A stretch of DNA of 64,000 nucleotides from Trichobilharzia szidati (taxonomy: Eukaryota > Platyhelminthes > Trematoda > Strigeidida > Schistosomatidae), in assembly GCA_944472155.2 (NCBI GenBank), contig OX235277.1, forward strand, positions 20,594,804 to 20,658,803, given 5' to 3'. Each line of letters starts with the position of its first letter. Position 1 is the first letter of the stretch. The notes under the pieces are model-generated. The model did no database searches. It had not been told where the DNA came from and was given only the letters and a program-made list of their open reading frames with translations. Of the stretch, positions 1-64,000 are shown piece by piece. Both the position numbers and the translations under genes were made by a program.

Positions 1-1029
1 GAAACCATTTGAGCATGACGGTTTTCATAAATACTGTCGAAAGCTGTTTCGATATAAATCTTGTGATTATTATGAATAAATTATTTTTCTATAGACAAAG
101 TCGTCAGTCCACTACCTCAGCGTGTCTGTTTTTCAAAACGCATGCCTACATCTTCTTTTACGACAACGCTCAAAGCGCAATTACATCTGACCGAGTACTT
201 GTCATGCACATGGTATAGTGTACACAATGCGACACGATCATTTGTGTAGTGCTGACGCTTGTGTAGAAGACTGCTTTCTACTTTAAATGATTATTAGATG
301 GACTAAAATGTAGGTTAAGACAGATGCACGCACTTGGTCTATCTGACATCCCTTATAGTTCATCATATATCCACATCTATTAAGTACGTAAGAGCCCAAA
401 TACATTCTGTATCAACAAGTTCAGCTTTCGACTGGCTATGATACTCTGTTGAGGGAGGACCTAGAGGACCTAAAGTGTCATAGTGACTTTCAAATTAAGG
501 ATATTTGTTGATGGGATAGAAAAAGCGAGTTTCAGTTTTCTTATTTCACGACCGATCACTCGATTACGTCGTCGATCTGGTGTGAATTTTCCACAATAAC
601 TATATCAACTAAGCATATTTGTTATATTTAAGCACACAAAACATCCATTTTCCATCAGACTGCGTTATGCATGTGTAGTTTAAAAATTAGTTCGAAATTG
701 TGTTGTGCTTGAAATCATTGTAGCTAAATAAATCTGACCTCGAATAAATGGACTAGGACAGGACTTATAGCCGATATTGTTTTTAAAATATTTATGAATG
801 TCAATCCGAGTTCGGCTAACTTTCAAAAAGCTCAACCGCGATAATTTCAGAAGTTCTTGTGGTAATTTATTCTCACAAATGCACGATGACAGTTCTTATA
901 GAATCTAGTAGAAATGCTTGTAATTCATAGTGAACGAGAAGCAGTATCAAGTTAAACCACGTGTTGTTATCAGATAGAAAACCACTGGAATTTAGCGTGT
1001 AATATACAACTGTTTCTTTGTAGCTCGGG

Positions 1030-1130
1030 ACTCGTTGGCATCGTGTACTCAGTGGGGTCCCAACTCAGGAACTTCTAGGTACAAGGCGAACTTGCAGACA
1101 ATTTAACCGCTGAGGCCAGACTCTTTGGCT
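1030..1130 (-). mobile_element. possible tRNA-like SINE remnant
   Basis: The - strand reads TGGCCTCAGCGGTTAAATTG (box A-like) and, about 35 nt later, GTTCCTGAGTTGGGA (poor box B). It is locally GC-rich. It is too decayed to assign with confidence. Confidence 0.38.
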
Positions 1131-1574
1131 AACGAATTTAAATTTCTAACAGTTCTTCATTTTAGTGCAACTGGCACCAGCCAATTTTATTGCAGAGTAT
1201 TTTTCTCCACTTCTGCGTGGGTGACCCTCACTGGTCAAAGCCGAATTCTTACAAGCTAATTATTGGATACAGTTTTTGTTGACTACAATACATCACTTAT
1301 TCTACTTTGATGGAAAAGTCCCTGAAAGAAAAGTTACATGAGCAACGTTTTCCAGTCGTGTGAACAGACTACATTGGAAATAAGCAAGAAATTGTACTGG
1401 AAAGATCATCAGGTAGTCGGCGGAGTATGGCTGCATTTGAAGTTGAAAAATATATCAAATAAATAATATGGAACTTGAAAACATTCGGTTTGACTAAGGT
1501 TGTTTCAAAAAGAGTTTTATGAATACATTCCTTAACTACAGACACTCTTGCTGAGGTTACATGTTCTCATCATC

Positions 1575-1745
1575 ACATTGGGATTCAAACCGGTGGGTGC
1601 GTACTGCTGGAGATTCCCAAACCAGTTCAAAACATCTGTTCAGTACTCCCAAGTTTTCCACTGGTTCTCTAACTAATGTCACCTCATGATGAAATTCTGT
1701 AACCAATCAAATCCCTACAAACCAACACTTGAAACTCTTGCTGAG
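1575..1745 (-). repeat. dispersed repeat family F, copy 1
   Basis: The reverse complement contains TGATTGGTTACAGAATTTCA, TCATGAGGTGACATTAGTTA and GGAAAACTTGGGAGTACTG. These align collinearly with 15017-15100, and the start and end with the copy at 61.0-61.25 kb. A tRNA-like B-box (GGTTTGAATCCC) lies toward its end, so it is probably a SINE family. Confidence 0.62.
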
Positions 1746-4700
1746 GGTTTACTATTTCACAAGTGAGATTATGTAAGTGCAGGAAAAATTTTAAGGTAAC
1801 TGTCAAGGTGACATGTTGTCAGTTACGAAGGGGCTCTAAGAATGAAACGCGTCTCTTAGAACTCGCAGTTGCATAACCTATGAACAGGGTTTCAAATTCA
1901 AACAAAACAAAAAAATTTCAGTGGAAAGTGTGTCCATTTTGGAATGGATCAATTATTTATAACTATATTTGATAGTCCATTACCTCGACACAATCTACTC
2001 AAATCGTTGATGTATTTCAGATCACTACTAATCACGTAAGAATTTGAGTTGGATCTAATCCACTATGCAATTCGTCCTATGCTTGTTGATTCTATTGAAT
2101 TTCAGGTTCACAAGTAATATATTTGGTAATCACTCAACTGGTTGTACTCATTACCAATTTCACATTATCCTGAAAGACTTTTTGATATAAGTATAAAACG
2201 TGGGCACTGTAGTAGAGCATAACTCCACTATGGATAAGATTTTATTTTGATAAATCACACAGTGTTGTACAGTAATATTAACTGATGACGTCTCTAGCAT
2301 AAACTATTGCTTATGATGATGAGTTAATAGTTAATCACGAGAAAAGGCATACTTTCTTCTAGTAAACTTTGTTCCTAACCACAGGAGCACAGCATTCCAC
2401 TCTTTCCATTCACATAAGAAAAATTAGATTGCCGATCATATGCGGCAGATTATTGTCCAAAGATTTCTATTCTATACACATTTGTAGTGGAATTCCAGTC
2501 GCTGTTTACGAAGAATTCTATTGTGTTTTCTTTTTTTAACCAGTCAGAATTTTACTAACGTTTCATGCCTCAAAACATTCATGAACATAGCACACTACTC
2601 ATAAGTAGTTCGACTGTTGACTTCAATAATCCAATGGAATTAGCCAGCAATCATTATTGCAAATGGATGATATTTATGAGAAAAACATAATGGGTAAGTT
2701 ATTATTCAAATTACATAAACATAAATTGTTGCTGTTCCCTTCAATTTAGTCAGTTGGAACAATCTCCTAATTAGTCAGTGAATGTAGACACTAGACAATA
2801 TAGAAATATTGTCTTAGCATTAACTGAAGATCCAGGTGTATACTGTGTTGATCACAACATTCTGTGAAAAAATAAGTTCTTGAATCAACACATCCCACAG
2901 TTTTGTAACAATTTTAAAATGATATGACCAGTGAGTCCTTGAATACTTGTCTATTACAAGTCTCATTCCATCTATGGTTGTATATGGTACACATTGGTAG
3001 AGTTATTTTGAGCGTAGTACCCAAGCACCTCGATAGCATGTCTCTTAGCACTTATAATAATGTTTCAAATGTCAAGAAATAACCACATGAAGCTTTATTC
3101 TGTCGCTTTTAGTTAGTGGTGTGCACCTAATGTTCAAAACATAGACATTCACTATGACTAATTTTGAAGAAGCAAATCGCGAGAATATGTAGTGCTAGAA
3201 CCCATTGGAAGTGAGTAAACCATGCAATATGAAGAATTGAAAAGACAATTATGCATAATTGATTCTGGGGAATTTGGTGGTTTTTTTATTTGTCTGGCTC
3301 TTAATTAGACGAGACCAGTGTAAGATTAGACTGAAGACTTTGAGTTGCGACAGGTTCCGCTTTGTGAAGTGGAGAAATGTCGATACCACTGACGATATTT
3401 TGCTTTTATTTTGAAATAAAATCAGGAAATTAATGTTCCGAAATAAATAAGTCACCGATTTTATGATTAACTGAATATAATACTCACTTATTGGGATAAC
3501 GCACGAAGGGATAAACAGATGCACTGAAATTGCAAGGAAAGCAACAACGACAAGTAATTTTCATTAAATCAACAGAATAAATACAAACATCAGAACAAAG
3601 ATATTGATCTATGGAATAAGAGATGGTTATTACAAAGTTAGATGAAATCTCTACTACAACCAAAAATATTATCTACTGTCAGCCTTGGTAAAAAAAAATC
3701 ATTTTATACCGTTGAAAATCTACTGGTATTGATGAACACATTGAATGCGAATTTCTAATAAGCAAACCAATTTAATTAATTCTTGAACACAGTTAACTTC
3801 AAGTAACGAAATACAAAGTTCAATATACTTCAATCTCAAACAAAATGAAAAAAAGCCTAGTAAGAAACTGCGGTCTACATAAAGGAAAATAATTTCATAA
3901 TGAACGTGTTATTAATTGTCAGTTTCGATTCAACAACAAAATATAAGATTGCACAAGTATAAAACTGGAAATATCTCAGTGACTGATTAGCCATATTACG
4001 TTTCATAGTTTTGTTGTTGTTAAACTGCTAAAGAAATTGCTCAGTGAAAGGATCTTCAATTCAACAGATGTTTGACTTCAAAAAAATGGCTGAAGTGCTT
4101 TGCTTCTATAGGATAAAGAGGCGTTTTCAATATGAAGCTTACATGTTGATGAATGGATAATAAGCTGCTAAGTGGATTTCAGCATCGTTGGTTTATATTT
4201 CAGGAATACATCATTATCATTTCTCACACAAGATACAGCCTGCTGTGTTTGAATTCTAGAGGGAGATTAGTTAATTAAAACGTGAAATTAGAAGATTTGG
4301 GTGGTGAATATGTTTCACAGAAGTGAAGATGATGAATGGAGTTTGCTGATTTGAACGATACACGGACTTCATTTGATAAACAAATTACATGCTTCTCACA
4401 GGGAAAAGAAATAAATTGTGGACTTCCTCACCGATAGATAAACATGCTTTACTGATTCGCTGTTTCGCTCCAGTCACAATTCATTCTTAGCAGTATAAGT
4501 AGCGAACCCTAAATTTTCTGCGTTCAGCTATTTAAAATCAATATCACTGGTCTTCCACACAAATTCACTCATGAAGTCAATTTTTTGTTCATTTCAGCGC
4601 CTATGTTTTGCGTTTCGTGGATATATATTTTTCTTCAGATGTGTTTTGACTTCTTTTTTGTTCTACAAAACATTGAAGATGAAACGGTACAATTGTTTAG

Positions 4701-7669
4701 AATAGGTTGTAAACTGAGAGTTCTACTGCTAATCGAATAGCAGGGCGTGTCCAGTAGACTTACATTTACTCTATCAAACGTTATTCCGTTTTCACCAAAT
4801 TTCGTTTACCTTTCGATGAAATTGTATGAAATTCTCACAATTTGAACACAGAAATATATCTCACTTTTACTGTGTTAGATGAAAAGAGTCAAATGAGCAA
4901 TCGACGGGAAGATGAGCGCAGTGGTTTGAAAAAAAGTTCACTGCGACTCCTGGCAGAGGAGACTAAATATACAAGGTGAATGACTGTATCATACAAGATT
5001 TGATAATATGTGGTGAACGTGCACGAAGAATAAATTCAAATACATTTTCAGAAAGAGAGAATAATTGTTGAGTAATTTTCCCGTTCGATTTGACTATAGG
5101 CTTCCAAGCGTAAAAGCCTTTTTCCTAATTTAATTTGATTTCAGTTTTCTAGTATTCTCTTTACATTAAGAAGAAATACGAAATCGGAGGGACTCATGCA
5201 TTTTAAAGTTAACGAAATGTGGCTCATCTTCCGTTTTCAGTGCACTAAAATCTTCGTGAAAGTTTGTTAGTAGTGAAATCGAAGATTGAGTAGATAATAA
5301 TGCGAAGGCAAAAGCTCAATATCGCTCAATTCTCAGAGTTCTTTAAGTTTAAGAAATACACCACAGGCTGATATAGATGGATCACTTCTCAGCGTTAATT
5401 TTCGCGTATATTTTAATCGTAATAGAGAAAAGATTATTTGAAACTCCACAATCCAATTCCCATCCAACTTGTCAGTTTATCATAAGAATCTTCGTATTTT
5501 CTTGATATGATTGAAAGCTGAAATAATAATTTCGTTAAGATGAAATATAGATGTCTTAGACAACTCTGTGGTCCAACAAATGCCTGTCTTCATAATCATC
5601 ACAAACTAATGATTCATCTCACTACAGGTGCAGAGGACAATGTCGTCGTACTTCTGCCTGGATCTCACATGTTGCGGTCACAATAGATTTACGAGGCTGT
5701 AATGACCTAATGTTTCGTCGAATGCGAAATCTAGTAGCCTCTGAACGTTCCCTCTGCAGAGATGAACTCTTAATATAGAGTACTATGATTCAAAATTTAT
5801 GAGGATTTCCATGTAGTGGAATGTTATTATTCGTGTCCAATTGATTTACTTGAGAAGTTTTGATAGTCGTGATCACAGACTTCTGAAAATCACAGCAGAG
5901 GTGACCAACTTAGGTTGGAAACCAATCCATACAAAGTGGTGTTTCACAAATAAGAGAAATAGCCATTGTTTCGAGTGAAATAAGCTTACCAATCTGATTC
6001 CATTGCAAGGATTTTGCGCATGGCGTCAACCTCTGGTGTTCTCAGCATCTTTATTTTGCCAAGTAAATTAACTTAACTATCTTGAACTGCCTTTATCCGT
6101 GTTCAAATATTTTCTGGATAAAGAGCTGGATATTACGTGTAGAACTCTCGAGACTGTTGTGCTTGCATCCTGTCTTTCTTTAGTTACGTGTTTGCCACAG
6201 AAAAATCTTTGATTTTTCGCAGTAAACTTCTTCAGTCCTCTCTTCTTTGCTCTATGGATTCAAAAGAGCATCTCGTATTCGGTGTTTATCCCTGCAGTCG
6301 TTCAACTTCTGCTATCTTCGTTTCTAAAGTGATCTTCGGATGTCTGATTACGGCTTTTTCTTACCTTATTTTTCGTTTCTTCCTAAAGTGGTTATGTTGA
6401 TTTCCTTCCAGCTTATTTTAGAGATATTCAGTGTTCCTCTGCTCACGTTAGCTCGGTGTCCTTCACGCTACAAACTGACAAGCGCTAGACTGTATGCACT
6501 GATTGTTGAAACGAAGCAAATAACTGGATTCTCCACTGTCAGTCAAGGCATGTTGATGAAAATTTTACGAAGGTTAATCTTGAGGGGATTGAACACGCTT
6601 TATTTAAAGCGAAGTGACAATGTTCTTCCAAGTTATCTTCAAACATAAAAAGTAGTGAATGTGTGAAGAAGGTAGTGTCTTCACCCAAAGCAAAAAATTA
6701 AAGGGTTTGGAATCATGGCAAAAATATTTACAAAACCTCTAGTATCCAATTCTCTTATCAAATTTTCAATTTTATTTTATTATTTTCACAAATCGCTTAT
6801 TTCTCTCAGGATTTTAGATGTATTTTGAAATTTGATTCTGTAGAAAGTTATAAAATAGGCTTGATATCGTCTTATCTCACTTTATTGTAAAATAAAATCT
6901 CTCAGATAAATAAAATCAAAAACAAAGTCGAAAACTGTCACATTTACTCAGTCAAATTTCTTAAAATTTTTATCAAAAACGCCTCTACCAAAAATAGAAT
7001 CTGCAGATATTTGATTTTTTGGAACAATCAGTACACGAATTTTACTGTCAATGTGTAGCTTAAGTAAAAACTGATTAATCGATGGAGTACGTGAATGTCC
7101 TTGCAAACAACGGTAGTTTTTATCGAATGAATCTAGTGATCAGAGATGTTGCCTTTTTTATTTTGCACTGCTTTTTCGAGTTGAGTGGTAGATTAGGTAT
7201 GCGAAATTAGTGGAAGTAGCAATAACAAACTAAATGATTTAGCATCAACGACATGAAATTTCATCATAAACTAGCAGTTTATCCGACATCATTTGTTACC
7301 TCAGGGACTTTCATCATTCACAACTAACTTATATGGGGTAGACTGATTCCGAATTGTTGATAACATGACAGTTTCAGTGTTATGTTCATCACAAAGCCAA
7401 CTCAGCTGAAAGGAGAGGGGAAATCATGCCAGACTTAATTTTTGTATGATTTTAATAAGAAGCGAGTTAACGAAACGCATTCAAACACTCAAAAGAATAA
7501 CAGAAAGAGTAACTACATCTTTCTATAGGGTAGTATTTTCATTCAATCATTTGGTTGAAATCCAATGGTCAATGAAATTTCGCCTCACAGGTGACGTCCT
7601 TAAATCACTATTTGACGGAATTGACAAGTATTGTGCCACGATTTTTTTATCCTTCACGTTTTCCAGTGG

Positions 7670-7882
7670 AATATAGGGCTTCAAGCTAGTGTCTTGAAGT
7701 TTCTGTAGCAGTGTTTACTTTACAGGATGGGGTTGCTAGCCCCATGCCCAACCTTTCCTCTTCACCAGCATCATTTCTGGCTTGGCGAGGTAAAGGAGTG
7801 CGTCGGCCGGGGTTCGAACCCCGGACCATGTGCATGGTTGGCGAGCGTTAAACCGCTGTGCCGCCGGCGCGTCAGCCAAATA
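7670..7882 (-). mobile_element. tRNA-derived SINE-like element
   Basis: On the - strand, from about 7872 to 7800, a tRNA-like head has box A-like GGCACAGCGGTTTAACG and a perfect box B GGGTTCGAACCCC within a 5-bp GC stem. It is followed by CTCGCCAAGCCAGAAATGATG and a tail containing GGGGCTAGCAACCCC. The GC-rich block stands out sharply from the AT-rich surroundings. A functional tRNA is unlikely: there is no complete cloverleaf, and the head runs straight into repeat sequence. Internal RNA polymerase III boxes are the defining mark of such SINEs. Confidence 0.75.
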
Positions 7883-10800
7883 TATTACTACTGGACAAAT
7901 ACCGACACGCATTCATTGGATCACAGAATGTTTCTGAAATCTGTATTTCGAGTTGATCCTTTTGTTGGAAATTTCAATACTTTCCTCCAGTGACAGGTTA
8001 TATTTTTCGCCGAAATACTTTCATCTACAAATCGCTCGAAGTCATAGTATTTATTCACCTAAATTCTGTAGGAAGATTTGATGTGTTTTGTTAGTTGGTT
8101 AATAACAGATCACTCACTGACCAGCAGCATACATGTAAAACAGATTGTGCTATAATACACATTAAAGCCTTTACAAATAATCTGAAGTTGACTAGGCAGT
8201 TTAGGATTCAATGATAATTTATTCCTGTGAAGTTGTATCATTTCATAGGTTACATTCAATATCACACACCAGGTTTCATGCACGAACATCCATACGTAGC
8301 GTGATGTAGTTGATCTTAGCATGTAGTTGTCATCCAATGACCAACAAAACAGATGCAAATTGTCCACAAATACAGATGGGCATATACAAAAATATTCTGA
8401 GGCTATAGCAATCGGACCTCATTTTGTATAAAAAATCAATTTCTCTTAATCTGAGCAGACACTTCAAGAGTAATAACCGAATTCTTTCATGAGATTTGTG
8501 TCAATTATAATATTCCTTCTCCCAAAATACACTATTATCTTGTTGCTTGTGTTTGACTTTCTACTTATTTCATTTTTCTATGAATGGATTGACTTGTAGA
8601 AGTGATATGCGTTTTTGTTAACTGCCTGTTGCAGATTTAAACTTTTCAGATGAACTCTGTCTTGTAATGATGCTATTTAGTCAGCTTTATGTGTGCAACT
8701 ATTTTCATGTTGAATCTTAATATTTAATGTATTCAGACGCGTATACATTGATCGCTTATTCTTCCTTTGTCTTTCTTTGCACTGTAGTAGGAATGTGGTT
8801 TCAAGTGATGACTTGAAGTGATCTGTATACTAAATGTCTATCATGACAATTCAGTTGAAACCTCATAAAGGAAGCTTGGTCACTTTTTTTCTGGATATCT
8901 CTCACTTGTCATGGCTGCTTCCAGCATAATATGTTGACACTTTGCTTTCATCGACAAACACCAAGCTAAGTGCTTCCATCTTCTTCTTCCACCGAAAAGG
9001 CCAATTATCCTCGGAGAGGGCTGTTCAAATAAGCAAACAAGTCTTGGCGCTAATTTACATTTTTACCGCTGCTGATAGATCGAATAGTTGATTCAACAAT
9101 ACATTTACTGTATTTCAGTTAGAAAGGTATCGATGCAATTTCTCCGGTCCAAAATCTTTCATTCTCATCTAATTCAGTAGCTGGTTTGACGTTCTTTTAT
9201 AATGATTGAGGTTTCATTAATTTCAAGACCTTTTGTTTCTCGCAATTTTCAGTTCCGATGTCAGTTTAAAACCGCAGTATACCTAGGAATTCATACTGTT
9301 GTTCATTCGTTATGCAATGGTTATTCCCTCCATATTTACAACTGAGGCACCTGAATGGAAAGCAACTTTATAATGAGAATATTAGCATACTTGTGAAGGT
9401 AATTTACGTTTTAATATTCAGAATACCTATTTGTTTGTAATATTCCGTCGACACGAACAGCTTGTCAGATGATAGTTTGATTTGCGCTAAACTAGTATCA
9501 AGTGCACCAGATCAAAAGGATATTTTTTTGGCATTTTCCAATGAATCTTCAAATCGCTTTTAATCATAGGTTTATTACAGTCATGAGCGTCATGGAGTGA
9601 CTTTGCGTATGAAGCAAATGCAATATAAAGTGTGTGAGTTTTGAAATTTCATGTTTCTAATTAACTTCAGTAAAGATATCTTTTATAATGCTATCTATTC
9701 AAAGTTAATTTTACTAAACCCTCTGTGAATGGGTTGTTCTTGATCCTCACACTGTGATCATGCCTTTAGTTATCTGCTATCCTGACCTTTTAAAATTTAG
9801 GCACACTATGGTTTGAATTCACAGAACTCTTACAGTTTTCTTAGTCAGTATAATGTCAATGAAGAAGCTTATTAAATTAATTGATCAGGATTACATATGA
9901 GATATTTTCTTTGAATTTTGTCATCACAAATATTCAAATATCCATGCAATAGAATAATTATCCTCACAAAAAATTTGTGGTGTAGACCACCGCTTACGTT
10001 CATACATCTGGTTTCTGAACAATGTCAAATTCTTGTCAAATTGTGCTACTTTGTTGGTCAATTTAAAGAAGCTCGGCAACAACAGTAGTCAAACAAGAAT
10101 TTTCCAGAAAATATAATTCATTGCGACTTTTTGTTTTCTCCTCTACTTCAAAATAGGTCAGTTGAGCAAGAAGGGGAACAGTGAATTCTGGATACACCTA
10201 CAAAGTATCCTAAATTGTTTTCCTAATCGTCACAAAGCTCTTAAGAAGAACTCAATGTGCAATCTGATATGTTGTATATAGAAAAACATTTGGCACATTG
10301 TTGTGATATTTGCTTCACATTTTGTAAGAATTATTTTTGTAATTTGGATTATTTAACACTGATATATAATTGAAAGCCTATTGTAAATTTTAAAATGAGT
10401 TCAGAACATGACATTTCGTCCACACAACTAAGAAGCCAATGGACATATACTTCCCTGGTTAGTTCGAATTTCACAGCGTCAGCATTCTGTTTATGCTTCA
10501 CATTCCCAGTCGCTGTCTTCCATCCTGTTTGTCACATATTCATTCCTCAGTTTTAGTGGTGTGGTCAGTTTAATTTTGCGTAACTAGTCATGATTTCCTA
10601 CCACACATCAACTGAAACGGTAGCTTGGTTGTTGTATCCTGACGATATTCTAATACAATCAACAGAATCGTTCTTCATTTTTCTTAAGTAGTTTTGAAAC
10701 AGTGAGAGTTTAGACAGAGCTAAGCCAATCTGTTTAGAAGATACTTCTTTCGTTCATTTCCATAATCTGTAAGTCAATAAATTCTTTTGCGTATGTCGTG

Positions 10801-12768
10801 TTCAAGAAGATCAAGTTTTCATGTAATGACAGACTAATGAGACGAGAAACGGATGACATGGTTTTGAAAACAAGTTAAAATGGTGGCAATTGTTCATAAG
10901 ATTGTATATCTAGAAAGAGGACAGAATAAAATGAATATTTCATGTCAGGTAACTTAACTGTCAACAAAAGCAACATTCACTTACTGTGCTATAGACAGTT
11001 ACACTCAGATGAAACGAATCTGACAAACAATTAGAACACATTATTGCGACGGCAAAATCGTTTTTCAATTGAACAATCTTAGTATTATTTACTGAAATCA
11101 TGAGATAGTCTTTTGTGTAATACAATTACTCAGAAGTAATTTCCATAGATAGGACATGACGTAACAGTTGAGGTTACATGAGAAAAGGCCGTCTGAAACT
11201 TGATAAGTCGCAAACTCAAAAGAAATTCACTTTAGAACACAGGAAATAAAAACAGGTGTTTCGGCTAAGAGTCTTCCTTCGAAATATATAGACCTTTATC
11301 AGTTCGCATAATCGTATATTTATGATTTCGAAATTGTAAGACCTGTCCTCAGACATCTTTAATTAAATTGTTACAACCCTAATTCATACCCTCTCACTAA
11401 TAAAGTCACATTTTGTTCATATAATTTGTATATCATCCCCTTATTGTTTTGATTGTTGCTATTATTTCTGATTGAAACAACTTTCAGTACTATCTGATAT
11501 TTATTTATTTCGCTAAACATAATATTTTACGATGTTCCGTCATAGTTTCCACCTCGCTGAATTTCAGTCGCCTACTATTCCTAGTAGTTTCACAAACTCT
11601 TCTAAGATTTGTACATTTCATGGATTATTTTAGAAGAAAATAGTCAATCTATTTGTCTCGAGTGATTTACATTATTACCAACTAATATTATTATATGTGT
11701 GTGGATACATTTGTACGAATATGCAGCCTGAAAACTGTCATTCGACGGTAAGTAGTGTAAATAAGTGTCCACAAGACAAACAATGAAAAGGGAATGCGTT
11801 TCAATACTTCCTCGTTGTAATCAACATAGAAAGTGGTTGAGGAGATCAAAAATTTCCCATCATGTAACTTTATACCAGTCTGCGTAATCATACATAACTA
11901 ACTCAAGTGTCTATACTGAAGTGTTTTTATTTCTAAGTCATGACTGAATTTTCCACCTTCTAGTCTAGTCTCCTAAAATGTAAATTCGATATTTAGAACA
12001 AATACGTTTATGTAGCATACATTAGGCTGCGTATTCATTGCGAGGAAATGTAGCGTCAGATGGTCTCATTGGAATCTGATTGCTTTGTGCATTCATGGAG
12101 ACTTGAAAGTTAAGCGAATACCAGGCGTTGGTTCAATGTTTTAGCAGGAATTCACTGCAAAACAGATGCATAACACGTAGACCTTTGACTCTCTACTGCG
12201 TGAATTCCATTGTGAAAATTTCATCGCACCGCGTATTTATTAATATCAGCGATTTTCACATTAAGAAATGGTCACTGTTATGGTAACATTTTGAGCAAAA
12301 CTTTTTACCGCATAAATTTCATTCACACGAGACAGTCATACGGAGAAGTGTTCTAAGAAACCAGATTATTCGAGTAGATATTTACATTTAGTCGTAGAGT
12401 TGAGACTCCGCTCTTTTGTCAGCGTTTCATATTCTCAGTACAAAACAAACGTGTAGATCTGGTAACACTGATAGATTGAATTTGATATCCTTTTTTGTGC
12501 GTGACAGTATTGATTTTCTTTAGATTTTTCAAAGAAGAAACTTTCCAAATATTGCTCCTCAAGTTGGAACTGTACACATTTGCTACGATAAAAGTGTGTC
12601 AGAATGTGAACCACAGTGTGTGTCTAGTATTCCAATTTTTATTCTCTAACTTCAGTGGTCAGTGTTGCTGAACAATACCTATTGGTCATATTTAGCAGAT
12701 TTAAGACTTTGCATAAATGGTAGTGAAGATAATTTGTACTCATATTTGTCGATTCGGATTAAACAGTT

Positions 12769-12835
12769 ATGAAAGTTATACTGAGCCTGCTTTTCTGCTT
12801 GTTCATCATGGTGATTCACATTGGAGGTAACTCAG
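12769..12835 (+). CDS. exon 1: signal peptide exon of the MEG-like gene
   Basis: The ATG at 12769 opens 22 codons starting MKVILSLLFCLFIMV and ending HIGGNS, followed by a lone G before the donor CAG|GTAAG at 12836. This is a textbook secretory signal: one Lys, then a hydrophobic core of about 14 residues, then small and polar residues. The short length and phase-1 end match the first coding exon of schistosome MEGs, which is usually a conventional exon carrying just the signal sequence plus 5' UTR. The sequence runs on to stops soon after the donor, so the exon must be spliced. The start was chosen because it is the only ATG giving a signal peptide in frame with this donor. The transcription start is not visible; an AT-rich stretch sits about 50 nt upstream. 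Confidence 0.8.
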
Positions 12836-15800
12836 GTAAGTTCTGATGTTTTCTGGATTAACTTCTGATTGCATGAACAATTTTTTGTATAAATATTCAT
12901 CTTGATACCTATATCTTTTTGATGAATGAACCCATCGGCGGGAAGAATTCCCCTGTCACTGGTATTTACATGCAAGATTTTCGTATTATCAAAGGTCATA
13001 GTGCAATACAATAACGATTCATTAAAAACACATGAGTAAACTGGCAGAAACACTTAAAAGTGCAGATTACAATAAATGTTATAAATGAAGTGCCAAACTG
13101 GCGTGTTTAAGCATCAACTCTCGCTCAAAGTATAATGATATTTCAAATCCACACAATATATTTCGTCGGAAAATTTAGACAATAATTTGAGTTTGTGTGC
13201 TTTAACATTTCAACCTCATCTAACATTTAAAGGGACAGAAGATCAGTCTCTTTATTCATGGGTGCTCATTAAGGGTTAATCAGTCACAATTTAACTCAAA
13301 TTCCTGTGTCATGGACGATGAAGTGTGGTAAATGTGGAAGGCATTTTGTTGCATATATCGTCAAAAACGATTCTGTCGTCAACTAAAGTTAACTAAGATT
13401 ATTTATGTTTTCATTGTTATCAGTATAATAGTCCCATTAATGTATTGGAAATACAACTTTAAGAAGTATTTGAATAAAGTGGCTTCACAGTATTTCAGTG
13501 CGTTTCGAATTCTTCAGTAACACCATGTTTACTCTCACTATTGTTTCTCGAAGACCCGTTATATGGTTAATATGACTATTGCACATTGACTCATGTACAT
13601 CATACTGTGAGCTATAAGAACACATCGTTATTATAACATCATCATTTGATGGGTACAAATATTTTTTATGAACCTGTTTCAGGAAATAAAGAACAAGGTA
13701 TTTTATGTTCTTCAATTTACACACAGAGTTTTGATTTGGTTGGTGCGAAATTATCTAAAGCTTATTTTTCTGCGGATCATTACTAAGAAACTGCGTGAAT
13801 CGATGTCAGTGTTGCTTATGATTAACTGAAACGGCAATGACTATATTAGGAATGTCCATCATGATCGTTATTGTTTTAGGACACATCAGGTTGAGGAGAT
13901 GAGTATTTGGGCGGTGGTGGGTTGTCATTCAATGCTTTAACTCAACTTTGAGGAATTCCGGACCACTTAGTGTGTAGTTAAACTATAAAATCTGCCAGTA
14001 AGAAATTGTAGCATTCGTGACAATACCAATAAGAAATATATCCTAATGTTATAAATCCCCAGTAGTTCCAATCGTCTTAAAACTAGTCAAATCATTTCTT
14101 ACTATTTTTAGGAACTATGACATTTCATCATCTATTGAAAGAAGTCAAAATATGGTTGTCACATAAGAAGTCCTAGTGCACTTTGTAAGAATTATCCATT
14201 TCTGACATTCCCAGATATATGTTTATACTGTTGTCCTAATGAAGTGAGCAGTCAAACTCGAGAATTACAAACCACTACCTCCTGAATCAGTCTTTTATGT
14301 TTCAAGTAATCATCTTTTACAGTGAGCTCTTTAATAACACCTTTTGTGGCCTCTTTTCAAATCCTGCTACTTGTCGTTCACATTGTGAAAGTGTGGTAGG
14401 AGTTTCTTTCTTTGTGAATCTTCACTTGGGTCTATTTATAAACCTTAATCCAAGTAATATCGATCCGATCCTATGAGTAACTCATATGGAAAAATTAAGA
14501 CCATCAATATAGTCCGTTGTAATAACAGAAAATCATCAGGATGAATGAAAAATTACTTGCAGTTTGTCTTGACGTATCAACAAAAAAATTAGAAGGAAAA
14601 GTCTTTTGACCAAGCATACACGCGCTTTAACTTAACGCGTCCAGTTAATCTTCAATAATGAGTGGCGAATAAATCTGAGATAAAACCGTTAAACTAACAA
14701 GATCTTTCGAAGTCTTATCAGTCAGACGTATTTTTATCGGTGCTGAAACCAATATTGCCTTGTGTATACACCTTGAGTGCACACGCTTCATCCAATCTCC
14801 GAACCAATAAAATGCGCAGAAGTTAGCAAAGTCCTCCATTCTTATAGATTTCATCGAGAGCCTTCCAACTAATAATACATCGTTTCCCTGAATTATCAAG
14901 CCCCAGTTAAGTACTCATATCATCTATAAGAATTTTGATCGAGGCATTAGGAATGTTTTTCATTAATGTTAGCAGCTGTCTAAATAAATCCTATTGAAGT
15001 TTTAGTTTGTAGCGATTTGAATGATTGGTTACCGAATTTCATCATGAGCCAACATTGGTTAAAAAACAATTGGAAAACATCGGAGTACTGGACAGCTGTT
15101 TCGCCATAGTTTGAGACTCTCCATCACTACGCATCCACAAGGTTTGGAACCCAGGACCTTCTGTTTACAATGCAAGCCAATTCGTAGACCATTTAGCCAA
15201 TTCCCTTAATGACTATAGGGGACAGCTGACAAAGTAGTTAAATATTTCGAAGGCCCAAATCAATTCGGAATATTTCCATAGGTTCCTAGCTCTTTTTAGC
15301 GACACTAACAGCCCTCTTATGCATATATATATAATGCTAAAAGTCCACACCGTCTTCAGTGTGTTTGCTTCCATGGAAAGAAGTATTATCGGTATGACTG
15401 GCGTCCTAAAAGATTTTAGTTTCCCAAAACATAAAGTCTCTCCAAACTGAAAGAAAAATTGGTTTGATCGTTATAATTTCCTCGTGCTGTGAATTTTCTG
15501 TAAATGATAGGTTGTCGTTTTGGCAATCCTGACGCCCTCTCTGGCTGGAATTTATACTGACTACCGAAGTGGATGAAGGTTATTAACAACAGTAGTTATG
15601 TTGATATTACCACGTGAATGTATTGAAATACGTCCAAGTGATAATTCCAGGATATTAGGTGCATTCCGACTGCACAGAAATCGCTATTTTGCTTTGCTCA
15701 CTGCAAGCAAACGCCTAGTACATCAGTGATATCCCACCAATGCAAGACATCTTCGCCGATCGTCTGACGTCGAATAATTGTGTAGTGAGATTTATTATTG

Positions 15801-18800
15801 GAAGTGGTTTCGAAAAGAGTGTCATCATGGTCGTTTTAGAAATGTAAAATATTTTTCAAGTAAAATATAACTGGACCAACTGATGCTTCATCAAATAAGG
15901 CAAGACAAATTCATTCTACTGAAACTGTTCCTAATTTTCGTCTGAGGCAGTGTCATTTCAGCTATGAAAATGATCTACTTATCCTAAATGAGGAGAGATA
16001 GTTCACCAATTTCAAAATCTAGAAGTATTTAACATATAACATTCATTCTCAATGATTACGGAAATATAAATCCCAGACTTCCCTCAAGCCATTATACGCA
16101 GTGAAAAAAAGAAACATTTCTGACCATTTCTCGCTAAGAAATTTTTTTCATTCCTCATGTTTTTTATATATCTTCATCGTAATTGCTGATTTTATCCTGG
16201 TGACAGTATAAGGGAAGTGTCTGCATGGTGGGTTAAACATTAGTCAATAATGCCTAAAGAACTTCGTAGTTCCACAAGATATTCTGTCTCATTTCCATAA
16301 ACAAAATTGAGTGACATTCAGATTGCGTCTTCACAGTTTGAGGGGGTGTTATTAAATACAGTTACCTACATAGTCTAGTGTGAAAGAAAACAGTGATAGC
16401 GAGGTGTAGCTCCACAAAATACAAACATGAAGAATTCACTTTATTTCAAATGTTCTTTATTTTCTTCCGAAATAATATAATTAAAGTAATCACAATGATC
16501 TTTTTATACTAGATGAGAAGAGTAAGTCCAGTAGTTTGAATATCTAAGAGGTATGTTAATGTATTTCATACTTTCATAATCATTTTGGAAATGGGACTCC
16601 TAGTCTATCCTGAACACATTATTTGAGAAGATAAGTAAACACACAATTATTTACAACTGTATATTCTATTTTTGAGGTTTTATTCACCTTAATCAACACA
16701 TCATCGAATTTCTCCTTATCAACAGAATAGGAGACTTACTAGTTTGGTGTTTTTTCATCAGTAGATAATGGACATAGAGCATGATAGTTTTGACAGATAT
16801 TCTGTTCCTTTGTCGTAATCAGAAGTAAAGCCATTCAGGTGGTGTCTTCTTAGTTTACATCAATCACATTAAGTGAAGCTGCCTACATTACATTGTGTGG
16901 AGAAAAATAGCTAGGGATCCTTTAAATGCAGCAACTTAGATAAGTGCAGTATTAAATTTTGAATAAAATTACGAAGCAGTCTGCATATTAATTGATCGAC
17001 CACGACATATATTCGGAGAATTCTGTCTGCTACCATAGTAGCAGTATAGCCTGTAGCGAAATCACTTGTATTGTACCATAACTAATGTAAGGTCAAGGAG
17101 AATTGATCAAAATGAATGAGCACAACGTTAACTAAATATATGACGGAACCGCCTGTAGATGCTGAAGGTGTTTAAAGTTTAATGTTAACGAAGACGCATC
17201 TGACGAAGTGAGTAGGCCATTTAAGGCTTCTGTTTCCCGCTGATTGCACACACTCACTTTGTCGAAGTTAGTAGGTCAGCCACACAAAGCCGATTACTAC
17301 CAAACTTTATTCTCAGAATGTTCCAAATATTTTATTCTAGGTAAATAAGGCGCCCATGAGAATAAACTTGAACTCAACCGCTCCTTTTATTGGTGTTTTA
17401 ATATCTCTTCCCAACTATCATTTAGTGCTCTGTTTGTTGTATATATTCGAGATATTTTTGCATTGGTTGATATATTGTTGAGCTTCTCATGATCGAAAAC
17501 GTTAACACTTATTCTGTATTTATTTAAACCACGTGTTAGTATTTGGACTTGCGGAATTATATGTTTGCGTGTATACTACACTGTTATCAATATAAGGATG
17601 GTTTTAATTGTTTCACGTTCCATTTTAGCCCAATACATTTCTTAAGCAAAAGGAGATAATAGTGGGACAATCTGCTACTCAGGATGAGACGCTCGTTTAT
17701 ATAATCTGGGTAACGGTGAGTGTATAGGTAGAATGTGCATATTATTAGCGATAGAGGGGGAAATATTTACCATCAACTTGTGACTAGATAATTTAATAAT
17801 AATAGGTTAGAAAACCGAGACCACAATGTACACCTAGATCACAGCATAATATTGATAATACAGTTAGCAACACAAATAAAATAAAATATGACAAGATAGT
17901 ATTTACAGTTGTCCAGTGTTACCAGGAGAGATAACTATTTTGAGTTGGTGGCAAAGGCCAAGGTGCACACGGAAACTCAGCAGATAAACATCATCACGAC
18001 TGCTTCCTAATGCCTCAAACCCTTCAGTCAGTAAGGTTTATATTAAATCACTTTTCATGCCAAAAAAGCAAATGCATTACAGTCTGAATGACCTGGCTAG
18101 ATTATTGACATTTCAGTAAACCATTCAGAGAGTTCCCTCTCATTCCATTGTCTCTGACAGAGTCCTGGCATTTCTGTGCAATTTCATTTCCTTGGCAACC
18201 TAGATAGCCTACTAAGCTTTGTACATTGTACGGAAAATTCCATGTCATCATGCTTAGTTTTGTTTTCATCAAAAGAAGACATATCCGCTGATTGCTTCCT
18301 AAATGTTTCCAGCAGCCCATTTCATTCCGTTCCCATGATCAAGGCAAAAAAATAATTTCGCTGTTTATATTCTGTATTTGCCATTAAGTTTCTTTTGTTA
18401 TTCACCTGATTTTCTGAGGTAGATTTGATTTTTTCACGCCCTAGCCTCTTCTCAGAATTAAGTCTTTACTAACATTAGTTAATACGGGTAACACCAACTG
18501 GTTTCATAATATTGAAATATGTATCAGTTATTGTTTGAAGACATTAGCTCATTTTCCTATACACAGAACTGATTATTCGGTGTCTTACACCTGTGTTTTA
18601 ACCGTAGTGTCAGTGTCTGAGATACTCTCACCGAGAAGTGATTTTATTGTCAGTTTATATCAGTGGAATTGGTATTAAAAACAGCATCAACATAGTCCTT
18701 AGTTAATGTTAACCAGTTTTCAGGTAAAATTAATCACTGAGCATAGCTACCTAATACAACCAAAAAAATTCATTTTAGGAAACATGCTCCCAGTTTTCAA

Positions 18801-21800
18801 TCAAAATTGAAAAACTTGAGTTGATGTGCATATGTCATCATTTCTCACACGTAATGGAAAAGTGGCTCTTAGTCTTGCCTTGAAGCATATTCTGCAGACA
18901 AAGATGCATATTTATCAACATTATTCGTTGACAGATATTTAACTTTACAACCAAAGATAACACAATGCCCATGAGTTTTTGGGGTGGCATTTTCACACAG
19001 TCAAAACTCTTTCTTCATAAGAAAACAATAATTAGTTGAAAACAAAGGTTCTCAACATACATATGTTTTCCATTATGGGCTTAGTATTTCTGTGCTCAAG
19101 AGTATACTGACATGATATATGTAACCATGTTTCACAAATTGAAATCCGGCGTCCAGTGTCTATGTTTATAGATTAATCGTTCTGTGATGTATTTTGTTTG
19201 CATCAATGAAGAAAATATAAATGCAGCTTATTCACAGAGGTTAGATATTGGGCTGATGATGACAGATATGCTGTCGGTCAGCGTTTGAAAGGCCATTTTC
19301 TCGAAATCGTTTTGTGTATGTTAAGTACACACCCACTGACGGTCAGTAAATCGAATCAATCTTCAAGGAAACTCATATTTGATATCAATGAAATGGACTG
19401 TTTCAATGGTAAAGTTTGATAACCTGTCACTTCTGCTCATAAGTAGAATTTTGACGATATGCATGATCAAGGAGAGAATGGAACACTTCAGTACCTAAAC
19501 TCCCTCGGAGTACGTTTATTCGATAGGACAACAAGTGATGGTGTACAGAATGAAAAACTACGTTGTATTTTATATCAAAACGTTAGTGTTTTGCAGAATC
19601 GCCGTCTGACGCTTTTTCTGACACTTCATTTGTGAAACTTCATGCATTTATTCCCCTTGATGAATTTAAATAAAGCAAGAACAACAGTGGTTTGTGCAGA
19701 ATAATATGGTACCATCATTTACTTCGTCGGCTTCTCATCAGCTGCTTACAGCCTAAATAAATTGTGAGGTTTACGTACAGAAAAGTTTTAACTTTGTTCT
19801 TGCTTTATTTAAACTTCATTTGTGACAAAAGTTCTAGTTATTCATTGAAGACTTAGGCAATGTAGTAAAATGAATAGACTTTCATGGTGAATTCAGTGGA
19901 GTTTAATGTTTTCAACAGGAAGGGAATATAAATTTTCGATGACTTCCAATCAAGTATCACTCTTGTGACATTTGTTGTTAAATGACAACAGACTATGCAA
20001 TTTGAAATGATCATAATAATTTGCTTTATTCCAAAGAGTACTTGTGTCGGGTTGTGAAATTTCAGCATCTGGTACAATATTGCATCTAATTTTATCGAAT
20101 AACATTATTAACAGTTATAAAGATAACATTACTGGATTGTTAAATGTGGTTCTTACAAGGAGTGAATGGCTCATAATTTCATTCGTACATCCGAATGTAC
20201 ATATTTCGTACATCCAAGAAACACTGAATCATATGTTCAGTCACTTTATCAGAATCTTTTAGCACTGATGACATTTCTACTAAAGATTCGAAGTAATATT
20301 AAGAATCATATTTGAGTTGCTCATGGATAACTCATGTGCCATCACAAAGTCGAAATTCATATTCATTTTTAGGTCTGGATGAGTAATACTTCCAAAAGTT
20401 GAAATGTTCAAAAATGTATATGATGATGTCACAGTGTCTGTCTATTGAGATATATTTACATAGACTCAATATTTCCACTATGGGGATACTGATGAATAAT
20501 ATCTGTATTCGATGATCATATCAACAATACAACAATAACAATAATCGCTTCATTCTGAACAGTGTTCGTATGCTGTACAGAATTTTCATCGGAAATTATT
20601 GAGTAATGGTTTATTTTCTTTCATGGTTTCTATCATCTTCAAGCGAGATAGCATAGGTAAAACCATAAATTTAAGAAGAAAATTATGACGTATTCTGTAG
20701 ATCTATGAAGCCACCGAAATTATTATTTTAAGATTGGATACTAGTGATTTCGTACATGCACTTTTATTTTCATACTGACAAATTTTAGTGTGTGAAGGTG
20801 AGCATGACAAACAGTTCTGAATTTACAATTTAATCATATACTGATTTTCAAATGTTGGTCTCAGCATGAATCTATACGATCCACGGATAAGTCAGCTTTA
20901 AGAAGCCACAGATATATATTCATGCTGTTCCACCAGAATCGAGGACTTGTTCGTGAAATGGTCTTCTGTCTAAAGTTTCAATGAAACCATTTCCTAAACT
21001 GTGATGTTGTCACTTTGTGGTGTATCCATTCAAGAGAATTTCGTAATTCAGCCTATCGTGCATACCTGTTGCCTATATTCAGCTTTTCACACTGAAATTA
21101 TACACAAGACAGAATGAAGATAAATACGCCCAAACCATGTCACAGATAACTACCACAACTACGCCAAAGTAAAAGTCACATAAATTCAGCAGCATGAGTT
21201 AGAGGATGCCCCTCCCTTGATGTATAAAGCGTAATGTAACTCAATGAGATATTTTGTGTTTACGCAGAAGCAGTAGGTAAGTTGAAATGGAAACAGCAAT
21301 TTCTTTTCACAGTTTCAATAAACATGGTCATTCCAACCATGATTACGCAGACATTATGTTGTTGGGATAAGAAATCCTTAATTTACTGTGAGAAATCAGA
21401 GTTATGCTTTTACCAGTATCATAATCGATTCATGTATCATAGAAGATAATATCTTTAATGTATCCTCTTAACATCCTTTAAACGGCACTTTTCAATTTCT
21501 AATTCATTTATGAATTCATCAATGGATCAAAACTCATTCGGATTTCTTTATAATAAGCAAATCACCGGATAGTTAATAGTCTGTGGAATGATCAAACATA
21601 TCTTCAGCAACAAAGAAGATTTGTGGCCTAATCGGATGACCTTTTTGGTTTCACTGCCTTCTGCGCTTTCATATCATATCAGTTCGATGGGTAGATAGTT
21701 ATTGTTGATTTCATTTATTAAATCGGTGCAAGTAATCCAAATGATCAATTAGAATATATGTTCAGTTACGTATAATATATAAGAAACACAGGATCAGTCT

Positions 21801-24800
21801 TAACCACAGTAATACATTGTACATGAAACAATGAAATATTATGTGCAAACCTCAAATGTTGAGGTGCCTGTGGCTTAAGTATATGAAATACACAGTTACT
21901 TTGCGTCAATATGGGAAAACAAAATAAACAACTTTCGACAGAGAATGTTACAGAGTCGATCGCAAGTGAAATAGTAGTAGTATAACTAAGCAAAGACTTA
22001 ACACAGATTTTATTCACATATGGACATGAATATTAGCTGCTGAGTGGAAATTCAGTAGAAATTAAGAAACTCAGATGAAATCGTGGATGTTTGTGAAAAT
22101 TTATTTTATCGTCAAGTATTCAAAAGAAATGAGAACGGCATTAATGTTCACAGCAAAATTTTGATGATCTCCAATCTGCCACTTTGGATATAATCTTCAA
22201 CACAAAGAATATTCGTCACATGTGATAATGCATCATTGGCGATGCGACTAATCTCAATTCTGTACAACTAGTTACTCATACCAATCAACTCATTAGTCAA
22301 GTGTTACTTGAGAGTATTCCCCTCATAAATGTTGTCATTTATTAGGAACACCCAACTTCACCTTACACATGGTTTTGAATGAGGACTATGAATAAATTCA
22401 AATTTCTCTTTCATGATATTTATAATAACGGTCTTATTTTTAGAGAAAGCATGTAAGGAGGATTGTGGAATAAGAACTTCAATTCAAATTCCATCCATTA
22501 ACACACTGAAATGTTTTATTATATGAAAAATATTCTTCTCTACTTATTTGTTCTCGAATGTTGCTGAAAATTTAGTTACCCTTTCAAGGTACCCTCCGCA
22601 ACTTAAACAGAGTTAGACACATTTAAATGTGCCGTAAAATTCCAAATGATGTGAACGGCACTGTGTAAAACTACTGATTACCCTAAAATTGAGAGTGGAT
22701 CAGATATTTTGCAAAAACAGAACATTGTTTCCAGAACCAGTACAGTTCCAAGTAAATTAGGCCATATCCGTAGTCTTCACTTTGATGACTGAACTTTTTG
22801 ATCGGAACAGAAATGAAACTAAGAAGTTCCATTAATCATATCTTATGAAATTCATAGTACAAGAATAATTGTAACTTTGAAAATTAATAGATATAAATTT
22901 TCGATATAGAAAAAAGCCACATTTGCAGTATAGAATTATATCATTCTATTTCACATGTTCTCATCATAGGTTCTGATGGTTCTAAAAGGTTCTTTAGAAC
23001 CTATTCTAGCCGACATTGTTTTCGGTTATCTCGAACAGACGTGACTAAGTGACACCATCAATGAAACCACACACTATCGTCGGTATATCGACGATATGTT
23101 TGTCGTTTGTAACGACATGAGTGAGATATCCGTATTATTTGACTGCCTTAATGAGATTCATCCAAATACTTTGTTCACCATGGAATATGAACACAACGAC
23201 GAGTCCATTTTCCCTGACCTAAAGAAAAAAAGAAGAAAAAAAAGATGGAACGTTTGAAACATCCATCTACAGAAAAGAAACCTGGACTGGACGATACCTT
23301 CACTACAAAAGCGTCTGCATGATAATCTGTACGCGGAGATTAATAAGGACATTACACAACACAGCCAGGAAGCTTTGTTCGCCAAACAATTTGAAGGGAG
23401 AATTAGGTTTCATTGCGAAATGCTTAGGAGAAAATGGATATCAAAAGGGATTTCCACAAAAGTATAGCAGAGAAAAGGTGAGAAATAAAAACTCCCAGTT
23501 GTAGAAAAGAAGAATGTGTTTACTTATCTCCTATTCAAAGAGAATGTATTGCCACAAAAGACTGACAAAAGAATGAAAGGTGCAGCTAAATTCATATCAT
23601 TATACATCCCTATTTCTTCTATAAGCCAGTCAAAACTGGATAAATACCCTGCTGATATCATCTCCAACTGGGTTTACGCAATTACGTGCACTAGCGGGAG
23701 CAAGGACATTGAAAGGAGAGAAAGAATAGCTTCTATCTGGTTTTCTGAGCATATTCCATGAAACCTGTGCCTGAAATGAAGCAGATATTCCCAGAGTACA
23801 ATTACCAGACATAATTTTGATAATGGTCATTTCGTAGGCATTCCTAAGTTCTTCAAAATATTGAACAGACAAAGGACGGCAAATTTACGACGATTTGCCG
23901 AAGCGATCACAGTCGAACGATTCAAACCAGACTTATGCATACGGAAATAGGGTGTGATTATTATCTCACTCCCTTGGTAGCTGAATTTTGATTTTGATTA
24001 CAGTAATTAGTCATCTAGTTTGGTGATCTTAACTCCTTGAGCAAATCTCAATCTTTTAAACTGTCATGGATTTTGAATTGGTGGATGATGACTAGCAGTG
24101 GAATCCAGGAAGCGCATTTTGTCCTATCTGGGACTCGTCATCTGGATGTACCTGCATTCTCCAGTGGGTGTTGATGTTCCAACCGAGTTTCGAACCCATT
24201 GTCTGCAGTTCCAAACGTCAATGGGTTATCCACTAGAGCACTCAGGCCACGGTAGCCATGAGAGGTTTTGTTTATCGAGTTGTTATGTGAACCTACAAGC
24301 TAACACTCTTTGTAAATTTCTTCTGTTTTCTGTCTTACCCCTCCCTCGTCTTTTCTATTTTGAAAACGTATAAACTGATGATGAAATCTTAAACTGACAA
24401 TTGTATTGCTTACACCGAAATCTATCAAGGGAACCAAATGTATGACATATAGAAATTTCAATGCAATCCATGGTAATCATGTACAGTAAGCTGAATGTTG
24501 GCATAAGTATAATCTGAAAGAAGCATAGGTGTCAATGAAATCAATATTTCAAAGACAATTAGACTAACTGTTACACGAATAAATGATCCAACGTTTGAAC
24601 AGAATTCTGAGCGGATAGTGAATGATAGCTTGACATAATGAAAATTTCATGATATCGTTTCATTTTCCACAGAAACAAATCACAAACCTGCATCAATTGG
24701 GATGTGTCTATCACCAAGTGCTGTGAAATTTATCAGAAAATATAATCTTGCTGAGAAATACGTTTAAAACATGTCGACGTATACACTTGGTTGTCCTCAC

Positions 24801-27800
24801 AACTTTAGCGAGATATAGTGAGACGCGTTTCCCTTCATCTTTTTGTTCCATTGAAATAATTTAAAGATACTCATTTAATAAATAAAGGTTATTAATACAA
24901 TCATCAATACCTCAAGTATTTTAATCAATATTTTCGAAACTTTTTTGAATTAATACACACTTTGTTGGTGACTGCAGTACCTTTTCATAGATATCATTCC
25001 TCTATTGCCGTATTAACAATGGAAGCTTTAGTGAGATCTCTTGTATTCTCCTTTGAAACCACTTTTATTATTCTACGGTAATTTTGAACAGATTAACCGA
25101 AGTTAACTCGAGATGGTCTGCTGAGTCTTTCAAATTTTAAACTTTGTTTCATGAGTTATATATTCGGTGCAGTCTTGCTGACGATAATTTTATAGAAAAC
25201 CAGTTCTTAATTGTTACTCGTAACGAAGTTATTAAATAATATATTGATAGCTATCAGAGAAGGACTTTTATCTATTCAGAGGTATTTTAGGCCTCAGCTC
25301 ATGAAGTGGAAAAATAAAAATCCAAGATATTTGATTGAACTCAGAGTCAGTCTTATTCGTTATGGAATTCAAATTATTGTTTGCATAAATTTTGGGTTTG
25401 AATCGGAAGACGGTATGTTCATTGCATTTTAATATCGTGTATACAGTACACATTTATTATATCACACGTGTTCGCCATTACGAAATGAACGGCTTTCAGC
25501 CTTATGGAATACTGTTTTAAAATATTTTTTGTACGAAATAATGAAAAGTTGGAAGTTGTATTAAATGAATTCGCCTTCTCGATTTCATCTGCGTTATATA
25601 TGTCATCAGGAAATATGTGAAACATTGCACTATTTTCTCGAATGGTCGTTACTTTATCAGTGTTAATGTCTCTATATGATAATATGATCACAGACTCCTT
25701 ATGTGTTGCAGCTATTCGAATGTTATATAGATGTCAAAGAATCTCTTCAAGGTTTCTGCCTGAACCATGCTGACGATAACTGTCTAAATACAACTTCTTG
25801 ATGAATATCCCTGTCGAAATGAGAACAGTGGGAGCGCCAGTTCGGAAGTCTCACGAATTTCAATTCATAAATTCTTGTAGGTAAACATTTACTGCCTTCT
25901 TGACGCTGATTACAGGCTAAAAATAAACACGTCTCACCTCCCTTAATTTTTATTACTGCTGTAATAGCTGACCTGAGGGGTATGTGTTCATAGTCTAATT
26001 TTTATTTGTCTGTTTGTATTTTAACATGAATGTTTCATTTCGCATCCAATGTATTTTTGAGTATTTGGGTTCCGCAATCGAAAAAATAGTATATCAGAAG
26101 CAGTTATGTGAGCTGAATTCTGAGTGTGACAGTTTCATGTTCTCTCGAACTATTCCAGCGTATAATGTTATTCGTTCGTCCTCTCACTTTGTCGTTTCAG
26201 CATTCTGGTTCCCACGAGTAGCTGAAGGGTTACGGTTGTTGAAGATATCCATCTGCAAATGAAGCACTTCTCTAGGAACAAAGAATTGGTTTCCTCTGTT
26301 CCATGGTTACAAACAGTATATTTGTGATATAGCTTTGAGATTTTAGCGCTGAGTTATCGGCATTTCTTTCCGCCTGTGCTGAAATGATGTGATTTTTACT
26401 TTCAATTTACATTTGCCTTACATATCAAACATGCCTGTTTACGACAAGCAGCCCTGGTTTGAATCTTCGAATCACCAATTCTCCACTCATTCTCAGATAT
26501 CTTGATGTCACTTCCACTCAGTGGTCACGTCAGATGACTCGAAAGCAATTGGTTATCATCAGTTCAAAGTTTGTTGCGTCTTCGAATGTTAGACACTTAC
26601 CCGTTACCTGTTCACTGGACAGTTTTAGCTGTGAACACATGCAGTGTGGCGAATCTGCTTGATTCATCGCGAGAAGGTGAAGTGACATGCATGCCAGCTA
26701 AAACGTTTCAAACCAGAGGATGTAGTTCGTTGACTGGCAGATATTTTGTTTTACTGAGACATTTTGAAATCTTATTTCCGAATTTCGTTCTTCTGAGCTT
26801 GTTGTGCATTTAGACCATTAGAAGCTTCGATGCATATCTCCTGGTTTCTCCAGCAAAGTGAATTGATGAGAAACCACCTTTCGGCTAAACGCTACAGATC
26901 GGGAAATAATTGAATTATCCTTTCCATGTGAGTAGAACTCCTCTGTGAGTTGTCGCTCAATTTTACTGGTGAAGTGTCAGTGAAATCAGACTCTGAGTAT
27001 GGTTCTGCCTTTTGAGTGAAGTTGACATTTGACCGAGAGTTACTGAGAGTTCGCAGTGGATGTAGGCAATTGCTTGTTTTTGGCGAGATACTTTGTTCAA
27101 GGCTTGCTGTGCACTAGTTACGCTACACCACCGATTCACCTAAATATGGTATTCTGTAATGTGAAGTAACCATTGAATGTATAATCTATGAAAATCTAGT
27201 TGCGTATCAAATCAGTACGCAAGCGTGAGTTTTGTGGGACTTGGTGGAATGAAATCGAATGCATATATGTCTTCAGTGAGGGGGTGAATGACGTCTAGCT
27301 TGAACACTCCTCCACACAAACGCAATAGCATTCCTGAATAAATGGGTAGAACCAAATGGATTTTCTGAGGTTTGAGTCGATAATTTCTCTTTTACTGTTT
27401 CGAATTTCTCTACCACGCACATAGTGGCTCAATGATACAGTGAATTCCTTCATGTTCCATATTGAACAGAGTGCGATTTGTTTCTGATGCAGTTTAGGTA
27501 AGCCATATCTGAACGAGATTTCGGAAGCAAATCGAGTACTTGAATACGCTGGCAGTCGTTTCACATGTTGAACTGTGAACTTCAAATAAGACCCATATGA
27601 CAGTCTGACGCATGTTTGTTTTTCTTCCCTTTTTAGATTATTGTGAGTTAACATATCTGCGATTGTGGTGACCAATGTATGTGTGATTAATATGACATGA
27701 CATTATTACGTTTGCCAACGGCCAAAGAGAAATTTCAAATTGTTGACCAATACCTCCTGTTTCGCCGGTAAATTGGAACTGAGGTCTCCCTGATATATGA

Positions 27801-30800
27801 AAGTGAAAGCAAAACTCAATATGGATCATGATGATAGTGAAGATCAGTATATTTGTGAGTAATTATTTTATTGTTGCGACGGTTTGCAATGACATTACAG
27901 CAACTGATCAACACTCACAAATAGAGCGGATTGAACATCCATAGTAACAATATGTCATGTTTCAAGGTGCGCAATGGAACTCTGCAAGTTATCATCATCA
28001 CCATCACTACATTAGTAGACCACTGAAGACACATTCGTAGAACTGAGTCTCCTCTGCACAAACGCGTAATTCTGGAAATGAGGTATCTAACTGGTTTTTG
28101 CAGCGTGGAATAATATTGTTCGTCCGATCAATTTTATGTGATTTGGTACAACAGGGTTTCACATTCCAGCTTCAGTTTCAGTATCACCAGGCTATTCCGA
28201 AGTTCCTTCCTCTTGCACTTTACAGTAGAAGTTGGCGCTAAATGTGAAAGCGTTTCTTAACACCAAGTCCTCACAACGGCTTTTAGGTGATTTGATTTCA
28301 TGTCTATGAGTGATCGAAGCCTTTTTTCATCAATTTTTCCAATTATCTCTTGAGCTTACATTTTCCATCATAATCAACCTTACGTTTGTATGTTACTGCT
28401 GAGTATAAGTTTATTTCACCTAAGAATGTCATGCTTTTTTATTGGAAAAACATTATATTGCACTACTTCAAATTATTGTAAAGTGAATTTGAAATTAAAT
28501 ATTATTAAAGAGGATAGACAAATGTGGGTTTCTTTTAAAATGTTCTTAATTTGATACTTGAATTGGATTATCAAATTACCGAAAATGATATTTTCATCTT
28601 AGTTGAGGGGCGTAAGTGCACCTATTTAAATATCTGGAATTTCACGGACATATTTCACCGTTTCACACAAATTACGGAAATGTGATTTCTAGCCCTCACC
28701 AAAGCGCTGATTGAGTGAAAACTAACAGATTTGTAACCATTTCACTACAAGGTACTCTATTTTGAAAGTACAGGCAACTCAGTCAGACATGAACTTTAGT
28801 CAGATGTAGCTTTTCCTGCGTTACTGGAGACATTTTATAAACGCTTAATTCACAAATGTTAGACAATGAGTTGAGTATCAGTATGATTTTGATGTTTCTG
28901 CAATCTCTTTCTGCAGTTTAAGAAATCACCAACTGGTGATTATTAAATCTAGTCAGTCTCCAAGCGATCTTTTATCTGAGTTGATGGAACGCACTATTTT
29001 TAGGCCAAAACTTACTCACCTGTGAGGCAATTAAACTCGTGGATTCTTATTATCGTAAATGCACATTTGTGGAGATATGCAGGACTGAAGAACGAACGAA
29101 ACAACTTATTATCTGAAATTCATTGAATTCTGCTTATTTGATGCAACACAGAGCGATGAATTCACTTTCCCCCTGTCGATCATATTACACGATTTCTCAC
29201 GCACTATTGATGACAGAATTTCAACCTATCCATTGAAGACTAAGTAAATGCAGTAGAAATGAGCAGGCTCCATTGTTGAGTCCAAAACAAAAGAAATAAA
29301 CACTTCCGATGACTGACTGAGTACTTCCGATGACTGTGTGTTACGCCTCGCACTTGCAGAAATGACACTAGACTATGCATTTGAAGAGGTTTTGTTTATT
29401 ATTATTTCATTTTACTAAGTGGTACTTGCAAGAAACACTAAATCATATATTCAGTTAGCATATTCAGAATTTGTTTCACTGCTGATATTTCTAAAACAGA
29501 TTAGTACATGTAGGAAAGTCCATGCAATGTTATTTCACTCTCAGCATCGTGAGTTATACTTACGCAAACTCAATATGGATAGTGAAGATGTAGATAAGGA
29601 TGCCCGAAATTTGTGTATATTCATCTTTCTACCCAGGTTTACAGTAGGAAGTTAAACCGTTCTCTGAAGTATGCTTATGTTTATTAAATTGCATACTAAT
29701 AACCTTTATATATATATATTTCTTTGTACTACTTGATTTCAGAGTGTGAAAGTGAGCACAGAAAACACTGCTGAACTATTAACCTAATCACTGGATGATT
29801 GTTAAATTACGAAATGGGATTAAACTGACATCACTTGGAGACCGAACGATAATTAGCACGGCAAAAAATGTATAGTAGTGGCGTCATAAATCGATTGGCC
29901 AATGCATTCGTGAAAACATCTCCCGTCTCTAATTTCTGTGAAACTATATCTTAAACCACATTGTGCAGTCAATTTCTGGTTAGTGTTTCAATCCTCATCG
30001 AGATTCATCCATAAGGATTTCGTAATTGGAACTTTTTTCTGCACGTTTCGCCTATACTAGAAAAGCAATTCACTGATAGCTACCAGAGCGTGAAAAACAT
30101 CAGAGTCAAAGTCAAATGAAATCAAATTGAGACGGTATATTAGGTCGCCAACTTATTTAATATATAAAGTATAATGTAACGCATATAAGCAAATTTCGTA
30201 TATTGTTCTTTGCAGATGCATTGAGTGAGTTGAAATAGGAATTATATGATGGAAAATTTTTGTACGACAGTTTCAATTAAATTTTCAATGTGTGCCATGC
30301 TGAGCTGTTTATTACAATCTTGTGGTCAGAAAACCTTGACACCAATACATTTCATGTTAGAATCTAGCGTTTTCAGTCCTTCCATAGCATGTTCAAATCT
30401 TTTATTATGGCAGATGATAAGTTCAGTTTATCCACTTACTATCCTTGAAACGACACTTCCAAATCGCCCATTACCTCTTGCATTCACCAACAAATCAAAA
30501 CTCATGAGAATTTGAATAATATCGGAAAATCATATGATACGGACGATTAAAAAGCTAAAATTATCCGCAGTATTAGAGGAGATTCGTAGATTAATTCAAA
30601 CACTTCCTTGATTCCAATGCGTTATGCACCGCGATGTTTTTCTTATTAATTCGGAACGATTATTCAATCAAATGATTGAAACACACGTTGATTTAAGCCT
30701 AATGTCCAAGAAACACGACTTGTTTGAGCTACGGTACAATATTATAAATAAAATGATGAAATATAATATACAGACCTCAAGTTTTCACTTGTAAGCACTC

Positions 30801-33800
30801 ATCACGTTAGGTGTTGCATTAGAGGCGAGGATGTGTCTCACTTCTACGCAAGAATTCACTCTCATCAGTCCACTCAGTCGTTGAGCGTTTCCTAGAATTA
30901 TTTTCACAAAATCTTATATTAGTATCCAAGGAATTCGACTACACCATAATCTTGACCTTTGCAACAACGCCAAAAATGTGTTTCGATTTCTCCTTCATCT
31001 TTTATTATAAATATCCCGACGTTTAGAAGATATGAGTAAGGAGAATAGTGACGTTTAAACTAAGCAAAATTTAATTTTAATTTATACTCACACAGAAAGT
31101 GAAATGTATATTATGTATCACAAATGCACTTTTCTAATTCATTAGTAAATTTAGTGACTGTTCTGAACCATGTTCTGTTAGCCAAACCACAATCGAAATT
31201 ATCCACCTATCCATGAAGATGTTTTCAAAATTCTTGATAATATCAATGGTTCCCATATTATTCCCTGTGCATCAGATATTTCGCATAGAGGGAACTCTGT
31301 TTTACCAGGACATGAACTAATTCATTGATAATCCTCATCCAGACATTAATGAAAACAAATACAAACTTCAGCAAAGAGGCTCATTCCGGCGAATTCACTT
31401 CCCTTAGCTGTACAGTCAGGTTTGTATAGAGTTTTTTGCAGAAAATAATATTGAAGAAAGTGATAAGTTGTCAAGTAGTCAATGCACTGAATGGATTCCA
31501 TGAATGTGTCAGAGTTACATAATAAAATAGACAATTTATTGAATGAGTTATAATCAGGTTGCAATTGAACTGAGGAAAATACTGAAATACTTGAATATTT
31601 AGAACATGGACATAATTTTATATTTTCCTTCATATCAATGTACATTATAAATACAGGTCATTCGTTAAAGTTTTCCTCTCACCACATAACTGGAAAACAT
31701 TTATTTAACTCCTCTGATGCACTGACTAATATTAACAACTGTGTTTGTGATGACTCATTTTTCTTACAACTATCATTCATGAAAAAATTGTATATCGATG
31801 AAATGAGTTATTTTATATCAGTTTACACTTTGCTTTGATTTACTGCTCGGTCCAAGGTGACTTATGCAGATGCGTGAAGTTACGAAGATCAATTTCTTTG
31901 GAAAGCTCAACATTAACACGGAAATTTTAACGCAACACACCATCACTGTAGGCATACGAAAGCAATTTATATATATACATATTCTTTACGAGCAGATGCG
32001 TACTCTTACGATAGAAGGCTGGAGACGGATGACAAATTATATTTTCTAGTGATTAAACCGCCTTATATATATATAGTTTTATAATCGTTGAATAATTACT
32101 GAACATGTGATTTTGGTTGACACCAAACGACGAGAAATAGAAGGTACAAATATATACATACATATACATATGTATGTATATTATTCTGTTGCTAAAAGGA
32201 GTAATGAACTATGTGAATATGTGAGAACTATATTCCACTGGAGCACATTCCTATATATCACATCGGCACAGAATGATAGTCAGTGACTTGAAACTTCGAG
32301 ATTCGAATCTACGAATATATAACGGTAATTATATATCATCTGATAGGCTGAATTTGCAATAAAAATAAAGTCTGAAATGTCAGCCTGCATGTCATCGTTT
32401 ATAAAGTAGATTGGTCATTTGAGGTGCATCTTTTATAATGCATAGTCCATATGTCTTATTATACCACTTTGAAGAAAAGCGTAAGTACCAATCCAAACAA
32501 ACAGATGTCCATTTACGATCAAACATGTAATCACGCATGTTAAATGCCATGATTTTAATAACATTGTATCACGCGGAGAGAAATAAAATTTTCTGTTTTT
32601 CTGCATGATGGGTTCAATTTCATTCTGATAAAGTCCCACAGTATTAAACGGCAGTAATCGCTGATGACGTTCCGAGCAAAATTTATTGCTCATAATCATA
32701 TCAAGGTACTCACACAACTTTCTAACTTCGTTTATATAACTCCATTATTTTCCATCGCTTGATTTGATTGGTAGTAGTATTTTCCATATTTCCAGTATGA
32801 GTCATGAGTCTTTTCTAGTGCACGTGTTTGGTGTAGACTCGATGAGAAAAGATTCAGTAATCAATCCCTCTCCACCTTTTTGTATCAATTCTTAGAATTT
32901 CAACCCTCTCCTACCCTACTGTGTGATTTTGCGTTAATGCATGTAGTGCAACTGCTGAGTTACTCTTTCTAAATGACTAATCTTCACGGGATCAACCATT
33001 CCTACCTTAACTAAATTTCAATGCTCCGACAATCTCATTACCCCCTACTTGCGAGTTTCATCTATGGAGTTAACCTCACTCACAGTCATCGCAAGGTATT
33101 TTGTAAATTATATTATTTTGTCTAATTTGGTCAAAAGAGTCTTTTAACCTACAGAGTTTGTTCCTGAGTGAGTTTGTTGGTATAAATGCCAATCTTTCTC
33201 CTGCTGTTTTATGAATCCTACGTGGGGTCTCAGATGTTCCCTGCTTATATGGTATAACAGTAGATGAATTATATTCTCTCTTATTTATGTTATCACTACT
33301 AGTTTCACAACTATGTTTATTTCTTTTTTGAACTTTTCTGATCTTCCAACGCTTCTTTTATCTGTTTTATTTCACCGTTTAGGTTTTTTCTTGTACCATG
33401 TAGTGCTACGTATCGGTTTGTTAGAAACTAAAATAAGCCTGCCTTAACAGTCAACGGATGCGATGAATTCAGGTCTAAATATATATATGAATTTGTTGGC
33501 TTTTTATGAACGCTAGTGTGCAGTTAACCTTCTTCTATTCGCTTCAATTTACAATCTAACATAGCTAATTCTCCTTGTCCATTTTCCGATTCAAATGTGA
33601 AATTCATTCCCTCTACTAGTGAATTTAGATGTGTCAAGAAGCTAGAGAAATATTCTGTTTTCAACACTGTGAGTAAGTGTCATCCATATATCTCCACCAT
33701 AATTTTGGAGTAGGATTAAATGTATTAAGAGCAATATTTCCCCACTTGTCCTTAAAAATATCTGCTACGATTAGGGATATCGGTGATCCATCCCATTGCT

Positions 33801-36800
33801 TCACCGTCCGTTTGTTTGTATAGATGTGAGGCATAACTGAATTCCTAAAATAATTTCCCCAATGGCCTGCTTCGTTCTATGAGTGAGTTCAGGATCAGCA
33901 GATAGTTCTCTTTTAACTGCTTCTGATGGCATATTGATTGGTATGTAAGTATAAAGACTAGTTATATCGAAACTAACCATTGTTTCATCATTCACTGGTT
34001 GAATTTGATTTAGTCTATTTTTCATCTCATATCAATTACTTAGCCTAGATATTGAACAATTTCGAATGAGGCGTAATATTAGAATTAAAAAGACAAAACC
34101 ATTGAAATATAATTAAAATTTATTTCAAAATATTAGAGTTAAGTGTTTTGTTGATTCATAAATAGAGATATTCCTGAAATCTACCATTGGTCGTATGGTG
34201 TTTCCTGCTCTATGTAATTTAATAGCACAATTTATTCTACCAGCATTGGAAAAAGCTCAACGATCGCTCTGTATGCACTAACACACAATCACACAGTAGG
34301 GTAGGAGAGGGTTGAAATTCTAAGAATTGATACAAAAAGGTGGAGAGGGATTGATTACTGAATCTTTTCTCATCGAGTCTACACCAAACACGTGCACTAG
34401 AAAAGACTCATGACTCATACTGGAAATATGGAAAATACTACTACCAATCAAATCAAGCGATGGAAAATAATGGAGTTATATAAACGAAGTTAGAAAGTTG
34501 TGTGAGTACCTTGATATGATTATGAGCAATAAATTTTGCTCGGAACGTCATCAGCGATTACTGCCGTTTAATACTGTGGGACTTTATCAGAATAAAATTT
34601 GAGGCCCTTATGTAATTATACTCTACTATAGTGCTCCTTATATCACTTTGCGATATATAATAATTTCATTATATAAATGTATACGTATTTATATATACTA
34701 AACCAGATAATTTTGTTTTCCTAGGCATTCATTCATTTTTGAAAGTAATCTTGAGCCTCAAAGGAACGGTTTGAACTGGCTGACCCGATTAGTAGCCTGG
34801 AAAGGGACCACTCAGTCTTTAAAATGAATAAGCTTGTAAAATAACCCAGAGGTTTAGATTTACGGGTTGTTTTGGATCCGTGTTATCAGAGTTTCTCTGA
34901 GGCTGCAATGTTTTCTGCTGTAAAAACTCCTCTTTGATGTTTATTTTTATCTTGTTTAAGTTTGCCCGTATTGGTGCTGTTTGATAGTTCAAGGTCATAA
35001 CACTTAGGACATAGTTTGTTGAAATACTACATACAGTTTCCTTTAAAAAATTCTGAAAACGCTATCTAAATAGTGTTGAACTTCGGTGGAAATCGCAGTA
35101 GTATCTGGAATGTTACGCCACTCATATAGTTGCGTTGGCATTACTATAGTTCGGCTTCTAGATCGTGAGATTATTGAAATCACCTCTGATCACTTTGAAG
35201 CGACAACTTTAATCTGTAAATACGCACCAATTCTTATAGCAATGTTTTGGCAGCAACTCAGCATCGGTTGTTTATTCCTTTCATGTGAGTATTTACGCTT
35301 AGTCAGTGTGAGAGAGATGTTACTCCAGAATTTCTATAGAATTGCAGATAAGGACACCGTCAATCATGACCCACAAAATATAAATATATGTAAACAGCTT
35401 CATGCCTTTAGGAAGACGGGATTGGTTCTATAATTCTCATAGTTATCCTCAATATGCTTCTCCTCTGCAGTTCAGCAAGAAAGTGAGTTTCATATGTGGT
35501 TATTTCGGTCCACTCTACCATTTTAATCAATAATGTTATTCGTTTAGGTATTCATTCACAACTAATACAGAAAAGAAGATATCCAAAGTTTTTACACCAG
35601 GTTCACACAATTTTCACCTCTTCCATATACTTCCATAACTTGGTATGATATTCACGTAGCAGTTTAAAAGAGTAATTTTTTCTCTAAACGTTAATTCAAA
35701 ATATCACTGGGACAAGAAGATTCATATATAGAGATTACAAAATAATAATAAGTCGATTCTCGATTTGTAAGCGTGTTGAGTAACAGTGATTGCAATTCAT
35801 GGAAGATATATCTACTATTACGTGAAAATTTCTTGTGGTATACCAATTTTGTTTTCGTTCGACTGACAACACATTTTCGCATACCATCGTGCTACCTTAT
35901 ACAGCTGGGGCAGCCGTCAACAATCCTTGAATATCTTCATCCGTAATCCACAGTGAAACTTGTTTTCCTTTGAAATTTTGTCAAAGAATAACATTGGAAT
36001 GTCAGTTCATTTTCACTTCTTTAGCGATGATTCAGTTGCATGCCTGTTTCAGTAGGAACTGAGTTGTGTTCATTGTTTGACTGAATCAGGTGATAAAGGT
36101 ATGTCCATTTAGTCAAAATGAAAAGGACTGATTCTGTTGAAGTATAAATGAAAACAAATTTACTAAACAATAGAACATTACAATTGGCGAAATAATACAC
36201 TAAACTGAAAAATCCAGCTAATACAGCTTTCTGTCATGTACACTTTCATTTTGGATTACCCGACGAATTCTATACTGCAGTTAATGTTAGCCAAAAAGGA
36301 ATTGATCTACTTAAATGTGACGACTAAAGGAAAATCAAGATATAGATGAATATTTCTATTGTGGTGTCTATTTAGCTGTTGTTTCAGTCTCTCGGTCAGT
36401 TGATCTGTGAAAACCTTCCAACTTATTAAGAAGTTTCTAAAACCAACTATCTGAACTCTATTTGAATGTCAAGGTGTTAATAGTAAAATAAACTGAGACT
36501 TTAGTCGAAAAACTATGGGAGTCGACCTAATTAGTTGCGTTCCAGCCTTATTATATTTCCTGTCAAGTAAATAGATGAAATCATATAGACAAAATTTCCT
36601 CTCATTTATCTCCTGAATACTGCAAGTGTAATACATCAAAACTTTTGTAGTTCAAAATAAATAGGTTGGAAAAAGGAGTTGTTTTATTGTCTAAACCTAT
36701 GTGAGACACAAATCATTGCCGTACTTACTCGGCTTATATGGCTCCGAAATATTTATGCATGTTACAAAACTACTGTATTCTGAAAGCTATAACAACAATT

Positions 36801-39800
36801 CACCGCCTACACATTTTATCTTAAACTGTATCTGGTTAATTTCCATGAATCAAAGTTGGGGAGTATATTTACACAGGATATTATATCAGTTACCTGATAG
36901 TACTTTCTCATAAGTCAGGTTAGGAGACGAATCTACTGCAGGAAGATCAGCGATTGTCCTACTAATCGCAGGTTACATCAGTTGGAACCGGGGTGGAAGT
37001 TAAGATCACCTGATTTGAGGTTTACTACTTATTCTAACAAGCAACTTCTGAAAGTGATGTGGCGTGTGATGAATACAAGTAAGTCAGGGTATCAGCGAAA
37101 TCCAAACAAAAGACTTCGAGTTAGAAGCAGGTTGTTCTTCCACACAAATGTCATGGAAAATCCAGTTATCCTCTACTAATGTTGCAGCAATTATCGTGAT
37201 TAACACACTGCTGTGACTCAAAAAGTGATGCCTAACACCTTGTCAGAAAGCATTCAAACAACTGGCCAATTGTGTCTTCTCCGATCATTTAGAATGATGC
37301 GAAATCAGAAGTCGGGCAGGAAGTGGCTGGTTAACTATAGAGAGCTTGATTTGTTTCACAGCTCAGTCAATTAAATCTATTCGATTTTTGTTTATGCTTT
37401 CGTTTCGGTTTTGTGTAAATAATCGACTGAGTCAAAGACATTCACTGCAAATTTCTTCGAACTGTGTCGTTTTCCATTTCCAGTTGACACTGACATCTCC
37501 AGCTTGTCAAAATTCCCAGCAAATCTGGGTATTGTGTGATGCGTTGGGTGAATACAGAGGAATATAAATGATGTTCACGTATTTCATGTTATAAAATATG
37601 CGTTCCTTTGCATCACTTCAGAAGAATTTCGTATGTCAAATTATGTTTTTTTAAGCCTAATTTCTGACATAAATGTATATATATATATATTGAAACAAAT
37701 ACAAGTGTGCTGATAGCTTCTTTTTAAGAATTCTCATAATATTTTAGTTAAATGTGCATCAATTCTTGTAGTAATACCAACGTTGATGAAATGTTTGAAT
37801 TTCACCAATATTATAATAACAGCAAAGATCGAACTTTGTTTTATTGTATTTGATGGTGTGCAGAAGTGACTGCGTTTTATTTGAAATGAGCATTTCACCA
37901 CCTGATTTTCTAAAAAATAACACCTTTGTTTGCTTTTATGTACAACCGTGCATAAATGTTGCATAAACCGTGCATAAATAGTCGTCCTCTTGAAAGAGTT
38001 TGAATGATCTAATCAGATTATCTTCAAAGACTTCTTAAAAACAGTTGAAGCGTCGGTTTTGAATATATATCGGAATCAAATCAGGCAGGAGGCAACATCA
38101 GTGATTCGTTAGTCTGAATTAATTTTCAGTAGCCTTGCCGTCAAACAGTTTTAGTCCTATGAAATTTATTTCAATAATCAACTGGTAATTTTGATACTTC
38201 CCGACTGAAATCTATTTAAATTTTAAGGTTATTCAAATGTTTTATACTCACCTTTCTGGCAATAAAGTCATAAGTAATCTGAGATGTACTTCTTATATTT
38301 CGATATTTTAGGAAGACTGTGTGAGTATGACGATAATGTGAAAACTGAAATAATAAGTCCCTTTGATAAATTTGAATAAGGCATTTAAAAGATAAATTTT
38401 GTAAAATGATAGCATTTCATAGTTTATTTCAAAGTGCTTTATAACAAACATGGTTCACAATAATGAAATAAAACGCATGAAAATAACTCAGTTATATAAA
38501 ACAAAAGTACACACTAATGACCAATCAAATTGAAATAGGTCAAGTAATCCATGGCAGGTGAAGGTTGAAGACTATTGTGTTTTGTACACAAAATTTAGGA
38601 TGTATGTGATTAATCCATTTTGCTTCCTTCGCCTTTGCTAACCTTGAATGACAGTTATGTGAAATAATTGTGTCATAATTATTGATTTTGTAACCTAACA
38701 CTGATAAGTGCTTTGCAATGAATGATGATGGATTTCTATTTGAATGAATTTCATTGGGATTCTCTCTGTTTTGAATAACCAATATGTAACATGTTCTTTT
38801 CCACCACATTGAAACATTCTATTGGTTCTACCCGTATAGGTGTCACCGCAATTGTAGGTGAACTTGAAGATACAGTTTGAAGTAGAGTCCACCGAATGTT
38901 TACTTAAATCGACTCGAATTATGAAGTCACTCGATTATTTGTACGAAAATGATTGAGAAGAGTAACACAATGGATTGACCAAATAAATGTCAAATCATGT
39001 GTACAAAACACAATAGTCTTCAACCTTCGCCTACCGTGAACTACTTGATCTATTTAAATTTGATTGGTCATAAGTGTGCACTTTTGCTTAACATAATTGA
39101 GTTATTGTCATGCATTTTATTTCATTATTGTGAACGATGCTAGTTTTAAATGGAGAAGCTATTTGAAATCATTTTCACAAACAGACTGGAGTGCAATCAT
39201 CAAGTGATGTTTCAAAACATATTAAACACAACATTTTAGATTAAACTGAGTCATTTATCTAAATCACTTGCTGATCGGTAGATGAATACTAGAATCATTC
39301 ATCGTTATTATTACTGATGATGAAGCCGGAAAATTTTTCAAATTTTTTTTGATAGTTACATTGGAGCAGAAATTCACATGAAGCGAAGTTTGTTTCCAAT
39401 GTTCCGGGTGATGTCCACTAAGTCTTCAAATATGATCGCCTTTCAATGGTTACACTTTGACGTTCAAACCATACTCTTTCGTAAATTTGGCTTGTTTGTG
39501 CGAAACCTCCTTTACTGACTCTCAATTTTCAAATTGGCGCTTATTAAAAAATAAACCAGAATTGAATCCAACCAAATCACATCGATAATACGGAAGAGTG
39601 TTGCATAAATGAAACGTAAAATATTGTTTCCTAGACTTTACACAGCTCAAATAAGAATGTTGCTCGCTTGCCTATGCTGAGTCTCGATCTTACAGAAAGC
39701 ACGTCAAAAGAGGATGATTTCTTTCACTGCGGTGTATTATTTTCCACCAAAATACACTGTGAACTTCATTGCTGTTTAATATATAAATATATTTGCTGCA

Positions 39801-42800
39801 AAAGCATCCAGAGAAAAAATGTTTTCTGATTGCTTATTTGTCCACATATTTTACAAATACGTACATTCCGTCATTTTGGACACCGCAGTGAAAACATGTG
39901 AGATAATTTGCTTCACCGTTTATTCTAACTTCAGTGATATAAAAATGTATTTCTGTATTTGTTTCACTGGATATAAGGGAACCATCATATCACCATGAGA
40001 TAGTGATTATGTTTCCTATCTATAATTAAATTATACACACTTTAACCAAATCCTGCCTAGACTGTGTGGATAAATTCATTGAGATATTCAGGTCGATGTC
40101 ACTGTACATCGACAAAATTCACATCTTATGGGTGTTAAGCATGATAAAAGAGAATCGAACGGTAGGCCTTTTCTTCAGCATTTTGTTGATCACTTTCATC
40201 TATTTTACAACAAGTAGCAAAGTCATTTATTTAACGAATAATTAATGATGCATTTGGTTAGTTTTGCATGGTGACAATGAGTACACCGAATATAAAGTTA
40301 TAGATATATGTAGATGGGTATACAATTAAGAATAACATAATATAATTAATAAATTGGTTTTCAAAATACTTCAAATCCGCTACACTCACCTAATTGTGAC
40401 TTGTACGAATATTCTTTTTTAATAGATCCAAGTGAGTCATCAATTTCAGTTTGATGTGCATTCAATAAATCAGTTCATAAAAACGATTTCAAACTAATTT
40501 GAAAGCAGAAGCCAAAATTGAAAGTTATCTTGACCTACTGTGTGGTAGATGGCAGTTTAACGTGGCATAACCTCAAAATGAGAGGAAGAATAACATAGTG
40601 GTTTGACTGGAAATATTTAGGCGATACGTATTCCTTCATTTAGTGACATGGTATACCACTGTCTCAGGGGAAAACTATATACGTGAAATCCACTTTCGTA
40701 CAGTAAACAATAATGTCTACAGCTAAGTGCAATGACCTTCATACACTTAGTAAATCACAGAAATTACCTTGAACAAATTGCAGCAAACATGAATCACCAG
40801 TTAAATCGGATGTTATCTTTTCTAAGTGTCGTAACCATATGTTTAGGGATAATGTACGAGAGCAATGCATAACAGTGACTTCCATCAAGCTGCAAAATAT
40901 CAATGTCAGCATTTCAAGTGCAATGTGAAATTTTACGGTGGTCACTTCTTCATACTGTTATCTTGAGAAGTATCTGCCAGTGAGGTATGTGAAATAATTT
41001 TGTAGTCTCCAGAAAAATATCCTGCGAACACTAAATTATGTTTACATAAATACATGTCCATTTGAACCTATGACGTAAAAGTAAGGTGTTGTCACATTTT
41101 AAGTTGCATTTCAAGAATCCTAATACTGTGATTGCCGAAACAAAGATTCGTTGCGCATCTGGATTTTGAACTGAGACGACAGCAGTCATTCAATTTGTTG
41201 TCTTCGGTTGCATAAGAATCGCAGAAAGATTTCTTTCCGATGTTAGATTACATATATTTGACGTTATGGCTAGCGAAAATACTGAAATTCCTAATTCCTT
41301 ATTCTCTTCCAAGAGAGACACAATTGAAAAAACATAATGTCATGCTGAAATTAGTAATTTCATTGAGTATTGTGGCCACAGTAATTATGATGGAAAACTC
41401 ATTAGATCAACCTTAGATATCATTGGCATTTGAAAGAAAAATTCGACATCTATATGATCTCTATTAAGTACATTCCGATCATTTCATCTTAATTCTAAGC
41501 GACAAATATGTGAAGTGATAGAGGGAATAACATCATGTAAAGATCATGTAAACTTTCACCAGAACGAATAAGTCAGAGTTGAAGTTATATTGAAAAAAGA
41601 AGTTGACGGTGAAGAAATGTTTGCGTTCGAAGACCTATTTCTGTAAGCTTTACATTCGTAATTATGTTAAACACGGAATTACTGAGAACAGTCAGTTACC
41701 GGTAAATTTGTTCTAGACATTTCAGTTCCTAATGTGAGATGCAATCTACGAGGGGATGAACAATCGGAAATTAGGAAAAGGAGGCAGAATATCTGATGAC
41801 CCGGAAAGTGTGAAAATGACTCATCAATAAACTTGTGTAAAATATTGTGCTGGGATTATGAAGCCTTGACATGAAATCAGAAAGAAAATTCAATGTTATC
41901 AGTAGACAGTAATACAAAATAAGGCTGTTGAGCGTAGATAAAATGTTCGAAGATAGATCTACTGGTATTCAACTATTCTTACGTAACTAGGTGGGCTTGA
42001 AAGTGTGTTGTAGAATATATTTATGGACTGTACAATGTGTAATAAGCAAATGTACTCAGCTCAGACGGATAACCAAACGAATAAATACAAAAAGAGGAAG
42101 CTAAATACGGTATCTTATGCATAGCTCTTGACTGGATTGGTTGTCTGCCGTAGATAGTGATACGCGAGGTGGCTGCTCTAAATGATTTCTCCAGAAATTT
42201 AGAAAGTTGGTTTCAAAGGATGTCTGCCTCACTGGCACCTATGAGCTTGAGGTTCGTGAGGACAATCTTCTTAGTAGCAGTTGCAACTTTCAGTAAAGAA
42301 GGTATTTCTTTCTGAGTAGTTACCCGCTTTCCAGTTGGCTTTCTCCTAGTGATTTCAATTCACTCTCTATCGTATCTTCCGAACAGTTTTTTCGAGTCCT
42401 CAAGCATAATGTACGTACTAAGCTTTGCTTTTGGATCTGTGTGAAGTAGCCATCGAAGTTTTGATATCGCGATCTTTAGCATAATAATTTGTCTTTTGAT
42501 TGCATTGGTCATTAGGAAATTATTACCAACGGGATGATTGACATTGGTCTAAATCACATTCATAATCACATCGAAACCACTATGGCGAACATATTTTATT
42601 CAAGACGTCATTCAGCAAATAATACTGAATGGCTGTTTGACAGATGCAACATGCAAATCTATACTGAATCATATGCTATCAGTGTGCCTTAGTGTTCAGT
42701 GAGCGTTAAGGTCAGCATTTTGTTCTCCTTATGTTCCTACTACAGTACGGTTTCTCAACGACGCTATATTCGTCTCTCTAAATCTCTAGTATACAAATTA

Positions 42801-45800
42801 ATATTTTATAATGTCCTTCAAATTATCTCGACTCCACACGTCAGAGAAGCAATCACATGTTGTTTGTTGACTGTGAACCATTAAACACTCTTGTGCTTTT
42901 AGTGAAAGATTATATAATGTGAGAAGCTTATTGATACATCAGAATGCAAAATGCATAGCCTGTGATTCGAAGATTCTATTTTTGGTATGTTCAAGTGATT
43001 CGTCGTCTTGAGTTCAATCTGATATCTCATGTAAACAGTCATTGGTGATTGGTGTTGTTAGAAAGGAATCCAATTTTGCTTGTTCACGTCTCTGTGTTCA
43101 ATTCGGAAACAATTAGTGGCTGTATGATTTCAAACCAATATGAATCTGCATAATTCCCATGCACTTTAATATTAGAGAAGAATTAACATTCTGCTCACAA
43201 TAGACAACAAATTCACCGCTTAGTTTAATTTTCTTTTATTTAGCGCAATTTTGTGAGTTTGAATTTTGAAACACGATTAAAGCCAGAATTCAGGGAAGAC
43301 TTTATTAAACTATGGAATGCCTTAGATAATAAAGATAGTAATTTGTGAAATGTTTCAAGTTGATCATTTAGATCATGATATATGCTCTGTTGCTTGATCA
43401 ACTGTGTAGTTGTGTCTACATCAACGTTTTCTTCTTTCATATAATCACTGAAATAATCAGGAACTATACGATATCCTGAATGAAGGACATCAGTGCAACA
43501 ACGATAATACGGCGTGGGAATATTCACGAAAAATGAGACGGAAACTGAAGTTTACTCCATCCTTTATAAGACTAAATATTCACTGTTATTTCCTTTTTTA
43601 TAACTTTCATAAACTGATCAACACATTGCTTATGCTTAATCTAAGAATTTTTACAGTTGTCCGGAGTAGTCTTCTTTGTTTTGTCCATCAATGTTCTTTG
43701 TGATACCTCAATATTTAACGTGTTGCACCTGAGTCTTAATGTCATTGGGTGGTCCTTTTCCCTGAGTTAGGTTATTGACTTAATGCCTCACACTCATCTG
43801 GTTCCTGGCTTAATATCATATCACTTAGAAACTGATGAAGCTATTGATGAGAATATTTCGTATAAAATATTTCATTGGAAACGCAGCATAGTGAAGTAGT
43901 ACCATTAACTAAGTGACGTCTGAAATTATAGTCACGTTTCATAATAATATCAGAGGATATGATTGGATTGCAGTGTGCTAATCCATAAGTCCAAAATATC
44001 TAATTTGTACACACGCATTGATCAAAAGATGTCTGAAATATTATGTGATGCAAATGATGTTGATAATAATTCACTTAAATAGTTATGCAGAACAATTAGC
44101 TTATATTTTGAATTTTTCTCAATGCCATATTTTCTTATTTAGTGGATAGACGTGAGTGGTAGCTCATACTTAATTCTGTTATTTCTTTGCCTATGTGATA
44201 CAGTGATCCAGGTTTATTTACCATTACATAACTAACACTAGATTATTAGTGACTGAGAGTTTTAAGTAGCGTACGAAAGACTGAAAAAATATTGAAAGTC
44301 AGTTGACTCTCAATACATACGTTTTCATTTGTAAATGTGAGATCAATTGTGCTGTCAATGCTTAAATGAAAATGTTGAGGAATTGATGACTGGTAGGTTT
44401 CCCTTGATTTACTTCAATTTTTTCAAGCCAGAACTACGTGCAAATTATCTGTTTTGAATAATGATTTCAATATGCCATACACTGTTTATCACATATGAAT
44501 AAGCCTAACAAGATCACAAAATTTTCTGCAAGAAAATATGGTGAAGATGAAAACAGATGACGTATGGAAGCAAGAAGAAGATCAGTCAGCTGAAGAATGA
44601 CCAGGGTTTATGCAGTTATAATGATTCAGTGCCTGAAATTAACTGGTCACCATATCCGCAGCAAACGGTACCCTTGGATGAGTTCATACTATGATGATCA
44701 GCCGAAATAATGTGACACTGCTAGAGTCTCTGCTACACTTTCAATTTCCATATTCTCAGTGATGCTGGCTGTCAAGTTTTTAAAATCAACCGCAACTCAA
44801 TTTCGCGCAAAACGGTTCTCTTACAAAAAGGAATGCAAAAAGTTTAACTATTTATTGTACATCTGATCACGGAATCTTCAAACGAGTAGAGTTACTAGGC
44901 AAAGATATCTATATTTGCAATAATGTTTTCTAAATTAGGAACATTTTGGAACGAAAATTTTGTTTTCTAACTTTTAAATCCACTATATTCTAAGCTAAGA
45001 ACAACATCCGCAATTTTAATAGTGAGCTAATTCAAATAAAAGTCATATAGAGAATATGTGATACGTGCCATGTCTCCTCTGCAAATTTTGCCCTATCAGT
45101 GGGAGGCAAATCAGATGACTGAACTCAGGAAAATGTCTACTAATCCGACGTATTTTAGCTTAAATTCAGGAGTCATTTCCATTGAAGAAGTTAAAATAGT
45201 TTATTTAACATTTTGTACCATCAAATTATCATCCATATTGTTTCATAATAATGTGTTCGACAAAGGTACAACGAAATTAATCAGTAGTATCTACTGGTTG
45301 GTGTTTCTGAAGAAATATATTTTCGCGATAATTTTACCAAATGGCGTGATATGATATGTAATTACACACTCACACAATTTTCACCTTTTACACAGACATT
45401 ATTTCAAACATGAATGAGTTTTCATATCATGAAATGAATTCGGACAACACTTCCCATAATTAACCGCAATAAACTACTGAGTCATTGTAAGCGTTTTCGG
45501 CTAATATGTCATCACATTAAGATTTGCGTCGTAAGTTGAAGTCCAAATTTAATTCGGATATTTCCACTATAAAACTGGATAATACCTAATGTTTATTTAT
45601 CACAAAATAGTTTTTGGAAATGTGTTAAGAATTTTCATTTGTGTAACATGTAGACAGATAAGATAAGGATAAGTCTTCGGCACTGTATAACACTGTGTAA
45701 TTTCACAACATTAATGAAATATAGACTACTAATGTTTAATAAGTTGATTTTATATACTAAGATTGTCGTTTTGAAATGCTTAGTCTTTAATGTTGCCATT

Positions 45801-48800
45801 CAGAATGCCGTTCTTAATTGGACGTGACTCACTGACGTACCTCAAATGTAACTGAACCTGGGCGTTGGTGTGAATATATGCGAAAAAAAATTGAAAAGGT
45901 AATACGTTTCAGAATGTGTACCATGCATCTAAACCTTTTTTGTTTCACAATGGGTGTTAGTATAACGAATTTTTGTATAACATGTTCACGTCTTATTAAG
46001 TCAGCAGATGAGCAGTTTTTGAAAATCGCTATCACGAGTGTGAGAAAAAGTATTGTTTGCTAGGAGTTAATTGCACATAATTAACACATTCCAGTTAGGT
46101 CTGGTGATTTGTTTGTATTCATAAACAATTTATATATTTCACGGGTATTTAGGGGATAACTGAACATTGTTGATTACCAACAGTTATATATCAAACAAGA
46201 GAATCGGTACAAATGTACAGCTGAAACTGAAATGAACTTGGTTAAACGAACTTGTCATCAAGTCATATGATCAGTTAAGCCTAAACGCGTGTACTACTTA
46301 AATTTCTATCCAGTATATTGCATCTACCTTTCCCTTTTCTGGCCGCTAAAACCATTTACTTACGTCGTTTGATAGCAACATAAATTATCGTGGCTTCCAA
46401 ATTATCACTGCACTCTTGAAGGAGAAGACAAATCAGACATCTCGTGTAAGACTGAATCGTGTTTAAGAAAGCGTATGAAATATTGTGTGTGTTTAATTGT
46501 AGATTTCATGTGATCAGTACAACTTTCACAAAAGACAGTCTTCTGAATTTTTGTTAGACAATCATTTCTAGAGTGAAATTCTTATTAGAATTAGAATTGC
46601 TATAGTTCACCTGTCAGAAAAGAATGAGAACTAATAATTTAGAAATGTGAAAATTGAATGCACCCGACATGAACTGAAGGAGACACACACACGAAATCAT
46701 TGTAGTCTTATCATCAAAATTCCATTAATAAAAATACAGAACGACTTGACAAACCGTTTCGCAGCTTGTTGGCCATATCTTTTCAATGAGACTGAAACCA
46801 TCCCCACGATAACAAATGATATTTGGCGAAGGCGAATTCGATTGAAGTAACTTCTTATATATAGGATAGAATTTACGGTGACCTAGTGTCTTAAAATATC
46901 CGCTGGTTCACCTGATGCTATTCTGACAGAGAGTGACTACATAATGGATCCAGTAGGTAAACGTGGTCCTGTTTTACACTCATACGCCAACTTCCAGGTT
47001 TTTCAAATGAAACAAGGAGTATAAACGTTAAGTCTCTTTGTAAAAACTTACGATTCACTGCTGAAATGATGAAAAACACTACGGAGTTATGTCTCTCTTA
47101 ATATATGAGCTGAAAGAAACGGATAGATTTTTATTTACGATGTAATCATCGGTAAGCTTATCATGGGAGAAATACATCACCTGCAAGATTGGAAGGCAGC
47201 CTGTCCTTGACGAGAATAAAATGAAGTGAGAAGAAGATTAGGAAATTGACTATTAGTTTCCTTATGCTTCTTTTTGTACAGAACAATGATCAGTCCGTTT
47301 TCATCTCAAAGCCACTTTTGATTCCACAAAGTGGTCACAATTCATATTGGTCACACAATTCACGTCATAAAGTATTCCTATTAATTTATAAGGAAAAACA
47401 CAGTTTTTTTTCTATGTTAAAAGTCGTTTATCTAAAAATAGTGAACGCCTTTCTATGCAGATGCCTAACATTTAGTAGTTATCAGCCGGAATATGATTAG
47501 ACAATGCATCAGTGATAAAGTACTGTTTATGTTCTCCTCTGTGGGCATATGCTCATTCACGCGCTTGTGTGCAGCTAACGATATAGGTTTCTCATAGAAT
47601 GACTGAGTCTTCAATATGCGAATATCTTCTTCACTCCGGTCGTTCATCCCTACGTGATTTATCTTCTACAGTACAAAAACCAACTAATTAAATTCTTACT
47701 TTTCCTTCACGTATGCCTACAAAAGCTCTAACTATACACAGAGCGAAACCTATATTGTGTTCAAAAACATTTTTAAACTTCGAACTATATCCCTGATCAT
47801 AATTATGCTATTTTATTTTATTCCGTTTTACCACTCATTTTCATTCCACTTCACCTCAACTTCGCTGTCTTTATTGTTTGTTATCATCATTGTACACTTA
47901 GCCAACTGCTTCCGAAAACCTAATAACAGTTCAATTATTTGTGAATCTTAAGAAATTTTGTGATGCATCCATGTTCAACTTCACTCTCCTTATGCGTCAT
48001 GTTAGTTAAATTTATTCTTATCTAATGTATTGACTGAGTGATTTGTAGGGCCCCTTAATGCTTTAATATCACTGTGACTAAACAGCTTGAAAAGAAAGTC
48101 GTTGGAAAGAAATAATTCTTCACCGAAAATAATTGACAGTTCACACTAAATCGAGAATTGATACCTTGTTTTCATCCCATCCTCTTTTTCATTTCACTAA
48201 TGCTGTAAATTTGTCAACTTTAAACTCTCTTCGTTAATGCAGAATATAGCAGTATGTCTGTAATTTGTAATTTGTTGTTGAACACAAAATATTAGATGAC
48301 TCGAATAAGTAACAAATATCTAGGGCAAAATTGAGTGCATTATGTAAATAATTTGCAACTTGACGCGACACATATTATGTATCACATTTGAAACTGATAG
48401 TGATAACGTTTGTTTCAAAATAATAAAGGCAGAAAATGACATATCTCTGATAACCTTTCAGTAGCACATCAAACTATTTTTTATATGAACTTGTACTTCT
48501 AGAACCAGTTTTACATACGAAGAATACTTCAGCAACTTCATTTGTTTATACATTTCAGAACACTAAAATACACAAAATGCTTTTATGCAATCTGTTTCTC
48601 ATAGGAGATTTGATGGTTCTTTCAGGGAAAAGCATTCACAATACAAACACAATTTAGTAAATTGAAAAACTAGACAAGCGACTCAATCTTCGATTCTGAA
48701 GTCAATTACAACTTCCTGTTAATTAATTATGTTGGACTGTAATTTCAAGTGTCCCTTCACATATTCACTTGTACTGCATACAATTCATCATTTTCTACAA

Positions 48801-51800
48801 AATGACATGATGTCATTCTGATAGATGGTGGCCAGCAATTGAAGCTAATATGTGTACTTTCTCCTAGTTTGCACTCACATGGGTTACAGCCTCACGGTAA
48901 ATACTTGAGATTTGTGCCCTAACTGACGCCACAGCTTCTTCGCATGTTTGTTTTTCTCAAAATATATGGCTGAAAAAAACGGAAATGCGCTTTTTTCTAT
49001 CCTAGTATTGGTGAACATGTCAGGGACTTAATATACACCCTTCGATCTTCGAAATGAGGATGTTAATGATTGGAGTGAAATGAAGCAGGAATATGATAAG
49101 AAGATTCATCAATAGTTAACCTGTGCAGAACAATATTTACAATATATCAAACAATCCATTTTATTCTTAAAAACAGATTTTATTCAACATTCCGGTCACA
49201 ATTCATTTAACTAACATAAATCAAGGTTTATACCGAATATCTAATTTTTATTTTGTGTTTATCCCTTGTTATCTTTCATTTCACTAATATTCTTATTTTC
49301 TCAAACTGGAACTTGCTTCCCTAATCCAGAAGAGTTTGGTATGTTTTGTCCTGAAATTTGTTGTTTGACGGTATTCATTGTGTGTCGTGCATTAGAAACA
49401 AATATCTTAAAATATTAAAGAGGCTAGCGTAGATTACTGGCAACCTAAACTGGCACAGTGCATCCTTATGATGCCTGAAATGTGCGAAAATTAGTAATAA
49501 CATTCATTCATAATGATGACAAACGCAAAACCTGACATATCTCTGACAATTTCTGTTTCACATCAAGCATTTCGTTAAATCAGCTAGTGTTCATCGGACA
49601 GGTTTTACATATAACGAATACTACAGTTACTCTATTTATTCACACGTTTTAACATAAAACAATAACTCAAATATTCTTAGGCAAACTTTTACTCAAAAAG
49701 ACTTACTGGTCTTTAGGGAGAGGCAAATTTACAGTAAAAATACTCTCTGATAAGAGATGAAGTCAGAGAAGAATCTCACTGTTTTTCTGAGAAAATTCAC
49801 ACATTCTGGCTGATAACTTTTATAGCGAATGTGTTTTCTGTTTCTAATTATATCTCTTAATTTTGAAATATCAGTGTGCTTCCCTTTGGATCCTCTTTTT
49901 ATGTAGATCAGTCTTTGTGAGAAATGATCCTGCATTTGTCCAAGCAACCATTAACGTGTTCACTGAATTCTACTAACGTCATATTGTCTCATTCAGGCAC
50001 CATGAGTAAGTAGAAGTGAACGTTGAATTCTACTGTCTGCATCCTTTAACGACATAGTAACTTCCCCTTACTTTTTAATAAAAGTGATTCTTAGTGAAGT
50101 ACACAAGAGGATTACGTATTCAGAATATTTGGGCTTATATATTAAGGTTTTCACTTCTTATTGTGAAGTTCATTGTCTTTTCAGTGAAGGAGGACGCAAA
50201 CACAATGAAAATCCTACTGAATAGGGGGTTTTGTTAAATTTAACAAGGTGGAACTAAGATGTCCTAATTATATACATGTATATGTATTTCATTTTGAATA
50301 AATCATTCCCAAGATATTGATTAATACAGTTTCAGAATAGTTTTCAACGAAATATTAGGATACAGTTAAACAGATCACTCTTTCGTGCTGTACATGTAAG
50401 TGTTGAACATAAAACGTAGACGGAAGTTTCAGAATAGAGACAAGTAAACAATATCAATCGCATCCATTCTTCTCCTCACTCCAAATATCTCAATCCCACT
50501 CACATCAAGATGTATTGTCAATTTCCATATAATTAAATGAAAAAGTTTATAAAATTGTCTGGGCACTTGAATCCACTAAAGTATTAGTTGATATAACCCA
50601 GAGGAGACATTGTCCCTGTCTGCCATCTGAGAAGTGTTGGAAGTGTGGAAATGTCGACTTCTTCAGCTCTAAGCAAGGCGGTTTGTAGGTAAATTCACAT
50701 TGATGCCACCTAATACACTATGGTTTATCACATAAGCTCATCGCAGAAAAATCGCAGGAGTCTTGGTTTGGGCACGGATGCCATGTTCTGCTTGTACAAA
50801 AATTTAATCCCCAAATGTGTCTATAAATTATAAACTGATACCGTATGCGTTCATAAGTAACTACTGACTACAAATAAGACAGGGAATAAATAATTAAAAG
50901 TGTGTTTGATTATGAGAACGTACGTGTACTCGAAATCTGTGCCATGAATTCGAAGCAAAACATTTCAAGCAGTGGAATTTGTACAAATACTCTTTTCAAT
51001 CCAGATGAGGAAGGTGAGTTTTACATATGATCACTGAAAATATTCAGAAGAGTACTGGAAGTTGTCCAGCTGACAATGTATTCAGAGGTAGCATGAATAG
51101 ATATGACGAGATTGCGAATCAAATTGACTCACTGGAAAAATGGTGTTCCACCTAAATTAATCGTCGATTTATATCATACCGCCTCTTCCATCAATGATTA
51201 AGTCTATGTGACAAGAAAAAGCTTCACCAATGAAAGATATGCACATTATTCAAAACAAAAGGCATCATTTATTATATTCCAGCGGACACATACAGGTGTA
51301 TAATGAAAATCATTCCTCCAAATTCTTTTAGAATAAAAAATTGTTAAATTGGGTGGTATCGCATTTAGCATTTTTGTAATGATACCTTACACGATACAGG
51401 CTGAGGCTGTCCCCATAATAATAAAAGATATCTGAAGAAGACGGATTCCGATGAAGTGACCAAATTTTCAGATATTGAATACTCTGGTTACTTCATGAAT
51501 CTACACATTCCAGCATAATACAATAACTGAAATGTTTTTACGCAATTACGACTCGAATGGAGACTTTATAGGGCTTTCAGGAGAGCATATACATTTCACT
51601 ATTCTTTTCCAGTGATGGATACAATTAGGCGAATTATCTATACTTCGTCTTTGAAATCACCTGCATTTCTGCATTTCATGACTACTTTGCTCAGAAACAT
51701 TCGGTGTGTTTTGTGATACTGGCTCCTAGTTTATATAAATTGATGATATTTTAGGACTGAGATGAAAGCTGGTAGTGAAGCGCAATATTACTCTGTATGG

Positions 51801-54800
51801 TACTGGTCATCTGGGTACGACCACATTCCCAATAAAACAATGTTTCCAGAGTACCAGTCTCCATGCAAACACTTTTGACTCCATTTTAAATAAACTTCAA
51901 AATATTTCAGAATTTCAAATGTTAAACAGAGAAAAGTTTTACTCGTTGCACTCCTCTGAACCTAGGTATATACATACATAGGTTTCTGTACAGAGGAGTT
52001 GCGACTATCAGTGAATAGTGCCATTATTTCGTTTGATATACTTATTACAGTAGTATACGAGCTCCTCGCCGGTGTTAATCATGTTTAGAAAATCAATCAC
52101 TAGTCTAGTGATGTTTCATTTTCAATTGTTCATCGGTTAGCCAGTTTCTATGTATTTTGCGATATCATTCAATTAAGGTTTTCTGGCCACAATAACTGTT
52201 AAATATTGTTTGGTGTTACGAGTGTTAAGTCGTTATATAAGATGACTGGTTCTGGATATCGTGTCTCGTCAGTAAACAACAACAACGACAGTGCCACTGG
52301 AAACTGGCATCACCTTACCGTTATTAGAATTATTTAGCATCAGTGAACTAATCAAGTATCGAATCTGCTCCCTTTTTTAAAAGGTGGGCATAATTACGAC
52401 TGAACTGAAACGATGTAGGGATCAGCATGAAAAACAGTGTTTCATCAGGACTAGGCGTTTTCTCTCGTACAGAATACATATTCCGCAGTACTAATAAGGT
52501 TATGCTTCGAGACTGAATTCATGCCGTAAGGCGATGGAGTCAGCTTTTGCGAATTACACTTCTCAGTGTTTTCTGTCTCCATACTGTTGACTGTTTCCAT
52601 AATACGTGTTATTTCTATTCACTTTTGATTCATTTTAATCAGTTTCTTTGTTTTGCATCAACTGAACAGATCTGAGTATGTTTAAATTTAGGAATCTTTG
52701 TCGTGTACAATTTATATGTACAATTGGTATGATGTGGATGACTGATGAATAATTCCAAGAAAATGAAGCTCGTGCTATCAATTTTTCGCAATACAACTCT
52801 GCAGAATATGCTCACCTGTTACGTTTTTCATGTACAACATGTGGAAATAAAATTGCGTGTGTTACTTGATATATATCTGACATCTTTTAAGTTTCACATC
52901 AAGCGTTTTCTTAGTTCAGGTTATATTGATCAGACTAAACTTTTGATGATGGAGACGTTGTACCTGAATCCAATTAAATGCAGTCTCAAAATACTTGGAT
53001 CTCCATATCTGCCTTTATTAATTGCTGCTACAGTAATTTTTAGCATGTGAATTCACTTATACAATATGCAAGGAAGGTTTACATCCAGTGGTCGCTTTTC
53101 AAGCAGTTTTGTTTTTTAAATAAATTTTCATTTCAGTATATTGGAGTTGATCAATTAAGTTAAAGGATATCTTAAAGTTGGTTATGAAATCATAAAAATG
53201 ATTGTCATTATGAAAATTAGTGATGGACACACCTTGTACTCATTAAACAGTTGTGTGAATAAAAGGAGATGAACAAAGGAACGAAAGTAAAAGGAATCTT
53301 AATTTTCTCATGAAATATTGCGATGAATCTTATTAGATAGGTATATGCGCTTAAGCGTGACCACCAACCATGTGAAGTCAACATTGACGGTGTTTCAGGG
53401 ATAAAGAAATTGCTGTGTCTTTGAATTACCAAGCGAGGCATCAGGGTTAACGCCAAGGAACTCGGCAATGACTGCCTGAAAGCCAAGGTGTGAATAGAAA
53501 TCGTTCAATAACCTGAAATTGGTATGCATATCAACATACAAGGCAGGAAACAAACGCTGAATATTTAAAACCGACATCAACTCACCACTTTCTATATGAG
53601 ACATCAACAACAGCATTCCCATTAGGCCGTCGTCAACTTCATCCAAATATGCTCTTGATTGATAGTGAAATTGAGAAGGCAGTCGAGAAATGGTTATTAG
53701 GAAAGAAAGCTTTCATCCAACGAACGAAGAACCTACCACTTTACAAATAATCACAGCGAAATGGAATAATTTTGGTACATGCTGAGAAGACAATTGAATA
53801 ACGTCAAACCTTCAAATGACACCCTCGTTTGAAATGATGCGTACATTGTCTAGGTTTGATGGTGAAGATACCACATGATAAGGAAACAAGAAAATACGGA
53901 TAAATGAAGAACCGGCTTTAAATGACTGCAGACCAATAAGTGAAATGGAGGCTTGGTGTTGAAGCTGTTTGTTTCACTTGGAATTCAAAAGACGAATAAA
54001 AATAACATGCGCATGTAAATGAATGTCAATATTACTAGGGCTATATATTTTATTGGACCTTATTAAGTTCTTTTCACCATCCTGTTATCACTTAATAGTT
54101 GTTGTATGCTCCTTGATGTGTATGCTAATTCTTACATTTTGAAACCTGTTTGTGACTGTCACTCAGCTGTGTGCATTTTCAAATGTATTTCTTGTTTTCA
54201 GAAATATATCGTTAGTAGAATATTTCTCTGTTATAATGATAAAAAGTAACTTCACAACAAAATGTAATGTCGACAGCACAACATGCATCAATATGGGAAA
54301 GATACACTAATATTTAAGCATGAAATATATTGGAGTAAAAATATTCCTGAACTACTATTCAAGAGACTACTGTCGTCAATAGTTGAGCCATCCAGGATGA
54401 TGTTTTTCTTCCCATAAGTATGCAGAAAAGCTTAAAACTGAACAGTATAGACATAAGGTTACTAGATACTTATTTAATAAATGAACATCTAGATAATCAG
54501 AGTGAAATACAATAATGACTTTGGAAGAAAACCATATGCAGACAGGTTCAAAACTTAACAGCACATAAGTAAGGTAACTGAGTATTTATTAAATAAATGA
54601 CATTCTAGTGATTCAGAATGATATCCATTGATGTTTTTGGAAGGAAACATAAGCAAATATAAACATTATTCTTATTTAAAGACAGCGCAAAAAATATCAG
54701 ATTTATAATCAGTACACATCTCTTAAATGCACTGTTATTTATCAGTTGTGTGCCCAGGTTTTCATCACTTATTGATTAGTTACCTGTAAAATTATTCATG

Positions 54801-57800
54801 CATTAATTTTGTGTGAAATACATTCATCTTCGTCTGCTTTGTCATTCTGAATGTGATTCTTGACGATTTTTATTGACATTTGATGTCACCTTAGTGAAGA
54901 AATGTAAGTCTGCACACCGTCTTTCGACTGAGAATCTACTCTTTGACACAGAATCTCTCAGATTTGTAAATAACATTGTTTAATATGATAACAAATATCT
55001 TTGTGAGATAACTGATTCGAGAATAACGCAGAATGAGTTAACGTTAACCCTGGTAATTAATATGTTTTCATGGTGAGGTGTATTTGCCTTCACTCACATA
55101 ATTTTTAAAATGCGATTAATAACCGGCCTCAAAAACACACTTTATCATTTAAGTTAAGGAGGGTAAGTGAATTTTAAAGTTTCTGAACTTGAATTTCTTG
55201 GATAGCTGCTTAATTTCTCCTGTTCATATTTAACATCAATTTGTAAAAACAGAGTTCTCACAGTTCCGCTTACTGAATGAAGTGTAAGAATACCGTATTT
55301 GCTACTGAAGTGAGGTCAAAATGCCCTATAACAATAACCTACGCTTTCCAAGCTTCATATTATCAATATTGCCTCATCTTATTTGTAGCCAAGGAGCCAA
55401 CGCCAACGAGTGAGTGAATAGTTTGATCGTTTAATTGATATGCCTACTTTCAGTTTTCACATTTACTTTATTCACAGGAGTCAACATCATCTCCAATATT
55501 TTCGCTTGAGCACCACGAATTCTTTCAAAAAATGTGCTAATATTGAAAAGACCCAAAATTAGATGATACCATGAAACGTGACACATGAACTGAGGTTGGC
55601 ATTTGCAGTTGTAGATGTCTAATCACAGCTCAGTTGAATCATATAGCAGATAAAATGATCAAGAGCTTGTTTAGATAAGGTGTCGAAATAGTATAAAGCA
55701 CTCGTCAATGATAAAAACCGTGAATTGATGGCTCTGAGAAAAGATGAAGGACAATCTTCGAATTCAAACTCCAGTTTACAGTTTTTTACAAGAGCAACAA
55801 TTGTGTTTTCAATTTAGACAGTGAGCGAATTCATGTACCTAATTCTGGAATTAATGAAACAGCCGAGATATCATCAAGGTTATTGGTGAGAGGTCAGTAA
55901 TAAAATATCAAATAGGTGAACCATTGAACAATTATTTTGCGATTAAAACCGTATCTGAATAGATGTAATACACACAAATGAATGAACGTAGAAACACACT
56001 TTCCAATACAGTAAGAAGAATGCATTTTGTAAATCAAAAATGGCATTAAGCCACAGGTTCGGAGAAACTGGATTTATTCATCTGCAACAATACGTCTAAG
56101 AAGGACATTGCTCTCTCATTGAGTGTGCCACTTGCTCAGATATCGGCCATCATCTTTTGATGGCCGCACTATGGAAGTTTTGCACTCCCATTCTGATAAC
56201 ATTTAATAATAGTTCACAAAATCATCGCCAAATTCAAATGTCATGTAAAATTCCCATTGTTACATATAGAAAAACAACACAAGTGATTCAGTGAAGAGAC
56301 TCTTTTCAATGGATTTATCTTGAAGCTGTACAATCGCATATATATATATATACATATATAGTTTTTTAAGAAGTTATATCCGGTGAGGGATTTGAATCAT
56401 AGGTGTGAATGCATAAAATAATAGTATGAAATATAGTTAAAATGAAAATGTTTGTGATTACAATCGCAGTTTAATGTCAAGTGCTATACAATAATGTCAT
56501 ATATAGAATAATTCATAGAATGGTTAGAACTTGAAATAAGTGTGCAATTATAGGATTAGTAGACAAATGGAAAAGAGATAAAAGCGTTTCGTCATATTGT
56601 GTGAAATTTGACATCATAGAATTTATCGATGTAGAAAAGAATTGATTTAAAATTACAGGTGACATAATATTGGGGACAGTTCAATGTATGTTCGGGTTAC
56701 ATTGAAATGGAACACCAACAAGTCGCCTACACAATCTGCACATGATTGAGATATATTTTGATAGTAATTTGTAGTAAGCTTGGAATAAATCTGAACAAAA
56801 CTTTGTAAAAAACAAATAGGAGTCAGAAATGAAACTAAAAATGCCTCATTGATTTCCTGAGTATTGCAAATGTTTCGCAAGTGATGCTTCCAATGAATAA
56901 TTCTTGTGATCTTGTTTAGAATAACCCTTGTTCTGCTTCAGTTATTCAACACTAACTAAACCACACTTTTCTACTCCCAGCATATTATACTTCTCAATAT
57001 AAATTGTGGATTGTATAGCGTACATATTTATGCAAACGTCATGATTGAGATTGTGTAACGAAAAGTTCACCTGATGAAATCGAGTGAAATTTAGCCAGTA
57101 CTGAGAAAAAGGGGCAATTGAATCACTTGTAGTATACTGCATTATATATTCCGTCAGTGTTTGAATGCACAATGTGAACATTGGGATGTAAAAATCGCTG
57201 CGCATCACTAATATTGCGAATTTCGTGGTGTCTACTTAGTAGGTAAAGCACAAGTAACTAGTGAAATTAGTGGGTCAGTGATAGTGAATTACACACTTTC
57301 TACCTCTCATGACACCAATTTCTCAAGGCATTGTTGACGTCCAAAGGCATAAGCCCTAAAAAACAGTGATCACTGGATCTTACGTTTCAAAACTGACAAA
57401 ACCTCCAGACATCTAGCTAATTTACATTCGATTAATATGAGTCAGTTCAGGTATCATCTGCTGATATTATTAAATCACTTATATCATCATGGAAAAACCA
57501 AGCTTAAAACAAATGCAAAAATATAAAGTTAAGCTAATGAATATATGAATGTACGTCAGAAATCAGAGCAGATGTCTGAAATTCAAACAACGTTTGTCTA
57601 CATTATGGGTCTTTCATGATGAAGCCAATTGACATCATCAGTTAATAGCTCATAGTTAAGGCAGCGTGACACTGCCCCTTTGAGAAACACAGAAAGAGAA
57701 ATAACTGAAAGAAATGACATGGTAGGTATAAACACATTCAATGCAAAAAAATTCTTTCCACATATTTGCAGTAAATCTTATCTCGCTCCACACAAAAATT

Positions 57801-60800
57801 TTCAAAATTCCAGGTACCATTACACTGCCCAATGGGAAACGTAAGTCTGACATAAAGATATATGTCATTTACTGAAGCCACGAAATCAATCTCTCTAGAC
57901 AATAACATTTAAGGAAATTGAATTCGACTCCAATACCATAGTTAATTATATGTAGAAAATTATTCAACTTCATAGTAATACAAGATTCCACATTAATTCC
58001 TTATTGTATATGAAACAGAAGTAAACAATACTACACAATGCATGATGTTGTTTCATTGTGTGATACATTCACTGAGTAAATAGTTGTACAACCGCATCTT
58101 AGATGTGTTTTATAAGCCTAACAAATTAATTGAAGTAAAGTTACCTCAATATAATGTCAAACGAAAAGTATCCAAACAACCACATAAACGTTCCCATGCA
58201 TGTTTGGTGTCAATTATTATATATAAGTATTGGGCAGGGAAATAATACCACGAAAATACAATTGCATAGTTCAAAGTTTTAGATTAAAAGCTGCGTTAAA
58301 GTAATATTTACTAGATACCCATAATTTTATCGAAATAACTGATAGAACTGAGTGTTCAAGTTCCCTCTAGAATGAAACAGCTCCTCGAAATACTCATATT
58401 TAGGCTGAAATAGAATTTTAAGTAGCATATTTCCTCCCGTATGTATTTCACTGCTCTGAAATCCAATGATAAATGTTCTAGGGTTAAACCCTACTAATAT
58501 AAAGAATCAAGCAGGACTAAAACAGGAATCTGTGATCATACGTTTTTATAGACTGAAATGAACATGCATGTCAAATAATATTCTTTTGTCGAATAAACAC
58601 TCATGAACTGATAATCTGCTCAGTAATAGTTTCGTTATTTCCAGAAATAACTTGTCGCAATGACCCCTGAAGCAGTTGATGTGGTAGGTTGTTTCGTTAC
58701 ACATAATGAAAGATTTGGGTTGTACGCAATGAACATTTACACGACGAAGTGAATATCCTTGAGTGATTTACAATTTCGATTATCCATGTTGACGATACCT
58801 GTCACATTCATGTATCACTGTGTAACGTATTACAAAAATGAAAACTGTCTGATGCTCCCTGACATTCTACATCACATCCTGGATAATGTTTTGCCAAGTT
58901 GCGTGACAGCTTCATCACTGTCTTCAACAAATATTTGATAAAATGCCAACAATCAAGTATCGAAACAGAAAGTTTTTTTAATGCATTCTTCTTCAACCAT
59001 ATTCACGCGTATTATTGAATATCACGGCTTCTTCTTTAATATACGTTAAATTTATGCCTTTTTGTATCACAATTAAGGTTTTTCAGTCACAGAGTTGTGA
59101 TCAAGAGTCTAGGTAAATAATTGGTGACTTCATTATAAAAAGAGAAATTGGGAACAACAGTTCACTGGAGGATAATTTGAGTTATTGTAATGCAATATGA
59201 ATGGCGACAAACATAAGTCTATTTATCAGGTGAAATTCTCACATTCATATTTGTATAACTATGGTTACAACTTTTTGTACTGATCCTTCAAAATATTCGG
59301 ATTTGTCTTTTAGGTCACGGGAAGGACGATCTCTAACAATAAAATTACCACTAAATTTTTCACAAACTCAAATGATAATTGATCTACACTGACATTTTCT
59401 GGTTCATTAAATGTGTGAATCTTATGTTTTCCGCTCATACTAAAATTCCTGTCTAAATTCTCTTTACACATTTTTAATTTGTTTGTGTTAATAATGTCAT
59501 AACGAAATAAATGCAAATTATTTTAACAGACGAATGTGCATTTTTTATCATGGATTTGGACATCCAATAAATCTCTCGCATTAAAGCTGGCTGTTATTGA
59601 AATCAGTTGTTAATTAATAACTCTGCTTCGGACGAAAAGAAAAGCGACAATGTGAAATAAATCTCGCTGATGAATTAGTTTTCGCAGACGTTGATAACTG
59701 AAATTGAAATAATAGCAGTGATTGATGGTTGATGGTTGAAAGGAAACGCATTGAATTCATTGGAAAATCGCATAATTTTACTTCATTCAGGAAGGAACGA
59801 ACATTTACTCACTTGTTGTTGTCTACGAAATGTTGATGTTGCCTGTTATCCTGGAAAATCATTTTGAAGTTGGGAATCTGAGTCTCTTTCCGCCTGCTAC
59901 TAGTCAATACAATGTTTATATATTTTAGTGTCCGTCGCAACCTTCAGTGTAGCTTAAAACTATGTTTTCTTCTATGAGGCCTATATCTCTCTTCTTGAGG
60001 CGTAATTCTGTTAAGCCAACTTCAAGTTGATTCACGTTTGTAGTTGGATACCAGTGGCAACAATTAGTGGTGCTAACTAGCCAGGACAAAGTGACTTATG
60101 AACTGTACGGCCGTTTCGCTCACTTAGATCCTAGAGCATTTAAGTTGCAATATATGTATTTAGAGTTCAGTGCATGACAAATTGTCTATGTGAGTTCAAG
60201 CGCTAGAATACTTGAAAAATTCAACAAAAACTGATGACGAAGAGGTTCGAAACGTAGGTGCTTCATTGTGTACTCGACTATACAAGATTCAACAGTGATT
60301 TCGTGGATTCTGAAGTTCCATCGTTGAAGTGTTCGTAAATTCAGAATTGTTTTTCAGCAAGTAGGATTGTCATGCGTCACACAACAACAAATATTATTGA
60401 CGAAGAACAGCAGAAAACGCCAGCAAATTCTGAAATGAAAGTGGGAGTCCTGAAAAGAGAATTCAGTGAAGACATTTTGCTTAGAACCATTGTTGTTTCA
60501 TGTCAAATACTCGTAGTAGGTTTTCTCGATTTCAGTTACTTGTAAGATATAGTGTTTAGAAGGAATAATGAGTGAAATTCAAACTTAAGACACTGAAGTA
60601 AAACCAATCATGTACACAACCTATAATTTAGGCTATAAAACATGACAACCAGTGGTTTCAGAAATTTTGAACATGATATTCTATCCTAGCAATATAAAAC
60701 AGCCTTTCAACTCGATGGAATATTTGGATTAAATCATTTATGACAAAAAAGACAGAAAATATCACAATCAGGTAATCCGGCAGTTATTCAGTCTAAAAGC

Positions 60801-61801
60801 ATCTCCAGTACGAAATGAGTACTGTACAACTGGATTAACTGAGAAATTTTTATTACCTGAGGACACAATTTGAAGCATTCTCGAGGCGGTACAGAGGTTA
60901 GGACTCGAATAGATGTTTGCCTATTAAGCCATTAAGCCAATTAGACTAGATATAATGGTCGTGACCAGTGCGCAACAGCAGGTCATGTGTGAGGACAAAT
61001 ACCCTCCAGGTATGACATTAGTTGGAATTCATGAACCATTGGATCGGATTCCAGTAGCCTAATGCCCTACCAGCTCACCTGATAACCAGAAAGTCCTGGG
61101 TTTAAACTTCAGTAGATGAGTATTGTGAATAGTCGGAAACTTAGACGAACCAGCTGTCAAGTACTGCCAGGTATGTCGATGATCTAAATCGATGTCAGCT
61201 GATGATGAAATCCTGCACCTCATCAAGTTCCTGCAAACCAATACTTGAATATATTTCTAAAGCTTTATTCCAAACCGTAGAGTACGTCGCCGTAATTTAT
61301 TCGTTTTCTGTTGTCTATATCCTGATAATGGTAACTTCTCATTCATTGATTTGCTTAATTCTGTGACTGTTTTCCAGTGATACTCATGATATTATTAACA
61401 TAATATTGATTTCATTGGTGTTCCATTTTGTGAAATGAATAATAATTATAGTAAATTCGTCATTTACTGAGTGGCATTCATCTTTCTCGGTGAGTATTTG
61501 ATCACGGTTCTATGAAACACATACTTCAGCACTTTATTGATCAGTTTGTATATTTTTCTCTGACTGACGATTTCAATTTGTACTGAAATTTTCTTTGACT
61601 AGAAAAATATTTCATCTGATAAACGCATGGACACTGAGAGGCAGAATTCATTGGTTACAATTACTGCATGCTTTCAAACTATGTGTAGTAGTAGTATTTG
61701 CAACCCCTGTGGCTGAGACTGACTTTAGTAAATATTATGCTGCCCATTATTACGTCAAATATAATTATGACCCTTCAGCTAATGATAATGTAGAGGAATA
61801 A
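12769..61801 (+). CDS. putative giant micro-exon gene (MEG-like secreted protein), whole span
   Basis: Overall gene model. A signal-peptide exon (12769-12835) ends in phase 1, a terminal exon (from 61689 or 61695, to 61801) begins in phase 1, and between them lie about 25 well-supported and several weaker micro-exons of 6-30 nt. All are multiples of three, phase 1 at both ends, and on the + strand. No in-frame stop arises inside the main-chain exons or at the split codons when they are joined in order. In schistosomes MEGs are defined by this layout: conventional 5' and 3' exons around many symmetric exons of at most 36 nt. They encode small secreted proteins whose variants arise by exon skipping. 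The predicted protein is about 156-193 residues, with a signal peptide, a charged Glu/Lys/Asp/Gln-rich middle, a hydrophobic stretch, and a Tyr-rich acidic tail. I do not recognise it as a numbered MEG family. One gene is inferred; two adjacent genes are possible. Confidence 0.6.
13683..13697 (+). CDS. micro-exon, 15 nt
   Basis: Acceptor AACCTGTTTCAG, exon GAAATAAAGAACAAG, donor AAG|GTATTT. In phase 1 it reads G-N-K-E-Q with the G carried over from exon 1. The acceptor is good, the donor fair. It lies 847 nt after exon 1 and is the first plausible cassette downstream. Frames 0 and 2 are less natural; frame 0 contains TAA. Confidence 0.6.
15005..15215 (+). repeat. dispersed repeat family F, copy 2 (with tRNA-like segment)
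   Basis: Contains TGATTGGTTACCGAATTTCA, GGAAAACATCGGAGTACTGG and ACAGCTGTTTCG, matching copy 1. The distal part (15140-15205, - strand) reads TGGCTAAATGGTCTACGAATTGG, then GGGTTCCAAACC, resembling boxes A and B. Confidence 0.62.
16513..16521 (+). CDS. micro-exon, 9 nt
   Basis: Acceptor CTTTTTATACTAG, exon ATGAGAAGA, donor GTAAGT (full consensus). It adds D-E-K when the codon is completed by the previous exon's final G. It is one of the strongest donor and acceptor pairs in the series. Confidence 0.65.
19665..19813. repeat. inverted repeat, 20-bp perfect arms
   Basis: TTTAAATAAAGCAAGAACAA at 19665-19684 is the exact reverse complement of 19794-19813, with a 109-bp loop. A nearby direct repeat ACTTCATTTGTGA (19623, 19814) adds to the symmetry. 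It could be a small MITE-like element or a remnant of a larger palindrome. Confidence 0.5.
20789..20797 (+). CDS. micro-exon, 9 nt (paired with 29743)
   Basis: Acceptor ACAAATTTTAG, exon TGTGTGAAG, donor GTGAGC. In phase 1 it reads (x)TG-TGT-GAA-G, giving M/V-C-E. The duplicate at 29743 keeps the exon length, the core GTGTGAA, the donor GTGAGC and both splice borders, while the surrounding intron has diverged strongly. This is good evidence of selection. The Cys is one of few in the predicted mature protein. Confidence 0.72.
21268..21276 (+). CDS. micro-exon, 9 nt (paired with 30216)
   Basis: Acceptor TTGTGTTTACGCAG, exon AAGCAGTAG, donor GTAAGTTGAAAT. Read in phase 1 it gives E-A-V; the apparent TAG is not in frame. 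The duplicate at 30216 has the same length, borders and following TTGAAAT, with the exon changed to D/N-A-L. Confidence 0.72.
   Translation, partial: KQ
22444..22452 (+). CDS. micro-exon, 9 nt (paired with 31027)
   Basis: Acceptor GGTCTTATTTTTAG, exon AGAAAGCAT, donor GTAAGG. Phase 1 gives E-K-A. It is the third matched cassette of the 9-kb duplication: the copy at 31027 keeps the nearby TTTCTCYTTCAT upstream and GTAAGGAG donor context downstream. Confidence 0.7.
22970..23955 (+). mobile_element. Penelope-like retroelement fragment (RT palm to endonuclease), decayed
   Basis: Conceptual translation, with frameshifts, gives E-P-I-L-A-D-I-V-F-G-Y-L-E (an RT palm segment), then Y-Y/H-Y-R-R-Y-I-D-D-M-F-V-V (catalytic YIDD at about 23084-23095), then D-C-L-N-E-I-H-P-N. 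Further on come E-R-R-E-R-I-A-S and S-E-H-I-P at 23720-23760, the region of the GIY-YIG type endonuclease of Penelope-like elements. The order RT then endonuclease and these motifs are typical of that class, known from schistosomes. At least two frameshifts and several stops (for example after 23250 and near 23465) make it non-functional. The N-terminal part is missing. It sits in an intron in the same direction as the MEG. Confidence 0.8.
24098..24270 (-). mobile_element. tRNA-derived SINE-like element
   Basis: The - strand has GGCCTGAGTGCTCTAGTGGATAA with a box A-like segment, then box B GGGTTCGAAACTC near 24190, in tRNA-like spacing. It is followed by a non-tRNA body with GGGACTCGTC on the + strand. 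It is a different family from the 7.8-kb copy. It lies right after the Penelope-like fragment. Confidence 0.65.
24809..24817 (+). CDS. micro-exon, 9 nt
   Basis: Acceptor GTCCTCACAACTTTAG, exon CGAGATATA, donor GTGAGA. Phase 1 reads S-R-Y, with S formed across the junction from the T ending the previous exon. Both sites are good. No duplicate was found, and the exon lies between the SINE at 24.1 kb and the next unit. Confidence 0.6.
25968..25979 (+). CDS. candidate micro-exon, 12 nt
   Basis: Acceptor TTTTTATTACTGCTGTAATAG, exon CTGACCTGAGGG, donor GTATGT. Phase 1 gives T-D-L-R; other phases differ and frame 0 contains TGA. The acceptor is reasonable and the donor is good, but there is no duplicate to support it. 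Confidence 0.42.
26898..26927 (+). CDS. candidate micro-exon, 30 nt
   Basis: Acceptor CTAAACGCTACAG, donor CAT|GTGAGT. In phase 1 the 30 nt read D-R-E-I-I-E-L-S-F-P without a stop. The donor is excellent and the acceptor tract mediocre. It would be the longest internal cassette, still within the MEG size class. Confidence 0.38.
28603..28611 (+). CDS. micro-exon, 9 nt
   Basis: Acceptor ATTTTCATCTTAG, exon TTGAGGGGC, donor GTAAGT. Phase 1 reads F/I-E-G. Both sites are strong. It lies about 1.1 kb before the first exon of duplication copy B; I found no equivalent in front of copy A. Confidence 0.63.
29743..29751 (+). CDS. micro-exon, 9 nt (paired with 20789)
   Basis: Acceptor TACTTGATTTCAG, exon AGTGTGAAA, donor GTGAGC. 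Phase 1 gives Q/E-C-E, keeping the Cys-Glu of its duplicate. The last base changes from G to A and the first from T to A, so the split codons change while the middle codons stay. Confidence 0.72.
30216..30224 (+). CDS. micro-exon, 9 nt (paired with 21268)
   Basis: Acceptor TATTGTTCTTTGCAG, exon ATGCATTGA, donor GTGAGT. Phase 1 gives N-A-L; the terminal TGA is not in frame. The borders correspond base for base with the copy-A exon at 21268. Confidence 0.72.
   Translation: MH
31027..31035 (+). CDS. micro-exon, 9 nt (paired with 22444)
   Basis: Acceptor TATCCCGACGTTTAG, exon AAGATATGA, donor GTAAGG. Phase 1 reads K-D-M. It is at the position of the copy-A exon 22444 and keeps the donor context GTAAGGAG. 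Confidence 0.68.
   Translation, partial: KI
32622..32928 (-). repeat. left arm of perfect 307-bp inverted repeat (Penelope 3' end)
   Basis: The reverse complement of this segment is identical, base for base by eye, to 34287-34593. It contains the last endonuclease codons and 3' UTR of the - strand Penelope-like element. Weaker similarity continues about 40 bp on the inner side. Confidence 0.9.
32622..34030 (-). mobile_element. Penelope-like retroelement, 5'-truncated, - strand
   Basis: Reading the - strand from 34025: E-T-M-V-S-F-D-I-T-S-L-Y-T-Y-I-P-I (RT motif A), then G-S-P-I-S-L-I-V-A-D-I-F near 33790 (motif B), then W-W-R-Y-M-D-D-T-Y near 33680 (motif C), and L-H-T-S-V-H-K-K-P-T-N near 33520. 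Near 33100 comes I-I-Y-K-I-P-C-D-D-C, the start of the GIY-YIG type endonuclease. It then enters the 307-bp repeat at 32928-32622. Several frameshifts and stops interrupt it and the RT fingers are absent. Gene order and motifs fit Penelope-like elements, whose copies are often 5'-truncated and flanked by direct or inverted pseudo-LTRs. Confidence 0.82.
34287..34593 (+). repeat. right arm of perfect 307-bp inverted repeat
   Basis: A + strand copy of the element's 3' end, so the two tails point outward. The arm is preceded by related endonuclease sequence (L-E-K-A-Q-R-S-L) from about 34240. The 1358-bp spacer holds the RT and endonuclease body. Perfect identity beside a decayed reading frame suggests a recent copy or gene conversion between the arms. 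Confidence 0.9.
35150..35164 (+). CDS. candidate micro-exon, 15 nt
   Basis: Acceptor GGCATTACTATAG, exon TTCGGCTTCTAGATC, donor GTGAGA. Phase 1 reads I-R-L-L-D; the internal TAG is out of frame. The polypyrimidine tract is weak, so this may be chance. It is not counted in the main chain. Confidence 0.3.
35240..35284 (+). CDS. candidate exon, 45 nt
   Basis: Acceptor CACCAATTCTTATAG, donor TCAT|GTGAGT. The 45 nt stay open in phase 1 and give a hydrophobic peptide beginning A/P-M-F-W-Q-Q. It is longer than the usual MEG limit of 36 nt and is not counted in the main chain. It lies in a 115-codon open stretch that could equally be chance. Confidence 0.3.
35471..35482 (+). CDS. micro-exon, 12 nt
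   Basis: Acceptor TGCTTCTCCTCTGCAG is among the best polypyrimidine tracts in the window. Exon TTCAGCAAGAAA, donor GTGAGT. Phase 1 gives I-Q-Q-E. A second possible acceptor lies 5 nt inside the exon but would break the reading frame. Confidence 0.68.
36090..36098 (+). CDS. micro-exon, 9 nt
   Basis: Acceptor ATTGTTTGACTGAATCAG, exon GTGATAAAG, donor GTATGT. Phase 1 gives S/G-D-K. The sites are good; there is no recognised duplicate. Confidence 0.6.
37520..37528 (+). CDS. candidate micro-exon, 9 nt
   Basis: Acceptor GTCAAAATTCCCAG, exon CAAATCTGG, donor GTATTG. Phase 1 reads A-N-L. The donor resembles the GTATTT of the first micro-exon at 13683 but is not strong. Confidence 0.42.
38312..38320 (+). 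CDS. micro-exon, 9 nt
   Basis: Acceptor TTTCGATATTTTAG, exon GAAGACTGT, donor GTGAGT. Phase 1 gives G-R-L. Both sites are near consensus. It lies just upstream of the third Penelope-like fragment. Confidence 0.65.
38446..38895 (-). mobile_element. Penelope-like endonuclease fragment, - strand
   Basis: The - strand reads I-F-K-F-T-Y-N-C-G-D-T-Y-T-G-R-T-N-R-M (the GIY-YIG core, usually ..C.xxYIGxTxR), then after a frameshift N-P-N-E-I-H-S-N-R-N-P-S-S and I-A-K-H-L, then H-N-C-H-S-R-L-A-K-A-K-E-A. This is the C-terminal endonuclease of a Penelope-like element, of a different subfamily from the 33-kb copy judging by the residues. RT is absent and at least one frameshift is present. Confidence 0.75.
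38450..38622 (-). repeat. left arm of imperfect inverted repeat (Penelope 3' end)
   Basis: The reverse complement aligns with 38968-39140 at roughly 85-90 per cent over about 170 bp. It covers the last endonuclease codons (V-Q-N-T-I-V-F-N-L) and the 3' UTR with TTTATTTCATTATTGTGAAC. Confidence 0.75.
38968..39140 (+). repeat. right arm of imperfect inverted repeat (Penelope 3' end)
   Basis: Plus-strand tail copy facing away from the left arm, with 345 bp between them. The arrangement is the same as at 32.6-34.6 kb, but older. Confidence 0.75.
39889..39897 (+). CDS. micro-exon, 9 nt
   Basis: Acceptor CATTTTGGACACCGCAG, exon TGAAAACAT, donor GTGAGA. Phase 1 reads L-K-T, the L being formed from the T that ends the preceding exon. 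Confidence 0.57.
40426..40431 (+). CDS. micro-exon, 6 nt
   Basis: Acceptor ATTCTTTTTTAATAG, exon ATCCAA, donor GTGAGT. It adds two residues (Y-P with the preceding T). Six-nucleotide exons are the smallest reported for schistosome MEGs, and this one has two strong flanking sites. Confidence 0.57.
40432..43243 (+). other. intron with possible degenerate element at 42.1-42.5 kb
   Basis: 42120-42480 is richer in G+C than its surroundings. On the - strand it has a patchy open frame with segments such as F-G-R-Y-D-R-E and K-V-A-T-A-T-K-K-I-V. It looks like a decayed mobile-element coding region, but I cannot name the family. The rest is ordinary intron. Confidence 0.35.
43244..43252 (+). CDS. micro-exon, 9 nt
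   Basis: Acceptor TTAATTTTCTTTTATTTAG (excellent), exon CGCAATTTT, donor GTGAGT. Phase 1 gives T-Q-F. Together with 44143 it has the best combined splice sites of the series. Confidence 0.7.
44143..44151 (+). CDS. micro-exon, 9 nt
   Basis: Acceptor CATATTTTCTTATTTAG, exon TGGATAGAC, donor GTGAGT. Phase 1 gives L-D-R. It resembles the 43244 exon in its sites (pyrimidine-TTATTTAG, 9 nt, GTGAGT), so an old local duplication is possible. Confidence 0.7.
46437..46445 (+). CDS. candidate micro-exon, 9 nt (possible copy of 51005)
   Basis: Acceptor GAAGACAAATCAG, exon ACATCTCGT, donor GTAAGA. Phase 1 reads H-I-S. The tract before the AG is purine-rich, a weakness, but the position fits the unit copied at 51005. 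If it is used, the next exon must be 46998, because joining directly to 48243 would make TAA. Confidence 0.42.
46998..47018 (+). CDS. candidate micro-exon, 21 nt
   Basis: Acceptor CATACGCCAACTTCCAG (good), donor GGA|GTATAA (fair). Phase 1 reads C/G-F-S-N-E-T-R with no stop. It lies 561 nt after candidate 46437, close to the 625 and 667 nt spacing of the exon pairs in later unit copies. Confidence 0.42.
48243..48251 (+). CDS. micro-exon, 9 nt (unit copy 1)
   Basis: Acceptor CTCTCTTCGTTAATGCAG, exon AATATAGCA, donor GTATGT. Phase 1 reads K/Q-Y-S. It is equivalent to 49330 and 51005 in the later copies. The 49330 duplicate uses the same donor GTATGT. Confidence 0.68.
48868..48882 (+). CDS. candidate micro-exon, 15 nt (matches 49997)
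   Basis: Acceptor GTGTACTTTCTCCTAG is strong, but the donor GG|GTTACA is weak. Phase 1 reads I-C-T-H-M. It is supported by position: it lies 625 nt after 48243, and exon 49997 lies 667 nt after 49330 in the next copy. It may be a decaying cassette. Confidence 0.38.
49330..49338 (+). CDS. micro-exon, 9 nt (unit copy 2)
   Basis: Acceptor CTTGCTTCCCTAATCCAG, exon AAGAGTTTG, donor GTATGT. Phase 1 gives E/K-E-F. It keeps the TTTCATTTCACTAAT leader and GTATGT donor of copy 1 while all three codons differ. Confidence 0.7.
49997..50005 (+). CDS. micro-exon, 9 nt (unit copy 2, second cassette)
   Basis: Acceptor ATATTGTCTCATTCAG, exon GCACCATGA, donor GTAAGT. Phase 1 reads G-T-M. Both sites are near consensus. 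Confidence 0.67.
   Translation, partial: AP
50950..51760 (+). repeat. exon-carrying unit, copy 3
   Basis: Third copy of the unit. It shares the GAATACT...TTTCAGG tract with copies 1 and 2, and the CCCCATAATAATAAAAGATAT tract with 46.8 kb. The first cassette (51005) is intact. At the second cassette position there is an acceptor (51750, GATGATATTTTAG), but no GT follows at 9 nt. Confidence 0.6.
51005..51013 (+). CDS. micro-exon, 9 nt (unit copy 3)
   Basis: Acceptor ACTCTTTTCAATCCAG, exon ATGAGGAAG, donor GTGAGT. Phase 1 gives N-E-E. The acceptor end AATCCAG matches the copy-2 exon. Confidence 0.7.
52670..52675 (+). CDS. candidate micro-exon, 6 nt
   Basis: Acceptor GCATCAACTGAACAG with a T-rich tract further upstream, exon ATCTGA, donor GTATGT. 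Phase 1 adds D-L. It is plausible but short enough to occur by chance. Confidence 0.4.
   Translation: M
53430..53653 (-). CDS. orphan conventional exon on the opposite strand
   Basis: On the - strand an acceptor (ATTTCACTATCAATCAAG, AG at 53655-53654) is followed by about 224 nt of open frame and then the donor CTTG|GTAATT at 53429. The reading begins R-A-Y-L-D-E-V-D-D-G-L-M-G-M and later has L-F-P-A-L-Y-V-D-M-H and N-F-R-L-L-N-D-F-Y. Composition is richer in G+C and looks like helical, conserved protein, unlike the surrounding intron. Stops follow right after the donor, and the frame is not open in front of the acceptor. I do not recognise the protein. It could be one exon of a nested antisense gene, or an exon copied in by genomic duplication. 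Confidence 0.5.
54202..54210 (+). CDS. candidate micro-exon, 9 nt
   Basis: Acceptor GTATTTCTTGTTTTCAG is excellent. Exon AAATATATC, donor GTTAGT, non-ideal at +3 but good at +5 and +6. Phase 1 gives K/E-I-Y. Confidence 0.42.
54431..54664 (+). repeat. tandem duplication, two units of about 115 bp
   Basis: 54431-54550 and 54551-54664 align throughout: CATAAG-TTACT / CATAAGTAAGGTAACT, TATTTAATAAATGAACAT / ATTAAATAAATGACATT, TTTGGAAGAAAAC / TTTGGAAGGAAAC. The units are diverged. No exon was found inside. Confidence 0.6.
54895..54903 (+). CDS. micro-exon, 9 nt
   Basis: Acceptor TTTGATGTCACCTTAG, exon TGAAGAAAT, donor GTAAGT. Phase 1 reads L/V-K-K. The donor is full consensus. Confidence 0.65.
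55154..55162 (+). CDS. micro-exon, 9 nt
   Basis: Acceptor CACTTTATCATTTAAG, exon TTAAGGAGG, donor GTAAGT. Phase 1 gives F-K-E, the F using the T that ends the previous exon. It lies only 250 nt after 54895, and both encode x-K-(K/E), so the two may be local duplicates. Confidence 0.63.
55389..55409 (+). CDS. micro-exon, 21 nt
   Basis: Acceptor CATCTTATTTGTAG, donor ACGA|GTGAGT. In phase 1 the 21 nt encode A-K-E-P-T-P-T, a Pro/Thr-rich segment of the kind often seen in MEG proteins and a possible O-glycosylation site. G+C content is clearly above the flanking intron. This is one of the most convincing exons because of its length. Confidence 0.72.
56337..56362 (+). repeat. TA-rich simple repeat
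   Basis: About 26 bp of (TA)n with one interruption, directly before the acceptor of the 56371 micro-exon. Similar runs lie at 29708-29720, 32150-32181 and 37674-37690. Confidence 0.8.
56371..56382 (+). CDS. micro-exon, 12 nt
   Basis: Acceptor TATATAGTTTTTTAAG, just after a TA-rich simple repeat. Exon AAGTTATATCCG, donor GTGAGG. Phase 1 reads K/E-V-I-S. Confidence 0.52.
57814..57840 (+). CDS. micro-exon, 27 nt
   Basis: Acceptor TTTCAAAATTCCAG, donor AAAC|GTAAGT (full consensus). In phase 1 it encodes G-T-I-T-L-P-N-G-K. It is the longest well-supported internal cassette, open in phase 1. Frame 0 is also open, so the phase-1 call rests on the whole series. Confidence 0.72.
57841..60535 (+). 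other. long intron without supported exons
   Basis: AT-rich. The one cassette with good splice sites (58645-58683, 39 nt) has a stop in all three frames. No mobile element is recognised. Confidence 0.45.
60536..60541 (+). CDS. micro-exon, 6 nt
   Basis: Acceptor GTTTTCTCGATTTCAG, exon TTACTT, donor GTAAGA. It adds L-T. With the next exon it forms a hydrophobic run (L-T-L-A-F-I-F-L). Confidence 0.55.
61020..61250 (-). repeat. dispersed repeat family F, copy 3
   Basis: The reverse complement has TTCAAGTATTGGTTTGCAGG (copy 1: TTCAAGTGTTGGTTTGTAGG), then GATTTCATCATCAGCTGACAT and GGCAGTACTTGACAGCTGGTT in the same order as copies 1 and 2. Sequence from 60880 to 61020 may be a continuation. It lies in the last long intron of the MEG. 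Confidence 0.6.
61472..61489 (+). CDS. micro-exon, 18 nt, hydrophobic
   Basis: Acceptor CGTCATTTACTGAG, exon TGGCATTCATCTTTCTCG, donor GTGAGT. Phase 1 gives L-A-F-I-F-L. The acceptor is only fair (purine before AG), the donor is consensus. The hydrophobic sequence continues in the terminal exon. Confidence 0.58.
61689..61801 (+). CDS. terminal coding exon of the MEG-like gene
   Basis: Three tandem AGs (61688, 61691, 61694) are possible acceptors. All keep phase 1 and differ only by one or two Val codons. The frame runs V-F-A-T-P-V-A-E-T-D-F-S-K-Y-Y-A-A-H and on through a Tyr-rich acidic tail to N-V-E-E and TAA at 61799. The codon bias and the long open frame to a natural stop fit the conventional 3' exon of a MEG. 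The stop is overlapped by an AATAAA. The better-looking acceptor upstream (TTTCTTTGACTAG at 61602) is in the wrong phase and hits TGA at once. Confidence 0.65.
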
Positions 61802-61802
61802 A
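61797..61802 (+). terminator. AATAAA overlapping the stop codon
   Basis: A canonical poly(A) hexamer spans the TAA stop. If used, the 3' UTR would be only about 20 nt; the copy at 62148 is the more usual choice. Confidence 0.35.
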
Positions 61803-61900
61803 TGTCAGGAAAATCCCTATCAATCAATTCATTTGTAGTATGGCTACTCACTAAAATATTTCTACTGGAATGCGTAATTATCACGTAATGCGTAATATCA

Positions 61901-61920
61901 CCGACCGACCGACCGACCGA
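61901..61920 (+). repeat. tetranucleotide microsatellite (CCGA)5
   Basis: Five perfect CCGA units in otherwise AT-rich sequence, flanked by similar AATTATCAC words on both sides (61877 and 61920). Confidence 0.85.
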
Positions 61921-62147
61921 ATTATCACCCGTTTATGACAAATCAGACGCGTGCCTATCTTCTTTTTGACTCAACCCTCATTGATAGCCTTTGTTTGTAG
62001 TTCATTCCTAATCAAGTTGCTTCATTTTGCAGCAATGACTCTTGTACCTTTTTGATGATTTACATATTTTTATGAATTTGGAGACATCGCATGCAAAAGT
62101 CTTTCAATTTTAAATAGACCACAACCATTGATAGTGTATCATAAGTA

Positions 62148-62153
62148 AATAAA
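62148..62153 (+). terminator. candidate poly(A) signal AATAAA
   Basis: Canonical hexamer 347 nt after the stop, followed by a T-rich stretch about 15 nt later. It is the likely 3' end of the transcript. Confidence 0.45.
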
Positions 62154-62169
62154 TGCTGGAAATTTGCTT

Positions 62170-64000
62170 CTCTTAGTTAGATTAATGGTTATTTCCCAAT
62201 GTGATGTGTTAGTTGAATAGAGAGTACTGTTAAGATGCCGAATAAGAAAAGAATAACTGTGTTGTATAGGGGAAACTGTCTCAACATGGACATATATTTC
62301 AAGTGGAACAACAAAATTGATCGATAATTGGTAAATTTTGATCGGTGAAACTGCATCCTTATGTTCGTGTGACTCATTTTAATTTGTGAGTTTAATAGTG
62401 CTAAATTTTACTGTCTCACAAGTTGACTATCAAGGGTTGAACAGTTCGACAAAGAATAACATGAGGTTCCAGAACAATTCAGAAAATCTCGTTTAAATGG
62501 TATATTTTACATATATATTGTTTTCATTTTATTTTATCAGTCATGTGAATATCTGAACAATATTTCTGCCTTTTTAACCTGTGCAATAACTGCTTATATG
62601 CGAAAATGGTTAAAGGATAGCCAAAGATATTAGAATTGGGCCATGCCTTGAAGGTTACTGAGACATTATCGGGTGGAATGGCACAGAATGAACAAGTGAA
62701 ACTTTAAACTGTGCCAATTCTGAAAGTTCCTATCATTTTTATCCAGTCTCATGTAAAAGAATTTTGAGTGTGATTGGTCAACATCCCTTTAAGGAAAACC
62801 AAGCGCTGTTATCTTGACTACGTTTTATATTTAATTCAATAGATGAATGATAACGATGCCAAGAGTGATCTACAATTGACTATAATTCCTATCGTAGTAG
62901 AAGAGAAGTGCAAAATGATTGAGAGTGCAGTTTTCATCAAAACTATTAGAGTTTTCACAATGAAAAAAACAGGTACTACGGCATAATTATCAAAGTGAAC
63001 TACAAAAGCTTTTCACGAAATAAGGCATAGTGGGAGACTGAAAAAATATATAACAAGTATTCAGTCTCATTTCAACATACATTAGGCTCTTGAGAACGGT
63101 TGCAGCCAGAGTTTGCTTATTTAACAGAAGTTAGCATTCATGAAATTTAATCCCTGTTCCATCTGCAGATACTATCGGAATTCATGAAATCATCATTAAT
63201 AATACAATTTCCAACTCAATAGAAGACACATCAAAATAGAGAAAGCATTAGAAATAGGCGATCTCTTAGATATTTGTCAACCATAACAACGTTTATATAA
63301 CAAACCGATTATCTCAGTGTCCGGAGTGATCAGCATTTTTATTAATGAAACACTTAGCAATTAGTACATGATGATTTCTACAAGAGTGGTAAACATGTGA
63401 CTAATGCCCTGATTAGTTGTGATATAAGGAGGAATATGGAGTTAAATATATACGGTATTTCTAATGCCAGAGATATTAAATAATGCATGACAAACAAAGA
63501 GTTACTAAGTCAATGAAATCAAACATGTAACGGAAATAGTATTCAACAATAGAAGGCTATGGATTGCAAAAGTGTCAGTGTGACATGAACATGAATATAA
63601 GGGGTGTATAAATATTAAACATATGTAAACATAAACATGTGTAAACATATGTCTACTTCTAGAAGTGTACTTGCTGTAGGTATTTGGAATAGTGGACGAA
63701 TGAAGTGACAGCTGAATGAGTTCATCACACTCACCCTATGTTATTGTGTTTACAGATAAAGCTCTTGATGTTGCCTATTATTGTATGTGATCAAGTCATT
63801 TCATGTATTCCTCGCAAGCTGCCTACTGCTGGTTCAATAATTCAACAATCGGTAACTCAGTAGGTTGAGTGCGAGTTATGAGATATCTGTCATCCAATAC
63901 CTTGGTGTTAAATCGTCTACCTTACTGCATGATTAACTGTATTCTAAAGGAAAACGAATGAAACTGTGAGACACTTTCAGTAGATACAGGCAGGTTGTTA
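62170..64000 (+). other. downstream sequence
   Basis: AT-rich, with no exon-like structure, repeat-family copy or mobile-element motif that I could recognise. Short ATGT-rich repeats occur near 63610-63660. Confidence 0.45.

Follow-up and report, generated by a model that had tools for sequence, protein, structure and literature searches.

A predicted chain of 38 exons on the + strand of Trichobilharzia szidati DNA very probably represents one copy of an undescribed multigene family of micro-exon genes (MEGs), in which a constant frame holds about 25 diversifying three-residue slots and most cassettes are usually included. The DNA analyzed is a stretch of 64,000 nt (C7:20594804-20658803; here called the window) from a 1.11-Gb assembly with 907 contigs. 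The chain runs from 12769 to 61801, about 49,000 nt, and its exons add up to 573 nt and 190 residues. An exon of 67 nt is followed by 36 exons of 3 to 30 nt, 24 of them 9 nt long, and then by an exon of 113 nt. The terminal stop is the one in-frame stop. The introns have a median length of 857 nt, and the longest is 4435 nt.

The first-pass annotation had described a gene of about 49 kb with 25 to 33 cassettes, mostly of 9 nt. Its length and 9-nt majority stand, whereas the count is now 36 internal exons. It had also expected one open frame of about 156 to 193 residues, which fits the 190 predicted here, and the four joins it singled out (12835 to 13683, 20797 to 21268, 57840 to 60536, and 61489 to about 61689) all occur in the predicted chain. 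The predicted exons are listed below in window positions.

12769..12835, +, exon 1, signal peptide, 22 codons plus 1 nt; region in 27 copies at 87-100%, window included
13683..13697, +, 15-nt exon; the four aligned copies retain the sites, mean score 7.7
14307..14321, +, 15-nt exon, invariant in five sequences; mean score 14.8
16513..16521, +, 9-nt cassette; mean score 14.5
20789..20797, +, 9-nt cassette; mean score 10.6
21268..21276, +, 9-nt cassette; mean score 17.1
22444..22452, +, 9-nt cassette; in copy B the acceptor is unaligned
24809..24817, +, 9-nt cassette, highly variable; mean score 12.4, 44% divergence
27637..27642, +, 6-nt cassette; mean score 18.2
28226..28243, +, 18-nt cassette; mean score 12.7
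28603..28611, +, 9-nt cassette, highly variable; mean score 14.4, 56% divergence
29743..29751, +, 9-nt cassette; mean score 14.7
30216..30224, +, 9-nt cassette, variable; mean score 18.4, 16 cluster copies by pattern search
31027..31035, +, 9-nt cassette, highly variable; mean score 12.2
35471..35482, +, 12-nt cassette; mean score 18.1
36090..36098, +, 9-nt cassette; mean score 10.2
37622..37630, +, 9-nt cassette, no differences among the four sequences compared; mean score 14.9
38312..38320, +, 9-nt cassette; mean score 14.7
39889..39897, +, 9-nt cassette; mean score 13.3
40426..40431, +, 6-nt cassette; mean score 16.7
43244..43252, +, 9-nt cassette, variable; mean score 18.9
44143..44151, +, 9-nt cassette; mean score 16.8
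46095..46103, +, 9-nt cassette; mean score 13.2
48243..48251, +, 9-nt cassette, highly variable; mean score 14.2, 25 cluster copies with 16 distinct 9-mers
49330..49338, +, 9-nt cassette; mean score 11.8
49997..50005, +, 9-nt cassette; mean score 17.0
51005..51013, +, 9-nt cassette; mean score 18.0
54202..54210, +, 9-nt cassette, variable; mean score 18.2
54895..54903, +, 9-nt cassette; mean score 12.9
55154..55162, +, 9-nt cassette; mean score 11.9
55389..55409, +, 21-nt exon; mean score 16.9
55818..55820, +, probable 3-nt exon, invariant; mean score 14.0
56374..56382, +, 9-nt cassette (12-nt form from 56371 possible); mean score 9.8
57240..57269, +, 30-nt exon; mean score 12.5, kept in one further copy
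57814..57840, +, 27-nt exon; mean score 15.4
60536..60541, +, 6-nt cassette; donor lost in one of eight loci, window included
61472..61489, +, 18-nt exon, weak acceptor; all 10 loci, including the window, retain AG and GT
61689..61801, +, terminal exon, Tyr-rich; all 10 loci, including the window, retain the frame

We judged exon 1 by eye to encode a signal peptide, with a charged start and a hydrophobic core. The signal peptide is similar, and the frame preserved, in all nine exon-1 loci read (window included). In the Tyr-rich terminal exon, an AATAAA overlaps the stop codon. Acceptors at 61689, 61692, and 61695 are all possible for this exon, and in one subfamily the acceptor region is altered, each form still having an AG that enters phase 1 (by eye). 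We regard 13683-13697, 22444, the 3-nt exon at 55818, 56374, 60536, and 61472 as the less certain predicted members of the chain.

Splice sites, phase, and exon order

Cassettes were scored with generic metazoan splice weights, which came from general knowledge rather than from a fit to the window. In the interval bounded by exon 1 and the terminal exon, AG-N9-GT reached a score of at least 10 in 22 places on the + strand and 3 on the − strand, and ten order-2 Markov control sequences averaged 3.6. Other cassette lengths from 2 to 40 nt averaged 4.0 on the + strand at score 10 (maximum, 9), close to background. At score 8, the largest class of a length other than 9 was 30 nt, with 15 on the + strand and 7 on the − strand. 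The + strand flanks (1-12768 and 61802-64000) had no candidates at score 10, or one upstream if only intron positions were scored. We dropped one of the 22, 51695-51703, because it is not conserved in paralogs, and also 27216, 40971, and 26936, the sites of which are lost in at least one copy.

For lengths of 3 to 36 nt and with no frame filter, we also averaged the scores across the window and five paralog stretches (A, B, C, D1, and D2). At a cut-off of 12, the + strand then had 28 cassettes, 18 of them 9 nt long, and the − strand had none; lengths of 3 to 60 nt likewise gave 28 and 0. Looser cut-offs diluted the signal, giving 38 and 9 (cut-off 10) or 45 and 16 (cut-off 9). For 9-nt candidates, the AG, the GT, and their spacing were kept in 45 of 49 copy comparisons at scores of at least 12, in 15 of 15 at 10 to 12, in 14 of 20 at 8 to 10, and in 42-56% below 8. 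In 27 chosen cassettes, changed splice bases numbered 0 of 156 and 0 of 158 with gapped cells uncounted, zeros that are partly by choice because these cassettes were picked after their conservation had been seen.

In the cut-off-12 set, a stop codon occurred in any aligned copy of 14 of 28 exons in phase 0 and 14 of 28 in phase 2, but in none of the 28 in phase 1. Exons with stops in phases 0, 1, and 2 numbered 16, 1, and 22 of 38 at a cut-off of 10 and 17, 4, and 25 of 45 at a cut-off of 9. The 27 chosen cassettes have 93 distinct alleles, with stop codons at 24 of 274, 0 of 181, and 35 of 181 in the three phases, whereas composition predicts 16.3 stop codons in phase 1. Cassette 48243, read in 25 copies, had stops in 1, 0, and 13 of them.

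Each exon boundary splits a codon, so that an exon ending in T creates a stop if the next one starts with AA, AG, or GA. We counted such junctions in the window and copies A, B, and C, with exon 1 in all four and the terminal exon in the window only. Neighbors in the chain gave a stop at 0 of 136 junctions (0 of 71 distinct), in keeping with the earlier claim that the split codons of the main chain are free of stops. Shuffled exon orders gave a mean of 10.0, and none of 5000 reached 0. Junctions between non-neighbors gave stops in 5.3-13.5% at 13 other spacings. The cut-off-12 set behaved in the same way (0 of 111 for neighbors, versus 5.6-13.5% at six other spacings), and looser cut-offs gave 1 of 142 (cut-off 10) and 2 of 167 (cut-off 9). 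Therefore, these exons have evolved as neighbors, in chain order. When one exon was skipped, stops arose in 7 of 132 cells (6 of 77 distinct). Junctions made by skipping are thus incompletely protected, an argument for the usual inclusion of most cassettes. Four sites that we left outside the chain (32475, 42154, 42693, and 45522) are possible exons and give no junction stops, whereas 26898 and 37293 would add one each.

Related copies on C7 and C3

The 201-base exon-1 region has 35 matches in the genome, 27 of them at 87-100% identity (window included). These 27 close copies comprise 26 within about 4 Mb of C7 (19.60-23.55 Mb, window included) and 1 on C3 at 29.00 Mb. Searches with the terminal-exon region gave 32 match rows, which we merged into 28 places on C7 and a single one on C3. 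For 20 of the 26 C7 copies of exon 1, a terminal exon lies on the same strand 29-66 kb downstream with no exon 1 between. Controls of 2000 each gave a mean of 10.4 such pairs when strands were shuffled (maximum, 17) and 5.8 with random places (maximum, 12). In the C3 copy, the terminal exon is 63 kb downstream of exon 1.

Two cassettes were followed across the genome by their splice flanks. The pattern for 48243 had 79 matches, versus 52 for the reversed-pattern control, and we kept the 25 in the cluster; that for 30216 had 28 versus 2, and we kept 16. Cassette 48243 was found at 24 C7 cluster places, 23 of them inside a same-strand copy and the 24th at 19 kb before an unpaired terminal exon. 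All 15 C7 cluster places of cassette 30216 are inside a same-strand copy, and the C3 copy has one more match for each cassette. Landmark order was as in the window in 23 of 23 C7 copies with at least two of the three landmarks. Alignment covered most of neighbors A, B, and C and parts of a fourth, D, and all four are colinear with the window in blocks of 71-95% identity. The terminal exon is absent from copy A and partly absent from copy D. A signal-peptide exon, phase-1 cassettes all on one strand, and a Tyr-rich terminal exon, as first proposed for this gene, are supported by splice-site conservation, phase-1 openness, split-codon adjacency, and replication in paralogs.

The copy nearest to the window is not the same one throughout the gene: at 12-18 kb it is B, at 97% identity, but at 45-57 kb both A and C are nearer than B. 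Six other places match the terminal-exon region at 98-99% identity, and most others do so at 74-81%. This shifting nearest copy and the uneven terminal-exon identity suggest exchange among copies.

Some units are partial. Six of the 26 C7 exon-1 copies have no terminal exon within 70 kb (19604453, 19696249, 20334413, 21172498, 22185955, and 22394781), and several terminal exons without an exon 1, e.g., 21119790 and 20908081, are partial copies. The other eight matches to the exon-1 region are weaker (69-73%) and may be older relatives of the gene family; they lie at C3:93255114, C593:15862, C3:115980638, C6:74770956, C3:126882137, C3:126556538, C3:27053729, and C472:236123.

Other elements are present in the window and its copies. 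A type I hammerhead ribozyme (50.2 bits) lies in an intron on the − strand at 24103-24147. Schistosome Sm-alpha elements carry such ribozymes. An inverted repeat of 344 nt (32616-32959 and 34256-34599), with arms 97% complementary and 1296 nt apart, is possibly an intronic transposable element. Copy C has an insertion of about 19 kb between the equivalents of window positions 24906 and 25576, with an open frame of 912 residues, which we take to be a non-LTR retrotransposon, and a second frame, presumably Penelope-like. Among the best 120 of 534 matches, the nearest proteins to a retrotransposon frame in copy B are those of Schistosoma, Trichobilharzia, and Heterobilharzia; the best identity is 75% over nearly full length, and T. 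regenti proteins reach 81-85% over part. This frame is 57% identical to one T. szidati protein among the matches listed. Sm-alpha elements are reported to have been tested for enrichment in MEG regions (PMC4350168).

Divergence of cassettes and introns

Groups for the divergence comparison were set after divergence had been seen, with 61472 and the terminal exon in no group. On that footing, the framing exons (exon 1, 13683, 14307, 55389, 57240, and 57814) have 46 differences in 700 sites, or 6.6%, versus 10.6% in their flanks (0.62-fold). The 23 nine-base cassettes differ at 168 of 684 sites, or 24.6%, versus 14.5% in theirs (1.70-fold). Four other cassettes, among them the variable 18-nt exon 28226, differ at 38 of 125 sites, with flanks at 19.0%.

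For the window against copy A, pN was 0.233, pS 0.193, and intron divergence 0.142; the corresponding values were 0.211, 0.155, and 0.157 against B and 0.205, 0.141, and 0.139 against C. Most of the cassette change is amino-acid replacement: silent changes in B and C are near the intron rate, and replacements exceed it. Ratios of replacement to intron divergence were 1.77 (1.09-2.67) for A, 1.41 (0.84-2.16) for B, and 1.56 (1.06-2.28) for C. The 5′ part of D gave 1.53 (0-2.97) from 6 cassettes, an interval that includes 1, and the 3′ part gave 0.69 (0.29-1.31) from 7 cassettes, which is below 1. An elevated replacement rate, one of the MEG criteria, was thus found against A, B, and C, with an interval that includes 1 for B and a ratio below 1 for the 3′ part of D.

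Known systems and the reading of the family

Cys-Tyr-Cys motifs are a feature of aphid bicycle genes. These genes average about 17 exons, and megacycle genes have more than 100 micro-exons, one having 118 exons in about 100 kb (PMC9168663). The family described here resembles them in its many one-phase micro-exons, and both are rapidly evolving putative effectors. However, they are insect genes with no evidence of homology to this family, and we ruled out an insect bicycle gene by the organism, which is a schistosomatid and not an aphid.

Published MEG criteria are at least seven exons, at least half of them below 70 nt and divisible by 3, and a run of at least four (PMC7653826). In the predicted chain, 36 of 38 exons are of 3-30 nt, divisible by 3, and consecutive; a signal peptide is in the first coding exon (by eye, nine of nine loci); and the exons are symmetric and frame keeping (phase-1 stops in 0 of 28, neighbor stops at 0 of 111). 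The schistosome-MEG architecture seen in the first-pass annotation therefore agrees with published structural criteria. For S. mansoni, 35 MEGs are described, with 10-20 exons each, the vast majority of 15 bp, and the longest protein listed has 189 residues (PMC10526429). Those genes share with this one a signal peptide, short symmetric exons, long introns, variable secreted proteins, and gene clusters. It differs from them in its predicted exon count of about 38, with 24 exons of 9 nt, and in the 27 copies of this one family. The predicted number of three-codon exons, already suspected to be extreme, is indeed beyond that description of S. mansoni MEGs, whereas MEG clusters and high dN/dS in schistosome MEGs were already known (for the latter, PMC4350168). 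Chromosome 6 of Hymenolepis microstoma has a tandem cluster of 10 MEGs in about 0.43 Mb that, as here, shares a common signal-peptide motif (PMC7653826); the T. szidati cluster differs in having 26 exon-1 copies in about 4 Mb and a different motif. Schistosome VAL-6 has a part with MEG-like small symmetric exons, and a group 2 VAL has 38 exons (PMC4350168), but VAL-6 is a VAL gene, whereas neither end exon here, when searched, had a match in Pfam.

MEG transcripts are known from T. regenti and from T. szidati, the same species as this gene family, and their proteins are proposed to function in blood processing (PMC6362228). The ten T. szidati transcripts were found by BLASTp to GenBank reference MEGs. 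We found no relative of the X-padded end exons in 5.8 billion proteins, including those of Trichobilharzia and Schistosoma, when three shared 5-mers were required, and no PDB match for the terminal exon. None of the published titles and abstract openings surveyed, mostly without full texts, points to such a family. Because three shared 5-mers are needed and the protein is short and fast, the protein-search miss is weak evidence for novelty. The suggestion that the protein may be undescribed therefore holds within these insensitive searches.

Could the cassettes be chance AG-N9-GT matches picked by eye in AT-rich intron sequence? Low-score matches are common (49 on the + strand and 27 on the − strand at score 4), but 28 against none at a cut-off of 12, with no phase-1 stop, makes this vanishingly improbable, and we rejected it. 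It is also very unlikely, in our judgment, that exon 1, the array, and the terminal exon belong to at least two transcripts or that further or alternative 3′ exons lie beyond 61801. In favor of such an arrangement, some copies lack the terminal exon or have a truncated one, and 61802-64000 plus the next 10 kb, about 12 kb in all, has six 9-nt candidates on the + strand at scores of at least 8, five of them at 10 or more, versus two on the − strand. However, exon 1 and the terminal exon are paired on the same strand, phase-1 entry is possible (by eye) even where the terminal acceptor region is altered, three of the six sites are in a repeat (about 67542-69549), and 65578 is in a stretch that copy A lacks. 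In copy A, the splice sites of 72021-72029 are retained, with one internal change, and 72417 is outside copy A coverage. All six are open in phase 1, but with one stop each in phases 0 and 2 this openness says little. These downstream sites speak against a sharp 3′ end, although copy A mostly does not support them; the terminal exon, 61689-61801, is a candidate 3′ end of the array.

Relaxed constraint or decaying copies, rather than diversifying selection, might make the cassettes fast, as the partial copies and the several replacement/intron intervals that include 1 would allow. We think this quite unlikely, since relaxed exons should approach the intron rate and not exceed it (24.6% versus 14.5%); moreover, the cut-off-12 set has no phase-1 or neighbor-junction stops, and cassette length is kept. 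A classical use of MEGs, with diversity mainly from exon skipping, many isoforms per copy, and copy number secondary, is unlikely but deserves more weight. Symmetric cassettes let the frame survive skipping, and skipping is a published hallmark of MEGs (PMC4350168; PMC7653826). The stops created by one-exon skips, which true neighbors lack, make frequent skipping less likely, although their 5.3% is the lowest among the other spacings.

We therefore favor a multigene MEG family with most cassettes usually included. The chain would be transcribed and spliced mostly in full, giving a secreted protein of about 190 residues in which the ends are short and constant and about 25 slots have three residues each. 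Duplication of entire 50-60 kb units, together with selection on the slots, would then produce many related but differing secreted proteins. The simplest source of this selection might be pressure from the vertebrate (bird) host, or from its blood cells, where they meet the surface, gland, or gut of the parasite. This suggestion draws on knowledge of other MEGs, among them the T. szidati MEG transcripts that are strongly upregulated in schistosomules (PMC6362228).

More tentatively, and at less than even chances, the family might be a hypervariable display system, with a fixed frame, about 25 exon-defined three-residue slots, fixed length and splice sites, and 27 loci that exchange sequence. 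If so, the micro-exon would be a unit of evolutionary variation and not mainly an optional splicing cassette, and intron-flanked three-codon units could change or recombine with their neighbors undisturbed. Exon skipping is the answer usually given to why flatworm parasites make secreted proteins from micro-exons. Cassettes that are mostly of three codons, with protected neighbors and, in the copies compared, faster-than-intron change, make the alternative, a unit of diversification, directly testable. The split-codon adjacency test may also be useful for MEGs generally, because it finds and orders exons below the size that RNA-seq aligners handle, from paralogs alone.
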